Shown piece by piece: positions 1 through 64,000 of a DNA stretch of 64,000 bases. This DNA comes from Phycisphaerales bacterium (GTDB taxonomy: Bacteria > Planctomycetota > Phycisphaerae > Phycisphaerales > UBA1924): positions 51,251 through 115,250 of the forward strand of contig JAGQON010000008.1 in the NCBI GenBank assembly GCA_020427395.1, in the 5' to 3' direction. Positions within the stretch are counted from its first letter, which is position 1, and every line of letters begins with the position of its first letter. A model generated the notes under the pieces. It was not told where the DNA came from. It worked only from the letters and a program-made list of their open reading frames with translations, and did not search any database. The translations under genes and the position numbers were made by a program.

Positions 1-269
1 GGGATAATCACATGGTCCGTGCCCTGCTCGCGGGTATCGACGGTGACCATCAGGTCATCGGTGAAGTTTTTGGGGTCCACCACCGCGATGCCGCCGGTGC
101 GGGGCGTGGGGGTGAAGATCTTGAAGACGGTGCCGACGCGGACATCGTACCCGTAGGACGACACGCCATAGGAGATGGTGCCATCACGCTTGATGGCCTT
201 CTCGAAGGGCTTGATGTCGACGAGTTGTTCGATCTGGGTATCACACAGTACTGCCACGGTTCGCTCCAT
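1..269 (-). CDS. dcd: dCTP deaminase, 5' part only
   Basis: Deaminates dCTP to dUTP in the cytoplasm, supplying the thymidylate pathway. Read on the minus strand, the product starts [16 protein letters not shown] and contains [14 protein letters not shown], the characteristic Dcd/dUTPase-fold motif, followed by the usual FKIF segment. About 89 codons are present; the catalytic Glu region and the trimer C-terminus lie beyond the window edge. The ATG at 269 is chosen; an in-frame GTG four codons later also gives a typical Dcd N-terminus. No gene lies directly upstream, so it probably has its own promoter in the following non-coding stretch. Confidence 0.9.
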
Positions 270-1253
270 CCCAACGGCGTTGACGCAGCCGTCTAGTCGC
301 CAGGGCCTCCCATGCCCTGTTCGGTTCACGCTCTCCCGCCCGTTCCCGCACCCACGCGGGCTCCCGAACGGGCGTCTCAACGAGCACAGGCATACTTATC
401 GCCCGACGATGCACCCGCATCGCCGACGCCGAGCGTCGCCTCGTTTCGTTGATGTACCCTGCCGGTCCTTGCCGACACACCGATCCCGAACATCATTTCC
501 CAGACCACGGGCCGTTGATCCCCGCCCGGGTGCCTGGTCGCCTCAGCTCATGGAGTGAGGCAGAAAACCGGAATCAAACATACACCAAACAACTCTCGTC
601 GTCCAGCGTTGTCTCGCTGCCAGATCAGGATACCCGGGTCCAAGTCACGATTCAGGCCTTCAGCGTCCGATAAGGTCGGTCGTGCATAACCTGTCGATTG
701 CTTGCAACCCCCTGATTCACAGCGACTTCTCGCTCGTCTCTCGAGCCCGCTTTGCCATCTGCCAACCACCATATCTGGGCTATCGACAGGGTTGAGAGTC
801 TATCATCACACAATCTGTTGGGTGTCATTGTCGCCTGATTTTTTGGACATATTTTTCGATTCTCATGCTTCTTCATACGCACCAAGGGTTGGGTCGAATC
901 TGAACAGTAGCTGGGCAGACAAACCCGAGCGCCCAGCACCGTAATCACTTACAGAACGCACCCCGTGGCGGGCAGGGGATAACCCGCTCAATCAGAACCA
1001 AGACAAAGCCCGAACTCAAGACAATGAAGCGATGCCTGCTTTTCCACAACTGGGCACCTCGGCAGCACCAAGAGCGCCACGAGCACGCGCTTCGTCACCA
1101 CAATCGTGCAAACAGATCGTCGTTTGCTGCGTATAGCCACTACGATCACCCATACGCGTGCTCGAAGCGCCCAGACCACGCTGCTCAGGGCGAACACAAC
1201 GCCAACCGAGCCGCAACGAAACGCACACGACCATTCCACGAGGTCCACAGCCG
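270..1253. other. Long intergenic region without a supported gene
   Basis: Nearly 1 kb between divergent dcd and the FlgI-like gene. Short open frames exist on both strands but none has a recognisable product or a convincing ribosome binding site. A stable inverted repeat lies at 337-374 (CGCCCGTTC pairing with GAACGGGCG, plus an inner CCGC/GCGG stem) with no T-run, so it is not a typical terminator. I looked for tRNA, tmRNA, RNase P and SRP RNA signatures and did not find them. The region may hold promoters for both flanking genes or an unrecognised RNA. Confidence 0.5.
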
Positions 1254-3299
1254 ATGACCCATCGCATTGCTGATCGTTCCCGCCGACACGCCACGCGTGC
1301 CCTGCTGCTCTCCACGCTGATCATCTCCGGGCTCGGGCTCAACGGCTGCCAGCGCTGGCGAGATCGCAACAAGCCCATCCCCAAGCCCACGATCTCCGCA
1401 CCGCAGATCAACAACGACATCCCCACCCCGCTGCGTGGCACCATCGGCGCCGAGGCACGCATCACCGGCACCGAGGCGGCGCTCGTCTCGGGCATCGGCT
1501 TCGTCGTTGGGCTCAACGGCACCGGCGGGCTGACGATCCCCGAGCAGTACGCGGCCCACCTCGAACGCGAGATGGGACTCAACGGCATCGGCATCGGCAA
1601 CGATCAGGGCAACAACGCGACCTCGGGCAGGACGCCGGGCGAGTTGCTCCGCGATCCGAACACCGCGGCCGTCATCGTGCAGGCCGCCATCCCCCCGGGT
1701 GCGCGCGAGGGCGAGAGCTTCGACCTCTATGTCCGCGCGATCAACGCGACCAGCCTCGAGGGCGGGCGTTTGTGGAGCACCGACCTGCGTATCGGCCCGC
1801 CCAGCGCGTTCGGTGACCCGCAGGCACGCATCATCGGCAAGGCCAAGGGCCCCATCTTCCTCAACCCGTTCGCCGAGCCGGGCGGGCAGTACGACGCGGT
1901 CACGCGTGATGTGGGGCGCATCCTCGACGGCGGCAGCGTGACCTTCCCCACCAAGGTCGAGATCATCCTCAACAACCCCTCCCACCAGCGTGCCCGCCAG
2001 ATCGTCAGCGCCATCAACGCCGTCTTCCCGCTCCCCCCCGGCGAGCGAGAGCCCACGGCACGCGGCAAGGACGAGTCGCTGATTCTCGTGCAGATCCCCT
2101 CCGAGTACATCGGCAACCGCCAGCACTTCCTCGACCTGCTCGGGCACATCACCATCGACCAGGCGTATCCCGAGATCTACGCGCGACGCTATGCGCAGAC
2201 CCTGATCAATCAGCCCTACCTCGCGGGCGATATGTCGCTCTGCCTTGAGGCGCTGGGCGAGCGGGCACTGCCGTTCATCAACGATCTCTACAACCACCCC
2301 GAGGCCGGCCCGCGCCTCGCGGCCCTGCGAGCCGGCGCGGAGCTGGGCGATCCGCGCGTGGTCCAACCATTGCGTGCCATCGCACTCGATGAGAACTCAC
2401 GCTTCCGCACCGACGCGATCGCGCTGATGAGCAAGATCAAGGAATCGATCCTCGTCGATACCACGCTCAAGGAGCTGCTCTCGTCGACCACCCTCACGGT
2501 GCGCGTCGAAGCGTACGAACGCCTGATGGAGCGGGCCCTGCGTGCACGGCGCGATCGCCTGGCCCGCATGATGAGCCGCAACGGCGGGCTCGAGACCAGC
2601 CGCACGCAGCTCGAAGCACTCTCACGCATCTATGTCCCCACCGACCCCGTGCGCGGCGTGGGTCGCATGCTCGTCGAGGGCAAGTTCTTCCTCGACATCG
2701 TCCCATTCGGCGATCCGCTGATCTATGTCACCCAGCAGAAGGAGCCGCGCATTGTGCTCTTCGGGCGTGACCTCGACCTCACCAAGCCGCTGCTCGCGAC
2801 AGCGTGGTCCGACCGGTTCATGCTCACCGCCGAAACCAGCGACACCCCGGTCCGCCTCTACTACCGCGACGACCAGAACCGCGTCACCTCGACGATGGAG
2901 CAGGTCCCCGAGACCCTGCCCGCGTTGATCCCCATGCTCGCCCACGAGCCCACACCCGAGGACCCGCGTCCGGGCCTCGGCTTCTCCTACGCCCAGGTCG
3001 TTGGCGTGCTGTACCAGATCTCCAAAGACGAGGGCATCGCGGCCGCATTCACTACCGAGCAGGACCGCCTGCTCGCGAACCTGCTGGGCGCCCTGCAGAG
3101 CGATGAGGTCACCATGCGCCCCGAAACCGCCGGCGGCGATCAGGTTCTGGTGCCCATCGACGATCCCAACGCCCCCGTCGTGGGCGAGAATCAGGCCGTG
3201 GTCTCAGAGCGCCGCACGCTGCTCGTTCCGATCTACCGAACCGACGGCACCGACACACCCGGCAACGCACCAGCGGCGAACAACACCGACGAAGACTGA
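1254..3299 (+). CDS. FlgI/P-ring-like lipoprotein with long C-terminal extension
   Basis: The 681-residue product begins with a lipoprotein signal peptide (lipobox LNGC near residue 25). The next ~280 residues resemble flagellar P-ring protein FlgI: GIGFVVGLNGTGG, AAVIVQAAIPPGAREGES and TSLEGGRLWSTDLR match its conserved blocks, and a DESLILVQIP segment corresponds to the FlgI beta region. FlgI is normally about 365 residues with a cleavable, non-lipid signal. Here roughly 350 extra residues follow, beginning with a helical HEAT-like part (ALPFINDLY, LAALRAGAELGDPRVVQPL) and ending in an unrecognised domain. The start at 1254 is chosen because the signal peptide follows directly. A role in a modified basal-body ring, or an outer-membrane complex derived from it, is inference; the flagellin gene 1.6 kb downstream supports the flagellar reading. 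Confidence 0.75.
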   Translation: MTHRIADRSRRHATRALLLSTLIISGLGLNGCQRWRDRNKPIPKPTISAPQINNDIPTPLRGTIGAEARITGTEAALVSGIGFVVGLNGTGGLTIPEQYAAHLEREMGLNGIGIGNDQGNNATSGRTPGELLRDPNTAAVIVQAAIPPGAREGESFDLYVRAINATSLEGGRLWSTDLRIGPPSAFGDPQARIIGKAKGPIFLNPFAEPGGQYDAVTRDVGRILDGGSVTFPTKVEIILNNPSHQRARQIVSAINAVFPLPPGEREPTARGKDESLILVQIPSEYIGNRQHFLDLLGHITIDQAYPEIYARRYAQTLINQPYLAGDMSLCLEALGERALPFINDLYNHPEAGPRLAALRAGAELGDPRVVQPLRAIALDENSRFRTDAIALMSKIKESILVDTTLKELLSSTTLTVRVEAYERLMERALRARRDRLARMMSRNGGLETSRTQLEALSRIYVPTDPVRGVGRMLVEGKFFLDIVPFGDPLIYVTQQKEPRIVLFGRDLDLTKPLLATAWSDRFMLTAETSDTPVRLYYRDDQNRVTSTMEQVPETLPALIPMLAHEPTPEDPRPGLGFSYAQVVGVLYQISKDEGIAAAFTTEQDRLLANLLGALQSDEVTMRPETAGGDQVLVPIDDPNAPVVGENQAVVSERRTLLVPIYRTDGTDTPGNAPAANNTDED

Positions 3300-3310
3300 A
3301 TCAGCGAGAA

Positions 3311-3985
3311 CTACGACGCCCTGATCGATTTGGCCCGCTCGAAGAGCGTCTGAACTTCGTTGCGCAATCGCCCGAGCGCCGCATCTGTACCCTCTGCCAT
3401 CAGCTCGTCCGAGCTGATCGGCTGCCCGTAGCACACCACGATCTTGTCACGGAACGGGATCGGCAGCTTGTTCCAGCGTGGCCACGCCTCGAACGCACCC
3501 GAGATGCCCACCGGCACCACCTGGCAGTGGGCCCGCTTGAGCAGCACCGCGACGCCGCGCTGAAAGACCTGCAGATCGCCATCGGGCGAGCGGGCGCCCT
3601 CGGGGAACACAAGCATCATGCGCCCGTTCCGCATCTTCTCGATCGTCGCCTTCATGGCACCCGCATCGCCGGCGCCCTGTTTGATGGGTGTCGAGTTGAG
3701 TGTGGAGATCAGCCAGCCGAACGGCTTGAACTTGAACAACGACGCACGCGCCAGAAAATCAGCGTGCCGGTGCCGGATCCCCGAGCCGATCGCCGGCGGA
3801 TCATAAAACGACTGGTGGTTCGCGATCAGCAGCACAGGTCCCTCACGGGGGATGTTCATCACATCCACTCGACGGAGGCGGTGGACGATGAAGAAGTACC
3901 ACAGCGCGGTCTCCCGGCAGATGTCAAAGAACCACAGGTGTGGCAGCGACGAACCGGGATGACGCAATCGATACCGCTGAAACAT
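3311..3985 (-). CDS. plsC: 1-acyl-sn-glycerol-3-phosphate acyltransferase (PlsC family)
   Basis: Predicted to transfer an acyl chain to lysophosphatidic acid at the inner membrane in phospholipid synthesis. The 224-residue product has the catalytic NHQSFYDP motif (NHxxxxD) at about residue 55 and the FPEGARSPDG substrate-binding motif at about residue 130, with hydrophobic stretches near the N-terminus. Length is normal for the family. The internal ATG at 3985 is preferred over one at 4018, which would leave only two bases to the divergent gene at 4021. It converges on the FlgI-like gene with 11 bases between the stops. Other lysophospholipid acyltransferases share these motifs, so the exact substrate is inferred. 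Confidence 0.85.
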   Translation of the reverse strand: MFQRYRLRHPGSSLPHLWFFDICRETALWYFFIVHRLRRVDVMNIPREGPVLLIANHQSFYDPPAIGSGIRHRHADFLARASLFKFKPFGWLISTLNSTPIKQGAGDAGAMKATIEKMRNGRMMLVFPEGARSPDGDLQVFQRGVAVLLKRAHCQVVPVGISGAFEAWPRWNKLPIPFRDKIVVCYGQPISSDELMAEGTDAALGRLRNEVQTLFERAKSIRAS

Positions 3986-4020
3986 CGCCAGAGTGTAGCC
4001 CCGGCGCTGTATCATCACGC

Positions 4021-4797
4021 ATGCACCTCACCGCCCGAGCCCGATCACGCCTACGCAGAGGCACCCTGCTTCTCATGCTCGGCGTGCTGCTCAACCTGCT
4101 CGTCGCCTGGGGACTCGGGCTCCTGACCCACACGACCGACGCCGCGGATCAACGCATGATCCAGCTCTACAACCCATCCAGCACGACCGTGCACACCCGG
4201 TTCTACCTCGCGGTGCACCAGTGGTTCGGCGTGCACGAACGCCAGTTCTACCTCACCCGCCGCAGCCGCGCACGCCCCGAGCCCAAACGCATCAGCGTCT
4301 TCTGGACCTGGCTCCCCGCCGACCCCGCGCCGGATGTCATCGAGGAAGGCAACCGGCTGTTCGAGGCATTCAACCCCGAGCACCTGGACAATACCGTCAT
4401 CTCCACCACGCGGGTCGGCTTCCCCGCGCTGGCGCTCTCGTGCGATACACTCGTTGACGATCTGGCACCGCTCCCGGATGGTACTTACTCAACTATGGCC
4501 AAGGGCGGGTTCTTCGACCGGGTCGAGGCCGCCCAGTTCGCCGGCAAACCCGCGATCTGGTCGCACACCCAGCGCCTGTGGTTTCCCTACCGCCCGATCT
4601 GGAGCGGATTCCTGATCAACACCGCGTTCTACACGCTCGTGGTGTGCGCCCTCGCCTGGCTGTGGCGGCAGATCAAGCACGCCCGGCGCATGCGCCGGGG
4701 GCTGTGCCCGTTCTGCAAGTACCAGCTCAGCTACGACTTCACGACCGGCTGCCCAGAGTGCGGCTGGAGACGACAACAGCCCGCGAAAGCACCCTAG
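4021..4797 (+). CDS. Membrane protein with C-terminal zinc ribbon
   Basis: A 258-residue protein of unknown function. It has one transmembrane helix near the N-terminus (LLLMLGVLLNLLVAWGLGL), an extracytoplasmic region of about 170 residues without a recognised domain, a second helix (INTAFYTLVVCALAWLW) and a short cytoplasmic tail ending in a zinc ribbon, CPFCKYQLSYDF followed by CPECGWR. This ribbon type recurs in three other membrane proteins of the window. The start at 4021 is chosen because the membrane helix follows it; an upstream in-frame start would overlap the divergent acyltransferase. No function can be assigned. Confidence 0.75.
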   Translation: MHLTARARSRLRRGTLLLMLGVLLNLLVAWGLGLLTHTTDAADQRMIQLYNPSSTTVHTRFYLAVHQWFGVHERQFYLTRRSRARPEPKRISVFWTWLPADPAPDVIEEGNRLFEAFNPEHLDNTVISTTRVGFPALALSCDTLVDDLAPLPDGTYSTMAKGGFFDRVEAAQFAGKPAIWSHTQRLWFPYRPIWSGFLINTAFYTLVVCALAWLWRQIKHARRMRRGLCPFCKYQLSYDFTTGCPECGWRRQQPAKAP

Positions 4798-4870
4798 AAC
4801 TGTTATCGGTCACCCCAGTTTCACGAACCGGCACGCGCGCCGACCTTTCCACGCGCGATCCCTGCTCCGC

Positions 4871-4886
4871 TGGCACACCAGTTTCC
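4871..4886 (+). promoter_or_regulatory. Possible sigma-54 (-24/-12) promoter before flagellin
   Basis: TGGCAC, five bases, then TTTC resembles the consensus TGGCAC-N5-TTGC, with the -12 GC replaced by TC. It lies 20 bases before the flagellin ATG, so the predicted transcript would start at about 4896, only some 10 bases before the ATG and after the AGGA that could serve as ribosome binding site. That spacing makes the call weak. Confidence 0.25.
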
Positions 4887-4905
4887 TGATTAGGACACTC
4901 GGGTC

Positions 4906-5691
4906 ATGAGCAGGATCGGTTTCAACGGGACTGGGATCAGGAGCATCGCGTTCAATCAGCAGCAAGCCCTGAGGACGCTGGAACGCCTGGCGACAGGTTC
5001 TCAGATCAACCGCGGGGCCGACGACCCCGCGGGGCTGATCGCCAGCGAGAACTTCGCAGCCCGCCTCAGCGCCAACCAGGCCGAGATCACCTCCATCCAG
5101 CGGAACGAGGCGTTCCTGAACATCAGGGACGGTGCGCTCGGTGCACAGCTCGAGAACCTCGGCGATCTGGATGGGCTGGTCGTCATGGCCGCCAACGAGG
5201 GCGGGTTGACAGGCAGCGAACTTGATGCCATCAGAACGCAGGTCAACGGAGCGCTGGACGGTATCGGGCGCGTGCTGCCCGCGACCGGCATCGACATCAT
5301 GAACGATGTCACCACCCAGATGGAGGTCGGCACCGACGATGTCACGGGCGATCCGATCTACGAGGAGGTCTCGCTGCGTGATCTGTCCCGCGTGATCGAG
5401 CAGGACCCCGAGGCCGCCCAGCGGTTGGTGGACGGCGCACGCGAGGCCGTGCTTAACGAACGGGCACAGGTCGGCTCGGATCAGCGTGCGGCTGAAGCTG
5501 AGCGGCGCGTGCTTGAAGAAGAGCAGATCAATGTCGCGCAGGCGTACTCGTCGATCCGGGATGCCGATTACGCTCGTGAGAGCTCGGCGTTGGTCCGCAA
5601 CCAGATCCTGGGCGAAGCGTCGATCGCCGCCGAGCTGGCATCAAGGTCCTCGTCGGCGGCCGTGCTGCGGCTACTGGATCTCACCATCTGA
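4906..5691 (+). CDS. Flagellin, minimal D0-D1 form
   Basis: Filament subunit of the bacterial flagellum, secreted through the flagellar type III system. The 261-residue protein has the conserved flagellin N-terminus (IRSIAFNQQQALRTLERLATGSQINRGADDPAGLIASE, shown here only as its span, residues about 12-48) and C-terminus (SSIRDADYARESS, LVRNQILGEASIAAELAS). The variable D2/D3 domains are absent, leaving a core far shorter than the usual 400-500 residues; about 60 residues in the middle link the two coiled parts. Followed by a clear terminator, so apparently monocistronic. The chaperone FliS and other filament genes are not adjacent. Confidence 0.88.
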   Translation: MSRIGFNGTGIRSIAFNQQQALRTLERLATGSQINRGADDPAGLIASENFAARLSANQAEITSIQRNEAFLNIRDGALGAQLENLGDLDGLVVMAANEGGLTGSELDAIRTQVNGALDGIGRVLPATGIDIMNDVTTQMEVGTDDVTGDPIYEEVSLRDLSRVIEQDPEAAQRLVDGAREAVLNERAQVGSDQRAAEAERRVLEEEQINVAQAYSSIRDADYARESSALVRNQILGEASIAAELASRSSSAAVLRLLDLTI

Positions 5692-5725
5692 GCACCCGCA
5701 CAAACCCACCCCCCGAACAAAAATA

Positions 5726-5746
5726 CCCCTCCCCGGAGGGGTTTTT
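5726..5746 (+). terminator. Rho-independent terminator after flagellin
   Basis: CCCCTCC pairs with GGAGGGG across a two-base centre and is followed by TTTTT, 34 bases after the flagellin stop. Confidence 0.8.
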
Positions 5747-5852
5747 CATCGCCCCATATCAGACTATTCACTCAGTCCCAGCGGGTGTGGATGCACCGCA
5801 AGGGTCTCGGCAATCCCCGAGCAGCCGTGCCCCTTCGCATCCCCTGCACAGG

Positions 5853-5887
5853 CCCCGCGTCATACCCCCGACGCGGGGCTTTTCTTT
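5853..5887 (+). terminator. Second hairpin-T terminator between flagellin and glycosyltransferase
   Basis: GCCCCGCGTC pairs with GACGCGGGGC around a 7-base loop, followed by TTTTCTTT. It follows the first terminator by about 100 bases with no gene between, so it acts as a backup terminator or ends a short transcript starting in the gap. Confidence 0.75.
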
Positions 5888-5935
5888 GCGCGACCTGAAT
5901 CATGTCGTGCCCGTCCCCTAACAATCATCAACGAC

Positions 5936-7138
5936 ATGATCTCAGCGAACACCCAATCTGCATCCACACGCGTGCTCAAGTTCACCGACACCCTGGCGGA
6001 TGTGAACGGCGTATGTCGCTTCATCCAGAACACCGCCCAGACCGCCCACGACACAGGGCACGATCTTTGCGTCTACACCTCTACGCGCCTCAAGATGCCC
6101 GAGGTTGATGGTGTGCGAAACTTCACCCCGATCTACGCCCGCGCCATGCCCGGCTACGAGACCCTTGAGATCGCACTCCCGCCCGCCTTTGAGATGTTCC
6201 GGGCCGCTGAGGCGTTCGAGCCGGATGTCATCCATGTCTCCACGCCCGGCCCAGTAGGCACCGTTGGCTTCCTTACGGCCCGATTGATGCGTAAGCCCAT
6301 CGTGGGCGTCTATCACACCGACTTCCCTGCGTATATCGACGAGCTCTTCGACAACACCCTTTGCTCAGCCCTCTGCCGCGGGCACATGCGTTTCTTCTAC
6401 AGAAGATTCAAGTATGTCTTCTCCCGCAGTGCCGACTACGCCCAGCGCCTGATCGATCTCGGAGTCTGCAAAGACAAGCTCGTGCGCCTCCGCGCCGGAT
6501 ACGACGACACCAAGTTCGACCATACGCTCCGCGATCCGAGCATCTGGAAGCAGCACGGCCTCAAGCCTGATTCGATCAAGGCCGTCTTCTGCGGGCGTGT
6601 GAGCACCGAGAAGAACCTGCCGATGCTCGTCCGCATGTGGCCCACGATCCGTGAGCGGGTGCAAGCGCAAGGACGAGAAATCGAGCTCGTCATCATCGGC
6701 GACGGGCCCTATCGCACCGAGATGGAGCAACGCCTCGGCGATCAGGGCGCTCACTTCCTCGGTTTCCGACACGGTGTGGAGTTGGCCGCGCTCTACGCGT
6801 CATGCGATTTCTTCATCTTCCCCTCCACCACCGACACGCTGGGGCAGGTGGTCATGGAGGCGCAGGGCTCCGGACTGCCTGTCATTGTCACCGATCAGGG
6901 CGGCCCCAAAGAGATTGTGCACGATCAGCACCATGACACACCCACCGCCTTCGTGCTCCCGCACAACGATGAGCCGCAGTGGATTGACACTATCGTCACA
7001 CTCGCGTGCGATGACGATCTGCGAAATCGGCTCGGGCGTCATGGGATCGAGCTGATGAAGAGCCACACATTCGCCGCGTCATTCGAGCACTATTGGACTG
7101 TCCACGAGTCTGCTGCTCACTCCGAGAGTCTCACCTGA
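5936..7138 (+). CDS. GT4-family glycosyltransferase
   Basis: A retaining GT-B glycosyltransferase of 400 residues, most like the lipid-sugar transferases MgtA/SqdX/PimB. The N-terminal domain shows the acceptor-side loop DVNGVCRFI (about residue 22) and GVYHTDFPAYI (about 125), which is typical of the SQD2/MgtA group. The C-terminal domain has FCGRVSTEKNL (about 220) and the nucleotide-sugar motif DTLGQVVMEAQGSGLP (about 300), matching the E-x7-E region. The ATG at 5936 follows the upstream terminator. The last 22 bases overlap the convergent pyrD stop. A role in glycolipid synthesis is inference; the sugar and acceptor cannot be read from the sequence. Confidence 0.83.
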   Translation: MISANTQSASTRVLKFTDTLADVNGVCRFIQNTAQTAHDTGHDLCVYTSTRLKMPEVDGVRNFTPIYARAMPGYETLEIALPPAFEMFRAAEAFEPDVIHVSTPGPVGTVGFLTARLMRKPIVGVYHTDFPAYIDELFDNTLCSALCRGHMRFFYRRFKYVFSRSADYAQRLIDLGVCKDKLVRLRAGYDDTKFDHTLRDPSIWKQHGLKPDSIKAVFCGRVSTEKNLPMLVRMWPTIRERVQAQGREIELVIIGDGPYRTEMEQRLGDQGAHFLGFRHGVELAALYASCDFFIFPSTTDTLGQVVMEAQGSGLPVIVTDQGGPKEIVHDQHHDTPTAFVLPHNDEPQWIDTIVTLACDDDLRNRLGRHGIELMKSHTFAASFEHYWTVHESAAHSESLT

Positions 7139-8064
7139 CCGACAAGCTCGGCGATCGTCCCAGCACCCTGCGTCTGGACCCACCTGAGCAGCCCTTTGCG
7201 AAGCTTCACCCCGGCACGGGGTGAAGCGAAACTGCCAGCACCGATCTGCACCGCGCTCGCGCCGGCGAGCACGAACTCCGCGGCGTCCTGCCAGCGTGTG
7301 ACACCGCCAGCGGCGATGATCGGCACGCTGGCGTCCTTGGCCAACCCGCGATATACCAGATGAACCAAGCGAACCACGATCGGGTGAATCGCTGGCCCGC
7401 TCAGCCCGCCCGTCACATTCGCCAGGATCGGCCTGCGGCTCTTCACGTCGATCCCCATCGCCGGCACCGTGTTGGTCAGCGTCAGCCCCATGGCGCCCGA
7501 CTCGATGGCCACCCTGGCCAGATCGACGATCGTGTGGGGCGTCCCCACCGTCACCGGCGAGAGCTTGACGAACATCGGCTTGTCGCCGATCGCTGCCGCC
7601 ATGGCCGTGATCAGCTCCCGCAGTGCTCCGGGGTCGCTCCCGAACTCAAGCCCCGAGTGCACATTGGGGCACGAGACATTGGCTTCGATGCCACGGATGC
7701 CCTCGATGCTCGCGAGCTTGCTCGCCACCTCGACATAATCGTCCAGACGATCGCCCGCCACCGAACCGATGATCGGGCAGCCGATCGAAGTGGCTTTGGG
7801 ACCCTCGTCACGCACGAACGCGTCGATACCCGGGTTTGCCAGCCCGATGGCGTTCATCATCCCCGCTCGCGCAAAGGTGATGCGGGGGAATGCGTTGCCC
7901 GCTCGTGGTTCTTTGGTGATGGACTTGGTGACGATCCCGCCGAGCTGGGTCACATCGAGCACATCGCGCATCTCGCCCAGCACACCAGCCGTGCCGGCCG
8001 CCAGCAGCACGGGGCTGCCCAGCTCGATTCCCGCGACGCTGATGCGAAGCGATCGATCGCTCAC
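7117..8064 (-). CDS. pyrD: Dihydroorotate dehydrogenase, class 1B catalytic subunit
   Basis: Oxidises dihydroorotate to orotate in pyrimidine synthesis, using FMN. The 315-residue product has the NVSCPNVHSG motif with the catalytic Cys of class 1 enzymes, KLSPVTVG for substrate binding, NTVPAMGID, and the FMN phosphate-binding GGLSGPAI and AGGVTRWQDA segments. The catalytic Cys rather than Ser and the AGTAGVLGE N-terminus point to class 1B, which normally pairs with the FeS/FAD subunit PyrK; no pyrK is adjacent. Its ATG overlaps the cmk stop by four bases (ATGA), indicating translational coupling in a pyrimidine-related run. Confidence 0.9.
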   Translation of the reverse strand: MSDRSLRISVAGIELGSPVLLAAGTAGVLGEMRDVLDVTQLGGIVTKSITKEPRAGNAFPRITFARAGMMNAIGLANPGIDAFVRDEGPKATSIGCPIIGSVAGDRLDDYVEVASKLASIEGIRGIEANVSCPNVHSGLEFGSDPGALRELITAMAAAIGDKPMFVKLSPVTVGTPHTIVDLARVAIESGAMGLTLTNTVPAMGIDVKSRRPILANVTGGLSGPAIHPIVVRLVHLVYRGLAKDASVPIIAAGGVTRWQDAAEFVLAGASAVQIGAGSFASPRAGVKLRKGLLRWVQTQGAGTIAELVGQVRLSE

Positions 8065-8825
8065 AGCTCGTCCAGCCGATCACGCACGACGCGTTCCATC
8101 TCGTCAATCACGTCGTCGATGCTCATCGAAGAAGTATCGATCACGATCGCATCATCAGGGCAGACCAGCGGACCGTCGCTGCGTGTGGAATCGATCCGGT
8201 CACGCTCAAGGATCCGGTCGCACATCTCCTCAACGCTCACATCGCCACCAAGCCCGAGCTGGTCGATCCGACGCTCTGCGCGAACGCGTGGGTCCGCGTC
8301 GAGATAGAACTTGACCGGCGCATCGGGGAATGCGACCGAGCCCTGATCACGCCCCTCGGTCACCAGGCGCGGATGCTGGGCGAAGATGATCCGCTGCTTG
8401 CGCACCATGTGCGTGCGAAGCTCGGGAATGGTCGCGACGAACGAAACACGCTTGGTCACATCGTCGCTGCGGATGCGGTGGTCGATCGGCGTGTCCCACG
8501 CGAGAATCGTCGGCGGGTCCTGCGACCAATCGAAGTGAAGATCGGCACCGATGACCGTTGAGACCAGCTCGCCGATCTCGTCCTCGCCGTATTCCCGATC
8601 AATCATGATCGCAGCGGCCGCACGGTACATCGCGCCGGTGTCAAGAAAATCGAGACCCAGCCGCTGGGCCAGGCGACGCGCGACCGTTGACTTGCCCGTC
8701 CCGGCTGGCCCGTCGATCGTGATGATGATCTCTTTGGTGCTCGGCACCGTGAACCCCGCTGCCTTCGTTGATGATACGGAAGAGGCGACAGCCGTTCGCT
8801 CGCTCGTTGTCTCGCTCACAGCCAC
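8061..8825 (-). CDS. cmk: Cytidylate kinase
   Basis: Phosphorylates CMP and dCMP with ATP. The 254-residue protein carries the P-loop ITIDGPAGTGKSTVARRLA at about residue 35, then LGLDFLDTGAMYRA, the NMP-binding segment, and EGRDQGSVAFPDAPVKFYLDA, all standard for Cmk. About 30 extra Ser/Thr-rich residues precede the P-loop if the GTG at 8825 is the start; a GGGAAGGGA stretch lies just upstream of that GTG and supports it. It is co-transcribed with pyrD (four-base overlap) and probably with the TIM-barrel gene 41 bases upstream. Confidence 0.92.
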   Translation of the reverse strand: MAVSETTSERTAVASSVSSTKAAGFTVPSTKEIIITIDGPAGTGKSTVARRLAQRLGLDFLDTGAMYRAAAAIMIDREYGEDEIGELVSTVIGADLHFDWSQDPPTILAWDTPIDHRIRSDDVTKRVSFVATIPELRTHMVRKQRIIFAQHPRLVTEGRDQGSVAFPDAPVKFYLDADPRVRAERRIDQLGLGGDVSVEEMCDRILERDRIDSTRSDGPLVCPDDAIVIDTSSMSIDDVIDEMERVVRDRLDEL

Positions 8826-8866
8826 GACGGTCCCTTCCCTGACCAGTGGGTCATCGATGCTCCAGA

Positions 8867-9757
8867 TCAGGTATCCGCGAGCGACATCAACGCCGCCTCG
8901 ATCGCGTCACGCGTCTGCAACACGCCCAGTGTACCATCCCCATCCCCCCTGTAGTCAAGCGCGATATTTCCGCTGAATCCCACAGCTTTGATCGCACCCA
9001 CCATGGGTTCGAGGTCATATCCCACATGAACGGGGATTTCCGCGTCGTCCATCGCCTCCAGTTCCGCCGCCAGCGCATCAAGACCGCTGAGCCCCTCGGC
9101 CGCCTTCATCGCCTCCTCATCGGGCTCACGCTCCTCAAAGGCCAGCGTCGAGGCGTTCACCACCGTCGCGTACGGCGTCAATCGACGAAGATAATGCGAC
9201 GCATCACCCGATTCATGGGCGGATTGAAAATCCGGGAGCGTGCCGATCCTGAACCCGCCGATCGATTTCACTAGATCCGTTGTGCGATCTGGATCACTCG
9301 TGAGCCCCTTATTGGGCGAGATCAGCACATTGATATCCACATCGTCGGCCCGTTCGAGCACCCGCTTCATGCGATCGCTCACCTGCTCGAACGCTTCGTC
9401 ATTGTCCGGCGCATCGATCCTCAGCGAAACGGCGTTGCATCCCAGCACGCTCCCGGCCACGATCACGCGGGACATCCGCTCGACCGCCGCGTCTCCGACG
9501 GACTCCTTCGCGCTGCCCATATCGAGCGTCTCGAGTTCACTGAGCATCAGGCAGGTGCAGCCCACCTTGTCGCCGTTGTCGCGGATCTGCTCGATCGCGC
9601 TGCGACCCAGCCCCGAGAGCAGATCGGTTGAGAGATTGAGTGCCCGCAGATCGAGGTGATCCCGCGTATACCGGGGCAGATCGAGCACGCTCAGCGCGTC
9701 TTTGCCGCGTTTCTTGATGAGCGAGCGAATCGAGTTCACATTGAGCGAATACATCAT
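8867..9757 (-). CDS. Sugar phosphate isomerase/epimerase-like TIM-barrel protein
   Basis: A 296-residue cytoplasmic protein resembling the AP-endonuclease-2/xylose-isomerase-like superfamily. Features are alternating strands and helices such as ALNLSTDLLSGLG, NAVSLRIDAPDN, INVLISPNKG, RIGTLPDFQSAH, ATVVNASTLAF and a C-terminal NIALDYRGDGDGT. The usual His/Glu/Asp metal ligands are not obvious, so whether it is an active isomerase is uncertain. It heads the run with cmk and pyrD. Substrate unknown. Confidence 0.65.
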   Translation of the reverse strand: MMYSLNVNSIRSLIKKRGKDALSVLDLPRYTRDHLDLRALNLSTDLLSGLGRSAIEQIRDNGDKVGCTCLMLSELETLDMGSAKESVGDAAVERMSRVIVAGSVLGCNAVSLRIDAPDNDEAFEQVSDRMKRVLERADDVDINVLISPNKGLTSDPDRTTDLVKSIGGFRIGTLPDFQSAHESGDASHYLRRLTPYATVVNASTLAFEEREPDEEAMKAAEGLSGLDALAAELEAMDDAEIPVHVGYDLEPMVGAIKAVGFSGNIALDYRGDGDGTLGVLQTRDAIEAALMSLADT

Positions 9758-9814
9758 GCGGGAACACTCTAGGCCCCGCGCCGAGCCGGGGTTCCGGGCA
9801 AGCTAGAATCGTGC

Positions 9815-12800
9815 ATGTCATCACCGGCTGGGATCTCGATCAAACGCCTGGGGCTCATCGCCGCCGCGCTGCTCGCGCTGGTCTTCATCACCGTCATCGT
9901 CGTCTCGATGAGGGTGGGATCGGGCACGCCCCCCAAGTCGAGCGATCCATTCTTTGCCGACCCCGAGGACATCGCGGATATCGAGCAGACCCAGTCCGGC
10001 GGCTCGATGTTCGTCACCATCGTCGATCAGAACGACCCCACACGCGTCTCATCGACGCTCCAGGCCGACCGATTCGAGCCCATCGGCGAGGGGCGACGCC
10101 GCCTCGATCAGCCCGAGTCGTGGATCTACATGAAGGACGGGCGGGCCCTGCGTGTCAACGCCGACTACGCGACGATGCTCATGCCAGACCCCAACCAGGC
10201 ACCCGAATCGGGCACGCTGGAGGGTAGCATCGTGATCCGCGCCTACGACAGCACACCCGCGCCGGGCACCCCCCCACCCGACACCCAGCAGCCCACGCTC
10301 ACCGCACGCTTCGAAGACACGCTCGAGTTCGAACGACGCTATCTCCGCATGCGCACTCCCGGAAGATTCGAGATCGAGTCCCGGAGCGTCGATTTCTCCG
10401 GCTCAGACCTCACAGTCATCCTCAACGACCTGCGCAGCCGCATCGAACTGATCGATGTCATGCAAGGCGATCGACTCGTCATCCATACTGACGCGATCCA
10501 GAACCGCGATGGCGAAACCGGCGATCAATCAACTTCGTCGCAGCCTGAGACTTCAACGGAGATCACTGCGAACATACGACCAGAGTCCTCGCCGCCCGCT
10601 AAACCCGCGGCCGAAACCAACACAACGAATCCTGCGCAGAACATTGCGAGCGAGAATACACCGACCACCCTGAGCGTTCCCGAGCAAGACATCGAACGAT
10701 ATCGTGTCAGCTTCGAGTCCGAGATCGTTGCCCAGATCGCCGGCTCAGGGCGGGTCAACGCAGACACCATGACACTCTGGGCCGCCATCATCGACGGGCA
10801 ACTCCCTGAAGACGCGATCCGTAGAATCGCGTTCGCACCGAACGCCACCCATGCAGAACCCGCGTCCGAGATGACCGGGTCGGTATCAGGGACGAGCACA
10901 AAGTCCTCACCGAGCGGCACGCCGCGTGCGCCGTCTAACACCAACCCGCAACCCGCCACAACCACTTCAACCACGGACCCCGAAGGCGTGACCATCACCT
11001 GGTCCGGCCCGATGCGTGTCCGCCCCATCGACGACCAGATTCCTGATCAGTTGATCCAGGACCACCTCGCCCTCCGCCTTGAGAGCAACGAGGGCTCGGG
11101 CATCAGCATGAACGCTCCCGAGCGCGGGTTCAACGGGCAAGCCAAGCAGCTGACCTACTACGCAACCCGCGCCATCGTCGATCTCGCCGGCGAGCAGACC
11201 GATCAGGGGATCGTGCGACTCGGGGTCGATAACTCAGGCACGCTCTACGCCGAATCGCTCAACGCGGACCTCGCCAGCGGGCTCATCAAGCTCAAACGGC
11301 GCGGATCCATTACGACAACGACCGACGATCCAACCCAGACCGCCAGCGTGCAGTGGAAGAACAACGCCGAGATCAAGTTCGCCATCGATGAACAAGGCGC
11401 TCTCACGCAGCGGCTCGAGCACGCCAGCTTCGAGGGAGCCGCGATCGCCGAGCAGAACGGTAACTCCATCGGCGCCCGCATCATCGAGGCATCGCTCGAC
11501 CCGGCTCTGCCGCCGGTGTCTGCGCTCCGCACCCTCAAGCTCACAGAGGGCGTGATCTCCAGCGCCGACAAGCAAATGCTCACAGGTCGCGACCTGACCA
11601 TCGACTTTGAACCCAGTACCGACGGTGTCTCACCACCGCGCCCCGTCCGGGTCAGCTCCATCGGCTCATCGATGGGACGCAACGCCGACGCCATGCTCCG
11701 CGCCAACGAGATGCACGCCACGCTCGTGCGCGTCTCCGATGGCTCAACACGCATCGAGACCGCCAGCGCCCAAGGGAATGTCAGCTACCGCGATAGCAAG
11801 CGGACCACCGCCTCCGCCAATACGCTCCAGGCCGACGGGCTCAACGAGATCATCACCCTGACCGGCCCGGGCACCAAGGTCACCCAGGCCGGCTCGACCA
11901 TCGCCGGAGAGCACATCACCTTGCGGGCGAAACGCCGGAGCATCGAAGTGGTCGGCCCGGGTACCTTCGATCACGATGTTGCGCTCAACGAATCCGAGCA
12001 CGCCATTCCGGGTCAGATGGGCCAGGTCAACGCACGCTGGGATACCTCCATGCGGTTCGAGGACACCCTCGGCACCATCGAATGCATCGGCGCTGTCCGC
12101 GTCATCTCGACCCCCGACGCACTCACGCGTGACACGCTCAAGGCCGACCGCATCACCATCAATCTCACGCCGATGCCCACCACCGATCGCATCGAGAACG
12201 CCCCATTACCGGAACGCCAGCTGATCAGTGCCCGCGCCGCAGGGCGGGCAGAGCAGGGCAAGCAGCCCGAGCCCGCGAGCATCGAGTCCCGCTCCTACTC
12301 ACCAAACAACCCGGAGTTGGCGATCGGTGTCCTCTACCTTGAAGGTGCTCAGATCCTCGCCGACAACCAGAAACAGACCCTCACCGTGCCCGGCTCGGGC
12401 ACGCTGCTCGTGCTCGATCGTGAGACCAAGGAAAACCCCCAGCCGAGCGATACCGCGCTCGACGGCTCAGGGCTGACCCGCTTTACCTGGGCATCACGAA
12501 TGCAGCTGGACCGAAATGTCGGGCAAGGCGTCTTTACCGGCGGCGTCAAGGTCGATCACAAGTCACTGACCAGCAACAAGATCGCGACCCTCGAAACCGA
12601 TTCGCTCACCGCCAACTTTGCGAACAGCGATCCCAGCCAAATGCCCGATCAGACTCGGGAAAGCAGCAACGCACTCCGCCACGCTACGGCCGAGGGGCAT
12701 GTCCGGTTCCGTTTCGAAGGGCGTGAACTGCTCAGCGATATCGCCCACTACGACGCAATTGCGGACTCGCTCTTCGCCAGCACCGTCGACAACAACCTTG

Positions 12801-12922
12801 TGACGCTGTACGACAGCAAGAGCACCACGCCATTCTCTGCGCGGACCATGCTCTGGAACCTCAAAACAGACCAACTGCAGTTCGACGCCCCGTCGCCCGT
12901 CCGTGTGACTCCAGGCGGCTAA
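9815..12922 (+). CDS. Large OstA/LptC-like envelope protein
   Basis: A 1035-residue protein with one N-terminal membrane anchor (LIAAALLALVFITVIVVSM, residues about 13-31) and a long extracytoplasmic part. Several stretches read like the beta-jellyroll repeats of LptC/LptA/LptD-N (OstA): ASAQGNVSYRDSKRTTASA, TLTGPGTKVTQAGSTIAGEHI, LETDSLTANF and the final part ATAEGHVRFRFEGRELLSD. Segments of Pro/Thr/Ser-rich linker lie near residues 150-170 and 240-310. LPS transport proteins of this fold are much shorter (LptA about 180, LptC about 190 residues), so this is a multi-repeat version. A role in moving lipopolysaccharide or another glycolipid across the periplasm is inference. It converges on the membrane protein at 12932 with 9 bases between stops. 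Confidence 0.65.
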   Translation: MSSPAGISIKRLGLIAAALLALVFITVIVVSMRVGSGTPPKSSDPFFADPEDIADIEQTQSGGSMFVTIVDQNDPTRVSSTLQADRFEPIGEGRRRLDQPESWIYMKDGRALRVNADYATMLMPDPNQAPESGTLEGSIVIRAYDSTPAPGTPPPDTQQPTLTARFEDTLEFERRYLRMRTPGRFEIESRSVDFSGSDLTVILNDLRSRIELIDVMQGDRLVIHTDAIQNRDGETGDQSTSSQPETSTEITANIRPESSPPAKPAAETNTTNPAQNIASENTPTTLSVPEQDIERYRVSFESEIVAQIAGSGRVNADTMTLWAAIIDGQLPEDAIRRIAFAPNATHAEPASEMTGSVSGTSTKSSPSGTPRAPSNTNPQPATTTSTTDPEGVTITWSGPMRVRPIDDQIPDQLIQDHLALRLESNEGSGISMNAPERGFNGQAKQLTYYATRAIVDLAGEQTDQGIVRLGVDNSGTLYAESLNADLASGLIKLKRRGSITTTTDDPTQTASVQWKNNAEIKFAIDEQGALTQRLEHASFEGAAIAEQNGNSIGARIIEASLDPALPPVSALRTLKLTEGVISSADKQMLTGRDLTIDFEPSTDGVSPPRPVRVSSIGSSMGRNADAMLRANEMHATLVRVSDGSTRIETASAQGNVSYRDSKRTTASANTLQADGLNEIITLTGPGTKVTQAGSTIAGEHITLRAKRRSIEVVGPGTFDHDVALNESEHAIPGQMGQVNARWDTSMRFEDTLGTIECIGAVRVISTPDALTRDTLKADRITINLTPMPTTDRIENAPLPERQLISARAAGRAEQGKQPEPASIESRSYSPNNPELAIGVLYLEGAQILADNQKQTLTVPGSGTLLVLDRETKENPQPSDTALDGSGLTRFTWASRMQLDRNVGQGVFTGGVKVDHKSLTSNKIATLETDSLTANFANSDPSQMPDQTRESSNALRHATAEGHVRFRFEGRELLSDIAHYDAIADSLFASTVDNNLVTLYDSKSTTPFSARTMLWNLKTDQLQFDAPSPVRVTPGG

Positions 12923-12931
12923 GCCACCAGA

Positions 12932-13807
12932 TCACCGGCTTGTCACGGGCTGTTCCTGCGTCTGCGTCTGCGAGTGCTCCATCCATGAGTGCCCCACCGG
13001 CACACCGAGCAGCGCCCCCGCGACCCAGGCCGCGGGCGACAACGCAAGGAATCCCGGCAGCTCGCCCTTGAGCTGCAGCAGTTCCAGCGAGGCCAGCCCC
13101 GGCTTCACAATCCCAACCAGCGGCATCAGCACCCCCGCCAGCATCACGCCCAGCATCACCGGGGCGTAGGGAGTGCCGCGATGGTCCGCCTTACCCTGCA
13201 TCGATGCGGCCGTCATCGCCCCGAAGACGCCCGCCATGATCCCGGCGAGGAATCCAACACCGATCGACTGCCCGGGAAGGTCCTGCACACCAAACAGCCA
13301 GGACATCACGCCCGCGACAACCAGCGAAACGCCCATCGCCCCCAGCATCGCCGGGTTCGTCATCGAGTCCCTAAGGCGTGAAACACTGAAGCTGGAGATC
13401 GGGTCATGCTCGTCCTTGCGGCTGATCAGCATCGCCGCGACCAGCACAAACAGCATCAGCACCAGCGTTTCGATCGCCAGGCTCGCGCTCGTGGATGTCT
13501 CTGGGGTCAGGCGATAGATATTCCCCACCCGCCCGCTGGTCCATGCCACCCAGCCGAGCACAAAGCCCATACCGAGCAAACCCTCGCGTCGCCCACCCAG
13601 GACTCCGCCGATCACTCCGCTGAGCAGGCACAGCACACCAACAATCAGCAGGGCTGTCAGCCCGTTGCCCATGGAGGTACCCGTAAGCAGGGTGTGATCG
13701 CCTGAGCCGTCATTGGCCATGAGGCGTCCGGCAACCTGAGAAGCGATCGGCCCGATCACACCGAGCGCGATCGCCCGGCTGATCCACTGTCGAAGAGTGT
13801 GCATCAT
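12932..13807 (-). CDS. Multi-pass membrane protein of unknown function
   Basis: The 291-residue product is strongly hydrophobic with about eight predicted membrane helices, for example ALLIVGVLCLLSGVIGGVLGG, LVLMLFVLVAAMLI, GVSLVVAGVMSWLFGV and VMLGVMLAGVLMPLVGIV. No motif was recognised. The C-terminus is short, polar and Gln-rich. It is divergent from the membrane protein at 13866, with 58 bases between starts, so the two promoters must be close. Confidence 0.65.
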   Translation of the reverse strand: MMHTLRQWISRAIALGVIGPIASQVAGRLMANDGSGDHTLLTGTSMGNGLTALLIVGVLCLLSGVIGGVLGGRREGLLGMGFVLGWVAWTSGRVGNIYRLTPETSTSASLAIETLVLMLFVLVAAMLISRKDEHDPISSFSVSRLRDSMTNPAMLGAMGVSLVVAGVMSWLFGVQDLPGQSIGVGFLAGIMAGVFGAMTAASMQGKADHRGTPYAPVMLGVMLAGVLMPLVGIVKPGLASLELLQLKGELPGFLALSPAAWVAGALLGVPVGHSWMEHSQTQTQEQPVTSR

Positions 13808-13865
13808 GCCCGTATCATCGACACAACACCGCGCCGGGGCAAGCAGATTCGTGTACCATCAAGCC

Positions 13866-15011
13866 ATGAAGCCGCAAAGAGCCCCGCAGGGCGACCAATG
13901 CCACGCCAACGGCTCCCCGCTCAGGGAACCGCAGGTCATGCTCAGCGACCTGGTTGAAGAGATGATCTGGCCCCGTGTACTCCGCGCCCCCGCGCTCGCC
14001 CTCTCCTTGGGGCGGCTCAGCGCCGGATGCATCGCCGTCTTCCTCGTGGCCCTCATCAGCTACTTCTATAACCTACTGCGAACTGCTGGCACGCAGGACA
14101 CCATCGCCCAGAGCAGCCCCGTCCCACAACCCATTGAATCAACCGTCGGCTCGATCATCGACTCCATCACATCGCTCGACCCCGTCGGGCTCACCCACGC
14201 GATCTCCCAGAGCGCCATGCTCCTGCGCAATACGGTGATGCAAGACCCGCTGATCACGCTGCTGCTCGGCGTCCCCGTCATCGCCGTGCTCGCGCTCGCC
14301 GGAGGCACGATCGCACGCTCAACCGCGTTCGAGTTCGCACAGGGTCGGTTCGCCACGCGAGAAGAGAGCGTTCATTTCACCCTGCGCCGCGCACGCCAGT
14401 TCATCGCTGCGATCATCGCCCCTATCGCGTTCTGCGCGGCACTCTTTCTGCTGATCTCCCTGATGGGGCTGCTGCTCAGCCTCCCCGTCGTCGACCTCTT
14501 CGGCGCGGTGCTCTATCTTCTCATGCTCGTGCTGGGCATCATCGCCACCGTGGTGCTGGTCGTGCATGTGCTCGCACTGCCCATGCTCGTACCAGCGCTT
14601 AGCGTTGAAGGAACCGACGCCTTTGATGCCATCCAGCGCTGCTACGCCTATGTCATCGGACGCCCGCTGCGATACTTCTCATATGTGCTGCTGCTGTGCG
14701 TGCTGGGTGTCATCGCCGCAACCATCGCCCTCAAGCTCGCAAGCCTGAGCCTGGAGATGACCGACTGGGCCGCATCGTTCATCGCCAACGACGCCACGCA
14801 GCGTGCCCTCACGGGTGATGGCGAACTCGGCGCCACCAAGCGGTTCGCCCACCAGCTCATCGAGACCTGGCGATCAGCAGTCCACCTGATCGTGGCCGGC
14901 TACATCGTCTCGCTGTTCTTCACCAGCGCCACGCTGCTCTACCTCGCCATCCGTCGAATCTGCGACGGGCAGGGGCTCAGCGAGATCTGGGAACCCGTTC
15001 AGCACGACTGA
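13866..15011 (+). CDS. Multi-pass membrane protein, DUF4013-like appearance
   Basis: A 381-residue protein with a short cytoplasmic N-terminus and about seven membrane helices (IAVFLVALISYFY, LLLGVPVIAVLALAGG, AAIIAPIAFCAALFLLISLMG, LYLLMLVLGIIATVVLVVHV, YFSYVLLLCVLGVIAATIAL, LIVAGYIVSLFF). The FDAIQRCYAYVIGRPLRY segment between helices resembles the amphipathic linker of permease-like and DUF4013-type proteins; no transport or enzyme motif was found. The start at 13866 is chosen because a longer version would run into the divergent gene. Its last 13 bases overlap the convergent truB stop. Confidence 0.65.
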   Translation: MKPQRAPQGDQCHANGSPLREPQVMLSDLVEEMIWPRVLRAPALALSLGRLSAGCIAVFLVALISYFYNLLRTAGTQDTIAQSSPVPQPIESTVGSIIDSITSLDPVGLTHAISQSAMLLRNTVMQDPLITLLLGVPVIAVLALAGGTIARSTAFEFAQGRFATREESVHFTLRRARQFIAAIIAPIAFCAALFLLISLMGLLLSLPVVDLFGAVLYLLMLVLGIIATVVLVVHVLALPMLVPALSVEGTDAFDAIQRCYAYVIGRPLRYFSYVLLLCVLGVIAATIALKLASLSLEMTDWAASFIANDATQRALTGDGELGATKRFAHQLIETWRSAVHLIVAGYIVSLFFTSATLLYLAIRRICDGQGLSEIWEPVQHD

Positions 15012-15754
15012 TCGTCGCTGCAATCTTCAAACATCAACGCATCAAGCGAGAGCGACCAGGGATCCATCGGGCTCGGAAGCGACTCCAGTGTCACCGCCTG
15101 CTCGATCGTGAAACGCCCGACCCGAGTTCTTCGCAGCGCTGTCAGCACGCCGCCAACCCCCATCACATGGCCGATATCGCGCCCAAGCGAGCGGATGTAG
15201 GTCCCCTTGCCGCAGACCACCCCTACCGTCAGCATGGGCCATTCGTAGCGAAGGATCTCGATCGAATCGATCCGGATCGGGCGTGCGTCGAGCTTCACTT
15301 CCTCGCCGCGACGCGCCATCTTGTATGCCCGCTGCCCATTGACCTTGATGGCCGAATACGCCGGCGGCGCCTGCATCACATCACCCGTCCACCGAGCGCA
15401 CGCCGCACGCACATCATCCAAGCTCGGGGGCGATGCGACTTCGATCTCGGTCATCTCCCCCTCGAGATCGTCCGTGCTCGAGAGCCGCGAGAGGTCGATC
15501 GTCGTCTCGTAGCCCTTCACCCCCACCATCACCTGATCACACCGCTTGGTCGCCCTTCCCACCAGCACCACCAGAACCCCGCTCGCAAGCGGATCCAGCG
15601 TGCCACCGTGACCGACCTTTACCCGCTTGGGTGCACCGCCGCTGCGAAGCTTGCCTCGGACGATCGCGCACACCTGCATCGACGACAGCCCCAGCGGCTT
15701 GTCGATCACAAGCACGCCCTCGATCGCTTCCTGTTGATCCGGCTGCATCATCAT
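14999..15754 (-). CDS. truB: tRNA pseudouridine-55 synthase
   Basis: Isomerises U55 in the T-loop of tRNAs. The 251-residue form begins MMMQPDQQ and then GVLVIDKPLGLSSMQ; the catalytic Asp is in GHGGTLDPLASGVL (about residue 50), followed by YETTIDLSRLSSTDD, QAPPAYSAIKVNGQRAY and VVCGKGTYIRSLGRDIG, all standard TruB motifs. An open frame continues upstream to 15931, but that part has no family similarity, so 15754 is the start. Three consecutive ATG codons make the exact start ambiguous by two residues. The C-terminal PUA domain is short or absent. Confidence 0.92.
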   Translation of the reverse strand: MMMQPDQQEAIEGVLVIDKPLGLSSMQVCAIVRGKLRSGGAPKRVKVGHGGTLDPLASGVLVVLVGRATKRCDQVMVGVKGYETTIDLSRLSSTDDLEGEMTEIEVASPPSLDDVRAACARWTGDVMQAPPAYSAIKVNGQRAYKMARRGEEVKLDARPIRIDSIEILRYEWPMLTVGVVCGKGTYIRSLGRDIGHVMGVGGVLTALRRTRVGRFTIEQAVTLESLPSPMDPWSLSLDALMFEDCSDDQSC

Positions 15755-15940
15755 GGCTGACCCACTCTGTCCCAGAACATCACTCGTCCCGCTCAATCGT
15801 GAGCAATCCACAACTTCCGGGTTGTGCCGATCGGCAAACCCGAGATAATCAGGCCAGGTATCGTACCACCCAAGACCGGGCCCGATCTGACCCAAGTGAT
15901 ATCCGTGCACTGATAAACGACTCCCGCCCAAGGACGCTGC

Positions 15941-18900
15941 GTGACCAATAGCCGTTCAATGATGACCCTCTTCGCGTCGGTCACTCTCGCTTCATCAACG
16001 CTGCTGTATGCACAGGCGAGCAGTGATCCATTCCCAAGCCGCGTCTCATATTGGAATGATGCAACGTCCGGGTCATGGTTCAGCCCGGACCGATGGGAAG
16101 AGATGCGCCCACCCATCGGTCGACGCTCAGGGGCCTTACTCGCCCTGAAGACGCCGTACGAAGTCATCGTGCCCATCGACCTGGAACTGGCAGATCTCTA
16201 TCTTCTCAATCCGGATGCAACGATCGGCATCGATGCCCGCACGGACCTGTCGATCTTTGGGCGACTCGTCAATCATGGCACGATCGAGATCAATACCGCC
16301 AATCGCAGCGGGATCACCCGCCTGATGTTCAACAGCGACACCCACATCGGCGGCGATGGTTCGATCATCCTCCGAGCGAAGAACTCCACGACAGAATCAC
16401 AGATCCTCACAGGAGGACATCTCGTGACCATCGGGCATGGACAGACCGTCAGCGGCAACGGCATGCTCAGGGGACGCTATCTCAACCTCGGCCATATCCT
16501 TGTCGCAGAGCCAGGCGGCCCCGGCCTCGACATCCAGCAGAGTGTGTCGCAAGCCCCACAAGGCGTTTTCACGGTGCAGGCAAGCACACTGAGACTCACC
16601 GAAAACGCGTCGATTCAGGGAGGCCAGTTCCATCTCGGAGATCACGGTACGCTCTGGCTCGAAACCGGAGCAACCATCGTCCCGGATCAAACAACAATCG
16701 GGGCCGGTACGACGATCTCGATCAACAACGGCGAGGTGGTTCATCCCTTCCCGGACCTGCCCATCGATCTACTGCTCGTCGAGAGCAACGACGCCATCTG
16801 CCTGCTTGATCGCGACATGACTCTCTCGGGCACAGTCCAGCTCCGCCCCGGCGCGATCCTCAGCCCTGCTGATGATGTTGGCATCTCCGGGCTCGGATCG
16901 ATCCAGCTCATCGGGGATGACATCGCCCCAATCAATACCTCGGGCATTCGAACGATCGGCAAAGGCACGCTCACTATCGCCCCGGGTATCGATGTCTTCG
17001 GGAGCGGCTTCATCGACGGCGGCAACGGCGCGATCATCAATCACAGCGTGATCCGCACCGTCACCAGCGCGGACACCATCGAACTTCGAGGGCGAGTCGG
17101 GGACGGTTCATTCCTCGCCGACTCGGGCACGCTCAGCATCAGCAACAGCGCGGAACTCGTCAACGCATACCTCCAGGCCACAAACGGTGGGTCGATCATC
17201 GTCAAAGGCGGCGAACTCATCAACCCCACAGTGGCACCAGGCACCAACCTGCTGCTTTCCGGCAACACCATCACCCTGACCGGGCGGGTCACGCTCCAGG
17301 GCGACATCATCCTGGACCGGGGCGATCTAAACTTCAACAGCACCCCGCTGCTCAAGGGTACCGGCAGAATCCTGATGAACTCGACCGCCGCGCGCGAGGT
17401 CCGCCTCATCGGGGCGATGGGGATCCCCCCCGGCATCACGGTTGAGGGAGCCGGCGAGATCGATGGCATCGTCGGCAATGACTCGGTGATCACCGCGAAC
17501 AACCCGACCCTCCCCCTCACTCTGGACGGCATCCATGACGGCGGCCTGTATGTCGCCGAAAACGCACTCATGCGCCTGCTCGGGGATCACTACAACGGCG
17601 AGTATCTCGCAGACGGCGGCACCATCCACCTCGTCGCCGCCCGGGTTTACAACTCGCAGCTCCGCCGTGTCAACGGGGGATCGATCATCCTGCTGCCCGG
17701 CTCCCACCTCGGACTCACCAACACCTACGCGGAAGCAGATCTTGAAATCTCGGCCCTGACCGAGTGCACCCTGCAAGGCGAGGTCGAGCTTCACGGCTCA
17801 CACCTCATCAGAGAGAGGGGCTGCCTCCTGCTCGAGGACACCACACTCAGCGGCAGCGGGAACATCGTCATGCAAGGGAATCCCATGAGCACGCAGCAGC
17901 CGTGCATCCTTGCGGATGAAGACATCGGGCACATCAACGAGGGTTTTACGATCAGGGGCTCGGGGATCATCTTCACCACCGAGAACGGCGCAATCTCGAG
18001 TGATTCACCGTTCATCGCTGACGATCCGCTTGAGCCGCTCAAGCTCAGCGGCAACATCGGCCCCGTGATCGAGGTTGTCGCGGACAACGCGGTCCTCCTG
18101 CTCAGTAACGGCCTTCAGCTCAGCGAAACCAGCATCAGATCGATCAACGGGGGCGTCGTCAACCTGTCCGAGGGGACGCTGGAGTTCATCGATGTCACGA
18201 ACTTCGCGACGATCCGAATCGACAACGGAAACTCGAATCTCAGGCTCATCGATCGGTTCGAGAACCACGGCGACATCCATATCGGCGCCACCCAAGTCGG
18301 GGGCGGCGCGTCGGTCCTCGCACCGAATCCGCTCGAGATCATGGGGCAGGGGACCATCCACCTTGAGCCGCAACCCTCCCTGCCGCTCCCCACGCTTACC
18401 GCATCGCAGTCGCTGATCATCGGCAGCGGGCAATCCATTCTCGGGAGCGGACGACTCAGCGGCAACATCGATGTCTCCGGCACGCTCGACCCCGGTGCAT
18501 CGACCCGATATCTCCAGTTCACGAACCTCGAGCTGAAATCAGATGCCCGACTCGTGATCGACATCGACGGATTCGGCCCTGAGAATCACGATACCCTCAG
18601 AGCAACCGGCACCGCCTCGCGGGTGACGCTGGGCGGCTCACTGTTGATCAACTTTGGAAACGGTTCAACACCGCACCTCGCGGATCGCTGGACCGTCGTT
18701 CAGGGCAACCAGATCACGGGCCGATTCAATCAGATCCTCTCGGAGCCGCCGCTCAAGAACGGCTGGGTCTTCGCGCAGGTCATCCACGCCGACGGGCTCG
18801 ACATCGTCATCACCTGCCCGGGCGATCGCAACGGTGATGGCGAGAGGAACTTCTTCGATGTCATCGATTTCATCACCGAGTACGCGAACCTGAGCGGGTC

Positions 18901-18985
18901 CGCAGACATCAACGAGGACGGGATCGTCAACTTCTTCGATGTCGGGGCGTTCATCGAACAGTTCAGCTCCGAGTGTCCCGCGTAA
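15941..18985 (+). CDS. Secreted beta-helix-like protein with C-terminal dockerin-type module
   Basis: A 1014-residue exported protein with a signal peptide (MMTLFASVTLASSTLLYAQA). The body is made of repeated short strands with Asn/Gly turns (for example NHGTIEINTANRSGITRL, GSIILLPGSHLGLT, RSINGGVVNLSEGTLE), consistent with a right-handed beta-helix or autotransporter-like solenoid. Residues about 955-1014 form a paired EF-hand-like module, GDRNGDGERNFFDVIDFI and ADINEDGIVNFFDVGAFI, preceded and followed by Cys. This matches the dockerin-type module found in five other secreted proteins here. Function is unknown; adhesion or polysaccharide binding is only a guess. It is the longest such protein in the window. 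Confidence 0.75.
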   Translation: MTNSRSMMTLFASVTLASSTLLYAQASSDPFPSRVSYWNDATSGSWFSPDRWEEMRPPIGRRSGALLALKTPYEVIVPIDLELADLYLLNPDATIGIDARTDLSIFGRLVNHGTIEINTANRSGITRLMFNSDTHIGGDGSIILRAKNSTTESQILTGGHLVTIGHGQTVSGNGMLRGRYLNLGHILVAEPGGPGLDIQQSVSQAPQGVFTVQASTLRLTENASIQGGQFHLGDHGTLWLETGATIVPDQTTIGAGTTISINNGEVVHPFPDLPIDLLLVESNDAICLLDRDMTLSGTVQLRPGAILSPADDVGISGLGSIQLIGDDIAPINTSGIRTIGKGTLTIAPGIDVFGSGFIDGGNGAIINHSVIRTVTSADTIELRGRVGDGSFLADSGTLSISNSAELVNAYLQATNGGSIIVKGGELINPTVAPGTNLLLSGNTITLTGRVTLQGDIILDRGDLNFNSTPLLKGTGRILMNSTAAREVRLIGAMGIPPGITVEGAGEIDGIVGNDSVITANNPTLPLTLDGIHDGGLYVAENALMRLLGDHYNGEYLADGGTIHLVAARVYNSQLRRVNGGSIILLPGSHLGLTNTYAEADLEISALTECTLQGEVELHGSHLIRERGCLLLEDTTLSGSGNIVMQGNPMSTQQPCILADEDIGHINEGFTIRGSGIIFTTENGAISSDSPFIADDPLEPLKLSGNIGPVIEVVADNAVLLLSNGLQLSETSIRSINGGVVNLSEGTLEFIDVTNFATIRIDNGNSNLRLIDRFENHGDIHIGATQVGGGASVLAPNPLEIMGQGTIHLEPQPSLPLPTLTASQSLIIGSGQSILGSGRLSGNIDVSGTLDPGASTRYLQFTNLELKSDARLVIDIDGFGPENHDTLRATGTASRVTLGGSLLINFGNGSTPHLADRWTVVQGNQITGRFNQILSEPPLKNGWVFAQVIHADGLDIVITCPGDRNGDGERNFFDVIDFITEYANLSGSADINEDGIVNFFDVGAFIEQFSSECPA

Positions 18986-19073
18986 GAACGGACCATCCCA
19001 CAAGACATCACACTCGATGCCGATTCGCGAACCGGTCCGAATCGAACGCAGACCGAGCCATGCTCACTCGCAG

Positions 19074-19111
19074 CAAAAAACCGCACCGCCCGAAACACTC
19101 GGGCGGCGCGG
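19074..19111 (-). terminator. Hairpin-T terminator on the minus strand
   Basis: Read on the minus strand, CCGCCCGA pairs with TCGGGCGG, extended by an outer CCGC/GCGG stem, and is followed by TTTTTT. It would end transcripts from the AhpD-like gene, though it lies about 155 bases past that stop. Confidence 0.6.
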
Positions 19112-19249
19112 CGCAGGAAATGGGGTGATCCTGTGCCCCGGTCAAGCTCGATCATGCAAGATCATCCTCGACCGGGTCGTATTCAAGTGGCCGGGCCCAG
19201 GACCCCAGGCCCGGCCGGCGATCGCCCAGAGAGGGGGTTGGGCGATCGC
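19081..19249. repeat. Cluster of four strong hairpins in an intergenic gap
   Basis: Four adjacent inverted repeats: 19081-19111 (CCGCCCGA/TCGGGCGG); 19137-19176 (CCCGGTC/GACCGGG with an inner GATC/GATC stem); 19189-19216 (GGCCGGGCC/GGCCCGGCC); 19218-19249 (GCGATCGCCC/GGGCGATCGC). All stems are perfect. They fill most of the 280-base gap between two convergent genes. Whether this is a structured RNA, a stacked terminator region or a repetitive extragenic element cannot be decided from one copy. Confidence 0.6.
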
Positions 19250-19265
19250 GTATGTCATTCGCCGA

Positions 19266-19814
19266 TCAGACGGCAACCGATTCACTGAGTTCAACTTCTG
19301 GGAAATCAATGCTGGTTTCCAAGATGTGGTTCATGTAGTTCGTAAACAGGTTGAATGTCGTGATGGTGATCACCTCGAGCACCTCCGACTCGCTCATATG
19401 CTCCCGGGCCGCGTCGAAGTCCTCCGAAGCGATGTGCCCACGGTGCTCGACGATCGCCCGAGCAAAGTCGATCGCCGCCTGTGTCTTGGGATCGCCCGAC
19501 TTGCCGTTTCGGTTCAGCTCTCGCTCTTCTTCGCTCAGCCCCACCATTTTGCCGATGGCATTGTGAGCCGCGAGGCAATAGCCACACTTGGAGAAGTTCG
19601 CGATCGCGATCGCGAGCGATTCACCAAACTTGGGCCCCAGCGAGCCAGACTCGATCGCGCTCTTCTGCTGAACATAGCTATTGAGTGCCGCAGGGGACTT
19701 GCCCATCGTCGCCAGCAGGTTGGGGACCATCCCCAGCTTCGCATGGAGGGCTTCCAAGGTACCCTTGGTGCTCTGGGGGGCCTGATCGATTGTGATTGGT
19801 TCAACGCGTGCCAT
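19266..19814 (-). CDS. Carboxymuconolactone decarboxylase/AhpD-like protein
   Basis: A 182-residue cytoplasmic protein of the CMD/AhpD fold, which covers peroxidase-associated disulfide reductases. The active-site motif is CGYCLAAH (CxxC then His, about residue 76-83), as in AhpD and the uncharacterised peroxidase-related group. The ATG at 19814 is chosen because GGAGA lies 8 bases upstream; longer starts would cover the promoter region. The gene is divergent from the TetR regulator at 19957 and shares its operator region, so it is probably the regulator's target. The redox partner might be the thioredoxin encoded at 20648; that is inference. Confidence 0.85.
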   Translation of the reverse strand: MARVEPITIDQAPQSTKGTLEALHAKLGMVPNLLATMGKSPAALNSYVQQKSAIESGSLGPKFGESLAIAIANFSKCGYCLAAHNAIGKMVGLSEEERELNRNGKSGDPKTQAAIDFARAIVEHRGHIASEDFDAAREHMSESEVLEVITITTFNLFTNYMNHILETSIDFPEVELSESVAV

Positions 19815-19873
19815 AGATTCGTCTCCCATAGGCGTCCCATTATCGAGAATCGCCGTTTTTCGACTTCTGTCCC

Positions 19874-19927
19874 TTGCGGACATGCCTGACAAAGAGTAGA
19901 ATAGACCAACTGGTCTGTTTATTTCAA
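19874..19927. promoter_or_regulatory. Divergent promoters with a shared TetR-type operator
   Basis: The palindrome TAGACC-AACT-GGTCTG sits at 19902-19917 and resembles the NemR-type box TAGACC-N4-GGTCTA. For the plus strand, TTGCGG (19874-19879), 17 bases, TAGAAT (19897-19902) form a sigma-70-type promoter whose start point would fall inside the operator. For the minus strand, TTGAAA (complement of 19922-19927), 18 bases, TATTCT (complement of 19898-19903) form a second promoter with the operator in its spacer. Binding there would block both the regulator gene and the AhpD-like gene. Confidence 0.65.
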
Positions 19928-19956
19928 CCCACTCGAGAAAAATTGGACTCCTTCAT

Positions 19957-20574
19957 ATGGCTTCACCCAAACGAGATCGTCTCCTCAACTGTGCTCGCCA
20001 TCTCTTCGAAACCGAGGGATTCCACACCACCGGCATCGATCGGATCCTCGAAGAAGCCGGCGTCGCCAAGATGACGCTTTACAACAACTTCGGATCCAAG
20101 GACATGCTCATCGTGGCCGTGCTAAATCGCGCAAGTGATGACATGCTGCAAAAACTCGAAGGGACCGTGTCCCATCTGAACGACCCATACGAGCAAATTC
20201 TGGGGATTTTCGATGCCTTAGCCGGCTGGTACAGTTCCGAGGATTTCTGCGGCTGCATGTTTCAGGCCGCCGTGGCCGAGTTCCCAGACCCCGAATCAGA
20301 ACCCGCTATGGCCGCACGCAGACACCTGATGCGACTCACCGAACTCTTCCTGGACATGACCCGACGCGCGGAGCTCAATGATGCCGAGACGCTTGCGAGC
20401 ATGCTCGCCATGATCGCCAGCGGTGCAAACTGCACAGCCAGACAGATTCGTACACAGACCCCAGCCCTTCACGCCCGACAGATCGCCGAAATCCTGCTTG
20501 AGCGTGCCTGCTCTCGCCGCCTTTCGCCCGATAACCCGATCAGGCCGCAGGCGACGAAACTTCAGACACTCTGA
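19957..20574 (+). CDS. TetR-family transcriptional regulator
   Basis: A 205-residue repressor-type protein. The N-terminal TetR DNA-binding domain is clear: RLLNCARHLFETEGFHTTGI, then ILEEAGVAKMTLYNNFGSKD, the usual recognition-helix region (residues about 7-52). The C-terminal ligand-binding domain has several Cys residues (EDFCGCMF, GANCTARQ, RACSRR) and one Cys in the DNA-binding domain, which would suit a thiol-sensing regulator of the NemR kind; that is inference. The TetR-type palindrome in the divergent promoter region and a related half-site downstream before the thioredoxin gene support autoregulation and control of both neighbours. Confidence 0.9.
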   Translation: MASPKRDRLLNCARHLFETEGFHTTGIDRILEEAGVAKMTLYNNFGSKDMLIVAVLNRASDDMLQKLEGTVSHLNDPYEQILGIFDALAGWYSSEDFCGCMFQAAVAEFPDPESEPAMAARRHLMRLTELFLDMTRRAELNDAETLASMLAMIASGANCTARQIRTQTPALHARQIAEILLERACSRRLSPDNPIRPQATKLQTL

Positions 20575-20576
20575 AA

Positions 20577-20592
20577 TAGAACGACCAGTTCA
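20577..20592 (+). promoter_or_regulatory. Degenerate second TetR-type site before thioredoxin
   Basis: TAGAAC-GACC-AGTTCA contains GACCAGTT, which on the other strand is AACTGGTC, the same 8 bases found in the operator at 19908-19915. Only one half is well conserved. It lies just after the tetR stop and about 56 bases before the thioredoxin ATG. Confidence 0.35.
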
Positions 20593-20647
20593 GTTGTTGA
20601 CCTCCAACCAAGGAGCACATCCCCAACTAAACACAAGGAGTCCCCAT

Positions 20648-20968
20648 ATGGCCACCCAAACCGTTCTTGAAATCACCGCCGAAAACTTCGATCAGCTGGT
20701 CAACAGCGGCACCCCCACCCTTGTCGACTTCTGGGCCCCTTGGTGCGGCCCGTGCCGGGTGCTGGGCCCCACGATCGACAAGCTCGCCAATGACTTCGAG
20801 GGACAGGCCCAGATCGGCAAGATCAACATCGATGAGCACCCCCAACTCGCAGCCAAGTTCGGCGTCTCTTCAATCCCGACCGTCATGGTGTTCAAGAACG
20901 GCGAACGCACCGAGCAGTTCGTCGGGCTCCGCCAATACGATGTGTACGCCGATGCGTTGAACAGCTAA
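20648..20968 (+). CDS. trxA: Thioredoxin
   Basis: Cytoplasmic dithiol-disulfide reductase of 106 residues, the standard length. The active site is WAPWCGPCRVLGP (CGPC at about residue 32-35), and the cis-Pro segment SIPTVMVFKNGE is present. An AAGGAG sequence 7 bases before the ATG at 20648 fixes the start. It lies 73 bases after the TetR gene on the same strand and ends in its own terminator. The context suggests service to the AhpD-like protein and regulation by the neighbouring TetR protein, though a general housekeeping role is equally possible. Confidence 0.95.
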   Translation: MATQTVLEITAENFDQLVNSGTPTLVDFWAPWCGPCRVLGPTIDKLANDFEGQAQIGKINIDEHPQLAAKFGVSSIPTVMVFKNGERTEQFVGLRQYDVYADALNS

Positions 20969-20995
20969 TCAGGCACCCAACAAAGCGCGAAAGAT

Positions 20996-21018
20996 GCCCG
21001 CAATCGCGGGCGTTTTTT
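20996..21018 (+). terminator. Terminator after thioredoxin
   Basis: GCCCGC pairs with GCGGGC across a 4-base loop, followed by G and TTTTTT. Confidence 0.8.
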
Positions 21019-21049
21019 CTGCGCTCGCCCGGTACAATCGCTCCCTGCG

Positions 21050-23785
21050 ATGCCCACCAAACCCGCCAAACCATCGAAGAAACCCGCAAAGGACCCGTGG
21101 GATACCCCGGCGATGCGGCAGTGGCGCAAGATCAAAGAACGCCACCCTGACTGCATCCTCTTCTTCCGCATGGGTGACTTCTACGAGCTCTTCGGGCAGG
21201 ATGCCGAGAACATGTCCCGCGATCTGGGGCTCTCGCTCACGACCCGCGGCAGCGCGATCCCGCTCGCGGGCGTCCCCCACCATCAGAAATCGACCTACCT
21301 CTCCCGCGCCATCGAGATGGGCTACCGGGTCGCGGTGGTCGATCAGCTCGAGGACCCCAAGGACGCCAAGGGCGTGGTTGATCGCGGCGTAACGCAGGTC
21401 GTGACGCCGGGCACGCTGGTGGACGAGTCGCTGCTGCGTGACGAGCAGTCCGTCCCGATGGGCGCCATCGTCATCCACGATGAGCAGCACGCGGGCATCG
21501 CGATCGTCGAGCTCTCGACCGGCGCGTTCTCGCTCTTCGATGGCTCACTGGAACAGTGCACAGACGAACTCGGTCGCCTGGGCGTGCGCGAGCTCATCTT
21601 CGCCTCGCCGATCTCCGGCGACCCGCCCAAGCGAGTTGTCGATCTGGGCGCGAGCATCAATGCCTCGCTGACACCCCGCCCGGGATGGCAGTTCGGGCAG
21701 TCCGAGGCACTCGAAGCGATCGAGAACCAGTACCGCCTTGGCACCATCGAGGGGCTCGGGCTGGACTCACACGACCCAAGCGTGCACGCCGCGGGTGCGA
21801 TGCTGCGGTACCTCAGCGAAACACAGGCCATCGACGAGGGCGCGAAGCGCGGCCCGGATCAGCAGCACGCCTCGCTAGCGCACCTGCGACCCCCGATCCG
21901 CGTGCAGCGCGAACACCACTGCCTGATTGATCGCGTCTCGCTGCGCTCGCTGGAGATCGAGCAGACCATCCGCGAGCAGTCGCTCGCCGGCTCGCTCGCG
22001 GGGGTGTTCCTCGCCAGCCCGGTCGGCACCCGCTGCGTGCTGCACACGCCGATGGGCAAACGACAGGTCCGCAGCTGGCTCTCGGCACCCCTGATCGATC
22101 AAGGCGCGATCAACGCCCGCCTCGACGCGGTCGAGTCACTCACCAACAGCAGCGATCTGCGTGAGGAACTGGGCGAGGTGCTGGGCAGCATGTGCGACAT
22201 GGCCCGAATCAGCGGGCGCATCGCGTTGGGACGCGCCACGCCGCGCGATCTGGTGGCGCTGGGCGGCGCGAGCGTGCTCATTGAAGAGCTGATGCGGAGC
22301 ATCGAGCGCTGCGAGTCGCTGCGGCCCCACCACGAAGCGCTCGAATCGATCCGCGACGAGGTGCTGCCGCTGGGCGACGAGATCACCCGCTGCTGTATCG
22401 ACGATGCGCCTGCTCATCTGCGCGAGGGCGGGCTGATCAGCGACGGCATCGACCCGGAACTCGACGAGGCACGATCGCTGCAGCGTGATGCCGGCAAGTG
22501 GCTCAGCGAGTACCAGCAGAAGATCATCAACGAGCACGAGCTGCCGTCGCTCAGGGTGGGCTACAACAAGGTCTTCGGTTTCTACATCGAGCTGCCGGCC
22601 GCCCAGGCCCGGCGAGCGCCCGATGTCTTCACCCGCAAACAGACGCTCAAGAACGCCGAGCGGTACATCACGCCCGAGCTCAAGGAGTACGAAGAGAAGG
22701 TGCTTTCCGCGGGTGATCGGGCCAATGAGCGCGAGCGGATCATCTTCGATCAGCTCTGCGAGCGGGCCCGCGAGCACCTCGACGCGCTCGGGAAGTTCAG
22801 CGACATCGTCGCGACGATTGACTGCCTGCTGGGCTTCGCGACCAAGGCTTCGCAGCGCGGCTGGGTGCGACCCAAGATCGTCGATGAGCCCACCATCGAG
22901 ATCGTTCAGGGGCGCCACCCGGTGCTCGACGAAACGCTGGGGCACAACTTCGTCCCCAACGATTGCACGCTCGCCCAGGATCATTCGCCCGCGACCCTGG
23001 CGCTGATCACCGGCCCCAACATGGCGGGCAAGAGCACCTACATCCGCCAGAACGCGCTTCTGGTCGTGCTCGCACAATCGGGCAGCTTCGTGCCCGCCGC
23101 GGGCGCGACGATCGGCATTGCCACGCGGATCTTCACCCGCGTGGGCGCAGACGATGCGCTGCACCGCGGGCAATCGACCTTCATGGTCGAGATGATTGAG
23201 ACGGCCAACATCCTCAACCACGCCGACGATCGATCGCTCGTCATCCTCGACGAGATCGGGCGCGGGACATCGACCCTTGACGGGCTCTCGCTCGCTTGGG
23301 CCATCAGTGAGTGGCTGTCTGAGCATCGCCCCCGGACGTTGTTTGCCACGCACTACCACGAGATCACGGAACTGGAATCACGCCTCGAGGACCGGGTCAA
23401 GAACCTGCATGTGGCGGTGCGCGAATGGACCAGCGAGGACGGGAATCAGGAGATCGCCTTCTTGCACTCGATCCGCGCCGGTCGGGCTGACCAGTCGTAC
23501 GGCATCCATGTCGCCCAGCTCGCCGGCGTGCCCAGGCAGGTCACGCAGCGAGCCAAGGCCGTGCTGGAATCACTGAGCGTCGAGCACGCGGGTCGCGTGG
23601 ATACCAAGCAGGTGCAGGCGGCCAACAAGTCCGCGGCCAGCGCGCAGATGAGCTTGTTCACGGAGTTCGTGCAGCATCCTGTTGTTGATTCGCTCAAGGA
23701 ACTCAAGCTCGACGCGATGACCCCGATGCAGGCGTTCGACGCCTTGCGGGCGATGCAATCTCAAGCCAACGATTCATCGAACTGA
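21050..23785 (+). CDS. mutS: DNA mismatch repair protein MutS
   Basis: Recognises mismatches and starts methyl- or nick-directed repair with MutL. The 911-residue product has the mismatch-contact motif MGDFYELF (about residue 43), the connector and lever domains, and the ABC-type ATPase: Walker A GPNMAGKST (about 655), DDALHRGQSTFMVEM, Walker B LVILDEIGRGTSTLDG and FATHYHEITEL. Length is normal for bacterial MutS1 (about 850-900). The C-terminus (SLKELKLDAMTPMQAFDAL) is the short MutS C-terminal helix region. A small membrane-protein gene begins 8 bases after the stop. Confidence 0.97.
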   Translation: MPTKPAKPSKKPAKDPWDTPAMRQWRKIKERHPDCILFFRMGDFYELFGQDAENMSRDLGLSLTTRGSAIPLAGVPHHQKSTYLSRAIEMGYRVAVVDQLEDPKDAKGVVDRGVTQVVTPGTLVDESLLRDEQSVPMGAIVIHDEQHAGIAIVELSTGAFSLFDGSLEQCTDELGRLGVRELIFASPISGDPPKRVVDLGASINASLTPRPGWQFGQSEALEAIENQYRLGTIEGLGLDSHDPSVHAAGAMLRYLSETQAIDEGAKRGPDQQHASLAHLRPPIRVQREHHCLIDRVSLRSLEIEQTIREQSLAGSLAGVFLASPVGTRCVLHTPMGKRQVRSWLSAPLIDQGAINARLDAVESLTNSSDLREELGEVLGSMCDMARISGRIALGRATPRDLVALGGASVLIEELMRSIERCESLRPHHEALESIRDEVLPLGDEITRCCIDDAPAHLREGGLISDGIDPELDEARSLQRDAGKWLSEYQQKIINEHELPSLRVGYNKVFGFYIELPAAQARRAPDVFTRKQTLKNAERYITPELKEYEEKVLSAGDRANERERIIFDQLCERAREHLDALGKFSDIVATIDCLLGFATKASQRGWVRPKIVDEPTIEIVQGRHPVLDETLGHNFVPNDCTLAQDHSPATLALITGPNMAGKSTYIRQNALLVVLAQSGSFVPAAGATIGIATRIFTRVGADDALHRGQSTFMVEMIETANILNHADDRSLVILDEIGRGTSTLDGLSLAWAISEWLSEHRPRTLFATHYHEITELESRLEDRVKNLHVAVREWTSEDGNQEIAFLHSIRAGRADQSYGIHVAQLAGVPRQVTQRAKAVLESLSVEHAGRVDTKQVQAANKSAASAQMSLFTEFVQHPVVDSLKELKLDAMTPMQAFDALRAMQSQANDSSN

Positions 23786-23793
23786 GGACTCGT

Positions 23794-24138
23794 ATGGACA
23801 TCGCCATCATCCTGCTCATCTTGGCAGCCATGATCGGGCTCTTCAAGTGGCTCTTTCAGACTATCACCGAGGAGAAGATCGACTGGTGGGACAGCGCGAC
23901 CTTCGTGGTGCTCGCGGGGCTGATCCGCCGCCTGATGCGTTTCGTGGATGCCAAGATCGATGCCTTCCCCGACTTCATGACCACCTGGGGTAGCTTCGCG
24001 ATCTACATCCTGCTGTTCTACTGGCTGCTCCGTGTATGGAAGGGCACATCCAAACGGCAGGCCGGTATGCTTGTCGCGATCTGGATCCCGATCTCGTTTG
24101 TCATCGGCGTGGCGATGGTGATCGTCTTCCTGGACTGA
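23794..24138 (+). CDS. Small membrane protein
   Basis: A 114-residue protein with three predicted membrane helices (IAIILLILAAMIGLFKWLF, FAIYILLFYWLLRVW, MLVAIWIPISFVIGVAMVIVF) and a charged middle part. It has no recognised motif but some resemblance to signal-peptidase-I membrane anchors in overall shape. GAGG before the ATG at 23794 serves as ribosome binding site; it is 8 bases from mutS and probably co-transcribed with it. Convergent with the TPR protein gene at 24140. Confidence 0.65.
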   Translation: MDIAIILLILAAMIGLFKWLFQTITEEKIDWWDSATFVVLAGLIRRLMRFVDAKIDAFPDFMTTWGSFAIYILLFYWLLRVWKGTSKRQAGMLVAIWIPISFVIGVAMVIVFLD

Positions 24139-24139
24139 A

Positions 24140-25087
24140 TCAGCTCTCACCCACGCTGTAGGCCTCGCCCTTGGGCACATACATGAGCTCGTACTTCTGC
24201 GTCCAGGTCTTGCCGCCATCGTCGCTGGAGTAGCCCGTCTGGAGCACACGACCGCCTTCGGCGGGGCGCACATGCATCCGAGAGAGCGTGGGCTTGGCAC
24301 CGGGCGCGACATTCTCGCCCTCGAACATCAGGCCTTCGATCGAGTCGTCGTTGCACTTGGCGGTGATGAACAGTCGGTTGCCGCCGATGTCGACCCAGGT
24401 CTGCTCCCACGCGTTGGTCTCGCGGTTGTAGACATTCCAGCTCTCGCCGCTGAACTGCCCACCAGTCGCTGTCCACGACTCGTGGATCACCTTGTTACCC
24501 ACGCGGAAGCTCAGTGTGTTTGTGCCACTGAGGTTGCCGTTCTGGGTGTTGTAGCAATCCCACTCGCCGACCCAGAAGTGCAGCGCCATCTCGGCCTGGG
24601 TCAGCTTGGCGATCGATTCCACCATCGGCTTCCACCGCTCGTCGGTGCGGAGCGACTGCAGGTCGGGGTCGCCCTTGAACTGCGCCGCATCACGCACGCC
24701 CATGTCGATCGCCCGGTTGAGCGCTTCGAACGCCTCGCTGGTCATGCCCTTGAGCGCGAAGGCGCACCCGAGGTTGTAGTTGGCCATCGGCGCGACCTGC
24801 GGCATCTTGGCCGCCTTCTTGTGCTGGAGGATCGCGTTGTCCAGATCGCCCGACGCGTGCAACGCGTAGCCGAGCATGAACTGGGCATTCCCGTTGCTCG
24901 GCTGCTCCTTGACGATCGCCTTGTATGCCTCGATCGCCTTGTCCCAGTCCTGCTGCTGCACAAAGGCCTGCGCCTCCTGCATGGTGGGTGCATCGAGGAG
25001 CAAAGTTGCCGATGCAACCGGGCCGCTCAGGGCCAGGATTGAACCGGCAACGATCGCGCAGAGTCGGGCGGGGGTGCGTGTGTGCAT
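24140..25087 (-). CDS. Secreted TPR protein with C-terminal DUF1579-like domain
   Basis: A 315-residue exported protein with a signal peptide (LCAIVAGSILALSGPVASA). Residues about 35-135 form TPR-type helical repeats (AQAFVQQQDWDKAIEAYKAI, GNAQFMLGYALHASGDLDNA, ANYNLGCAFALKGMTSEAFE). The C-terminal half (LHFWVGEWDCYNTQNGNL ... GGKTWTQKYELMYV) resembles the DUF1579/lipocalin-like family of unknown function. GGAG before the ATG at 25087 fixes the start; an upstream extension has no signal peptide in place. Probably co-transcribed with the zinc-ribbon gene 45 bases upstream. Confidence 0.75.
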   Translation of the reverse strand: MHTRTPARLCAIVAGSILALSGPVASATLLLDAPTMQEAQAFVQQQDWDKAIEAYKAIVKEQPSNGNAQFMLGYALHASGDLDNAILQHKKAAKMPQVAPMANYNLGCAFALKGMTSEAFEALNRAIDMGVRDAAQFKGDPDLQSLRTDERWKPMVESIAKLTQAEMALHFWVGEWDCYNTQNGNLSGTNTLSFRVGNKVIHESWTATGGQFSGESWNVYNRETNAWEQTWVDIGGNRLFITAKCNDDSIEGLMFEGENVAPGAKPTLSRMHVRPAEGGRVLQTGYSSDDGGKTWTQKYELMYVPKGEAYSVGES

Positions 25088-25131
25088 GGGGGATCTCCTG
25101 CTTGGGGGTGTGTTGGTATTCAGATATACCG

Positions 25132-25617
25132 TCAATCCTGAGGAGTGGTTCCATCGATCTCGTAGATGCGCCACGCAGCGCCGCATTCGGGACAAACCGT
25201 ACAACCATCCGCCTCGGGCTCGCACCCATCGATCCGATACGCGCACGCAGGGCAAAGACCTGCACGGATCATGGCTCGAACCGCTGCAGCCGATTTTCGC
25301 CAGCCGTAGAACTTGTTGATCAGTCCCATCGCGCCGCCGAACGAGATCGCGTAGCCCCAGAACTGCACCTGCCCAGGCAGGCTCAGAAAATCCATGCTGA
25401 TGTCGATACCGAAGAGCACACCCGTCAGCTCGCCAAAGAGCATCATCAGGATCGCGTAGACCAAACCGAGGATCAATGCGTTTGACCAGAAGCGCCCGGT
25501 TTCATCCTCACGCACAAGAAACTCGCGCGAATACCCGCTGGCGATGCACGCCTGACGGATTGAGCACGGCGACCACTTGCGCCCCCGTGCATCCACCAGT
25601 TTCTGCCACGCGAACAT
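25132..25617 (-). CDS. Membrane protein with C-terminal zinc ribbon
   Basis: A 161-residue protein with two membrane helices (NALILGLVYAILMMLFGELTGV region and VQFWGYAISFGGAMGLI) and a C-terminal zinc ribbon, CPACAYRIDGC then CPECGAAW. The start is uncertain: ATG at 25617 has GGAGG 13 bases upstream, whereas the ATG at 25629 lies too close to it. It diverges from the aldo/keto reductase, so the promoters lie in the about 43 bases between them. Function unknown; the ribbon type recurs in three other membrane proteins of the window. Confidence 0.65.
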   Translation of the reverse strand: MFAWQKLVDARGRKWSPCSIRQACIASGYSREFLVREDETGRFWSNALILGLVYAILMMLFGELTGVLFGIDISMDFLSLPGQVQFWGYAISFGGAMGLINKFYGWRKSAAAVRAMIRAGLCPACAYRIDGCEPEADGCTVCPECGAAWRIYEIDGTTPQD

Positions 25618-25660
25618 CACGACTACCATCCCTCCAGAGGAAACCCAACAGGAGCATCCT

Positions 25661-26749
25661 ATGTCCCTCACAGATTACCGCACGCTGGGCCGATCCGGGC
25701 TCCGTGTTTCGCCGTTCTGCCTCGGCACCATGACCTTCGGCGAGGAATGGGGCGTGGTTGGCACCAGCATCGAGGAATCACTCGATGTGCTCGGGGCCTA
25801 CCTCGACCGCGGCGGCAACTTCCTCGACACCGCCAACGCCTACACCAAGGGCCACAGCGAGAAGATCATCGGCGACTACTTCAAGGACCACAGCGCCAAA
25901 CGCGACCGCTCCGTCATCGCCACCAAGTTCTGCGGCAACATGCACCCGGGTGACCCCAACGGCGGCGGCGCAGGTCGCAAAGCCATCGTTCACCAGGTCG
26001 AGGACTCGCTGCGCCGACTGCAGAGCGACTACATCGACCTGCTGTGGGTCCACTTCTGGGACCGGCACACGCCGCTGCATGAGACCATGAGCACGCTCAA
26101 CGACTTGGTGCGATCGGGCAAGGTTCGATACATCGGTTTCTCCGATCACCCCGCGTGGGTCTGCACCGAGGCGATCAACATCGCCAAGCAGAACCACTGG
26201 GAGCCGCTGGTCGCATTGCAGATCGAGTACTCGCTGCTGCAGCGCACACCCGAGGACGCGTTGCTGCCCATGGCCGAGTATCAGGGGCTGGGCGTCACGC
26301 CGTGGTCGCCCCTGCGCGGCGGCGTGCTCAGCGGCAAGTACACCCGCGATGATCGCCCCTCGCCCGAGCACACCCGCGCGGCTGTCGACTCACCCTACCT
26401 CAACGAGCGGACCTACGACCTGCTCGACGAGATGGTCGAAGTCTCGAAGGCACACAACGCGACGCCAGCGCAGGTTGCGCTCAACTGGGTGCAGGGTCAC
26501 ACTGCCGTGACCTCGACGATTATCGGCGCCAAACGCCTCTCGCAGCTCGAGGACAACCTTGGCGCACTCGATTTCGAGCTCACGACAGAAGAGCGGGAGC
26601 GCCTCGAGGCCAAGTGCACCTACGACAAGCACTTCCCCCACAACTTCCTCGATCGCATCACTCCCGCGATTCAGAACGGGACCACCGTCAACGGGGTCAA
26701 GAGCGACCCGTGGGCACTGGGGCCCAAGAACGACAGCGAACGCTACTGA
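25661..26749 (+). CDS. Aldo/keto reductase
   Basis: NAD(P)H-dependent oxidoreductase of the AKR superfamily, 362 residues, cytoplasmic. The catalytic tetrad is visible: Asp and Tyr in DTANAYTKGHSE (about residues 50-56), Lys in VIATKFC (about 88) and His in LLWVHFWD (about 128). LEDNLGALDFELTTEERERL near the C-terminus is the cofactor-binding end typical of the YajO/YhdN-like group. An AGGAG lies before the ATG at 25661. The natural substrate is not evident. Confidence 0.9.
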   Translation: MSLTDYRTLGRSGLRVSPFCLGTMTFGEEWGVVGTSIEESLDVLGAYLDRGGNFLDTANAYTKGHSEKIIGDYFKDHSAKRDRSVIATKFCGNMHPGDPNGGGAGRKAIVHQVEDSLRRLQSDYIDLLWVHFWDRHTPLHETMSTLNDLVRSGKVRYIGFSDHPAWVCTEAINIAKQNHWEPLVALQIEYSLLQRTPEDALLPMAEYQGLGVTPWSPLRGGVLSGKYTRDDRPSPEHTRAAVDSPYLNERTYDLLDEMVEVSKAHNATPAQVALNWVQGHTAVTSTIIGAKRLSQLEDNLGALDFELTTEERERLEAKCTYDKHFPHNFLDRITPAIQNGTTVNGVKSDPWALGPKNDSERY

Positions 26750-26890
26750 GCGATCAGCGATCTTGAGATCCCCCCGAGCTGGGTGCCTGCCAGTCGGTCT
26801 GTGCCGGTTATACCGCCTGCGGGCTGGCACAGCACAGCTTGATCTGTGGGTTCGGTGTGCCCGTGGCCCTCGATTTTCGATGATGCGTGC

Positions 26891-27715
26891 ATGAACCGAC
26901 GCAACGCCCGCTCGCTCTCGCTGTCCCTCACCCCCGCCCTCCTGCTGCTCCTTGCGGGCTGCGCCGACAACTCGCGCAGGCACGCCGAGGCCGACAATGC
27001 CATCGAGCCGGCTCCGGCGCACATCTATCAGTCCTCGCCCAAGGCCGCCAAACCGGCGCAGCACGACGAGTTTGTGCTCGGCGAATCGTTCGATCAGGAT
27101 GCAGTCCCCAGCTACTACGAGCCGGTCAGTCGCCTCTCGATCGAGCAGATCCGAGCCGAGCTCGAATCGATGTACGATCAGGACGGGACGCTCGTCCGCG
27201 CCACATTTGACCACGAGGCTCAGCCCGAGGTCTCCAGCACTGTCCGTGCGATCGATCAGGCCCACAGCAACCGCCTCAAGGAGATCGTCGAGCATATCGG
27301 CTGGCCTACCCGCGATCTGGTTGGGATGAAGGCGACCCAGGCCGCGTACATGGTGATCCAGCACGCCGGACACGATGTCGAGTTCCAGAACAAGTGTCTG
27401 GGCATGATCGTGGACCTCGTCGCCCAGGGCGAACTGCCCGCGTCCTATGTCGCGCTGCTGACCGATCGCATCCGCGTCTTCTCAAACCAGCCGCAGGTAT
27501 TCGGCACCCAGATGACCATGCGACGCAACGAGAGTGGGCTGCTGGTCCCCTCACCCAGCGTGCCGATCGAGGACCCCACCCACCTCAACGATCGCCGAGC
27601 CCTGATGGGGATGGTGCCGCACGAGCAGTTCGTGGAGGCGATCCAGCTCGCCTACGAGGCGTCTCTGAGCGAGCCCAACTCGGCCTTTGCGAGCATGGAA
27701 GCCGATTCGGAATAA
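26891..27715 (+). CDS. Lipoprotein with DUF6624-like domain
   Basis: A 274-residue protein with a lipoprotein signal (lipobox LLAGC at about residue 22). The C-terminal half has GWPTRDLVGMKATQAAYMV, IQHAGHDVEFQ, CLGMIVDLVAQGE, LTDRIRVFSNQPQVFGTQ, a pattern I associate with the DUF6624 family of unknown function. The start at 26891 places the signal peptide correctly. No operon partner; 235 non-coding bases follow before the metalloprotease gene. Confidence 0.7.
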   Translation: MNRRNARSLSLSLTPALLLLLAGCADNSRRHAEADNAIEPAPAHIYQSSPKAAKPAQHDEFVLGESFDQDAVPSYYEPVSRLSIEQIRAELESMYDQDGTLVRATFDHEAQPEVSSTVRAIDQAHSNRLKEIVEHIGWPTRDLVGMKATQAAYMVIQHAGHDVEFQNKCLGMIVDLVAQGELPASYVALLTDRIRVFSNQPQVFGTQMTMRRNESGLLVPSPSVPIEDPTHLNDRRALMGMVPHEQFVEAIQLAYEASLSEPNSAFASMEADSE

Positions 27716-27798
27716 GATCACCGCCCCGGTCCGATAACAAAGGCGAGTGAGTTTTCGAATTCACGCATCCCTTCTGCACCATCTTGTCGTATATTGGG

Positions 27799-27822
27799 GT
27801 GCCTATTCAGGCACTTTCTGTT
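27799..27822 (+). terminator. Weak terminator-like hairpin
   Basis: GTGCCT pairs with AGGCAC across a 4-base loop, followed by TTTCTGTTTG. It lies 84 bases after the DUF6624-like gene. Confidence 0.35.
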
Positions 27823-27950
27823 TGTACGCCAGGTCATTCTGACCGAACCAGATAAAGACAAATACCTGCCGGCTCGATCCTGTTCGGACACAGGGTGCAT
27901 ACCCGCTGTATCGTGCCAGCGCTCAACCCCGAAGTGTAAGGTCTCACACC

Positions 27951-29174
27951 ATGCTCACCAGCATCGCAGCAGTTCTCGTGACCGCCGGGCTCGCAACGCT
28001 CGGCCCCACCCAGTCCACCCCCCCCTCACCCGAAGGCCAGGGCGGGCACGACACTCGATTCCAAGTGATCTCCGATACCGAGATCATCATCGACGGCATC
28101 ACCTACCACTCGTGGGACGAGGTCGCCCAGTCCGGCTTCCACCAGATGGAAGAGACACGATGCAAAGCCATTGCCCTCGATTGGGGCGATGTCGTCCGCG
28201 GTGGCGCCAACGACTGCTCGTTCAGCCGGACCAACATCGAAGCGCAGTACGATCCCAGCGTTCAGAAGTACCGCATCCCGGTCGTCGTGCACATCATTAC
28301 CAACTCCAACGGCACTACGGGCAGTGTCCCCGATTCGCGTGTCTACTCGCAGATCGAGGTCCTCAACGAAGACTTCCTCGCGATCTCAGGCACGAACGGC
28401 GCCCCAGGCACCGATGTCCAGATCGAGTTCTATCTCGCCACCGAGGACCCCAACGGCAACCCCACCACCGGCATCACCCGCTCGGCCAATACCACTTGGT
28501 TTAACGACGGCGGCAGCTACTGGAACTCGCTGGCGTGGGATACCAACCGCTACCTCAACATCTACACCAACTCAGGAGGCGGCGCGCTGGGCTATGTCCC
28601 CAACCTGCCTCAGGGCGGCATCGCCGGCTCGAACTCGGACCGAGTCGTGATTCTTTACTCGACTTTCGGGCGCAACGCCCCGTACAACCCCTACCACCTC
28701 GGTCGCACGACTACCCATGAGGTTGGGCACTACCTCGGGCTTGATCACACCTTCGCTGGCGGCTGCTCCAACGGCTACACCAGCGGTGACCTCATCAACG
28801 ACACCAACCCCGAGAGCAGCCCCACCTTCGGCTGCCCCGGCTCTCGCAACTCGTGCGGGTTGCCCGCCCCGTTCCATAACTACATGGATTACTCCGACGA
28901 CATCTGCATGAACCAGTTCACGCCCGAGCAGGCCAACCGCATGCGGTGTACCCTTGAGCACTACCGCCCGCTGCTCTACAGCGTCGCTGGCCCCTCGGGC
29001 TGCTCCGACGCCGACCTCGCCGAGCCCTTTGGCGAACTCAACTTCTTCGATGTCTCGGCCTACCTCGCTGCGTTCAACTCGCAGGATCCAGCCGCCGACT
29101 TCGACAGCAACGGCAACTACGATTTCTTTGATGTCTCGCTGTTCCTCGGGCTGTTCAATGTCGGCTGCCCGTGA
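27951..29174 (+). CDS. Secreted M43-type metalloprotease with dockerin-type module
   Basis: A zinc endopeptidase of the pappalysin (M43) group, exported by a signal peptide (MLTSIAAVLVTAGLATL). The 407-residue protein has the zinc motif HEVGHYLGLDH at about residue 262 and the Met-turn NYMDYSDDIC at about 315, with the Cys pairs usual in M43B enzymes. The last 60 residues are the paired dockerin-like module (ELNFFDVSAYLAAF and YDFFDVSLFLGLF, ending GCP), though the first calcium loop is degenerate. A terminator follows directly. Substrate is unknown; a role in degrading extracellular protein is inferred. Confidence 0.88.
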   Translation: MLTSIAAVLVTAGLATLGPTQSTPPSPEGQGGHDTRFQVISDTEIIIDGITYHSWDEVAQSGFHQMEETRCKAIALDWGDVVRGGANDCSFSRTNIEAQYDPSVQKYRIPVVVHIITNSNGTTGSVPDSRVYSQIEVLNEDFLAISGTNGAPGTDVQIEFYLATEDPNGNPTTGITRSANTTWFNDGGSYWNSLAWDTNRYLNIYTNSGGGALGYVPNLPQGGIAGSNSDRVVILYSTFGRNAPYNPYHLGRTTTHEVGHYLGLDHTFAGGCSNGYTSGDLINDTNPESSPTFGCPGSRNSCGLPAPFHNYMDYSDDICMNQFTPEQANRMRCTLEHYRPLLYSVAGPSGCSDADLAEPFGELNFFDVSAYLAAFNSQDPAADFDSNGNYDFFDVSLFLGLFNVGCP

Positions 29175-29212
29175 GCTGTTGACCGGGATCGCCTGATTCA
29201 ACGCCATCCGTC

Positions 29213-29249
29213 AAACGCCCCGCGTGCCTCGTGCCAGCGGGGCGTTTTT
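29213..29249 (+). terminator. Terminator after the M43 protease gene
   Basis: ACGCCCCGC pairs with GCGGGGCGT around a 13-base loop, followed by TTTTT. Confidence 0.8.
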
Positions 29250-29278
29250 CCTGCGGCGTGGTGGAGGAGGGCGCGTGG

Positions 29279-29304
29279 TTGACACCGGGCCGAGTGCGTA
29301 TACT
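29279..29304 (+). promoter_or_regulatory. Possible tRNA promoter
   Basis: TTGACA at 29279-29284 and TATACT at 29299-29304 match -35 and -10 consensus well, but the spacer is only 14 bases. The start point would be about 25 bases before the tRNA. Confidence 0.4.
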
Positions 29305-29335
29305 CTTTGCCCACGCCCCGCTTGCCCTGGGCGAT

Positions 29336-29408
29336 GCCACCTTAGCTCAGTTGGTAGAGCGAAGCTTTCGTAAAGCTTAGGTCGCGAGTTCGAGTCTCGC
29401 AGGTGGCT
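29336..29408 (+). tRNA. tRNA-Thr (anticodon CGT)
   Basis: A full cloverleaf can be drawn: acceptor stem GCCACCT/AGGTGGC, D arm GCTC/GAGC, anticodon stem AAGCT/AGCTT with loop TTCGTAA (anticodon CGT at 29369-29371, reading ACG), and T arm GCGAG/CTCGC with loop TTCGAGT. The 3' CCA is not encoded. The tRNA lies between a terminator and the convergent dehydrogenase gene. Confidence 0.95.
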
Positions 29409-29411
29409 TTC

Positions 29412-30257
29412 TCATGCGCCGAGCATCCGCGCGATGACTTCTGCCAGTTCGGGTCGCGAGCTTTGTCCCTTGAACCCACCGAGGCGAGCATAGATCTCCG
29501 CGGCCGCCTCGTGGAAACCGCCGGGCAAACCGGCATGCTTCATCGTCTGTGCGATCTCGCACATCTCACCCTCATATCTCCATGCCTTCGCCGTGACCGC
29601 GCGGACTCGAAGGTGTGTGCGTTCGCGAGCGCCCGTTTCATCGAGCTCCCATTGTCGATCCAGCTCCCCATCAACGCCTAAGGCACTCGCAGCGGCCACG
29701 ACTGCACAGAGCATGGCCGTCGAACCCTTTGTGTATGCCGCGTAACACATCTTGAGCGCAGACGCCCGATCGACCGCTTCCCCAATGACCCGTGTCGCAA
29801 GCAGCCCACCCGAGAAGCAGGCTGCCGCCTCTCCCGCTCCGGGACCTGACAGATAGAGCACCGTTGCATCCTTTGTCCACGCCGGCCCACCGATGACGCT
29901 GCCGTCGACATAACTTGCGCCGTGGTCATTGATCCGCTGGGAGATCGAACGTGCCCGCATCGGCGAGATCGCGTTGGCATCGATGTAGACACCCCCGAAC
30001 CCGCACTCGATGACCGCGTCGGCAACATCATCGGCGGCACTGGGCGGGCAGATACTCACGATGAACTCGCATCGTTCGCACATCGCGCCAAGCGTATCGA
30101 GCATCCGCAGCCCGTGCTCATCGGCCCTCGACCTGGTCGCATCGCTGCGATCGGCGTCGACCCAGCACGACTCGTGCCCACTGGCGATGGCGCTCGCCGC
30201 GAGTGAGACACCCATGGCACCGGGATGGAGAAAGCCAATCGATCGCTGTGTATTCAT
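29412..30257 (-). CDS. NAD(P)-binding dehydrogenase, 6-phosphogluconate dehydrogenase-like with DUF1932
   Basis: A 281-residue protein with an N-terminal Rossmann fold (GFLHPGAMGVSLAASAIASG, a variant of GxGxxG) and a middle SICPPSAADDVADAV segment as in beta-hydroxyacid dehydrogenases. DGSVIGGPAW resembles the DGSxxGGP substrate motif, and the all-helical C-terminus (KMCYAAYTKGSTAMLCAV) fits DUF1932. The catalytic Lys of this family would be the one in ALKMCYAAYTKG (about residue 170). The 3' end is only 3 bases from the tRNA end. Substrate unknown. Confidence 0.82.
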   Translation of the reverse strand: MNTQRSIGFLHPGAMGVSLAASAIASGHESCWVDADRSDATRSRADEHGLRMLDTLGAMCERCEFIVSICPPSAADDVADAVIECGFGGVYIDANAISPMRARSISQRINDHGASYVDGSVIGGPAWTKDATVLYLSGPGAGEAAACFSGGLLATRVIGEAVDRASALKMCYAAYTKGSTAMLCAVVAAASALGVDGELDRQWELDETGARERTHLRVRAVTAKAWRYEGEMCEIAQTMKHAGLPGGFHEAAAEIYARLGGFKGQSSRPELAEVIARMLGA

Positions 30258-30278
30258 GCCCTGACGATAGGGGCAAGG

Positions 30279-31478
30279 TCACGCATCGTTGATATCGCAC
30301 TGCATCGTCAGGCACCACGGCGTAGCCGGGTACTCAAGCTCGCAGCGGTAGCCCCGGAACGAACTCATATCCCCCCACCCTGCGCGATCGAGCGCATAAT
30401 GCAACAGACGAGCGTGATCCGGCGCTCTGCGGTTCTGCACGATCGGCGGCAGTCCCAGCCGCTGCGCATCGTGCGCCGGTTCGATCGGGCGATCGTGTGT
30501 CTTGCCGCTCCCTACGCCTGGGCGATCCTCGAGCAGCCCATACAGCGTGTAGCGGAAATCGCCGAAGTTGCTCAGCGATTCGTGCAGATAGATATCAAAC
30601 AAAACCGATTCCACCGGCGTGCGCAGGATCAGCTCGTAGCGTCCAAAGGTGTTGTCCTCGGCCCAGTATCGCGGCAACGCCTGCAAGTAGCGTTCGCCCG
30701 TCACGCAGGTCAGCGCACCGTGCTTGCCGACCGGACCTGCGGCGATCTCATCGTACAGAACGCCGTCGTGGCCACGGAACTGATTAATCTCCGGCTGCGG
30801 GTGCGTGCAGAACTCGGGGATCACCGGCAGGGCCGTCCCAGTCGCTGCCTCGGGGCACAAAGGCTCACGCGTGAAGTTTGTGTCGTTCGTCCCCTCGGTA
30901 TCCGAGGTCCAAAGGCGACGCATGATCCACGGCACATCCGGTCGCAGGCGCTCGAAGTCGTAGAACCCCCCCACCTGCAGCACATCGACTCGGTCCGGGT
31001 TGACCTCCGAGGGCCGCAGACACAGGCACAGCATCTGCATCCGGGCGCGAACACCCCAGATTGCAGATCCCGACTGATAGAACGACTTGCGTTCCTCGAG
31101 CTCGATGCGTTCATCACGCCCACCGGCCGCGAGCATCGCCTCGAACGATCGCCGATCGCCGGCGTGCTGCCGGACAAACTCTCGGAACGCCTGGTCCGCG
31201 GTCCGCACCGCCTCGATCCGGTCGATCGAGACACCGGCGTCGGCCGCCGCTTTGAGCATGATCTCAATGCCGCCAGTTCCGGGGATGTGCTTTACGGCCT
31301 TGACCAGATCGCTGGACTCAGAGAACCGGGACATTTTCCACGCCAGCGTCTTGTCGACACCCAGCGTGCGCCCCACCTCCGTCGGGCGTGCTCCGCCGAG
31401 CCCAGCACCCGAGAGCAGGTCTGAAACCGCTGCCTGTGCCCTGCGAACGCAGATCACCGCCTCATTGGAGAAGCTCAT
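30279..31478 (-). CDS. Putative HTH-containing protein of unknown family
   Basis: A 399-residue product (412 if the ATG at 31517 is used). The N-terminal part contains RPTEVGRTLGVDKTLAWKMS (about residues 31-50 of the shorter form), which looks like a helix-turn-helix, followed by about 330 residues with no recognised domain. No export signal. Neither start has a convincing ribosome binding site; the shorter form is listed because the first 13 residues look unrelated to the rest. A pair of palindromes lies between it and the divergent PEP-CTERM-like gene, compatible with a regulator, but this is inference. It may belong to a planctomycete-specific family. Confidence 0.6.
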   Translation of the reverse strand: MSFSNEAVICVRRAQAAVSDLLSGAGLGGARPTEVGRTLGVDKTLAWKMSRFSESSDLVKAVKHIPGTGGIEIMLKAAADAGVSIDRIEAVRTADQAFREFVRQHAGDRRSFEAMLAAGGRDERIELEERKSFYQSGSAIWGVRARMQMLCLCLRPSEVNPDRVDVLQVGGFYDFERLRPDVPWIMRRLWTSDTEGTNDTNFTREPLCPEAATGTALPVIPEFCTHPQPEINQFRGHDGVLYDEIAAGPVGKHGALTCVTGERYLQALPRYWAEDNTFGRYELILRTPVESVLFDIYLHESLSNFGDFRYTLYGLLEDRPGVGSGKTHDRPIEPAHDAQRLGLPPIVQNRRAPDHARLLHYALDRAGWGDMSSFRGYRCELEYPATPWCLTMQCDINDA

Positions 31479-31555
31479 CTGAGACGGATTGCCTTGCTCT
31501 CGCACCATGTGAGCCATTGTAACGACTCATATCGGGGCTTGGCGAGCAATCCTGA

Positions 31556-31593
31556 AATCTCCTACAAATTCTGTAGATATTTCTCTAGAGATT
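31556..31593. promoter_or_regulatory. Nested palindromes in a divergent intergenic region
   Basis: An outer inverted repeat AATCTC/GAGATT (31556-31561 and 31588-31593) encloses CTACA-AATTC-TGTAG (31562-31576) and overlaps the palindrome TCTCTAGAGA (31582-31591). The stretch is AT-rich compared with its surroundings and precedes TTGACG at 31595-31600. It looks like an operator for one or both divergent genes. Confidence 0.45.
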
Positions 31594-31696
31594 ATTGACG
31601 GCGGCCACTCCCGTCGTGTACGCTCGCATCAACAACGAGCCCGACCCCACGACGGGCACCCACAAACCCCTCAGTGTTCATAAGGAGAACGAGATC

Positions 31697-32479
31697 ATGA
31701 AACAGGTTGCGACCTCACTGCTGATCGCCGCCATCGCGGGCGCAGCACATGCCGACACTGTCTCTACTTCCACGCAGTTCAGCAACCAGAACTACGACGG
31801 AGCGATTGTCAGCTTCGATGCCTTCAACGACATGGGCGGCACGCGCCAGCTCACCGGCGTCACCCTCTCGTACGACCAGACCATGGAGTTCGACCTCACC
31901 ATCGAGAGCAACGGCTACACCGCGCTGCAGGCCGGGGATTGGGTGCTCGATGCCGGCTTCTATGGTGTGCATCAGATGGGCGTGTTCGATGGGCTTGGCG
32001 GTGATGGTGGCCCCAACTACCCCGTCATCGGCACGGGCGGCGTCTACACCCCGGTCGCCTTTACCGGCGACCTTGGCGCCTCGGACGGATACAACCAGTC
32101 TGGACCTGACACCATCCACGCGACTTTCGGCGAGCAGTTCGTCTTCGATCAGTCGTTCGACAACTCCACCGAGTTCGGGCAGCGCATGCTCGATGCACTC
32201 AGCGGCACCGAACAGGTCGATACCTTCCTCGGCAGCTTCACCGATCTCTATCTTGAGTGGATCAACGATCCCAACTGGGTCGTCGATCCCAACAACCCGC
32301 CAGACGGCCCCTTCAACGGCCCGTTCGAGGACCCCTACTACGGCATCTTCGTCACCTTCGATCGCCTGTCACATACCGGCACGCTGACCGTGACTTACGA
32401 ATACACGACGGTCCCATCCCCCTCGGGACTGCTCGTGCTGGGGGGAGCCGGGCTGGTCGCGACGCGTCGCCGACGCTGA
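31697..32479 (+). CDS. Secreted PEP-CTERM-like protein
   Basis: A 260-residue exported protein with a signal peptide (KQVATSLLIAAIAGAAHA) and a C-terminus VPSPSGLLVLGGAGLVATRRRR that has the Pro-x-Pro-like motif, membrane helix and Arg cluster of PEP-CTERM sorting signals (final 22 residues; motif order rather than exact sequence is the evidence). The middle, with FDAFNDMGGTRQLTGVTLSY and a repeat-like beta structure, resembles choice-of-anchor proteins of unknown function. GGAG precedes the ATG at 31697. Likely processed by an exosortase, not found in this window. Followed by a terminator. Confidence 0.75.
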   Translation: MKQVATSLLIAAIAGAAHADTVSTSTQFSNQNYDGAIVSFDAFNDMGGTRQLTGVTLSYDQTMEFDLTIESNGYTALQAGDWVLDAGFYGVHQMGVFDGLGGDGGPNYPVIGTGGVYTPVAFTGDLGASDGYNQSGPDTIHATFGEQFVFDQSFDNSTEFGQRMLDALSGTEQVDTFLGSFTDLYLEWINDPNWVVDPNNPPDGPFNGPFEDPYYGIFVTFDRLSHTGTLTVTYEYTTVPSPSGLLVLGGAGLVATRRRR

Positions 32480-32503
32480 TCACCACCATCCGCTTCTCTC
32501 TAG

Positions 32504-32535
32504 AAAACACCCTGGGAACGGCCCGGGTGTTTTCT
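32504..32535 (+). terminator. Terminator after the PEP-CTERM-like gene
   Basis: AAAACACCC pairs with GGGTGTTTT around a 12-base loop; the 3' arm supplies the T-run. Confidence 0.75.
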
Positions 32536-32567
32536 TCTGCGCTCTGAGTTGTCTTGAAAGATGTGGA

Positions 32568-33428
32568 TTAGCCGGGGATCGCCAGCAGCGGCACCCGTGA
32601 GCGGTCCGAGACCACCACGCCGCCGGGTCGTTCAACCGTGACCGCGAAAGCGACACCCTGCTGCACCATCAGCTTCGCATTGATGGGGATCACGACCTCA
32701 CCGCTCTGGGTGATGTCGAAGACACCGCCGTCGATCGGCCGCTGTGTGAGCAGATCGTTGAACGGGCCAGCAAACTGTGGCAGCTCACCGAGCGGCCGTG
32801 TGGCATCGAAGATCCAGAGCTGGTACTGGAACTCGCTGGGATCATTGACCTCCAGGCCGCCGATGGTCATGTAGCCCTCATCGGTGGACTCATCCCAGAT
32901 GAGCTCACCGGTGACGGCCCCGACCACGCTCGGGTCCTCGGTCGGTGTCCATGCGTATCGCAGCAGGCCTTGGTCATCGGCGTGCTTGGCGAGCAGGGCA
33001 TCGCGAGACTCGGCAGCGCTGGGCAGCACCGGGGCACCCGGCTGTGGACGCAGCACCACCAGGCCCGTAACCACTACACAAGCCGCGGCGACAAGCCAGG
33101 GGAACCACACGCCGCGTGGGCTCTGAATCTGCTCGCTACCGACCGGTACGGCGGCGCTTGTGAACTTGAGCGGGGCAGGGGCATCGACCCTCGTTGGCAC
33201 ACTTGCCAGCAGTCGTGCTTCAAGCCCGGCGGGCATATCGATTGGGTCCGCATCCGCGTACGCGATATCGAGCTCAGCGGCGATCGCTTCGAACGCCTCG
33301 CGGGCGCTCTGATCGGGGTCGAGACGATCGAGTTCATTCAGATCGCTCGCCTCGTGCAGCCCCATGGCATGGTCGCTGCAGAGGTCGATCAGTCGTTCGC
33401 TGAGATCGTGGTTTCGGCCGTCACTCAT
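32568..33428 (-). CDS. Anti-sigma factor, RskA-like
   Basis: A 286-residue single-pass membrane protein that would hold the adjacent ECF sigma factor inactive. The cytoplasmic N-terminus has the anti-sigma helical pattern (LIDLCSDHAMGLHEASDLNELD, given here as residues about 14-35), one membrane helix follows (WFPWLVAAACVVVTGLVVL, about 107-125), and the outer domain is RskA-C-like (YQLWIFDATRPLGELPQFAGPF region, GGVFDITQSGEVVIPINAKL). Its ATG overlaps the sigma stop (ATGA) and has GGAGG upstream, so it is translationally coupled. Release probably needs regulated proteolysis. Confidence 0.85.
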   Translation of the reverse strand: MSDGRNHDLSERLIDLCSDHAMGLHEASDLNELDRLDPDQSAREAFEAIAAELDIAYADADPIDMPAGLEARLLASVPTRVDAPAPLKFTSAAVPVGSEQIQSPRGVWFPWLVAAACVVVTGLVVLRPQPGAPVLPSAAESRDALLAKHADDQGLLRYAWTPTEDPSVVGAVTGELIWDESTDEGYMTIGGLEVNDPSEFQYQLWIFDATRPLGELPQFAGPFNDLLTQRPIDGGVFDITQSGEVVIPINAKLMVQQGVAFAVTVERPGGVVVSDRSRVPLLAIPG

Positions 33429-34006
33429 CGTGACACCTCCTTCGATCCAGCGGGGAGTTGCGGTTCCATGAGTGTGCGGACTTCATCAAGCCCGCGTCGT
33501 AAATGTGCTTTAACGGTGCCCAGGGGCATGCCGGTTGATTCTGCGATCTGCGTGTGCGAGAGCCCGTGAACGACCGCCAGCTCAATGGTCTGCCGACGCT
33601 CAGGTCGGAGCGAGCGGAGCACCCGCATCACCTTCCGTGCTGTCGGAGTCGTATCGAGTGATTCCATATCGTCGTGCTCAGAACAGGCGGTTCTTGCGTT
33701 GGGAGTGTCGATCTCGACATGCGTCGGCGTCCGACCGATGCGTCGGATCTGGTCGATGACCCGCCGGCGGGTAATCGTCGCAACAAAGGTGTCCTCCGAG
33801 CCCATGCTCGGGTCATACCGGTGAGCGCTCTTCCAGACATCCGCGAAGATGTCCTGAACGAGGTCTTCCGCGTCGCTCTGCGATCGAATCTTGCGTCGCA
33901 CGATCGACCAGACAAGGCCTGAGTACCGCTTGATGAGCGAGCGCATCGCTTCCTGATCGCCTTCGGCGACGAGAGCAAGCAGCGGCGTGCGAACAGTGCT
34001 CGTCAT
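33425..34006 (-). CDS. ECF RNA polymerase sigma factor, SigK-like
   Basis: An extracytoplasmic-function sigma factor of 193 residues. Region 2 is clear (LIKRYSGLVWSIVRRKIRSQ, AEDLVQDIFADVWKSAHRYD, then ITRRRVIDQIRRIGR), and region 4 ends with VHGLSHTQIAESTGMPLGT and VKAHLRRGLDEVRTLM, the HTH that reads -35 boxes. The ATG at 34006 gives a normal N-terminus; upstream in-frame starts add unrelated residues. It forms a two-gene operon with the anti-sigma factor and is divergent from the fasciclin gene. The pairing with an RskA-like partner suggests the SigK/ECF19 group. Confidence 0.88.
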   Translation of the reverse strand: MTSTVRTPLLALVAEGDQEAMRSLIKRYSGLVWSIVRRKIRSQSDAEDLVQDIFADVWKSAHRYDPSMGSEDTFVATITRRRVIDQIRRIGRTPTHVEIDTPNARTACSEHDDMESLDTTPTARKVMRVLRSLRPERRQTIELAVVHGLSHTQIAESTGMPLGTVKAHLRRGLDEVRTLMEPQLPAGSKEVSR

Positions 34007-34321
34007 GGTCAGTGAGAACCCCATCAAGCCAGCCCCACGATGCCGACTCGGCAGCGTCCGTTGATATGGGGAGGCGAGTTCGATCATACCGTTTCCGATC
34101 CGTCCCTGCTCAGTTCATTTCGCACAATCGTGTCCGTCGGACGCAGGAGCCCGCACGAAAAATTTGTTTCCATGATTCGCATCGGGACAACGGGCCGCCC
34201 CGAAGACCACTGCCGTCTAGGCAAGGTCCGGATCTTCACCCAGACAACAACACACCCCGAGAAAAACAGGCGTGTGATGTGTTCACGCAGCAGGACACCA
34301 CCCCCGAAAGGAGACCTCGAT
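34007..34321. other. Divergent intergenic region between ECF sigma and fasciclin genes
   Basis: 315 bases with no supported gene. An inverted repeat GTCCG-T-CGGAC lies at 34132-34142. The region must contain the promoters of both divergent transcripts, probably ECF-type, but I could not pick a -35/-10 pair with confidence. A GGAG-containing site at 34313-34317 is the ribosome binding site of the fasciclin gene. Confidence 0.45.
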
Positions 34322-35278
34322 ATGAACATCAAGAAGATCACCATGTGTGCCGGCGTCGCAATCGCAGCGAGCACTTTTATCGCCCTCGCAGGCCCCACCT
34401 CAAGTTGCGGCTCGAGCAGTGATCATGCCTCGAACGCCAAGATGATGAATGTCAGCTACGAGAAGGCCGACATCGTAGATACCGCCGTGGCCGCCGGCGA
34501 CTTCACCATCCTCGCCAAGGCCCTGACCGAGGCCGGCCTGGTTTCCGCCCTCAAGGGCGACGGCCCCTTCACCGTCTTCGCACCTACCGATGCCGCATTC
34601 AAGAAGCTGCCCAAGGGCACCCTCGAGATGCTGCTCAAGCCGGAGAACAAGGACAAGCTGATCGGCATCCTGACTTACCATGTCGTTCCCGGTTCGTTTG
34701 AAGCCACTGAGGTCCTTGGCAGCAAGACCCTGACCACCCTCAATGGGCAGCGCGTTGATATCAACAAGGACAACGCCCAGATCGACGGCACCAGCATCGT
34801 CAAGACCGACATCAAGTGCAGCAACGGCATCATCCATGTCATCGACGAGGTCATCCTCCCCGAGAGCGATTCGATCCTCGACATTGCAACCTCTGCCGGT
34901 TCCTTCAACACCCTCGCCGCAGCGCTTGAAGCCGCCGATCTGGTCGACGCGCTCAAGGGCGACGGTCCGTTCACCGTCTTCGCGCCCACCGACGACGCGT
35001 TCGCGGCACTCCCCGAGGGCACCCTCGACGAACTGCTCAAGCCGGAGAACAAGGAGCAGCTCCGCTCGATCCTCCTTTACCATGTCGTGAAGGGCCGCGT
35101 CTACGCGGACCAGGCGATCGAAGCCGGTGAGGCCGCCACCCTTCAGGGCGGCGAGGTCGAGATCAAGAAGAGCTGGGGCAATGTCAAGGTCAACGACGCC
35201 AAGGTCACGACCCCTGACATCGAAGCCAGCAATGGCGTCATCCATGTGATCGATCGCGTGATCCTGCCCAAGAGCTGA
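34322..35278 (+). CDS. Secreted protein with two fasciclin (FAS1) domains
   Basis: A 318-residue exported protein with a signal peptide ([16 protein letters not shown]). It consists of two FAS1 domains (residues about 45-180 and 185-318) that are close copies: both carry [15 protein letters not shown], LLKPENK and the [14 protein letters not shown] end. FAS1 proteins mediate adhesion or cell-surface contacts. AAAGGAG before the ATG at 34322 fixes the start. The divergent ECF sigma and RskA-like genes recall mycobacterial SigK/RskA, whose targets MPT70/MPT83 are FAS1 proteins; control by the neighbouring sigma factor is inferred from that parallel. A strong terminator follows. Confidence 0.92.
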
Positions 35279-35318
35279 TCACGCATACAGACCCCTGTGT
35301 GTGGGGAGTTGCCAGTGT

Positions 35319-35355
35319 CGGCGACGCTCGGATGAGCGTCGCCGGCCGTTTTTTT
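35319..35355 (+). terminator. Strong terminator after the fasciclin gene
   Basis: CGGCGACGCTC pairs with GAGCGTCGCCG across GGAT, followed by GCCG and TTTTTTT. Confidence 0.88.
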
Positions 35356-35401
35356 GCATCGGGTGATCACGATAGATCAAGCATCGAAAGCGCGAAGGAA
35401 G

Positions 35402-36829
35402 TTACTTGCCCTTGACATTCTCGTACGCCGCCAAAGCCGCTTCACGAGCTTCTTTGTGGTCGACCATTGGCTCAGGGTACTCTTCGCCCAGCGTGATCCC
35501 CGCGGCTGACAGTTCCATCGGGGCGGCCTCCCAGGGCTGATGGATCACCTTCGTGTCAAGCTTCGCAAGCTCAGGGCACCAGCGCCGGACATAGTCGCCG
35601 TCCGGGTCAAACTTTTCACCCTGCGACACCGGGTTGAACACGCGGAAGTACGGTGCGGCGTCGGCACCACACCCCGCCGTCCATTGCCAACCAAGCGTGT
35701 TGCTGCCGAGATCCGCATCAACGAGCGTATCCCAGAACCACGCCATGCCCTCTTCCCAGCTGATCCGCAGGTCCTTGCACAGGAACGACGCGACGATCAT
35801 CCGTGCCCGGTTGGGCATCCAGCCCTCGGCCCACAGGTTCCGCATCGCTGCATCGACAACGGGGTACCCCGTCTGCCCACGCTTCCACTTGTCCAACGCC
35901 TTCTTGCTCTTTGACCACGGGAAGCCCTTGAACTGCTCACGCAGCGGTTCATCGATGGTGCGCGGGAAGTGGTTGATCAGGTGCTGTGCAAACTCACGCC
36001 AGCCGATCTCACGCAGGTAGTGCTCCTTGCCCTTGACCTGTTGCCATCGGGAATCTTCTGAAATCGTGTGCCACATCCGGCGCACCGAGATCTCGCCAAA
36101 GTGGATGTGCGGCGACATCGCGCTCCAGCCGGGAATATCCAATCGGTTGCGGTCCTCCGCGTAGTCACTCAGGCGGTGCTCCATGAAGGATGTGAATCGC
36201 CCACGCGCAGCATGCTCGCCGGGTGTCCAGCGTTCCTCCATCTGGGTGTACCACTCGATGTCCGGCAACAATCCCAGCTCGTCGATCGAGACTGACGCGG
36301 TATGCCCTTCGGGCTTGATCAGTTTCTTCGGCGCATCGACCGGCTCATCGGGCATGCCCGTGGACAAGGCCATCTTCCAGAAGGGTGTGAAGACTTGGTA
36401 TGGATTGCCGTCCTTGGTCATCACCGAGCCAATGGGCCAGAGCAGGTCCATTTTGAACCGCTCGACCTCGATCCCGTGCTTGCCGAGCTCGTGCTCGATC
36501 TCCTCATCCCGCTGCTGCAGATCGGGCTCGATGGCCTCGCAGAACATCACCCGATCGGCCCCAAGGGCATGGGCGACTTTTCGCAGTTCGGTCGCGGGAT
36601 CGCCTTTCCGCACGATCAGGGGGGAGCCCATTTGACTCAGACGCACGCTCAACGCCCGCAAACTGTGGTGAACCCACCATTTGGTGGCCCCGCCCATCGC
36701 CGAGGGGCCTGTATATTGAGAGTCATAGATGTACACGGGTGCCACTGCACCACGCTCATACGCGCCTCGAAGCGCCGGCTGATCATCGGTTCGAAACGCG
36801 TTGGAATACCAAACTATGGTCGTGGGCAT
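35402..36829 (-). CDS. phr: Deoxyribodipyrimidine photolyase
   Basis: Repairs UV-induced cyclobutane pyrimidine dimers with light, using FAD and an antenna pigment. The 475-residue product has the N-terminal antenna domain (VWYSNAFRTDDQPAL, a variant of WFRxDLRxxDNPAL) and the FAD/DNA-binding domain with TGYPVVDAAMRNLWAEGWM, NRARMIVASFL, WQWTAGCGADAAPYFRVFNP, which identify the class I photolyase/cryptochrome family. The ATG at 36829 is preferred because AGG lies 8 bases upstream, over GTG at 36838. A cryptochrome role cannot be excluded, but the DNA-binding motifs are intact. Divergent from the cupredoxin gene. Confidence 0.92.
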   Translation of the reverse strand: MPTTIVWYSNAFRTDDQPALRGAYERGAVAPVYIYDSQYTGPSAMGGATKWWVHHSLRALSVRLSQMGSPLIVRKGDPATELRKVAHALGADRVMFCEAIEPDLQQRDEEIEHELGKHGIEVERFKMDLLWPIGSVMTKDGNPYQVFTPFWKMALSTGMPDEPVDAPKKLIKPEGHTASVSIDELGLLPDIEWYTQMEERWTPGEHAARGRFTSFMEHRLSDYAEDRNRLDIPGWSAMSPHIHFGEISVRRMWHTISEDSRWQQVKGKEHYLREIGWREFAQHLINHFPRTIDEPLREQFKGFPWSKSKKALDKWKRGQTGYPVVDAAMRNLWAEGWMPNRARMIVASFLCKDLRISWEEGMAWFWDTLVDADLGSNTLGWQWTAGCGADAAPYFRVFNPVSQGEKFDPDGDYVRRWCPELAKLDTKVIHQPWEAAPMELSAAGITLGEEYPEPMVDHKEAREAALAAYENVKGK

Positions 36830-36961
36830 GTTTGTCACCTGACTTGAGAGGGTGGGTCGCCGTTCGGCTCATCGCTCGATAAATACGCCTCGATGCATCC
36901 GATCCGCGATACCCAACGATATCGCGAACAAACCAGCCCCGTTGGAACAGGAGAGAACACC

Positions 36962-37639
36962 ATGAACACCAAATCAATCGCCACAGCCATTTCGCTCGCT
37001 GCGTTGAGCACCGCCACCCTCGCCGACACCACCCAGACTGGGCCCAACTCGTACACCATTGATGAGGGCGTGACCTTCACGATCCTCAGCCAAGCGGCGA
37101 GCAGCTTCCTGCTCAGCTGGAGCGATGACTCGGGCACCTTCACCGACATCGCCGACCCGACTATCACGCTCTCCAGTGGTCAGACCTATATCTTCGACAA
37201 CGATACCTTCAGCCACCCGTTCCGCATGACCACCGATGCCCTCCCGGTCACCGGGACCGACGGCAGCTATGTCCGAGATACCTTTGATATTGCCGTCATA
37301 GATGGCACCTCACTCCAACCCATCGACGAGTTCACGGCCGATCCCGAGCCGGCCGTCGATGTCATCACCTGGACACCCGGCGACGGTGATGCCGGCGAGT
37401 ACTACTACACCTGCCTGGTGCTCGCACACGCAAATATGATCGGCAAGATTATTGTTGAGGCTCCCGCCTCCTGCCCCGCCGACCTGACCGGCGATGGGAT
37501 GCTTAACTTCTTTGATGTCTCCGCCTTCCTTTCCGCCTACAACGCCATGAACCCAGCCGCCGACTTCACCGGCGACGGCATGTTCAACTTCTTCGATGTC
37601 TCGGCCTTCCTCAGCGCCTTCAACGCCGGCTGCCCGTAA
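36962..37639 (+). CDS. Secreted cupredoxin-like protein with dockerin-type module
   Basis: A 225-residue exported protein with a signal peptide (ATAISLAALSTATLA). Residues about 20-165 look like a plastocyanin/azurin fold: an upstream His in DNDTFSHPFRM and the C-terminal YYTCLVLAHANMIGKI with Cys, His and Met as possible type-1 copper ligands. The spacing C-x4-H-x2-M is shorter before Met than in many blue copper proteins. Residues 167-225 are a near-perfect dockerin-type pair, each NFFDVSAFLSA, ending GCP. GGAG precedes the ATG at 36962. Electron transfer or copper binding at the cell surface is inferred. Confidence 0.8.
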   Translation: MNTKSIATAISLAALSTATLADTTQTGPNSYTIDEGVTFTILSQAASSFLLSWSDDSGTFTDIADPTITLSSGQTYIFDNDTFSHPFRMTTDALPVTGTDGSYVRDTFDIAVIDGTSLQPIDEFTADPEPAVDVITWTPGDGDAGEYYYTCLVLAHANMIGKIIVEAPASCPADLTGDGMLNFFDVSAFLSAYNAMNPAADFTGDGMFNFFDVSAFLSAFNAGCP

Positions 37640-37684
37640 CCCCGATTCCGGGGCCCTCAGACCCCAAAAACTCAGATTTGAACG

Positions 37685-37715
37685 CACGCCCCGGACTCGA
37701 CCGGGGCGTGTTTTT
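37685..37715 (+). terminator. Terminator after the cupredoxin gene
   Basis: CACGCCCCGG pairs with CCGGGGCGTG around ACTCGA, followed by TTTTT. Confidence 0.85.
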
Positions 37716-37937
37716 CATCCGTGCAACCCACCCGCCCGCTTGTGCGTACAGACTCATGGCTGGTAGACTGACCCGAGACATCAGCACCAGCCCCGGGGCA
37801 CCCCCCGAACGCCTCCCCCAGCTCCCCGCGTCGATGCTCCGGATCAGCACCGAACCACGCCGGGACAGCCGCTGGCCAATGCCCGCTGCCGACACCACGA
37901 GAGGCACCACACACCGATCCCTCTGGAGACGAAGTCC

Positions 37938-38834
37938 ATGACCCTCGCCACACGCGCTCGAATCTGCTCATCGTTCGCCTGCTCGCTGCTCACGGCCGCG
38001 GGTCTCCCCCTCGTCGCCACGGCGACGATCGCAGCCAGCGACACCCCAGCGATGGCCCAGAGCCACACGACCTCCGACGATGCCCAGTCCCGCGCCGAAA
38101 AACGCGAGCTGCTGATCAAGCTCTCCAAGCCCATCACGCTCGATGTTGAGAACCAACCGATTTCGGATCTCTTCAGCTTCATCAACGATGTCACCGGCGC
38201 TGCGGTCGAGCCCATCTACCTCAACGACGACACCAACGCCGAGGGCATCAACCCCGACACCGAAGTCACCATCAAGGTCACCGAGACCCCGGCGCTCGTC
38301 GTCCTCGAACGCCTCCTGCTCCGCGCCCAAAGAAGCGAGGGGCTTGGACAGGAATACACCTGGCAGTTCAGCGAATACGGCACCATCGAGTGCGGCCCCA
38401 AGAGCGAACTCAACCGCAACCAGCGCGTCGAACTCTACGATGTCTCCGATCTACTCTACATCGTTCCCGACTTTGACAACGCCCCCGAGTTCGATCTCCA
38501 GAGCGCCGTTCAGGCCGCCAGCGGAGCGGGCGGTGGCAGCGGCGGACAAAGCCCCTTCTCAGGCGGGAGCCAGGATGTTGACCAGCAGACACTCGCTGAG
38601 CGGGCCGAAGCATTGCAGAACCTGATCATTACCACCGTCGAACCCGACCAGTGGTCCGAGTTGGGCGGAGACGGCGCACGAATCTCACTCTACAACCAGT
38701 CCTTCATCATCACCGCACCCGACTACATCCACCGCCAGATCGCCGGCTACGACTTCTGGCCCTCGCGCCTGCAGCAGATCCGTAAGGTCAAAGGGCGCCA
38801 GGAAGTCAAGATCAAGCCCAGCACGAAGCCCTGA
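37938..38834 (+). CDS. Exported protein with STN/secretin-N-like domain
   Basis: A 298-residue protein with a signal peptide (residues about 1-40). Residues about 58-135 read KLSKPITLDVENQPISDLF, FINDVTGAAVEPIYL and ALVVLERLLLRA, the pattern of the STN/secretin-TonB short N-terminal domain. A Gly/Ser-rich linker (about residues 193-215) precedes a C-terminal part (LQNLIITTVEPDQWSELGGD, NQSFIITAPDYIHRQI) also seen in secretin-associated proteins. No secretin channel domain is present, so it is not a full GspD/PilQ. It may assemble with a secretion system or act alone. Terminator downstream. Confidence 0.7.
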   Translation: MTLATRARICSSFACSLLTAAGLPLVATATIAASDTPAMAQSHTTSDDAQSRAEKRELLIKLSKPITLDVENQPISDLFSFINDVTGAAVEPIYLNDDTNAEGINPDTEVTIKVTETPALVVLERLLLRAQRSEGLGQEYTWQFSEYGTIECGPKSELNRNQRVELYDVSDLLYIVPDFDNAPEFDLQSAVQAASGAGGGSGGQSPFSGGSQDVDQQTLAERAEALQNLIITTVEPDQWSELGGDGARISLYNQSFIITAPDYIHRQIAGYDFWPSRLQQIRKVKGRQEVKIKPSTKP

Positions 38835-38922
38835 GCCAGCATCGGACAGCTGACCACACTCAGATCTGAGTGCCCCCATCCACAGTCCCCCATCAGAGCG
38901 AAACCACAACGCTCCTCTCTCG

Positions 38923-38952
38923 ACAGCCGGCACACACCGCCGGCTGTTTTTT
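38923..38952 (+). terminator. Terminator after the STN-like gene
   Basis: ACAGCCGGC pairs with GCCGGCTGT across a 7-base loop, followed by TTTTTT. Confidence 0.85.
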
Positions 38953-39002
38953 CATCCCGCGGGCAACCTGCGCGTCAGGCGTGAGGTACATTCATTGGGT
39001 CT

Positions 39003-40271
39003 ATGAGCACGATCGAAATGAAAATCACGACCGATCGCGAGTGCGACTTCTGCGGCTACTCGCTCAAGGGGCTCCCACTGGCGGGCAAATGCCCCGAGTG
39101 CGGCAAGCCCATCCGGAGAATCGGGACCAAAACAAACGGTTCCATCACCGACGAAGCCCCGACGCGTTTCGTCAAGGTGCTCCGCCTCGGCTTCGCACTC
39201 GCATCGATTTCCATCTTCTTCAGCCTCTTCCGGCGTCTGTTTTTCTCCGAGGCCGCTTATCTTGAGATCCCGGCCGCGTTGATCTGGCTGCTTGGCATCT
39301 GGATCATCACGGTCAAACGCCCGCTGACCGATGGCATGCGGCCCGACAAAGTCCTCGATAACGAACGATTCAGGATGATCGTTCGATTCTCGAACTTCGC
39401 CTGGCCTGTCGGCGCTCTGGCGACCGCTGCGCTCGTCGCACTCAACAACACCGCCGCGGCCAACCCCGCCTCACCACCGAGCGGCATCCTGATCAATGTG
39501 ATCGCGATCGGGCGCATGCTCTTCATGATCGCCTCGTGGCTGAGCATGATCCCCACAAGCATCTACATCGCAGAGCTCGCCTACTGGTCGGCCCACAACA
39601 ACTTCGCCGACCGCATGCGCGGGGCCGCGTGGGTGCTGGCCGTGATCGGCACAACCACCGCCATCGCAACCACCGTGGGCATTGTCTTCAGCAGCGCCAT
39701 CATCCTCGCGTTTATCTGGGTGCCCTGGCTCATCATCCTCATCACCATCTTCGTCTACAACCTCACCTTCATTCAGATGACCCATGTCATGCACTGGGTG
39801 ATCAAAAACCAGATCCATGCCGCCGGCTCGTTCGAGCGCGTCGAAGAACGCCGCAAGAAGGAAGAGCAGTACCGCGGACGCATCGTCGACGACACGCCCT
39901 GCGAGTACTGCGGGCACAACATCATCGGGCTTGAGCTTGGCAGCCCCTGCCCCGAGTGCGGCACACTCGCATCGCGCCCCAACCGCCCCACCATCAACGA
40001 CCCCGCCAAGTCAAAGCCCTACCACGACGACACGCCCATCGATCTCGATGAACACGGCGAGAACAAGGGCGTCTACTTCAACGACCAGCTCGATGCCCAC
40101 GGCAGACCCAAGAAGACCGGCGTGCCATACACGCCGCAGACCGAGGTCCCCGACGACGGCGACATCCCGCTCACGCCCGATGATCCCGCAGACCAGCCCC
40201 CCAAGGCCATCCGCCACGAGACCAAGCGGACAGATGCCCTCAAACCGCGATCCTTCGATGACGAACACTAA
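39003..40271 (+). CDS. Membrane protein with two zinc ribbons
   Basis: A 422-residue protein with an N-terminal zinc ribbon (CDFCGYSLKGL then CPECGKPI, residues about 15-37), about six membrane helices (ALASISIFFSLFRRLFF, IPAALIWLLGIWIITV, NVIAIGRMLFMIASWLSMI, WVLAVIGTTTAIATTVGIV, IILAFIWVPWLIILITIFVY) and a cytoplasmic tail with a second ribbon (CEYCGHNIIGL then CPECGTLA, about 301-320). The last 100 residues are polar and probably disordered. Function unknown. The DHH phosphoesterase gene starts 27 bases downstream and could be co-transcribed. Confidence 0.72.
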   Translation: MSTIEMKITTDRECDFCGYSLKGLPLAGKCPECGKPIRRIGTKTNGSITDEAPTRFVKVLRLGFALASISIFFSLFRRLFFSEAAYLEIPAALIWLLGIWIITVKRPLTDGMRPDKVLDNERFRMIVRFSNFAWPVGALATAALVALNNTAAANPASPPSGILINVIAIGRMLFMIASWLSMIPTSIYIAELAYWSAHNNFADRMRGAAWVLAVIGTTTAIATTVGIVFSSAIILAFIWVPWLIILITIFVYNLTFIQMTHVMHWVIKNQIHAAGSFERVEERRKKEEQYRGRIVDDTPCEYCGHNIIGLELGSPCPECGTLASRPNRPTINDPAKSKPYHDDTPIDLDEHGENKGVYFNDQLDAHGRPKKTGVPYTPQTEVPDDGDIPLTPDDPADQPPKAIRHETKRTDALKPRSFDDEH

Positions 40272-40298
40272 CAGGATCTGCCGATATACTCGGTCATC

Positions 40299-41390
40299 AT
40301 GCCCGGCACACCATCGATGATCGAGGAAGACACATTGCAGCACGACTGGACCACCACCATCGACGCCAAGGGCATCGCGGACTGGATCAATCAGCAGCAC
40401 TCGCTGCTCCTGCTCACCCACGCCAAGCCCGACGGCGACGCGCTTGGATCCACCGTCGCACTCGCCCGGGCCATCAACATCACCCGCAACTCCTCGGGCG
40501 CGGCCTCGCTGGCCGAGTGCTGGTACGCCGCCCCGATGCCCGAGTGGTCCAAGACCATCATCGGCAACACCAAGGCCCGCACCATCGAGGACAACCAGCC
40601 CGTCCCCGGCGCATTCGAGCCCGAGGGCATCCTCATCACCGACACCGGCTCGTGGTCCCAGCTCGCGCCCTTCGCCGAGTTCCTTAAGCCCCGCCTCGAC
40701 CGGACCACCATCGTCGATCACCACCTCCAGGGTGACGGCGAAATCGCAACGCGCCGCCTGCTCGACACTGAAGCGGCCGCGGTCGTTCAGCCGGCCGCCG
40801 AGATCTGCTGCCATCTGCTCGGGGTCGATTGCCCGAGCAAACTCCCCGTCGATGTCGCCACGCCGCTCTATGTGGGGCTCGCGACCGACACCGGCTGGTT
40901 CAAGCACTCCAATGTTGACGGCCGCGTGATGCGTCTCGCGGGTCAATTACTCGACGCGGGCGTGAACCATACCTCCCTGTTCGCGATGCTCTACCAACGT
41001 GACCGGGCGTCGCGTTTCAAGCTCATGGCCCGCGCCCTCGAGTCCATGCAGCTCATTCACGACAAGCACGCCGCGATCATGTGCCTCAAGCTCGACGACT
41101 TCAAGGAGACCGGCGCCGCGCCCGGCGAGACCGGCGGGTTCGTCGACATCCCCCAGTCCGTTGCCTCCATCCGCGTCGTCGCCATCCTGACCGAGCAGAA
41201 GGACAGCGACGGCGTCTTCACCAAGGTCTCCCTGCGATCCAAGCCCGACGAATGGGAGGGCAAGCCCCCCGTCGATGTCAATCAGGTCTGCAACACCCTC
41301 GGCGGCGGCGGGCACGCTCGGGCGGCGGGATGCAAGATCCGTCTTCCGCTTGAAGAGGCGGCGCTCAAGCTCATTGAAGCGCTGCCGTGA
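40299..41390 (+). CDS. DHH-family phosphoesterase, NrnA-like
   Basis: A cytoplasmic 363-residue enzyme that would cleave short oligoribonucleotides or pAp/c-di-AMP-type nucleotides. The DHH motifs are all present: LTHAKPDGDALGS (about residue 40-52), ITDTGSW (about 110), VDHH (about 136), LATDTGWFKHSN (about 195) and the DHHA1 signature GGGGHARAAGC near the C-terminus (about 333-343). Length is slightly above the 310-330 usual for NrnA. The start at 40299 is tentative; an ATG at 40317 is also possible. Substrate is inferred from family. Confidence 0.88.
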   Translation: MPGTPSMIEEDTLQHDWTTTIDAKGIADWINQQHSLLLLTHAKPDGDALGSTVALARAINITRNSSGAASLAECWYAAPMPEWSKTIIGNTKARTIEDNQPVPGAFEPEGILITDTGSWSQLAPFAEFLKPRLDRTTIVDHHLQGDGEIATRRLLDTEAAAVVQPAAEICCHLLGVDCPSKLPVDVATPLYVGLATDTGWFKHSNVDGRVMRLAGQLLDAGVNHTSLFAMLYQRDRASRFKLMARALESMQLIHDKHAAIMCLKLDDFKETGAAPGETGGFVDIPQSVASIRVVAILTEQKDSDGVFTKVSLRSKPDEWEGKPPVDVNQVCNTLGGGGHARAAGCKIRLPLEEAALKLIEALP

Positions 41391-41584
41391 TCACGCAATC
41401 AGATAAAACTCTACTTGGTAAGTTGGCGTACGTCCTCGCGATAATTGGCGTCTCAACTGCCTTGTTTGGTATTTGGGCCTTTATCGCAATACCTTCTCTC
41501 ATCTATGTGCTCATATATATCACCCTCTTCAGTCTGATCTCATCACTGATCTTGACCGCAGTCGATCGCACGATGCGTTCGTGA
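41387..41584 (+). CDS. Small AT-rich membrane protein
   Basis: A 65-residue product with two hydrophobic helices (LAYVLAIIGVSTALFGIWAF and LIYVLIYITLFSLISSLIL). It starts with GTG overlapping the stop of the DHH gene by four bases, which supports translational coupling, but its base composition (clearly AT-richer, with rarer codons such as ATA and TTG) is unlike its neighbours. No family recognised. It may be a recent insertion or a non-gene. Confidence 0.45.
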   Translation: MITQSDKTLLGKLAYVLAIIGVSTALFGIWAFIAIPSLIYVLIYITLFSLISSLILTAVDRTMRS

Positions 41585-41603
41585 TCGCCGCATACCATCC
41601 CCC

Positions 41604-42512
41604 ATGCCCAAACGCGACGACATCCGCGCCAAGATCGAGCAGGAGCTCAACAGCCCCGGCTCACGCTCCGGCAAGGCCTACCGCGGCAAACGCCCGCCCC
41701 AGCCCGGGAGCAAAGCCGGCCCCAAGCAGTCCGGCCCGGCCCACGCCAACCCCAAGAAAGTCCGCCCCGGCGAGCGCCCGCAGATGGGCATCATGACCAC
41801 CACGCTCTGGGAGTACCCCTCCCAGCACTACGACGACCACCTCGGTCGAAAGATGCAGGGGTCGAAGGACTACGCCGGCGCGTCCCCCTCATGGGCAATC
41901 TGGCAGCTGCTCCAGCGCTACACCCGCAAGGGCGACACCGTCGTCGACCCGATGTGCGGCTCAGGCACCACCCTCGATGTCTGCAAGGACCTGCAGCGCA
42001 AGGGCATCGGGTTCGATCTCAACCCGCAACGCCCCGAGATCACCCACGCCGACGCGCGAGAGATCCCCATGCCCGACGAGGTCGCTGACTTCGTCTTCAT
42101 CGACCCCCCCTACTCCACCCACATCGACTACTCCGACGACGAACGCTGCATCGGCAAGCTCGACTCGGGCGCGCCCATGCAGGACGACGATGTGATGATG
42201 GGGCATGCCTACTACGAAGCGATGGACGAGGTCATCTCCGAAATCCACCGCATCCTCAAGCCGGGCAGCTACATGGGCCTCTATGTCAGCGACTCATGGA
42301 AGAAGCACAAGGGCAAGAAGAGCGGCACCTTCATGCCCATCGGCTTCGAGCTCTTCGCCATCATGCGCGACTACTTCGAGCCCATCGACATCATCGCGGT
42401 CGTCCGCCACAACCAGAAGCTCCAACGCGGCAACTGGCATAAGGCTGCCGAAGAGCAGAACTTTTTCTTGCGTGGGTTCAACTACTTGTTTATCATGAAG
42501 AAACCTACTTGA
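41604..42512 (+). CDS. DNA methyltransferase-like protein (N4/N6 type), orphan
   Basis: A 302-residue AdoMet-dependent methyltransferase. Residues about 1-60 are basic, Pro/Gly/Lys-rich and probably disordered. The AdoMet motif I is DPMCGSGTTLDV (about residue 114-125) and the catalytic motif IV is DPPYS (about 168-172), preceded by the WEYPSQHYDDH block. Motif I before motif IV is the reverse of the common beta-class order. No restriction enzyme is next to it. DNA amino-methylation is the likely reaction; an RNA substrate cannot be excluded. The next gene begins 12 bases downstream. Confidence 0.78.
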   Translation: MPKRDDIRAKIEQELNSPGSRSGKAYRGKRPPQPGSKAGPKQSGPAHANPKKVRPGERPQMGIMTTTLWEYPSQHYDDHLGRKMQGSKDYAGASPSWAIWQLLQRYTRKGDTVVDPMCGSGTTLDVCKDLQRKGIGFDLNPQRPEITHADAREIPMPDEVADFVFIDPPYSTHIDYSDDERCIGKLDSGAPMQDDDVMMGHAYYEAMDEVISEIHRILKPGSYMGLYVSDSWKKHKGKKSGTFMPIGFELFAIMRDYFEPIDIIAVVRHNQKLQRGNWHKAAEEQNFFLRGFNYLFIMKKPT

Positions 42513-42524
42513 GGGGGAAAAGCA

Positions 42525-43724
42525 ATGACTTCTGCAAGATGTTGTGTATACTTAACCTTTGCAATCACAACCACTTACACCACATCGCTACTCAGTGCCA
42601 GCGATATCGTTGTCGACCTCAATGGAGGCTACCTGTTTGGATACGACACGCCTCCGACAGAGCCAATGACATTTAGTTATTCGACTAACTCTGGCGAAAA
42701 CCATCTCATCACCAACGGATACTTCAAGGGTGGTGTTAATGGATGGTGGACCGACTTCACGCAGTACCGTGTGACAGTCGCAGAAAACTCAACACTTGAG
42801 TTTGGAACTGATTTTCCATTGGATTCAAATTTTTTCGCTAACGACCAGTGGCGCTTCAATGTCAACGGCGAGTTAATCGCAGCCAATGGTCGCAGTATAC
42901 GAGTGCAGAGAGGGCCAAACAACGACTACGAAGATATCTTCACAATTAGTTCGTCCGGCGCACTACATGTCGAAAATGGGACATCGATGTGGATCCCTGG
43001 CGGAACAAACAATGGCACAATCAATATCCTACAGGGCTCATCAGTTATTTGCGAGGAAGCTACCCTATACAGCAATGGCGATGGCATTATCAACATTGGC
43101 AGAGATAGTAAATACAGAGGCGCGATCTTCGATCAAACAGTCTATCTAGCCTCCAACGCAGAACTGGAAGGCGAATTCCCTGATGGATGCACGATCTATT
43201 TACCGGAAGACGGACCTGCAGAATTCTCCGTCTACAGTTCTGGAGTTGGCTGGGGTAGAATGATTGATTGCCAAATCATCATCAACTCAGTACCCGATCC
43301 GGCTAATGTCTCACACTTCGGGAATAGTGACGGTTTCATCTTCTGGCTCAATTCTGAGATAATACTTCTAGACGCGAGTGCTAAGAGTATTGGAGAGGTG
43401 AATCAGATACTGAGCGTGAGCAGCTGCTCGAACTGTGATGAAGAAGTAAGCTGGTCTACAAACCAACTCGTGCCTCCTGCACCAACGAACGATCGTCACT
43501 TCATCATGCGTTGGAGCAAGAATGGGCTGTACTGCATCACCACGCCACTCGATTGGTGCGAAGCAGACCTCAACTTTGACGGCGTGCTCGATTTCTTCGA
43601 TGTCTCTGTTTTTATCAATGGCTACCTTAAAGACTCACCACTAATCAACTTGCACAACGATATGGACATCGATTTCTTCGATGTCAGCGCGTTCCTGAAC
43701 GCTTACACGAACGGCTGCAACTGA
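42525..43724 (+). CDS. Secreted AT-rich protein with dockerin-type module
   Basis: A 399-residue exported protein with a signal peptide (VYLTFAITTTYTTSLLSAS). The body contains beta-rich Asn/Gly segments (NGTINILQGSSVICEEATLY, NGDGIINIGRDSKYRGAI) like the large solenoid protein at 15941. The C-terminal 60 residues are the dockerin-like pair (DFFDVSVFINGY, DFFDVSAFLNAY, ending GCN), with the second calcium loop degenerate (LHNDMDID). GC content is much lower than the rest of the window (about 45% by eye) although the C-terminal module keeps the local style, suggesting an acquired N-terminal part or a fast-evolving gene. GAGGGGG precedes the ATG. Function unknown. Confidence 0.72.
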   Translation: MTSARCCVYLTFAITTTYTTSLLSASDIVVDLNGGYLFGYDTPPTEPMTFSYSTNSGENHLITNGYFKGGVNGWWTDFTQYRVTVAENSTLEFGTDFPLDSNFFANDQWRFNVNGELIAANGRSIRVQRGPNNDYEDIFTISSSGALHVENGTSMWIPGGTNNGTINILQGSSVICEEATLYSNGDGIINIGRDSKYRGAIFDQTVYLASNAELEGEFPDGCTIYLPEDGPAEFSVYSSGVGWGRMIDCQIIINSVPDPANVSHFGNSDGFIFWLNSEIILLDASAKSIGEVNQILSVSSCSNCDEEVSWSTNQLVPPAPTNDRHFIMRWSKNGLYCITTPLDWCEADLNFDGVLDFFDVSVFINGYLKDSPLINLHNDMDIDFFDVSAFLNAYTNGCN

Positions 43725-44204
43725 TCAGTCCAGCCCCGGCCCGCTGATCTTCGACTGTCCCCAGCCATCGTCGCCCTTGTCCGGGTCGTCGATCTGCACA
43801 CGGATCTCATCGAGCATCGCGTGCAGCTTTGCACGCTCCTCAGGGCTCATCTCCTCAGCCGCCGCGAGCATGCCGCGGATGGTCAGCTGCTTGCGCTGCG
43901 TCGTGCCGTCGGGCAGGCGACGCACGGCCGCGCCCGCACGCTGGCTCAGGAAGTCCGGGCGGTCCTCGAGCATGTCCGCCATCTTGCGGAGCATGCTGGC
44001 CGCCGTCTGGGCCGCCACGCCGTGCCCGATGCGGACCCGCACCGGTGCCAGCGAGCCTTGGTCCTCCAACCGGCGGATGATCGTGCCCGTGATGACATGG
44101 CCGTCCTCGTCAACCGCGGGGTCGCCCTCGCGATCGAGCGTCGAGGCGTTGAGCCCCGACAGGTACGCGGCCAAGTGATTCGTCTGGAGTTCGTCGTGCT
44201 GCAT
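43725..44204 (-). CDS. Small cytoplasmic protein of unknown function
   Basis: A 159-residue hydrophilic protein without signal or membrane segment. A middle part (VRVRIGHGVAAQTAASMLRKMADML) and a helical C-terminus (MLAAAEEMSPEERAKLHAML) are visible, but no family was recognised. Its stop abuts the stop of the convergent dockerin protein gene. Codon usage is typical of the window. Confidence 0.6.
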   Translation of the reverse strand: MQHDELQTNHLAAYLSGLNASTLDREGDPAVDEDGHVITGTIIRRLEDQGSLAPVRVRIGHGVAAQTAASMLRKMADMLEDRPDFLSQRAGAAVRRLPDGTTQRKQLTIRGMLAAAEEMSPEERAKLHAMLDEIRVQIDDPDKGDDGWGQSKISGPGLD

Positions 44205-44276
44205 GTACAGATACTCTAGGGGCGCAAACGCGAAATCCCAAGCGTTTCCGGGGCTATCGGACCAAGCTGCGCCAGA

Positions 44277-45485
44277 TTACGACACGGACTCGATCCATCC
44301 GCCGCCGAGGACTATCTCAGGACGCTCAAGGTCATACAGCGCCAACGCCTGACCCGGTGTTACCGCCCGCTGCGGATCATCAAACACGCACTCGAAACAC
44401 CCAACGCGCCCCGAAGGCGTGCTCGGGTCTTCGCGATCGATGATGCGAACCTTCGCGGGCACCGGCGCTGAGTTGTAGCGGTGCTGCGCGAGCACTGGTT
44501 TCCAGTCGTGAAGCTCGGCCTCGTCGATCAGCCAGTTCGCCTCGTTCGCGCTGCAGGCCTGTGCCATCAGGTCCGTGTTGCTGCCCACCGTGACAGTGTT
44601 CGTCTCGGGGTCCTTGTCCACGACATAGATCGGTTCGCCGGCCGCGATACCAAGCCCGCGCCGCTGCCCGATGGTGTAGCGGTGCTGCCCGTCGTGCTCG
44701 CCGAGCTGCTGGCCGTGCAGGTCGACGATCTGGCCCTTGACCCGCAGCTCCGGACGCCGGCGCTCGACCAGGCCCGCGTAGTCGTTGTCGGGCACGAAGC
44801 AGATCTCCTGCGAGTCCGGCTTGTCGAACACCGGCAGGTCGTACTTCTCCGCGATCGCGCGGACCTCTGCCTTGGTCATGTACTCGCCGATCGGCAGCAG
44901 CATCTCCGCCAATCGCGCACGCGGCGCGCCGAAGAGCACATAGCTCTGGTCCTTCTTCTCATCCAATCCACGCAGGAGCATGGGCGAGCCGTTCGATCGA
45001 TCGATCCGCGCGTAGTGCCCGCTGGCAACGAACTCGGCCCCGATCTGCTGGGCGTACTCGTGGAGCTTGCCGAACTTGAGCCAGTCGTTGCACCGCACGC
45101 ACGGGTTCGGTGTCCGCCCATTCGCGTACGCGTCGACAAAGTAGTCGATGATCCGTCCGAAGTCCTTCTTGAAGTTGCAGACATACAAAGGGATGCCCAG
45201 CTTGGCCGCCACCTCGCGCGCGTCCGCCGCGTCGCCCACGCTGCAGCACCCCTGGTGCCCGATCTTCACCTTGTTCGGATCGCACGACACACCCGCGCTG
45301 TCAAACGGCATCATCTCGTCGATCGTCTCGCCCGGAGAGCCAAGGCGCATGAAGCACCCCACCACCTCGTAGCCCTGCTCGAGCAGCAACGCCGCGGCCG
45401 CGGATGAATCCACGCCCCCCGACATCGCGACGAGCACCTTCGCCCCCTTGGGCGGCATCCGAGATGAACCATTCGTGTTCTGCAA
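44277..45485 (-). CDS. mnmA: tRNA-specific 2-thiouridylase MnmA
   Basis: Adds sulfur to U34 of Lys, Glu and Gln tRNAs in the cytoplasm, with sulfur from a persulfide relay. The 402-residue enzyme has the PP-loop VAMSGGVDSSAAAALL (about residue 19-34), the first catalytic Cys in NPCVRCN (about 130), the second in DSQEICFV (about 220) and GQRRGLGIAAGEPIYV. An insertion after the PP-loop domain (about residues 50-85, including GHQGCCSVGDAADA) is of the kind seen in a subset of bacterial MnmAs. It follows ribF on the same strand, about 95 bases away. Confidence 0.95.
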   Translation of the reverse strand: MQNTNGSSRMPPKGAKVLVAMSGGVDSSAAAALLLEQGYEVVGCFMRLGSPGETIDEMMPFDSAGVSCDPNKVKIGHQGCCSVGDAADAREVAAKLGIPLYVCNFKKDFGRIIDYFVDAYANGRTPNPCVRCNDWLKFGKLHEYAQQIGAEFVASGHYARIDRSNGSPMLLRGLDEKKDQSYVLFGAPRARLAEMLLPIGEYMTKAEVRAIAEKYDLPVFDKPDSQEICFVPDNDYAGLVERRRPELRVKGQIVDLHGQQLGEHDGQHRYTIGQRRGLGIAAGEPIYVVDKDPETNTVTVGSNTDLMAQACSANEANWLIDEAELHDWKPVLAQHRYNSAPVPAKVRIIDREDPSTPSGRVGCFECVFDDPQRAVTPGQALALYDLERPEIVLGGGWIESVS

Positions 45486-45581
45486 AGCCGGTGATTCTAG
45501 ACGCTTACGCCCACGGATTCGCCGGGTGCCACGGGATGCTCCGCGCCAGCGGACAACCCGTGCGTGGGATTGCTCAACCGC

Positions 45582-46574
45582 TCACAGCGATTCAACCGTG
45601 TACGCCGATCCAAGCAGAGGCTCAACCATGGCTGCCACACGCTTCACATCCCGCGAAAGCTGCCCGCCCAGCGTCTCAACCGAGTCAAACCGCACCTGAT
45701 CACGCACCCAGGCGATCAACCCCACCCGGATGGCCCAGCCGTATTCCGCTGCCCTCTCGGGCATCGCCAGCGGCGCACCGTCGCGGTCGATCAGGTGCAC
45801 CTCTGCACGCCGGTGCGTGCCCTGCACCGTTGGGCGGGCACCGACATTCACCGCACCCCCGACACGCATGCCATCGGGCATCGTCACGACGGCCGCGTAG
45901 ACGCCATCGCGGGGCAGCATCGAATCTGTCGCGACATTGGCCGTGCGGAAGCCGATGGTCCGTCCCAGCTGATCACCCTGCACGACCTCACCCACCAGCT
46001 CGTGCGGGCGCCCCAGCACAAATGCCGCATCGCGCACCCGCCCGTTGCCCAGCAGCCAACGCGTGATGGTCGACGACGCGGTGACCACCGACTGGTCCGT
46101 CAGCGCCACCTCCACCGGGCGGACGATCTCGACATCCACGCCCCGCAGCCCGGCCAGCTCCCGCAGCACCACCGGCGTGCCCGCGCGGCGTTTGCCGAAG
46201 TGGAAATCGTGCCCCTCCACGATCACGCGCGGCTCATACGCATCGATCAGCTCATCCACGAACGCCTGCGGCGACTTGCCCAGCAACTCGGGCGTGGGCG
46301 ACAGTTCCACCACCCGGTCCACACCCAGGCGCAAGAGCCGATCCGCCCGCTGGGCGAAGGCCTCGATCGGCTCGGGGGCGTGCTCGGGGCTGAGCTTCAC
46401 CATCGGGTGCGGGTGAAAGGCCAGTGCAATCACTTTCCCCTCGCTCCCGACGCGGGCTCGGCACCGCTCGATCAGCGCCCGGTGCCCGAGGTGCACGCCG
46501 TCGAAGTTGCCAATCGTCAGCGCCACCCCGCCTCGATCTTCGCCGTGTTGTCCGTGGTGTTCTGGGCTCGTCAC
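45582..46574 (-). CDS. ribF: Bifunctional riboflavin kinase/FAD synthetase
   Basis: Converts riboflavin to FMN and FMN to FAD. The 330-residue form has the FAD-synthetase nucleotidyltransferase domain (LTIGNFDGVHLGHRALI about residue 17-33, FHPHPMVKL, VEGHDFHFGKRRAGT) and the riboflavin kinase domain (GRTIGFRTANV about 205, LPRDGVYAAVV, GAVNVGARPTV), matching the usual length of about 310. The GTG at 46574 is chosen because residues upstream lack family similarity, although no clear ribosome binding site is visible; an ATG at 46643 is the alternative. Divergent from putA. Confidence 0.93.
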   Translation of the reverse strand: MTSPEHHGQHGEDRGGVALTIGNFDGVHLGHRALIERCRARVGSEGKVIALAFHPHPMVKLSPEHAPEPIEAFAQRADRLLRLGVDRVVELSPTPELLGKSPQAFVDELIDAYEPRVIVEGHDFHFGKRRAGTPVVLRELAGLRGVDVEIVRPVEVALTDQSVVTASSTITRWLLGNGRVRDAAFVLGRPHELVGEVVQGDQLGRTIGFRTANVATDSMLPRDGVYAAVVTMPDGMRVGGAVNVGARPTVQGTHRRAEVHLIDRDGAPLAMPERAAEYGWAIRVGLIAWVRDQVRFDSVETLGGQLSRDVKRVAAMVEPLLGSAYTVESL

Positions 46575-46700
46575 GATCAAGTCTATCCGCCCCCGCGTCG
46601 CCGCTCCGATCTGGCGGCTGTGTCGCGATGAACCTACAATCATCGACTGTCCACCGCCCGAGCCAGGGCACCCCCACACCCCATTCCATGGAGTACCCGA

Positions 46701-49700
46701 ATGGCGTTATTTGGTCGCAAATCGAAGTCCTCGTCCGCAAAGGTTGCCGCGCCCGTCAGCGTCGCCGCAGCCGCCCCTGCGACGAGGCCTCCCGTTGTGA
46801 CCGCTTCCTCGCCAGAGCGTGAGCAGCACATCATGCAGATCGGCTCCACGATGCTCGACATCGCCAAGGAGCACAAGGCCGGGCTGCTGTCCGCGAAGTT
46901 CTATCAGGACAAGCTGATGGACTGGTCCATGAAGGATCACAACTTCAAGGTCCAGCTCTTTCGCTTCGTCGACGCCTTCCCCACGCTCACGACGCCCGAG
47001 ATGGTCCACGATCACCTCGTCGATTACCTCACCCAGCCCGGCGTGAAGGCACCGCCCTTCATGGACCTCGGGCTCAAGGCCGGCGGCGTGGCCAAGGGCA
47101 TGATGGCCAAGACCATCAGCTCGCAGATCAAGAACATGGCCGGCAACTTCATCGCCGGCACCGACGCTTCCGACGCGCTGCCCATGCTCTCCAAGCTCTG
47201 GAAGAACGGCATCGCCTTCTCCGTCGACCTGCTCGGCGAGGCCTGCGTGTCCAACGCAGAAGCCGACATGTATCAGGAGAAGTACCTCGACCTCGTCGAG
47301 AATCTCGTGGGAGAAGCATCGAGCTGGCCCGAGACCGAACGCCTCGAACGCGACCACCTCGGCGTGGTCCCGCGCGTCAATGTCTCGATCAAGGTCACCT
47401 CGCTGTGCGCCAACTTCAACCCCATCGCGCCCGAGTCTTCCATCAACGACTTCATGACCCGCGCGACACCCGTGTTCGAGGCCGCCAAACGCAACGGCGT
47501 GCTCATCAACTTCGACATGGAGCAGCACGAGCTCAAGGACCTGACCCTCGACGCGTTCATGCACGCCTGCGAGCAGGTCGACTTCACCGCAGGCATCGCG
47601 ATGCAAGCGTACCTCAAGTCCGGCGTCGAGGATGCCAAGCGCATCGCCGAGTGGGCCAAGCGCACCGGCAAGGTCGTCACCGTCCGCCTCGTCAAGGGCG
47701 CGTACTGGGATTACGAGACCATCCACGCCGAGCAGGAGGGCTGGCCCTGCCCCGTCTGGAACGAGAAGTGGCAGACCGACCTGTGCTTCGAGCAGATGGT
47801 CGAGGTCTTCCTCGACGCCTGCCCGCGCAACCCCGGCGAAGGCGGCATCAAGCTCGCGCTCGGGTCGCACAATGTCCGCTCCATCGCCGCAGCGCTCGCC
47901 GGGCTCGAGAAGCGCAACCTCCCCAAGAACGCCATCGAGCTGCAGATGCTCCACGGCATGGCCGACCAGCTCAAGCACGCGGCCGAGGAGATGGGCCTGC
48001 GTGTCCGCGAGTATGTCCCCGTCGGCGAGATGATCCCCGGCATGGCCTACCTCGTGCGCCGCCTGCTCGAGAACACCTCCAACGAGTCCTGGCTCAAGGC
48101 TGGCTTTCTCGACAACGCCGACACCGCGACGCTGCTCGCCGACCCCGCGACCAAGCACCGCGGGCAGCTGCCGGTCGATCTTTACGAGATCGCCCACCAG
48201 CGACATGCGCTCTCGCCGGGCATCCCCGAGGTCCGCAACGGGCGCCCGTTCTATACCGAGCCCATGCGTGACTTCGCGGAGCAGGATCAGCGTGAGGCCT
48301 TTGCCCGCGCCGTCAAGGCCGCCAGCGTCGTCAGCGTCGCCAACGACCGCACGCCCGAGCAGGGCCTGGAGATGGTCGCCAAGGCCAACGCGGCGTTCCC
48401 CGCCTGGCGTGACTTCGACCCGATCAAACGCTCCGAACTGCTCACCCGCGTGGCCGACAAGATGCGTGCGCGACGCGACGAGCTCGCGGGCATCGTCTGC
48501 AAGGAAGCCCGCAAGACCTGGAGCGAGGCCGACGCCGATGTCTGCGAGGCCATCGACTTCTGCGCCTACTACGCCCGCTACGCGGTCCCCCTCTTCACCC
48601 GCTCACGACTGGGCAAGTTCATCGGCGAGCTCGACGAGCTGTGGTATCAGCCCAAGGGCGTCGCCGTGGTGATCTCACCGTGGAACTTCCCCCTCGCGAT
48701 CTGCTGCGGCATGACCGTGGCCGCGCTGGTGACCGGCAATACCGTGGTGCTCAAGCCCGCCGAGCAGACGCCCGGCATCGCCAAGGAGCTCTACGGGATG
48801 ATCGCCGAGGCCCTCGCCGAGCTCAACGCGCCCGCCGATGTCCTGCACTTCTGCCCCGCACCGGGCGAGACCACCGGCGCTGCGCTGGTGCGCGACCCGC
48901 GCATCTCGCTCATCGCCTTCACCGGCTCCAAGGCCGTCGGGCTCGACATCATCCAGGCGGCGGGCGTCACGCACGAAGACCAGCCCATGGTCAAGCGGGT
49001 CATCTGCGAGATGGGCGGCAAGAACGCCATCATCGTGGACGCCTCCGCCGACCTCGACGAGGCCATCCTCGGCGTGCGTTACTCCGCCTTCGGCTTCCAG
49101 GGTCAGAAGTGCTCCGCCTGCTCCCGCTGCATCGTCGTCGACCCGCAGGGCCCCGACGGCCCCAACATGCAGCTCTTCCTCAAGCGTCTCAGCGAGTCCA
49201 CTAAGACCCTCGTGCTCGGCGAGTCCACCAACCCCAACGCCGATGTCTCCCAGGTCATCGACGAAGAGGCCGCCAACAACATCCGACGCTTCATCCAGAT
49301 CGCGCGCGACGAGGGGCTCACAGAGCTCGTCGGCGAGAAGGACTTTGACATCCCACAGGGCGTCGACAACCTCATCGCTCCGCACATCTTCACCGGCGTC
49401 AACGAGTCGCACACGATCTACCAGCAGGAGATTTTCGGCCCCGTCCTCGCCGTCGTGCACGCCAGAGACTTTGACGAGGCCCTGCGCCTCGCCAATGGCC
49501 ACAAGTACAAGCTCACCGGCGGCGTCTTCACCCGAAAGCCAGCCCACATCGAGCGGGCCAAGCGCGAGTTCCGTGTCGGCAACCTCTACATCAACCGCGG
49601 CTGCACCGGCGCCCTCGTCGGGCGCCAGCCCTTCGGCGGCTTCGGCATGTCCGGCGTCGGCTCCAAAGCAGGCGGACCAGACTATCTCCACCAGTTCGTC

Positions 49701-49757
49701 GACCCCCGCGCCTCGTGCGAGAACACCATGCGTCGCGGGTTTGCGCCGGAGTTATAA
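46701..49757 (+). CDS. putA: Bifunctional proline dehydrogenase / P5C dehydrogenase
   Basis: Oxidises proline to glutamate in two steps, with FAD then NAD. The 1018-residue product lacks the DNA-binding domain of enterobacterial PutA. After a low-complexity Ala/Pro start (about 1-35), the ProDH barrel covers about residues 120-480 (NVSIKVTSLCANFNP, GVLINFDMEQHEL, VTVRLVKGAYWDYE, LVRRLLENTSNESWL). The aldehyde dehydrogenase covers about 520-1000, with CEMGGKNAI and the catalytic Cys in GFQGQKCSACSR (residue about 804). The ATG at 46701 lies 126 bases from the divergent ribF start. The stop is one base from that of the convergent gene at 49759. Confidence 0.95.
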   Translation: MALFGRKSKSSSAKVAAPVSVAAAAPATRPPVVTASSPEREQHIMQIGSTMLDIAKEHKAGLLSAKFYQDKLMDWSMKDHNFKVQLFRFVDAFPTLTTPEMVHDHLVDYLTQPGVKAPPFMDLGLKAGGVAKGMMAKTISSQIKNMAGNFIAGTDASDALPMLSKLWKNGIAFSVDLLGEACVSNAEADMYQEKYLDLVENLVGEASSWPETERLERDHLGVVPRVNVSIKVTSLCANFNPIAPESSINDFMTRATPVFEAAKRNGVLINFDMEQHELKDLTLDAFMHACEQVDFTAGIAMQAYLKSGVEDAKRIAEWAKRTGKVVTVRLVKGAYWDYETIHAEQEGWPCPVWNEKWQTDLCFEQMVEVFLDACPRNPGEGGIKLALGSHNVRSIAAALAGLEKRNLPKNAIELQMLHGMADQLKHAAEEMGLRVREYVPVGEMIPGMAYLVRRLLENTSNESWLKAGFLDNADTATLLADPATKHRGQLPVDLYEIAHQRHALSPGIPEVRNGRPFYTEPMRDFAEQDQREAFARAVKAASVVSVANDRTPEQGLEMVAKANAAFPAWRDFDPIKRSELLTRVADKMRARRDELAGIVCKEARKTWSEADADVCEAIDFCAYYARYAVPLFTRSRLGKFIGELDELWYQPKGVAVVISPWNFPLAICCGMTVAALVTGNTVVLKPAEQTPGIAKELYGMIAEALAELNAPADVLHFCPAPGETTGAALVRDPRISLIAFTGSKAVGLDIIQAAGVTHEDQPMVKRVICEMGGKNAIIVDASADLDEAILGVRYSAFGFQGQKCSACSRCIVVDPQGPDGPNMQLFLKRLSESTKTLVLGESTNPNADVSQVIDEEAANNIRRFIQIARDEGLTELVGEKDFDIPQGVDNLIAPHIFTGVNESHTIYQQEIFGPVLAVVHARDFDEALRLANGHKYKLTGGVFTRKPAHIERAKREFRVGNLYINRGCTGALVGRQPFGGFGMSGVGSKAGGPDYLHQFVDPRASCENTMRRGFAPEL

Positions 49758-49758
49758 G

Positions 49759-50346
49759 TCAAGAATCTGTCGAGTTGAACTCCACGACTCGTGCACGCCT
49801 CTTAGCCAGATACTCTTTGTGAGCGTCTCTGCGTTTCCCAAACAACTCCCACCCGATGACATCATCGGGCTTTTCAATATTTTCGGGAAACTCTGAAAGA
49901 TTTTCAGGCGCATAAACGACGACATTCGAGAGAAGCTCGATGAATGATGTAGTAAGACGAACTGCTTGCTCGTCAACATCTAGGCTCCAGCCAACCCCTT
50001 CTTTCTCAAAGAATCGCACATGATCTGGCAGCTTACCCTCGTGCGCAAGAGCACATCGAATGAACTCATAAAATACATCCTCCATGGGCATGAACCCATC
50101 CGGATAATGCTTCGGACTTGCTTGTGAGACATGAATATTGAAATTCTCCACAGCTCCACCTGTAAGTACGAGCATTTCATCATGAAGGAACTTGGTAAAT
50201 GCTTTTCTGTCACTACTCTCAAGACTTCGCGGATATCTCTTTCGAGAAGTTGCAGCTACTGCAACCAATAAACTGAGAAGTGCGCCATCTTGCCTCCCAC
50301 TTTGCCACAGTACTGCCGCATCCTGCTGCCTATCTCTAACTGACAT
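49759..50346 (-). CDS. AT-rich gene of unknown function
   Basis: A 195-residue cytoplasmic protein with no recognised domain or motif. It is rich in charged residues and ends with a basic stretch (WELFGKRRDAHKEYLAKRRA). Base composition is clearly lower in GC than neighbouring genes, which suggests horizontal acquisition. It sits between putA and a pseudopilin gene, with an AT-rich 80-base promoter region upstream. Confidence 0.55.
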   Translation of the reverse strand: MSVRDRQQDAAVLWQSGRQDGALLSLLVAVAATSRKRYPRSLESSDRKAFTKFLHDEMLVLTGGAVENFNIHVSQASPKHYPDGFMPMEDVFYEFIRCALAHEGKLPDHVRFFEKEGVGWSLDVDEQAVRLTTSFIELLSNVVVYAPENLSEFPENIEKPDDVIGWELFGKRRDAHKEYLAKRRARVVEFNSTDS

Positions 50347-50426
50347 ATCCGCTTCCTTTAGTCTGATAACCTCGCCAACATAGCAGTTTACTTGTCAATA
50401 GTCATCTCAGTTGGGACTGTACAATC

Positions 50427-50900
50427 ATGCCCCTGCAAAAGCGATCCGCACGATCCGCATTCACCCTTGTCGAGATCCTCATCGTCATCGTGATCCTCGG
50501 CATTCTCGCCGCGATCGTCGTGCCGCAGTTCATCGGTGCATCTGACGAGGCCCGTCGCGGTGCGTTCATCGCCAGTCTCAAGACCTACGCCGACGCCTGC
50601 GAGTACTTCGCCGTCCGTGAGGGTCGCTACCCGCCCGACGGCTCATCTGGCGTGATGCCTACCGGCTTTGGCACTTATGTCGATCAGGACGAGTACGAAT
50701 CGCCAACACCGCTCGGCGGGGTCTGGGATACTGAGTTCAACGACTCGGGTGTCACCTCGGCCGTGGGCGTGCACTTCAACGGCGACCCAGTGCCCAGCTA
50801 CATGCTGTTGATTGACGAGACCTTCGACGATGGTGACCTCAGCGCCGGGATCTTCCAGCAGCTGGCCGCCGATCGTTTCTACTACATCATCGAGCCTTGA
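50427..50900 (+). CDS. Type II secretion/pilin-like prepilin (GspG-like)
   Basis: A 157-residue prepilin with the class III leader: short basic start, then SAFTLVEILIVIVILGILAA with the conserved Glu five residues after the cleavage site at the F (about residue 11-30). The rest is a pseudopilin-type globular domain with LKTYADACEYFAVREGRYPPD, the segment typical of GspG and related planctomycete pilin-like proteins. Processing would be by PilD, not present here. Single gene with no secretion cluster beside it, so it is an orphan pseudopilin. Confidence 0.88.
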   Translation: MPLQKRSARSAFTLVEILIVIVILGILAAIVVPQFIGASDEARRGAFIASLKTYADACEYFAVREGRYPPDGSSGVMPTGFGTYVDQDEYESPTPLGGVWDTEFNDSGVTSAVGVHFNGDPVPSYMLLIDETFDDGDLSAGIFQQLAADRFYYIIEP

Positions 50901-50909
50901 GCAAACCAC

Positions 50910-51515
50910 TCAGATGCACTGACAACTCGAAGCCCCCACCACCGCGTGCGGGTTGACCTCGCCGTGCGCCGGTTCCCAATCGCCCTTGCCGTCCTTGATC
51001 AAATCCAGCAGCGGCCAGACTGCGCAGAAGTCATCGCCTAGTCCAAATGGCATGTGCCCCGTCCGTACGATCGAACCGTCCGCACGTATATGCAGTGCGC
51101 TCACGCCCGGGTGCGGGTTCCCCTCATCATCGGCGTATCCCATTGCCTTCGCGAAGCCCGTCTCATGCCCGGAGACGCACGGGAACTCCCAGCCGCGCGT
51201 CTCGCGGAACGCACGCACAACATCCGGCGGATCGTTGCTACACAGCACGAACCCACACCGCTGCATCAGGTGCGGCGCGATGCCCTTCATCGCGTCACCC
51301 CAGAGCGAGCAGTAGTTGCACCCGCGCCCCATATTGTGTACCACCAGCAACTCGCTCTTGCCCGCGAACAGCCTCGAGAGCTTGACCACGCAACCGTTGA
51401 GCCCGTGCAGTTCCCAGTCCTTGACCGGTTCGGGCTCAAATGCCGCAATCGCATCTCGCAGCTGCTGCTTCGCGTTCATCACCTGTTTCTGGAGCTCACG
51501 GATCTGATCGTTCAT
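50910..51515 (-). CDS. DUF899 thioredoxin-fold protein
   Basis: A 201-residue cytoplasmic protein of the thioredoxin-like DUF899 group. The diagnostic region is VVHNMGRGCNYCSLWGDAMKG (about residue 58-78), with a CxxC-type active site as GCNYC, followed by FVLCSNDPP and GVSALHIRADGSIVRTG. A further Cys pair ends the protein (SSCQCI). The function of the family is unknown; a peroxidase- or reductase-like role is plausible from the fold. Stop codons of this gene and the pseudopilin gene are 9 bases apart. Confidence 0.78.
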   Translation of the reverse strand: MNDQIRELQKQVMNAKQQLRDAIAAFEPEPVKDWELHGLNGCVVKLSRLFAGKSELLVVHNMGRGCNYCSLWGDAMKGIAPHLMQRCGFVLCSNDPPDVVRAFRETRGWEFPCVSGHETGFAKAMGYADDEGNPHPGVSALHIRADGSIVRTGHMPFGLGDDFCAVWPLLDLIKDGKGDWEPAHGEVNPHAVVGASSCQCI

Positions 51516-51579
51516 GGGGCATCTCCCGTCGTGTATGTCGCCAAATCCAGTGTATCAAACGACTTCGAGATCCATGCAT

Positions 51580-51611
51580 AAAAAAGGGCTCACACACGCA
51601 GCGTGAGCCCC
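51580..51611 (-). terminator. Terminator after rpoD (minus strand)
   Basis: On the minus strand GGGCTCAC pairs with GTGAGCCC around a 9-base loop and is followed by TTTTTTA. Confidence 0.85.
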
Positions 51612-51644
51612 GATCATCCATTTTCGCCCCGAATATGGGCGGTT

Positions 51645-53510
<1,866 letters not shown>

Positions 53511-53574
53511 CATGGCACACACTCCAACTTCATGCTACGCACAATACGCACGCCGATCCCTCAACGCGCGCCCC

Positions 53575-55464
53575 TCACTCCCCGCTGATGCGAGGCCTCC
53601 CACCAACACCCGTCCGCGAGCGGCTCTCCCGCTCGCCCGCAAGAAAACGGGCCAGCTTCTGCGCCTCGCTCTCGCCCGAGTCGTCTACAACACCCGCCTC
53701 CATCCGGTTGCGGGCGTCTCGGGCCGAAAGCGAACCGATGCATTCATTGAACAATCGCGTCACACGCTCTTCAATGCCCTCGCAATCGCGTGCAACAGTC
53801 TGGAACAGCGTGGTTGCACGCTGTGAAGCGTCGAGCATGTCCTCGCCACGCTCCTCGCCGATCTGCGCCAGCTCCGCGAGCACCGCGTGCAATCCCGTGC
53901 CTGTGCCATTCTCGGCGCTCCCATGCACGCCCTCTGCGACCGAACGAGACAGGGTACTGTTGAACCGCTCAAGACTCGTCAACTCACGCTGCTCGCCGTT
54001 CATCAGTGTCCAAAGCTTCGCGTCGTAGAGCAAACACCCCAACAACTGCTCACGCGCATCGGGCTTCCAGTTCATCTCGCCTCGAACCCGACGCTCACCC
54101 TCAGACGCACCGATCGGGCGGCGACCACGCCCGGTACGGATTGCCTCCGTCACCACACGCTCCTCAACGCGAGCCGCCTGCGCAATCTGGCGGATCATCA
54201 GCCGCCGCCGCACCGGTTCCAGTTCGCCCAGCCCCAGCTCGCTCAGGCGGTTGAGTTCTTCCTCGATCCGCTGTGTCACCCGCGCCGGCCCGGCCCCCTT
54301 GAGCTCTTCACGCAACCGGTCAAACTTCCACTTGATCAGGTCCACCGACTGCTCGATCACCCGCAGGAAGATCTCCGCCCCACCCTCACGCTTGAGCAAC
54401 TCATCCGGGTCCTTGGCATCGGTGAACCCTGCCAGCGCCGCGATCCGGATATCGATCGTCTCGCTCAGCAGCACCTCGATCGCCCGGTCCGCGGCCTTGA
54501 TCCCCGCGGCATCGCCGTCAAACAAAAGCACCACCGTGTCACACAACCGCCGAAGAACCGTCGCGTGCCCGCTCGTCAGCGCCGTGCCCAGCGTGCCCAC
54601 AACATGCTCCACGCCCGCCTGGTGGCACGCGATCACATCGGTATAGCCCTCCACGATCACCGCCGTGCGTTCCCGCTTGATCGCGCGAGCCGCGTGGTTG
54701 ATCCCAAAGAGCGTTGTCGATTTCTTGAACACCGCGGTTTCGGGCGAGTTGAGGTACTTCGGCTCATCCTCCTCGGCGATCTTGCGACCACCGAAGGCGA
54801 TCACACGCCCGATCTGATCACAGATCGGGAAGATCAGTCGGTTCCGCAGCGCGTCGTACTGCCCGTCGCCCCGCTCACGATCCTTCACAAGCCCAGCGCC
54901 CAGCAATGCCTCAATTCGCACGCCTCGCTTTTCGGCGAACATCACCAGCCCGTCCCAGCGGTCCGGGCTTGCGCCGATCATGAAACGCTCGACCATCTCA
55001 TCGCTGATCCCGCGCCGCTCGATCACCGCCCGCGCCGCCTCGCCGTGCTCCGGATGACTCAGAACTGCCCGGTAGAACCCCGCCGCCATCTCGTTGGCCG
55101 CGATAATCTCCTTGTTGCCCACGCCGCGTGGCCCATCGTCATCCCCGCCGCTCCGCCCGCGGAACGGCGTCAGCTCGATATTCGCCCGCGACGCCAGAAA
55201 CTCCAGCGCCTCGCGGAAGTCCATCGAGTGGTACTTCTGCACGAATGTCAACACATCGCCGCCCGTGCCGCACACAAAGCAATGAAAAATCTGCTTCGCC
55301 GGTACCACGCTCATCGAGGGATTACGGTCATCATGGAACGGGCACAACCCCACATACTCACGCCCCTTGGGCTTGAGTGTGAGATGCTCCCCAACGACCT
55401 GCACAATGTCGGACGCATCGCGCACCCGCTGCACATCGTCGTTCTGGGGATACAAACCGCTCAA
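53575..55464 (-). CDS. dnaG: DNA primase
   Basis: Synthesises RNA primers for replication. The N-terminal CHC2-type zinc domain is visible as LCPFHDDRNPSMSV then FHCFVCGTGGDV (about residues 38-70), followed by the Toprim domain with VIVEGYTDV (about 265) and LLFDGDAAG (about 312). The C-terminal region that would bind the DnaB helicase is helical. A TTG at 55464 with GGAGAG seven bases upstream is the preferred start; a GTG at 55515 adds 17 residues unlike DnaG. It lies directly upstream of rpoD, as in the classical operon. The length of about 629 residues is normal. Confidence 0.95.
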   Translation of the reverse strand: MSGLYPQNDDVQRVRDASDIVQVVGEHLTLKPKGREYVGLCPFHDDRNPSMSVVPAKQIFHCFVCGTGGDVLTFVQKYHSMDFREALEFLASRANIELTPFRGRSGGDDDGPRGVGNKEIIAANEMAAGFYRAVLSHPEHGEAARAVIERRGISDEMVERFMIGASPDRWDGLVMFAEKRGVRIEALLGAGLVKDRERGDGQYDALRNRLIFPICDQIGRVIAFGGRKIAEEDEPKYLNSPETAVFKKSTTLFGINHAARAIKRERTAVIVEGYTDVIACHQAGVEHVVGTLGTALTSGHATVLRRLCDTVVLLFDGDAAGIKAADRAIEVLLSETIDIRIAALAGFTDAKDPDELLKREGGAEIFLRVIEQSVDLIKWKFDRLREELKGAGPARVTQRIEEELNRLSELGLGELEPVRRRLMIRQIAQAARVEERVVTEAIRTGRGRRPIGASEGERRVRGEMNWKPDAREQLLGCLLYDAKLWTLMNGEQRELTSLERFNSTLSRSVAEGVHGSAENGTGTGLHAVLAELAQIGEERGEDMLDASQRATTLFQTVARDCEGIEERVTRLFNECIGSLSARDARNRMEAGVVDDSGESEAQKLARFLAGERESRSRTGVGGRPRISGE

Positions 55465-55705
55465 TCGTCTCTCCGTATGTCGCTGGGCACCACCCACGCC
55501 CGTGCCGCCGTGCACGCGCCGATGGGGATTCTATGGGGCGCAACCTCCCCGCGTCGGCAAGGCCCGCCGAATCCTCAACATGCCACGCCAGGGCTCGCCC
55601 CGCCACCAACCCAAGGCGTCATGCTCGCAATTCACCCCACAACCACCCCTTCGTCGCTTCTTCGGACCTACGCGCGTCCGATCATCCACTACAATCACCC
55701 CCGTG

Positions 55706-55981
55706 ATGATCACCCGCCTCAGAGTTATCTTCCAAGGCCGCGTCCAGGGCGTGGGCTTCCGCATGCGTGCAAGGAGCTGCGCCCAGCGGGTACCAATCAC
55801 CGGCTGGGTCCGAAACGAGCCCGACGGAACCGTCATGCTCGAAGCACAGGGCACCGAGGAAGACCTCAACACCTTCCTTACCGCACTCCGCAAACAAACC
55901 TCAGGGCTCGTGGAACGCGAGGTCCACGCCCATGTCCGCACGGAACTCAATGAAGACGGGTTCGAAATCCGCAGGCACTAG
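55706..55981 (+). CDS. acyP: Acylphosphatase
   Basis: Small cytoplasmic enzyme of 91 residues that hydrolyses acyl phosphates. The catalytic Arg lies in GRVQGVGFRMRA (about residue 20) and the Asn in GWVRNEPDGTV (about 37), the standard acylphosphatase signatures; the C-terminal strand ends FEIRRH. The ATG at 55706 matches the family length of 90-98. The HAD hydrolase gene follows 30 bases downstream and may be co-transcribed. Divergent from dnaG by about 240 bases. Confidence 0.93.
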   Translation: MITRLRVIFQGRVQGVGFRMRARSCAQRVPITGWVRNEPDGTVMLEAQGTEEDLNTFLTALRKQTSGLVEREVHAHVRTELNEDGFEIRRH

Positions 55982-56011
55982 CAGCTACCCAAACAAGGGA
56001 TCACTCCGCCC

Positions 56012-56722
56012 ATGCTCATTCTGTTCGACATCGACATGACCCTGCTCGAAACCGACCACATCGGCATTACTCTGCTCGAGAACGCTGGGCGCGAGCTCTT
56101 CCACGAACGATTCACCGCCGAGGGAATCAACTTCGGCGGCTGCCTCGACCCCGTCATCATCGCCCAGATGCTGATCAACAACACGGTCGACAATACCCCC
56201 GACAACATCACCGCGCTCCGTCGCCACTACCACGCCGGGTTGCAACTCACCGCAAACGAGCGACCGATCGCCCGCGCCCTCCCCGGTGCCCACGAACTCG
56301 TCGCCGCGACGCGCGCCCACGACGCGATCGACGCCATCGGTGTCCTCACCGGCAACTACCCCGAAACCGGCGCCATCAAGCTCACCAGCGCCGGCTTTGA
56401 TCCATCCCACTTCGAGATCAACGCGTGGGGCGATGCCTCGCCGCACGCCCAGCCACTCCGCTCGCACCTGCCTCCCGTCGCCATCCAGAACTTCCACCAA
56501 GCCCGTGCTCGCGCCATCGATCCTGATCAGGTCATCATCATCGGCGACACGATCCACGATGTCACCTGCGCACTCGACAACGGCTGCCGCGCCCTCGCCG
56601 TCGCCACTGGGCATGCGACCCGACAGGAACTCGAAGATGCCGGGGCCCACATTGTGGTCGACGACCTCACCGAGACAAACGCCCTGCTCGACTGGATGCT
56701 CAACCGAGCAGCGGCTCGCTAA
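56012..56722 (+). CDS. HAD-family hydrolase (phosphoglycolate phosphatase-like)
   Basis: A 236-residue phosphatase-type protein. The HAD motifs are I: FDIDMTLLE (Asp nucleophile at about residue 6), II: GVLTGN (about 112), III: Lys at about residue 122, and IV: VIIIGDTIHDVTCA (about 172-185). The helical cap between I and II suggests a subclass I Gph-like enzyme. The substrate is not evident. Its stop overlaps the stop of the convergent FG-GAP gene by four bases. Confidence 0.85.
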   Translation: MLILFDIDMTLLETDHIGITLLENAGRELFHERFTAEGINFGGCLDPVIIAQMLINNTVDNTPDNITALRRHYHAGLQLTANERPIARALPGAHELVAATRAHDAIDAIGVLTGNYPETGAIKLTSAGFDPSHFEINAWGDASPHAQPLRSHLPPVAIQNFHQARARAIDPDQVIIIGDTIHDVTCALDNGCRALAVATGHATRQELEDAGAHIVVDDLTETNALLDWMLNRAAAR

Positions 56723-58053
56723 TCGCAACCCATCAGGTACAGCCGCAGATACAGTGATACATCGAAGAACGAGTACCGCCCATCGCCATCAAGATCCGCG
56801 AGTGGATCACCCGCGTTGTACGCGCCGATGAACGCCGAGACATCTAGAAAATCGAGAGAAAAATCCCGATTGAAATCGGCCTGGCACCCGACCCCGTACA
56901 CCGCCGCCACACCGGAGCCATCCGCACCGAGCGCTCCAACAACAATCTCGCCGCCGCTCAGGTCGATTGAGCTGCCCAGAAACGAGCCCAATCCCGCATC
57001 GCTCTGAACCAGGCGGTCGCGCAGTACACCTGACTGCGCTTCATACACATACGCCGCGCCCGTTCCGAACACCCCATCGCTATGGAACGCGGCCCCGACA
57101 CCCAGCAGCCCGCGATCGAGCCGCACCCAGCCGCCGAACGCGTCAGTCGCCGCACCATCGAACGCCAGCAGCTTGTGCAGCTGCGCACCGGTCTTGGCAT
57201 CGAACACATACACCGAGCCCGAGTTGAGCCCAAGATCATCCGAATCCGCCCCAACCGCGAGCAGCCCACCATCAATCGAGACCGTGCGTCCAAACTGATC
57301 GTCCGCCTGCCCATCGTCCGGGGCAATCTTCATCACCTGCTCGCCGCTGGTGACATCAAACAGATAGACCGAGCCGGAGTTCCCGCCGTGAAGATCATCG
57401 TGGTATGCGCAGGCCGCAAGCATCCCGTTCTCATCGATCGAGATCGCGAACCCAAACCGATCACCCGCCGACGCATCATCAGGAATAATCTTGCGGATCT
57501 GCGCCCCGCTCGTGGCATCAAACACATACACCGAGCCCGAGTCCGCCCCCACCACATCGTCCAGCGGCGAGCCCACACACACGACCCCATCACCGATCGC
57601 CACCGAGCGACCGAAACGATCACCCGCTGTGGCATCCTCGGCCAAGAGTTTGTGCAGCTGCACTCCGCTCAGCGCATCGAAGAGGTACGCCGATCCCGAG
57701 TTCGAACCCGAGTCGTCATTGTCCCGCGCCCCCACCGCGACCAACCCAAACCGGAGATCGAGCGACACGCTGAATACATCGTCGCTGTCCCCATCTTCCG
57801 CGAGCAGCTTGTGCCGCAGTGAACCCGTGATCGCGTCATACAGGTACACCGAGCCTGAGTTCGCGCCGTTGTCCGCGTCGTGCCACGAACCCACCGCGAT
57901 CAACCGGTCATCGATCGCCACAGACCAGCCAAACTGGTCCCCCTCCGAACCATCACCCGGGAAGAGCAAGAAATCCTCCGCGACCACCTGCGCCATCGCC
58001 CCCCAAACGCTCACGCACTGCACCACGCACACCAGAACCGATCTCAGCCGCAT
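56719..58053 (-). CDS. Secreted FG-GAP repeat protein with dockerin-type module
   Basis: A 444-residue exported protein with a signal peptide (LVCVVQCVSVWGAMAQVV). It has about seven repeats of an FG-GAP-like unit, with recurring DQFGWSVAID, IAVGSWHDAD, GSVYLYDA motifs and copies such as DRFGRSVAIGDGVVCVGS, DRFGFAISIDENGMLAAC, DQFGRTVSIDGGLLAVGA; such repeats form beta-propellers often binding calcium. The last 60 residues hold the dockerin-type pair (LDFLDVSAFIGAY, YSFFDVSLYLRLY, ending GCD). The ATG at 58053 places the signal peptide; a longer frame has no signal. Adhesion is a guess from the fold. Confidence 0.85.
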   Translation of the reverse strand: MRLRSVLVCVVQCVSVWGAMAQVVAEDFLLFPGDGSEGDQFGWSVAIDDRLIAVGSWHDADNGANSGSVYLYDAITGSLRHKLLAEDGDSDDVFSVSLDLRFGLVAVGARDNDDSGSNSGSAYLFDALSGVQLHKLLAEDATAGDRFGRSVAIGDGVVCVGSPLDDVVGADSGSVYVFDATSGAQIRKIIPDDASAGDRFGFAISIDENGMLAACAYHDDLHGGNSGSVYLFDVTSGEQVMKIAPDDGQADDQFGRTVSIDGGLLAVGADSDDLGLNSGSVYVFDAKTGAQLHKLLAFDGAATDAFGGWVRLDRGLLGVGAAFHSDGVFGTGAAYVYEAQSGVLRDRLVQSDAGLGSFLGSSIDLSGGEIVVGALGADGSGVAAVYGVGCQADFNRDFSLDFLDVSAFIGAYNAGDPLADLDGDGRYSFFDVSLYLRLYLMGCD

Positions 58054-58181
58054 CGAACGCCTCCCGAACCCCAGTGTACCCCGACTTGGCTCAATCTCCG
58101 AGCACAATCCCGCACCACATCACCCCCAAAACACAGTACACTGATCCCCCAAGAAAACCTCCAACCCCGAGGATCACGCAT

Positions 58182-59522
58182 TTGGACCAGGCTCAACCCA
58201 ATCCCATCGAACAGGCACCCGATCAGCCCAAACGCCCGGCGCCCACAACACAGCGATACTCCTCCATCGACACCCTGCGCGGCTTCGCACTGCTGGGGAT
58301 CCTCGTCCCCAACATCTGGTTCTTCGCATGGCCCATGGTCGCGGGCACCGCACCCGACGAGATCATGAGTCACACGCCCGCGAACCACCTCGCTCACGAC
58401 ATCACCTCCACACTCTTCCTCGGCAAGTTCATGTTCCTCTTCGCCCTGCTCTTCGGCTCGGGCGTCATCATGTACGCCCGCAAGTTCGACAGCAGCTCAC
58501 AGAACGCCTGTGCAAGCTGTGACTATGACATGACGGGCCTGACCGCCGAAGCTCGCTGCCCGGAATGCGACTCCTCGGCGCGAACATCACGCATAACGCC
58601 CTTATCTAAGGGCGCCCTGCTCTGGTACATCCGCTGCGCTGTGCTCCTCATGTTCGGGCTCATCCATGCGTACCTCTTCTGGTACGGCGACATCCTCACC
58701 TTCTACGCCGTCGCCGGGCTCACCCTCCTCTGGTGGGTCCGCCGACTCAACCCCAGACTCCAGCTCTGGGGCGGGCTCGGGCTGTACTTCCTGGGGGCCC
58801 TCCTCATGACCGCGTTCTCAGGGCTGGGCTACTGGGCACTCGAAACCGGGCGTGTTTCGATCGACGAACTCACCGGCAACACCGAACTTGAACTCAAAGG
58901 CTACCTCGGCACATTCGCAGACGCCCTCCAAGCACGATTCTTCACCACACTCCAGTTCCAGTTCATCTTCGGCGTCTTCTTCATGCCCGCCCTCTGGGGC
59001 ATCATGACCATGGGCATGGGACTCACCCGCCTCGGATACCTCACCGGCGAAAAGAAGACCTCCACCTACCTCAAACTCGCGGCCATGCTGATCCCGCTCG
59101 GGCTTGTTACCACACTCCTCGCCTACTACTCAACACACACCATATTCGAACGACTCCCGGGCTTCATGTGGCAGGCACTCGCCCAACCCATCGGCGTCCC
59201 GCTCGCACTCGGCTACGGATCACTCATCATCGCCCTCAGCAAGCTCACCGCCGCGAAGATCATCACCGCACCGCTCGCCGCAGTCGGACGCATGGCACTC
59301 TCCAACTACTTCGCACACACACTCCTGTGCACAACCTTCTTCTACGGCTACGGGCTCGGATACTTCGCGCAAATCGAATATCCACAGCTCTGGCTCGTCG
59401 TCCTCAGCGTCTGGGCGTTCAATATCGTCTTCTCACTGCTCTGGTTACGCGCATTCAGGATGGGTCCGTTCGAATGGGTCTGGCGATGCCTGACTTATCG
59501 ACAACTCGTCCCCATCCGCTGA
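58182..59522 (+). CDS. DUF418-family membrane protein with inserted zinc ribbon
   Basis: A 446-residue multi-pass protein resembling the DUF418/YeiB family: the N-terminal SSIDTLRGFALLGILVPNI (about residue 27-45), the long helix region and C-terminal GRMALSNYFAHTLLCTTFFY and FEWVWRCLTYRQ are typical. Between helices 2 and 3 there is a zinc ribbon, CASCDYDMTGL and CPECDSSA (about residues 107-128), of the kind found elsewhere at protein termini in this window. The start is uncertain: TTG at 58182 with GAGG nine bases upstream is preferred over an upstream ATG at 58074 that begins inside the neighbouring promoter region. Function unknown. Confidence 0.82.
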   Translation: MDQAQPNPIEQAPDQPKRPAPTTQRYSSIDTLRGFALLGILVPNIWFFAWPMVAGTAPDEIMSHTPANHLAHDITSTLFLGKFMFLFALLFGSGVIMYARKFDSSSQNACASCDYDMTGLTAEARCPECDSSARTSRITPLSKGALLWYIRCAVLLMFGLIHAYLFWYGDILTFYAVAGLTLLWWVRRLNPRLQLWGGLGLYFLGALLMTAFSGLGYWALETGRVSIDELTGNTELELKGYLGTFADALQARFFTTLQFQFIFGVFFMPALWGIMTMGMGLTRLGYLTGEKKTSTYLKLAAMLIPLGLVTTLLAYYSTHTIFERLPGFMWQALAQPIGVPLALGYGSLIIALSKLTAAKIITAPLAAVGRMALSNYFAHTLLCTTFFYGYGLGYFAQIEYPQLWLVVLSVWAFNIVFSLLWLRAFRMGPFEWVWRCLTYRQLVPIR

Positions 59523-59548
59523 TTCTCTATAAACTCCCACGCTCGAAA

Positions 59549-59570
59549 CCCGCGAACATGCGGGCGTTTT
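59549..59570 (+). terminator. Weak terminator after the DUF418 gene
   Basis: CCCGC pairs with GCGGG across GAACAT, followed by CGTTTT. Confidence 0.5.
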
Positions 59571-59631
59571 GCTACACTCAAACTCAGAAATCGCAACCAC
59601 CACAACCAGCTTCGGCAAGGAGGCCCAAGCA

Positions 59632-60375
59632 ATGCCCAGCAGCTACCGCGCACTGTGCTCCGATTTCTACATCAACTCCAAACTCAATGTCCGCATGGAG
59701 CTCCCCACCAACCGCGAGCCCGTGCTGGAGCTCTTCGAGCGCACCCGCCGCGCCTACCCGGCCATGAACGCCTTCCGGCGATACAAGGATGAGCTCGCCC
59801 TCGAGTCCGCCCCCAACGCCACCCCCCACCGCTGGCTGGCGATCCGCCAGTCCTCCGTGCGTGCCGGCGTCGTCAACCCCACCAACACCGACGACATGTA
59901 CGCCATCCACCGAGACACCATGGAGACATCGCCCTACTTCCTCTCCATCTCCCCGCTCGACATCGAGTACATCGAGCTGCTCTACGGCTTCGATCTCAAC
60001 GCTTCGGGCAACCACGACGCCATCGCCGCCAACGCCCTGCTCGCCGGCTCGCCAATGGCCGCGCTCATCGACGCGGCCGACATCAACATCCTCGAGTGCC
60101 AGCCCACCCTGGGCATGAAACTCTCCGACGACGACGGGCTCGAAGTCCACTTCGAGGTCAAAACACGCTCCAAGGGCAAAAAGCCCTCCGAGCCCAACCC
60201 CGACCCCATCAGCGTCTACCTCACCCTCCGCCGATACGACCCCGTCACCGAGCTCCAGGCCCTCACCACCCAGCTCGACGACCTCATCCAGCGCGGCCAA
60301 TCACTCGTCGACGAATACGCCCTGCCCAACCTGCTCATGCCCCTCCGCGAAGAAATCGCGTCCAGCTCGTTTTAG
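59632..60375 (+). CDS. Cytoplasmic protein of unknown function
   Basis: A 247-residue protein without signal or membrane segment. It begins SSYRALCSDFYINSKLNVRM and contains LPTNREPVLELFERTRRAYP and SPYFLSISPLDIEYIELLYG; the central part has LDLIDAADI-like helices and the C-terminus is helical (LTTQLDDLIQRGQSLVDEYA). AAGGAGG before the ATG at 59632 is a strong ribosome binding site, so it is well expressed. I know no family with certainty; its conserved look suggests a planctomycete core gene. Confidence 0.7.
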   Translation: MPSSYRALCSDFYINSKLNVRMELPTNREPVLELFERTRRAYPAMNAFRRYKDELALESAPNATPHRWLAIRQSSVRAGVVNPTNTDDMYAIHRDTMETSPYFLSISPLDIEYIELLYGFDLNASGNHDAIAANALLAGSPMAALIDAADINILECQPTLGMKLSDDDGLEVHFEVKTRSKGKKPSEPNPDPISVYLTLRRYDPVTELQALTTQLDDLIQRGQSLVDEYALPNLLMPLREEIASSSF

Positions 60376-60455
60376 CCTCCCCAGATCCTTTCACTTCCCC
60401 CTTTGGCCGAGGCACCACACCGGGTATGCTGGTGTATTGACCGAGAGGGGATCGC

Positions 60456-62483
60456 ATGCGCACCTACATCACGCTACTGATTCTGCTATCCACGGCGGTC
60501 GGCACCAAAGCCGCCGACGGCATTCGTTGCGTGCAACAATCCGTGGTCGCGACGATCGATTTCGGTGACTTTATCAGCTACATCGCGACGCACGACAACC
60601 TCGCCTATGTCCACGAACGCCGAGTGGGCATCCATGCCCTCGATGTATCAGACCCCGCGAATCCGATCCCTCTCGCGATCATGCCTGAGACCGACAATGT
60701 GTACGCGCTCGCCGCGACCAATGGCCTCCTAATCGTCGCAAGAAACTCCGTGGGGATCCTGATCTACGACACCTCGGACCCAACAAACCCTACCCTGATC
60801 TCCACCATCGAGCACACTGGGATTCTCTCAGATGTGATCATCGACGCCGACCGACTCTACTACCTCCAGTCGGGCACACTCCGCATCGCCGATCTCTCAG
60901 TCCCAAGCAACCCAATCGAGATCGGCACCTACCACATGGGCGTTGTGACATACGGCATGCGCATCGCCAAGGGGCACGCCTTCATTGCTGGCTCGCAAGC
61001 CGGACTCTACATCATCGATATCACAGACCCGAGCAAACCCGAACTCCGCCATCGTCAGGACATCCCCGGCTTCGCGCAGGATGTCTCCATCAACGGCTCA
61101 TATGTGTATGTCATCTCTGACAACGGGCTTGCACCCAACAACGGGCACATCCGCACCTACGACATCTCCCAACCAGATGCGCCGCTCCTGATCGATGAGC
61201 TTCTTGTACCCGGCCGCCCTCTCCGTATGGAGTATCACGAGAACAATCTGTACATCGCGAACGGCCACTCCGTGCAGGTGCTCGATGTCTCTTCAGCAAG
61301 CAGCCCGAAACCGCTGGGCATGCTGAGCAACCTCAGCAATACCGGATACGCGGACATCGCGTTTACCAACAACCACCTGCTCGCCCCCGCAGGTTACGCG
61401 GGGCTCGAGATCATCGATCCGCACGCCTATGCCGACCCAGTCCAAAGCAAAACCACCACGCCCCCATCACCGCAACGAGTCTCGCTCAAGGACAATACGC
61501 TGTATGTTGCCAACGCCGAGAGTGGGCTCACAATCTACGACATTCAGGACAAAGCCAACCCAACGCTCCTGAGCACGCTCAACACCCCGGGCACCGCATT
61601 CGATGTCGCCATCCAGCAGAGTACCGCGCTCGTCGCCGACGCTGACTCTGGCCTGCTCCTGCTCGATGTCGCCGATCCGTCCAACCCGCAACCCATCACC
61701 ACCTACGCAACGCAGGGCGCTGCCCGCGCCATCACCACCTACTTCGGACTCGCCTACATCGCGACAGACCTCGGGCTCGAGATCGTGAACTTCACCAACC
61801 CCCAAAGCCCATTCCAAGTTTCCTTCCTCAGCCTTCCCAAAGCCCACCACCTCGCGCTCGGCCCGGGCGTTGTGTATGTCGCCTGCGATGACCTCGGACT
61901 CCACATCGTCAATACCCTCAACCCCGCGACGCCCATGCCCATCGGGTACTACAACGAGAACAACTACAACGCCCGAAACATCGCTGTGGACGCCAACCGC
62001 ATCTTCGTCTCCAACTACCACAACGACAACAACGGGTGGCTCGAAGTCTTCGATGTCACCAACCCCGCCAACCCCACCGTCACCGATGTCGTCGGCCACG
62101 GCGAAGATGGCGCGGACTTCCACGACGGGCTGCTCTACACCATTCAACGCAACGAGCTGTCCATCCTCGACCCCAACACCCCCCACGACGCCACACCCAT
62201 CGCCTCATTCCCGCTCACCCACCGCGCCGGCTTTGTGCATATCGAAGACGAAACCGCGTACATCACCTCACCCAACGCCGACACGCTCACCATCATCAGC
62301 ATCGCAGACTGTGCCTGCAATGCCGATTTCAACGACGACGGGCAGGTCAACTCCAACGACATCACCGCGTTCCTCGCGGCCTATATGTCCCAATCCCCCG
62401 CGACAGACCTAAACGGCGACTCACGACTCAACTTCTTCGACATCAGTGCATTCGTGGAGTCCTACCTCTCGGGCTGCCCATAA
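60456..62483 (+). CDS. Secreted LVIVD-repeat protein with dockerin-type module
   Basis: A 675-residue exported protein with a signal peptide (YITLLILLSTAVGTKA). The body has about ten repeats like VRNSVGILIYDTSDPTNPTL, AGLYIIDITDPSKPELRH, GLTIYDIQDKANPTLLS, GLLLLDVADPSNPQPI, the LVIVD type that forms beta-propellers. The final 60 residues are a dockerin-like pair, the first with clear calcium loop DFNDDGQVNSND and the second DLNGDSRLNFFDISAF, ending GCP. Start at 60456 has GAGAGGGG upstream. A surface binding or structural role is inferred. Confidence 0.85.
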   Translation: MRTYITLLILLSTAVGTKAADGIRCVQQSVVATIDFGDFISYIATHDNLAYVHERRVGIHALDVSDPANPIPLAIMPETDNVYALAATNGLLIVARNSVGILIYDTSDPTNPTLISTIEHTGILSDVIIDADRLYYLQSGTLRIADLSVPSNPIEIGTYHMGVVTYGMRIAKGHAFIAGSQAGLYIIDITDPSKPELRHRQDIPGFAQDVSINGSYVYVISDNGLAPNNGHIRTYDISQPDAPLLIDELLVPGRPLRMEYHENNLYIANGHSVQVLDVSSASSPKPLGMLSNLSNTGYADIAFTNNHLLAPAGYAGLEIIDPHAYADPVQSKTTTPPSPQRVSLKDNTLYVANAESGLTIYDIQDKANPTLLSTLNTPGTAFDVAIQQSTALVADADSGLLLLDVADPSNPQPITTYATQGAARAITTYFGLAYIATDLGLEIVNFTNPQSPFQVSFLSLPKAHHLALGPGVVYVACDDLGLHIVNTLNPATPMPIGYYNENNYNARNIAVDANRIFVSNYHNDNNGWLEVFDVTNPANPTVTDVVGHGEDGADFHDGLLYTIQRNELSILDPNTPHDATPIASFPLTHRAGFVHIEDETAYITSPNADTLTIISIADCACNADFNDDGQVNSNDITAFLAAYMSQSPATDLNGDSRLNFFDISAFVESYLSGCP

Positions 62484-62507
62484 CGACATCCGCGCATACC
62501 CTTCCCC

Positions 62508-62810
62508 ATGCCCACCGCCGCCCTCACCCTCGCGCAGCAATCCACCCTCGACGGGCGGGCCTTCCTCTACATCATCCTCCTCATCGTCCTCGCCATCATC
62601 GGCGGGCTCGTCATCTTCAGCGTCAAGCGACGCATCTTCGACGACACCAATGAGCAGGATCAGTCCGCCGGAACACTCATGGAGTCCCTCGAACAGATGC
62701 GCCGATCTGGCGAGATCTCCGAGGAGGAATACCAGCAGACCCGCCGGACCATCATCGAACGAACCCGGGCCATGCTCGACCGCGACGCGAACGCCCCCGA
62801 GGAAAAATAA
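62508..62810 (+). CDS. SHOCT-like small membrane protein
   Basis: A 100-residue protein with one membrane helix (FLYIILLIVLAIIGGLVIFSV, about residue 19-39) and a C-terminal cytoplasmic part LMESLEQMRRSGEISEEEYQ and TRRTIIERT that matches the short C-terminal SHOCT pattern. SHOCT motifs are thought to mediate oligomerisation. It lies 24 bases after the LVIVD gene on the same strand, with no clear terminator between them. Confidence 0.7.
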   Translation: MPTAALTLAQQSTLDGRAFLYIILLIVLAIIGGLVIFSVKRRIFDDTNEQDQSAGTLMESLEQMRRSGEISEEEYQQTRRTIIERTRAMLDRDANAPEEK

Positions 62811-62826
62811 TCCCCGGTTTAGGGTC

Positions 62827-62853
62827 CGTCTGTAGCGTCTGGAGCGTCTGTAC
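62827..62853 (+). repeat. Three tandem 9-bp repeats
   Basis: CGTCTGTAG, CGTCTGGAG and CGTCTGTAC follow one another in the non-coding region between the SHOCT-like gene and clpX. The purpose is unknown. Confidence 0.6.
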
Positions 62854-63064
62854 ACCCAACCCGCACAATCTCAAACACATGCGACGCAGCCGTCGTATCA
62901 TGAACTGCGTAGTGTGTTCACGGGGCGCAAGAATCGCGTCATGAAACTGACATGACGCTCCGAATCCATGTTGAGCCGGGGGGCTCGCAATGCCGATACC
63001 CCCAGACACAGCATGTTTTGGCCCAGACGGGCTCACAAGTTGGCACGACACAAGAGGTCTATTC

Positions 63065-64000
63065 GTGAAGCAAGATCCATCGAACCAGAAGAACAACCCC
63101 GCTCCCGTCAACGCAACCGACTCGGGCTCCGGCTCAGGATCCGACGCCGGCTCGGGCTCGGGCAGCTCCGGTTCAGGCTCAAGCGGCTTCAGAGGCCGCA
63201 AGGTCACCACATGCTCGTTCTGCGGCAAGACCTCCCGTGAAGTCGGCCCCATGGTCGAAGGCCCGGGCGAGGTCTACATCTGCTCCAACTGCGTTGAGCT
63301 CTGCCAGAACATCTTCCGCCAGGAACGACGCCGAGTGAACTCCGCGTCCGCGGCCCTCAATGAAATCCCCACCCCGCGCCAGATCGTTGAGTTCATGAAC
63401 GAGTATGTCATCGGACAGGAACTCGCCAAGCGGTCCCTCTCCGTGGCCGTCCACAACCACTACAAGCGCCTGCTCCACGCCGAGTCCGACCAGGCCAACG
63501 ACATCGAGCTCGACAAGTCCAACATCCTGCTCATCGGCCCCACCGGCTCGGGCAAGACCCTGCTGGCCAAGACCATGGCCCGCATGCTCAAGGTCCCCTT
63601 CGCCATCGGCGACGCCACCACCCTCACCGAGGCCGGCTATGTCGGTGAAGATGTCGAGAACCTGCTCCTCAAGCTGCTCCAGGCCGCCGACTTTGATGTC
63701 GAGGCCGCCCAGCGGGGCATCATCTACATCGACGAGCTCGACAAGGTCGGCAAGTCCTCGGGCAATGTCTCCATCACCCGCGATGTCTCGGGCGAGGGCG
63801 TTCAGCAATCGCTGCTCAAGATGATCGAGGGCACCATCTCCAATGTGCCCCCGCAGGGCGGGCGTAAGCACCCCGAGCAGCAGTACATCCAGTTCGACAC
63901 CTCCAATGTCCTCTTCATCGTCGGCGGCACCTTCGTCGGCATCGAGGACATCGTCCGCCGCCGCCTCGGCCAGACCAAGATCGGCTTCGGCACCGGGACC
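63065..64000 (+). CDS. clpX: ATP-dependent Clp protease ATP-binding subunit ClpX, 5' part
   Basis: Unfoldase that feeds substrates to ClpP. The visible 312 residues include the N-terminal zinc domain [11 protein letters not shown] and CSNCVELCQ (about residue 50-77), and the AAA+ core with Walker [11 protein letters not shown] (about 160) and Walker [12 protein letters not shown] (about 220). The C-terminus and the IGF loop are beyond the window. Before the zinc domain there are about 40 extra residues, mostly a Gly/Ser linker (residues about 20-42), which is unusual. GTG at 63065 with AAGAGG upstream is the start; there is no in-frame ATG nearby. Confidence 0.93.

Follow-up and report, generated by a model that had tools for sequence, protein, structure and literature searches.

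The GC-type dockerin module that closes some 150 proteins in this planctomycete is, by a modest balance of the evidence, best read as an address tag. The tag would hold two calcium ions, be closed by a disulfide, and dock its mostly predicted-exported carriers onto a single partner, specific to the genome and not recognizable as a cohesin. The module family was known already; the novelty lies in a variant that works without cohesin, has private dialects and is predicted to be clasped by a disulfide.

In the window, meaning the whole 64,000-nucleotide stretch analyzed, six open reading frames (five on the forward strand and one on the reverse strand) terminate in the module, as an earlier note on this DNA had described. 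The first (15941-18985, forward) encodes a 1014-amino-acid product with a signal-peptide-like start, and its module (18815-18976, 35.5 bits) closes with EC (“SSECPA”), not GC. The second (27951-29174, forward) is an M43 metalloprotease (PF05572, E 1e-19) with a module at 29007-29168 (37.4 bits), the first loop of which is altered (“DLAEPFGELNFFD”). The third (36962-37639, forward) is a rusticyanin-like cupredoxin (Foldseek E 3e-8); its module (37472-37633, 58.3 bits), for which a structure was predicted, has its opening and closing Cys codons at 37472-37474 and 37631-37633. The fourth (42525-43724, forward) has an N-terminal part without family assignment and a module at 43557-43718 that scored 27.1 bits with hmmscan (below the cut-off) and 30.6 bits in the genome search (above it). 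The fifth (56719-58053, reverse) is a propeller of seven FG-GAP_2 stretches (E 1e-77) with a module at 56725-56886 (40.4 bits). The sixth (60456-62483, forward) is an LVIVD-repeat propeller (E 2e-35) with a module at 62316-62477 (43.9 bits) and a weak match to the NCBIfam “choice-of-anchor B” model TIGR04312 (51.4 bits, cut-off 100).

Four of the N-terminal domains named in the earlier note were recovered with Pfam (M43, FG-GAP and LVIVD) or by structure (cupredoxin); a Pfam scan at E ≤ 1e-3 returned no domain in 15941-18985 or 42525-43724, the note's putative solenoid and beta-rich protein. The name “GC-type dockerin” given in the note was also right, since NCBIfam NF041540.1 (dockerin_GC) matches all six proteins, five of them above the curated 29 bits with hmmscan and all six loci above the cut-off in the genome search. 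The proposed residue pattern held in that all six modules are there, and proved looser in its details: GC is the closing motif in five, and several of the 12 half-repeats deviate (for example, “NSNDITAFL” in 60456-62483). Pfam Dockerin_1 (PF00404) did not reach its gathering cut-off of 22.9 bits in the window, where one of the six proteins matched at E ≤ 1 (18.8 bits), and it matched only 4 of 73 carriers at E ≤ 1e-3.

The 3.45 Mb draft genome of the host gave 150 scored module matches, of which 149 were above the cut-off (to be read as at least 149 carriers), while none of 14 control genomes gave any match. A total of 147 of the 150 end no more than 10 residues from the C-terminus, and 117 were matched over exactly 54 residues, with Gly-53 in 115 and Cys-54 in 117. 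Most carriers have a predicted export signal and otherwise differ from one another, which bears out the claim that proteins predicted to be exported widely share a tag at their C-terminus. Single copies scattered over unrelated phyla had been named as a sign against such a tag; within the phylum, all 11 genomes (of 244 sampled) with a match at E ≤ 1e-6 belong to the host's own class. A first look at three relatives gave 220 to 223 module candidates per genome. Of 120 listed relatives, two are named “GC-type dockerin domain-anchored protein” (both from Phycisphaerales bacteria), a name that says “anchored” and specifies no partner.

Module sequences are alike across the genes sampled in one genome and different in most other lineages, so that they are likely to be address tags for a single partner. 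The dialect is common to unrelated genes within a genome. Its signal is strongest at loop position 10, followed by positions 14 and 11, and lineage information, which peaks at position 10, is zero at the calcium ligands 1, 5 and 12. In cellulosomal dockerins, positions 10, 11, 17 and 18 are the cohesin-recognition residues. Both repeats of a module share the dialect (0.72 within the same module versus 0.31 to other genera), and in the host both carry Phe-Phe pairs at positions 10-11. Related genera have dialects that mostly score lower against NF041540, with best E values of 4.8e-10 to 2.1e-6 (G080, G092, G102, G086, G098 and G109) and 7.6e-16 for G115. Note that modules of relatives were chosen for the most part among the top-scoring NF041540 matches, a bias that should make dialects harder to detect.

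When homologous carriers from different genomes are paired, dialect follows the genome and not the gene in all 143 pairs, a count in which overlapping loci of one gene enter more than once. These pairs are all 156 tblastn matches at E ≤ 1e-6, minus nine frames running off the locus and four without a parsed module (two of the four show the G115 dialect and two are the G103 frame). The window cupredoxin is an example, having homologues in two other genomes with another dialect. The dialects support, as likely, the suggestion in the earlier note of a dedicated partner encoded outside the window; the partner itself was not found. We infer that a single receptor exists, probably at the cell surface. 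The tag would dock mostly predicted-exported cargo onto this receptor, which would be genome-specific and not a recognizable cohesin; located on the cell surface or in the outer membrane, it would retain the cargo there. The near-identical repeats could allow the module to bind in either of two orientations, a property of the type I dockerins of cellulosomes.

Cohesin was rejected as the partner after searches with two profiles. PF00963 had no match at E ≤ 10 in the host genome, which is 91.8% complete and in which very divergent cohesins could escape the search. A profile built from three cohesins of this order (two from G062 and one from G092) likewise had none at E ≤ 0.01 in the host; it matched in 2 of 20 genomes and in 1 of a narrower set of 12. 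In that set, only G092 has a cohesin at E ≤ 0.01, and the protein that contains it looks by eye like a matrixin bearing dockerin repeats; G102 has a PF00963 match at E 0.017, but the order-level profile gave no match there at E ≤ 0.01. Cohesin, one of the kinds of partner that the note had considered, is absent from 11 of 12 genomes at that threshold. The dockerin gene clusters C121, C132, C99 and C66 hold 23 open reading frames without a scored module match. The 14 longer than 230 amino acids were read by eye and included no obvious scaffold; two of them turned out to bear unscored modules.

That an export machine reads the dialect, with the folded module as substrate signal for an outer-membrane secretion system, is unlikely but deserves to be taken seriously. 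Type IX secretion recognizes its substrates by C-terminal domains, and any single reader, a translocon included, would account both for unrelated cargo proteins that each end in one module and for dialects specific to the genome; the same fold, however, is a docking module in cellulosomes.

We think it rather improbable that the modules bind one another in a homotypic network with no separate receptor, in which case each genome's dialect need only fit itself. The missing cohesins, the dialect common to both repeats and the paired Phe residues in both would suit such a network, but homotypic dockerin binding is not known as a general mechanism. A passage of a review (PMC12484212) reports a dockerin-dockerin interface only for two dockerins in tandem.

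There is also a slim chance that the module is a passive stabilizing cap that copying and gene conversion have spread and homogenized, with dialects that are drift homogenized within genomes and no partner at all. Consistent with this are a slight excess of synonymous identity (0.57 versus 0.52), Ser codon blocks that are correlated within genes, and the spacing of the genes, 62 of 149 neighboring module matches lying within 3.5 kb. Against it, synonymous sites are near-saturated yet the residues at loop positions 10, 11 and 14 are nearly fixed, the lineage information avoids the calcium ligands as described above, and homologous genes bear the dialect of their own genome.

The address-tag reading includes a predicted fold. 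The module consists of two tandem, near-symmetric EF-type loop-helix repeats, and its predicted fold, which would be arranged around two calcium ions, matches solved dockerins. Across 258 modules taken from 12 genomes, the opening and closing Cys are co-present or co-absent in 247 (both in 233, neither in 14, one in 11). After correction by eye (n = 260), both are present in 238, neither in 14, the opening Cys only in 6 and the closing Cys only in 2. For relatives, 110 of 111 modules were used; an internal module lacking both of these Cys (G086 C7:63010) was left out. A pair that is kept or lost together points to a fold-closing disulfide and not to a sortase or lipid site, and from the sequences the two ends of the module are likely to be joined by this disulfide. 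It is very improbable that the closing Cys anchors the protein covalently, through cleavage by an enzyme of the sortase type or through a lipid link, as the note had raised: the Cys is followed by Pro and stop in 122 of the 145 carriers that have a Cys among their final 12 residues, but the two Cys co-occur, modules with neither still close their proteins, the C-terminal position of the module (147 of 150) leaves no space for a membrane helix, and sortase (PF04203, E ≤ 1e-3) was found in 0 of 20 genomes, with three control genomes positive.

Cellulosomal type I and II dockerins (for example, 2y3n, 1ohz and 2vn5) resemble the host module in fold, with two EF-type loops and helices, in the near symmetry of the repeats and in having lineage-specific residues at positions 10, 11, 17 and 18. 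A clasp at the ends of the module is a further likeness, but of another kind: according to PMC4728124, the ends of a cellulosomal dockerin are held by Tyr-Pro stacking, whereas a Cys pair is predicted here. Unlike a cellulosome, the host has no detected cohesin. Among 50 of the 121 families counted in 145 carriers, few are plant-wall enzymes, with one Glyco_hydro_16 and one CBM_6. Ruminococcus flavefaciens FD-1, with 222 dockerins (PMC2930009), is comparable in number to the 150 scored here and to the 220 to 223 candidates of the three relatives, but its dockerins fall into several groups and it possesses scaffoldins with cohesins, where the host has mostly one dialect and no detected cohesin. 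The “Planctosome” cohesin/dockerin model for freshwater Nemodlikiaceae (PMC6461901) is similar in concerning a planctomycete, in placing dockerins on peptidases and in its vocabulary of LTD and P-domain proteins. That model needs a cohesin both on the anchor, an LTD/P-domain protein, and on the adaptor; no cohesin was found in the host, where LTD and P-domain proteins are dockerin carriers (2 and 2 of 145).

PEP-CTERM tags are linear motifs with a membrane helix. The host tag resembles them in being a short C-terminal tag found at dozens to more than 100 places per genome, with exosortase in 20 of 20 genomes, and differs in being a folded module. Exosortase is present with or without the module and so is not specific to it; it was rejected as the tag reader. 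No PEP-CTERM motif stands at the C-termini of the six window proteins or of the 147 carriers that end with the module, and genomes rich in dockerins mostly have fewer PEP-CTERM matches. The module would thus play the part taken by exosortase/PEP-CTERM tags in sister families, if the address-tag reading is right. The window cupredoxin and LVIVD domains were searched against 14 genomes, eight of them module-free. A cupredoxin homologue was found in G003 only; LVIVD homologues were found in G003 and G102 and in a single module-free genome, G103, where the end of the frame by eye has neither a module nor a PEP-CTERM-like tail. A swap of C-terminal tags was not seen for either domain in these genomes.

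More tentatively, and with somewhat less than even confidence, we suggest that in one planctomycete family a disulfide-clasped dockerin has become the principal C-terminal address tag of exported proteins, with private lineage codes that co-evolve, free of cohesin, with a receptor of a new kind or with other dockerins. Each lineage would then have altered the recognition face in dozens to hundreds of genes simultaneously. If the address-tag reading is right, many of a bacterium's exported proteins can be sorted by a folded calcium module in place of a peptide signal, and dockerins can do without cohesins. The dialects make the receptor search testable, as the receptor should occur in genomes rich in the tag and vary along with the dialect, and orthogonal natural dialects could provide useful pairs for building protein assemblies.

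Synonymous codons of the module are close to genome usage. At loop position 12, Asp is encoded by GAT in 221 of 234 cases, which seemed at first to be a DNA-level constraint; it is accounted for by a depletion of GAC ahead of GT throughout the carrier genes (10 of 440).

The six ORFs named in the earlier note carry the common C-terminal module described there, and the name it gave was correct: NCBIfam NF041540.1, "dockerin_GC" (cut-off 29 bits), matches the module in 6/6. The motif offered with it is too strict, as one protein closes with EC and several of the half-repeats depart from it. As such, the module belongs to an annotated family and is in that sense already known. New is evidence for a tag that is cohesin-free, likely clasped by a disulfide and selected to fit one genome-specific putative partner; with that partner missing, this reading has moderate confidence. 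In the literature searched (subscription papers outside scope), no mention was found of "GC-type dockerin" or of "choice-of-anchor" together with "PEP-CTERM", nor any description of the dialects or Cys pair presented here, including in the accessible parts of PMC6461901, PMC11557425, PMC12484212, PMC3413522, PMC4728124 and PMC2930009.

For the host draft genome (G000; 3.45 Mb, 203 contigs, 91.8% complete), majority residues were taken from the 117 modules matched over exactly 54 residues and read CPADLNGDG-x-LNFFDVSAFL-x-AYN...P-x-ADFNGDG-x-FNFFDVSAFL-x-AYNAGC, usually with Pro and a stop directly after the closing motif. Each half comprises a 12-residue EF-type loop (D1, N/T3, D5, N9, D12) and a helix, and the halves are spaced by 27 residues. 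P0001, a metagenomic protein of 143 residues, has three loop-helix repeats rather than two.

From 174 first-look candidates, G000 gave at least 150 scored matches (149 over the cut-off) spread across 33 contigs, of which C121 alone has 22; C66 holds two more, unscored copies. The protein ends within 10 residues past the module in 147/150 matches. The remaining three are two internal modules on C203, one of them truncated where the retrieved sequence ends, and one module 30 residues from the end. The adjoining internal modules (C203:49208 and C203:50704, locus L040) are followed by "DTDGD"/"DSDND"-type repeats, and by eye a metalloprotease-like zinc motif follows that at C203:49208. By one crude heuristic, an export-like hydrophobic start is found in 137/147 carriers versus 14/36 other window ORFs. 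Among the Pfam families listed for 145 carriers (25 of 70 and 25 of 51 in two batches) are FG-GAP and LVIVD propellers, S8, M12, M14, M43 and M64 peptidases, di-haem and animal-type haem peroxidases, phosphoesterases, endonuclease I, GSDH, CotH, LTD and P-domain proteins. Two dockerin gene clusters each include one repeat-rich, module-free protein (C121:46936-48003 and C132:13426-15003; loci L036 and L037), parallel-beta-helix-like by eye, with C-termini NPNANYTY and DPNANFSY.

In a class sample of 120 genomes, 47 had a match at E<=1e-3 and 25 one over the cut-off. The host family's eight further sampled genomes were each loaded with modules (46-223 first-look candidates), as were two genomes of family f4 in the same order and G102 from another family. 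Among the genomes listed, the eight from f2, f3 and f5 (same order) had no match, and many other families of the class gave 1-11 weaker matches. With up to the best 23 candidates scored per genome, 11 of 244 genomes in a phylum sample matched at E<=1e-6, all within the host's class; none of 14 control genomes, which alone represented other phyla, had a match. A protein search restricted to carriers of similar length drew 1389 candidates, of which 1349 were relatives at E<=1e-3; two of the 120 relatives listed bear the name "GC-type dockerin domain-anchored protein" and are assigned to a Phycisphaerales bacterium.

To compare lineages, 110 modules from 11 related genomes were added to those of G000, and the recognition core was defined as loop positions 9-12 plus the next eight residues of both repeats. 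The core is NFFDVSAFLxAY in G000, TIFDFLAFQNxF in four genomes of genus g2, DNGDFxAFFAAF with lengthened loops in G115, NFADLNxVLSxF in G086, the similar DFADLSxVLxNF in G109, xAADLAxLLxAW in G080 and G092, xGADLGLLLGAW in G098 and DLSDLAxLLAxF in G102. Mean core identity was 0.54-0.90 within genomes versus 0.10-0.60 between genera, and repeat 1 agreed with repeat 2 at 0.72 in the same module versus 0.31 with repeat 2 of other genera. Across seven genera, the nearest neighbour came from the same genus in 90% of cases (chance 13%); the rule of one dialect per genus breaks down for the ADL..LL.AW type, common to G080, G092 and G098.

Whether dialect follows gene or genome was assessed by searching N-terminal parts of G000 carriers with tblastn (E<=1e-6) and following the fetched relative loci to the frame end; 156 hits yielded 143 usable pairs (42 G000 genes, 32 distinct relative modules). 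In 143/143 homologous pairs, the two modules were less alike than each was to its own genome's modules on average. Homologues of the window's cupredoxin in G030 and G003 (47-50% identical) and LVIVD homologues of its sixth protein in G003 carry the IFDFLAFQN dialect. Lineage information peaks at loop position 10 (1.74 bits), followed by 14, 11, 21, 13, 16 and 17, while the calcium ligands (positions 1, 5 and 12) carry none. Of the cellulosomal recognition residues given in the accessible part of PMC3413522 (10, 11, 17, 18 and 22), the first four are among the top nine of 23 positions here, whereas 22 falls outside.

Recent duplication of copies would be expected to leave agreement of synonymous codons. 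Agreement in G000 was 0.57, versus 0.52 expected from context-matched usage and 0.46 without context matching, and the conserved Ser14 is encoded by 110 TCN and 107 AGY codons, two unconnected blocks. Near-expected agreement and about equal Ser blocks suggest that the copies are likely old and alike mainly through selection on the protein; some copying is suggested by both repeats of a gene having one Ser block in 78/104. Note that ACGT is nearly missing from the window (1-64000; 8 observed versus 180 expected from trinucleotides) and that GAC precedes GT in 10/440 Asp codons of carrier genes, as if a restriction or methylation site were being avoided.

Among 258 parsed modules from 12 genomes, 233 had both the opening and closing Cys, 14 neither, 6 the opening only and 5 the closing only (Fisher p 9e-15); correction of parse errors by eye gave 238, 14, 6 and 2 (260 modules). 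No loss was sampled in 7/12 genomes. Where Cys are lost, the association holds inside single genomes (G092 p 0.001, G080 p 0.026, G000 p 0.002), all these p values being indicative because the rows are related. On the simplest reading, the pair is a putative disulfide form of the clasp that joins both ends of the cellulosomal dockerin fold, there by Tyr-Pro stacking (accessible part of PMC4728124). G115 modules have longer EF loops (L111, L118 and other loci; type DIANTDGDPTPDGVIDNGD), with both Cys in 16/17 and the C-terminal place mostly kept. At G080 C19:59205 and L134 the closing Cys is absent and loop 1 contains an extra Cys, a possible alternative partner of the opening Cys.

The suggested cohesin-like or sortase-like partner did not emerge: PF00963 had no match in G000 at E<=10, a cohesin profile built from this order had none there at E<=0.01, and sortase was found in 0/20 genomes. 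G092 was the sole positive for the same-order profile (E<=0.01) among the 12 loaded genomes, and G062 has two cohesins and no GC dockerin match. The cohesin-like domain of L108 in G092, the sole cohesin found in the host's family (nine genomes sampled), has dockerin-type repeats on both sides and lies in a protein that is matrixin-like by eye. Exosortase was found in 20/20 genomes. PEP-CTERM matches numbered 1-24 per genome in the loaded members of f1 and f4 (11 genomes) and 50 in G102, versus 135, 80, 65, 63, 94, 48, 11 and 0 in eight unloaded genomes, two of these counts being "at least" values (Mann-Whitney p 0.025). Spearman correlation between the numbers of the two tags was -0.33 (p 0.16), with dockerin counts at E<=0.01 mixed with first-look candidates for four genomes. 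On these figures, the tags seem to substitute for each other in part and not to be strict alternatives.

Elsewhere in the window, the gene at 1158-3299 unusually pairs a flagellar P-ring (FlgI) domain with a weak HEAT_2 match after it (25.3 bits, cut-off 27.7).
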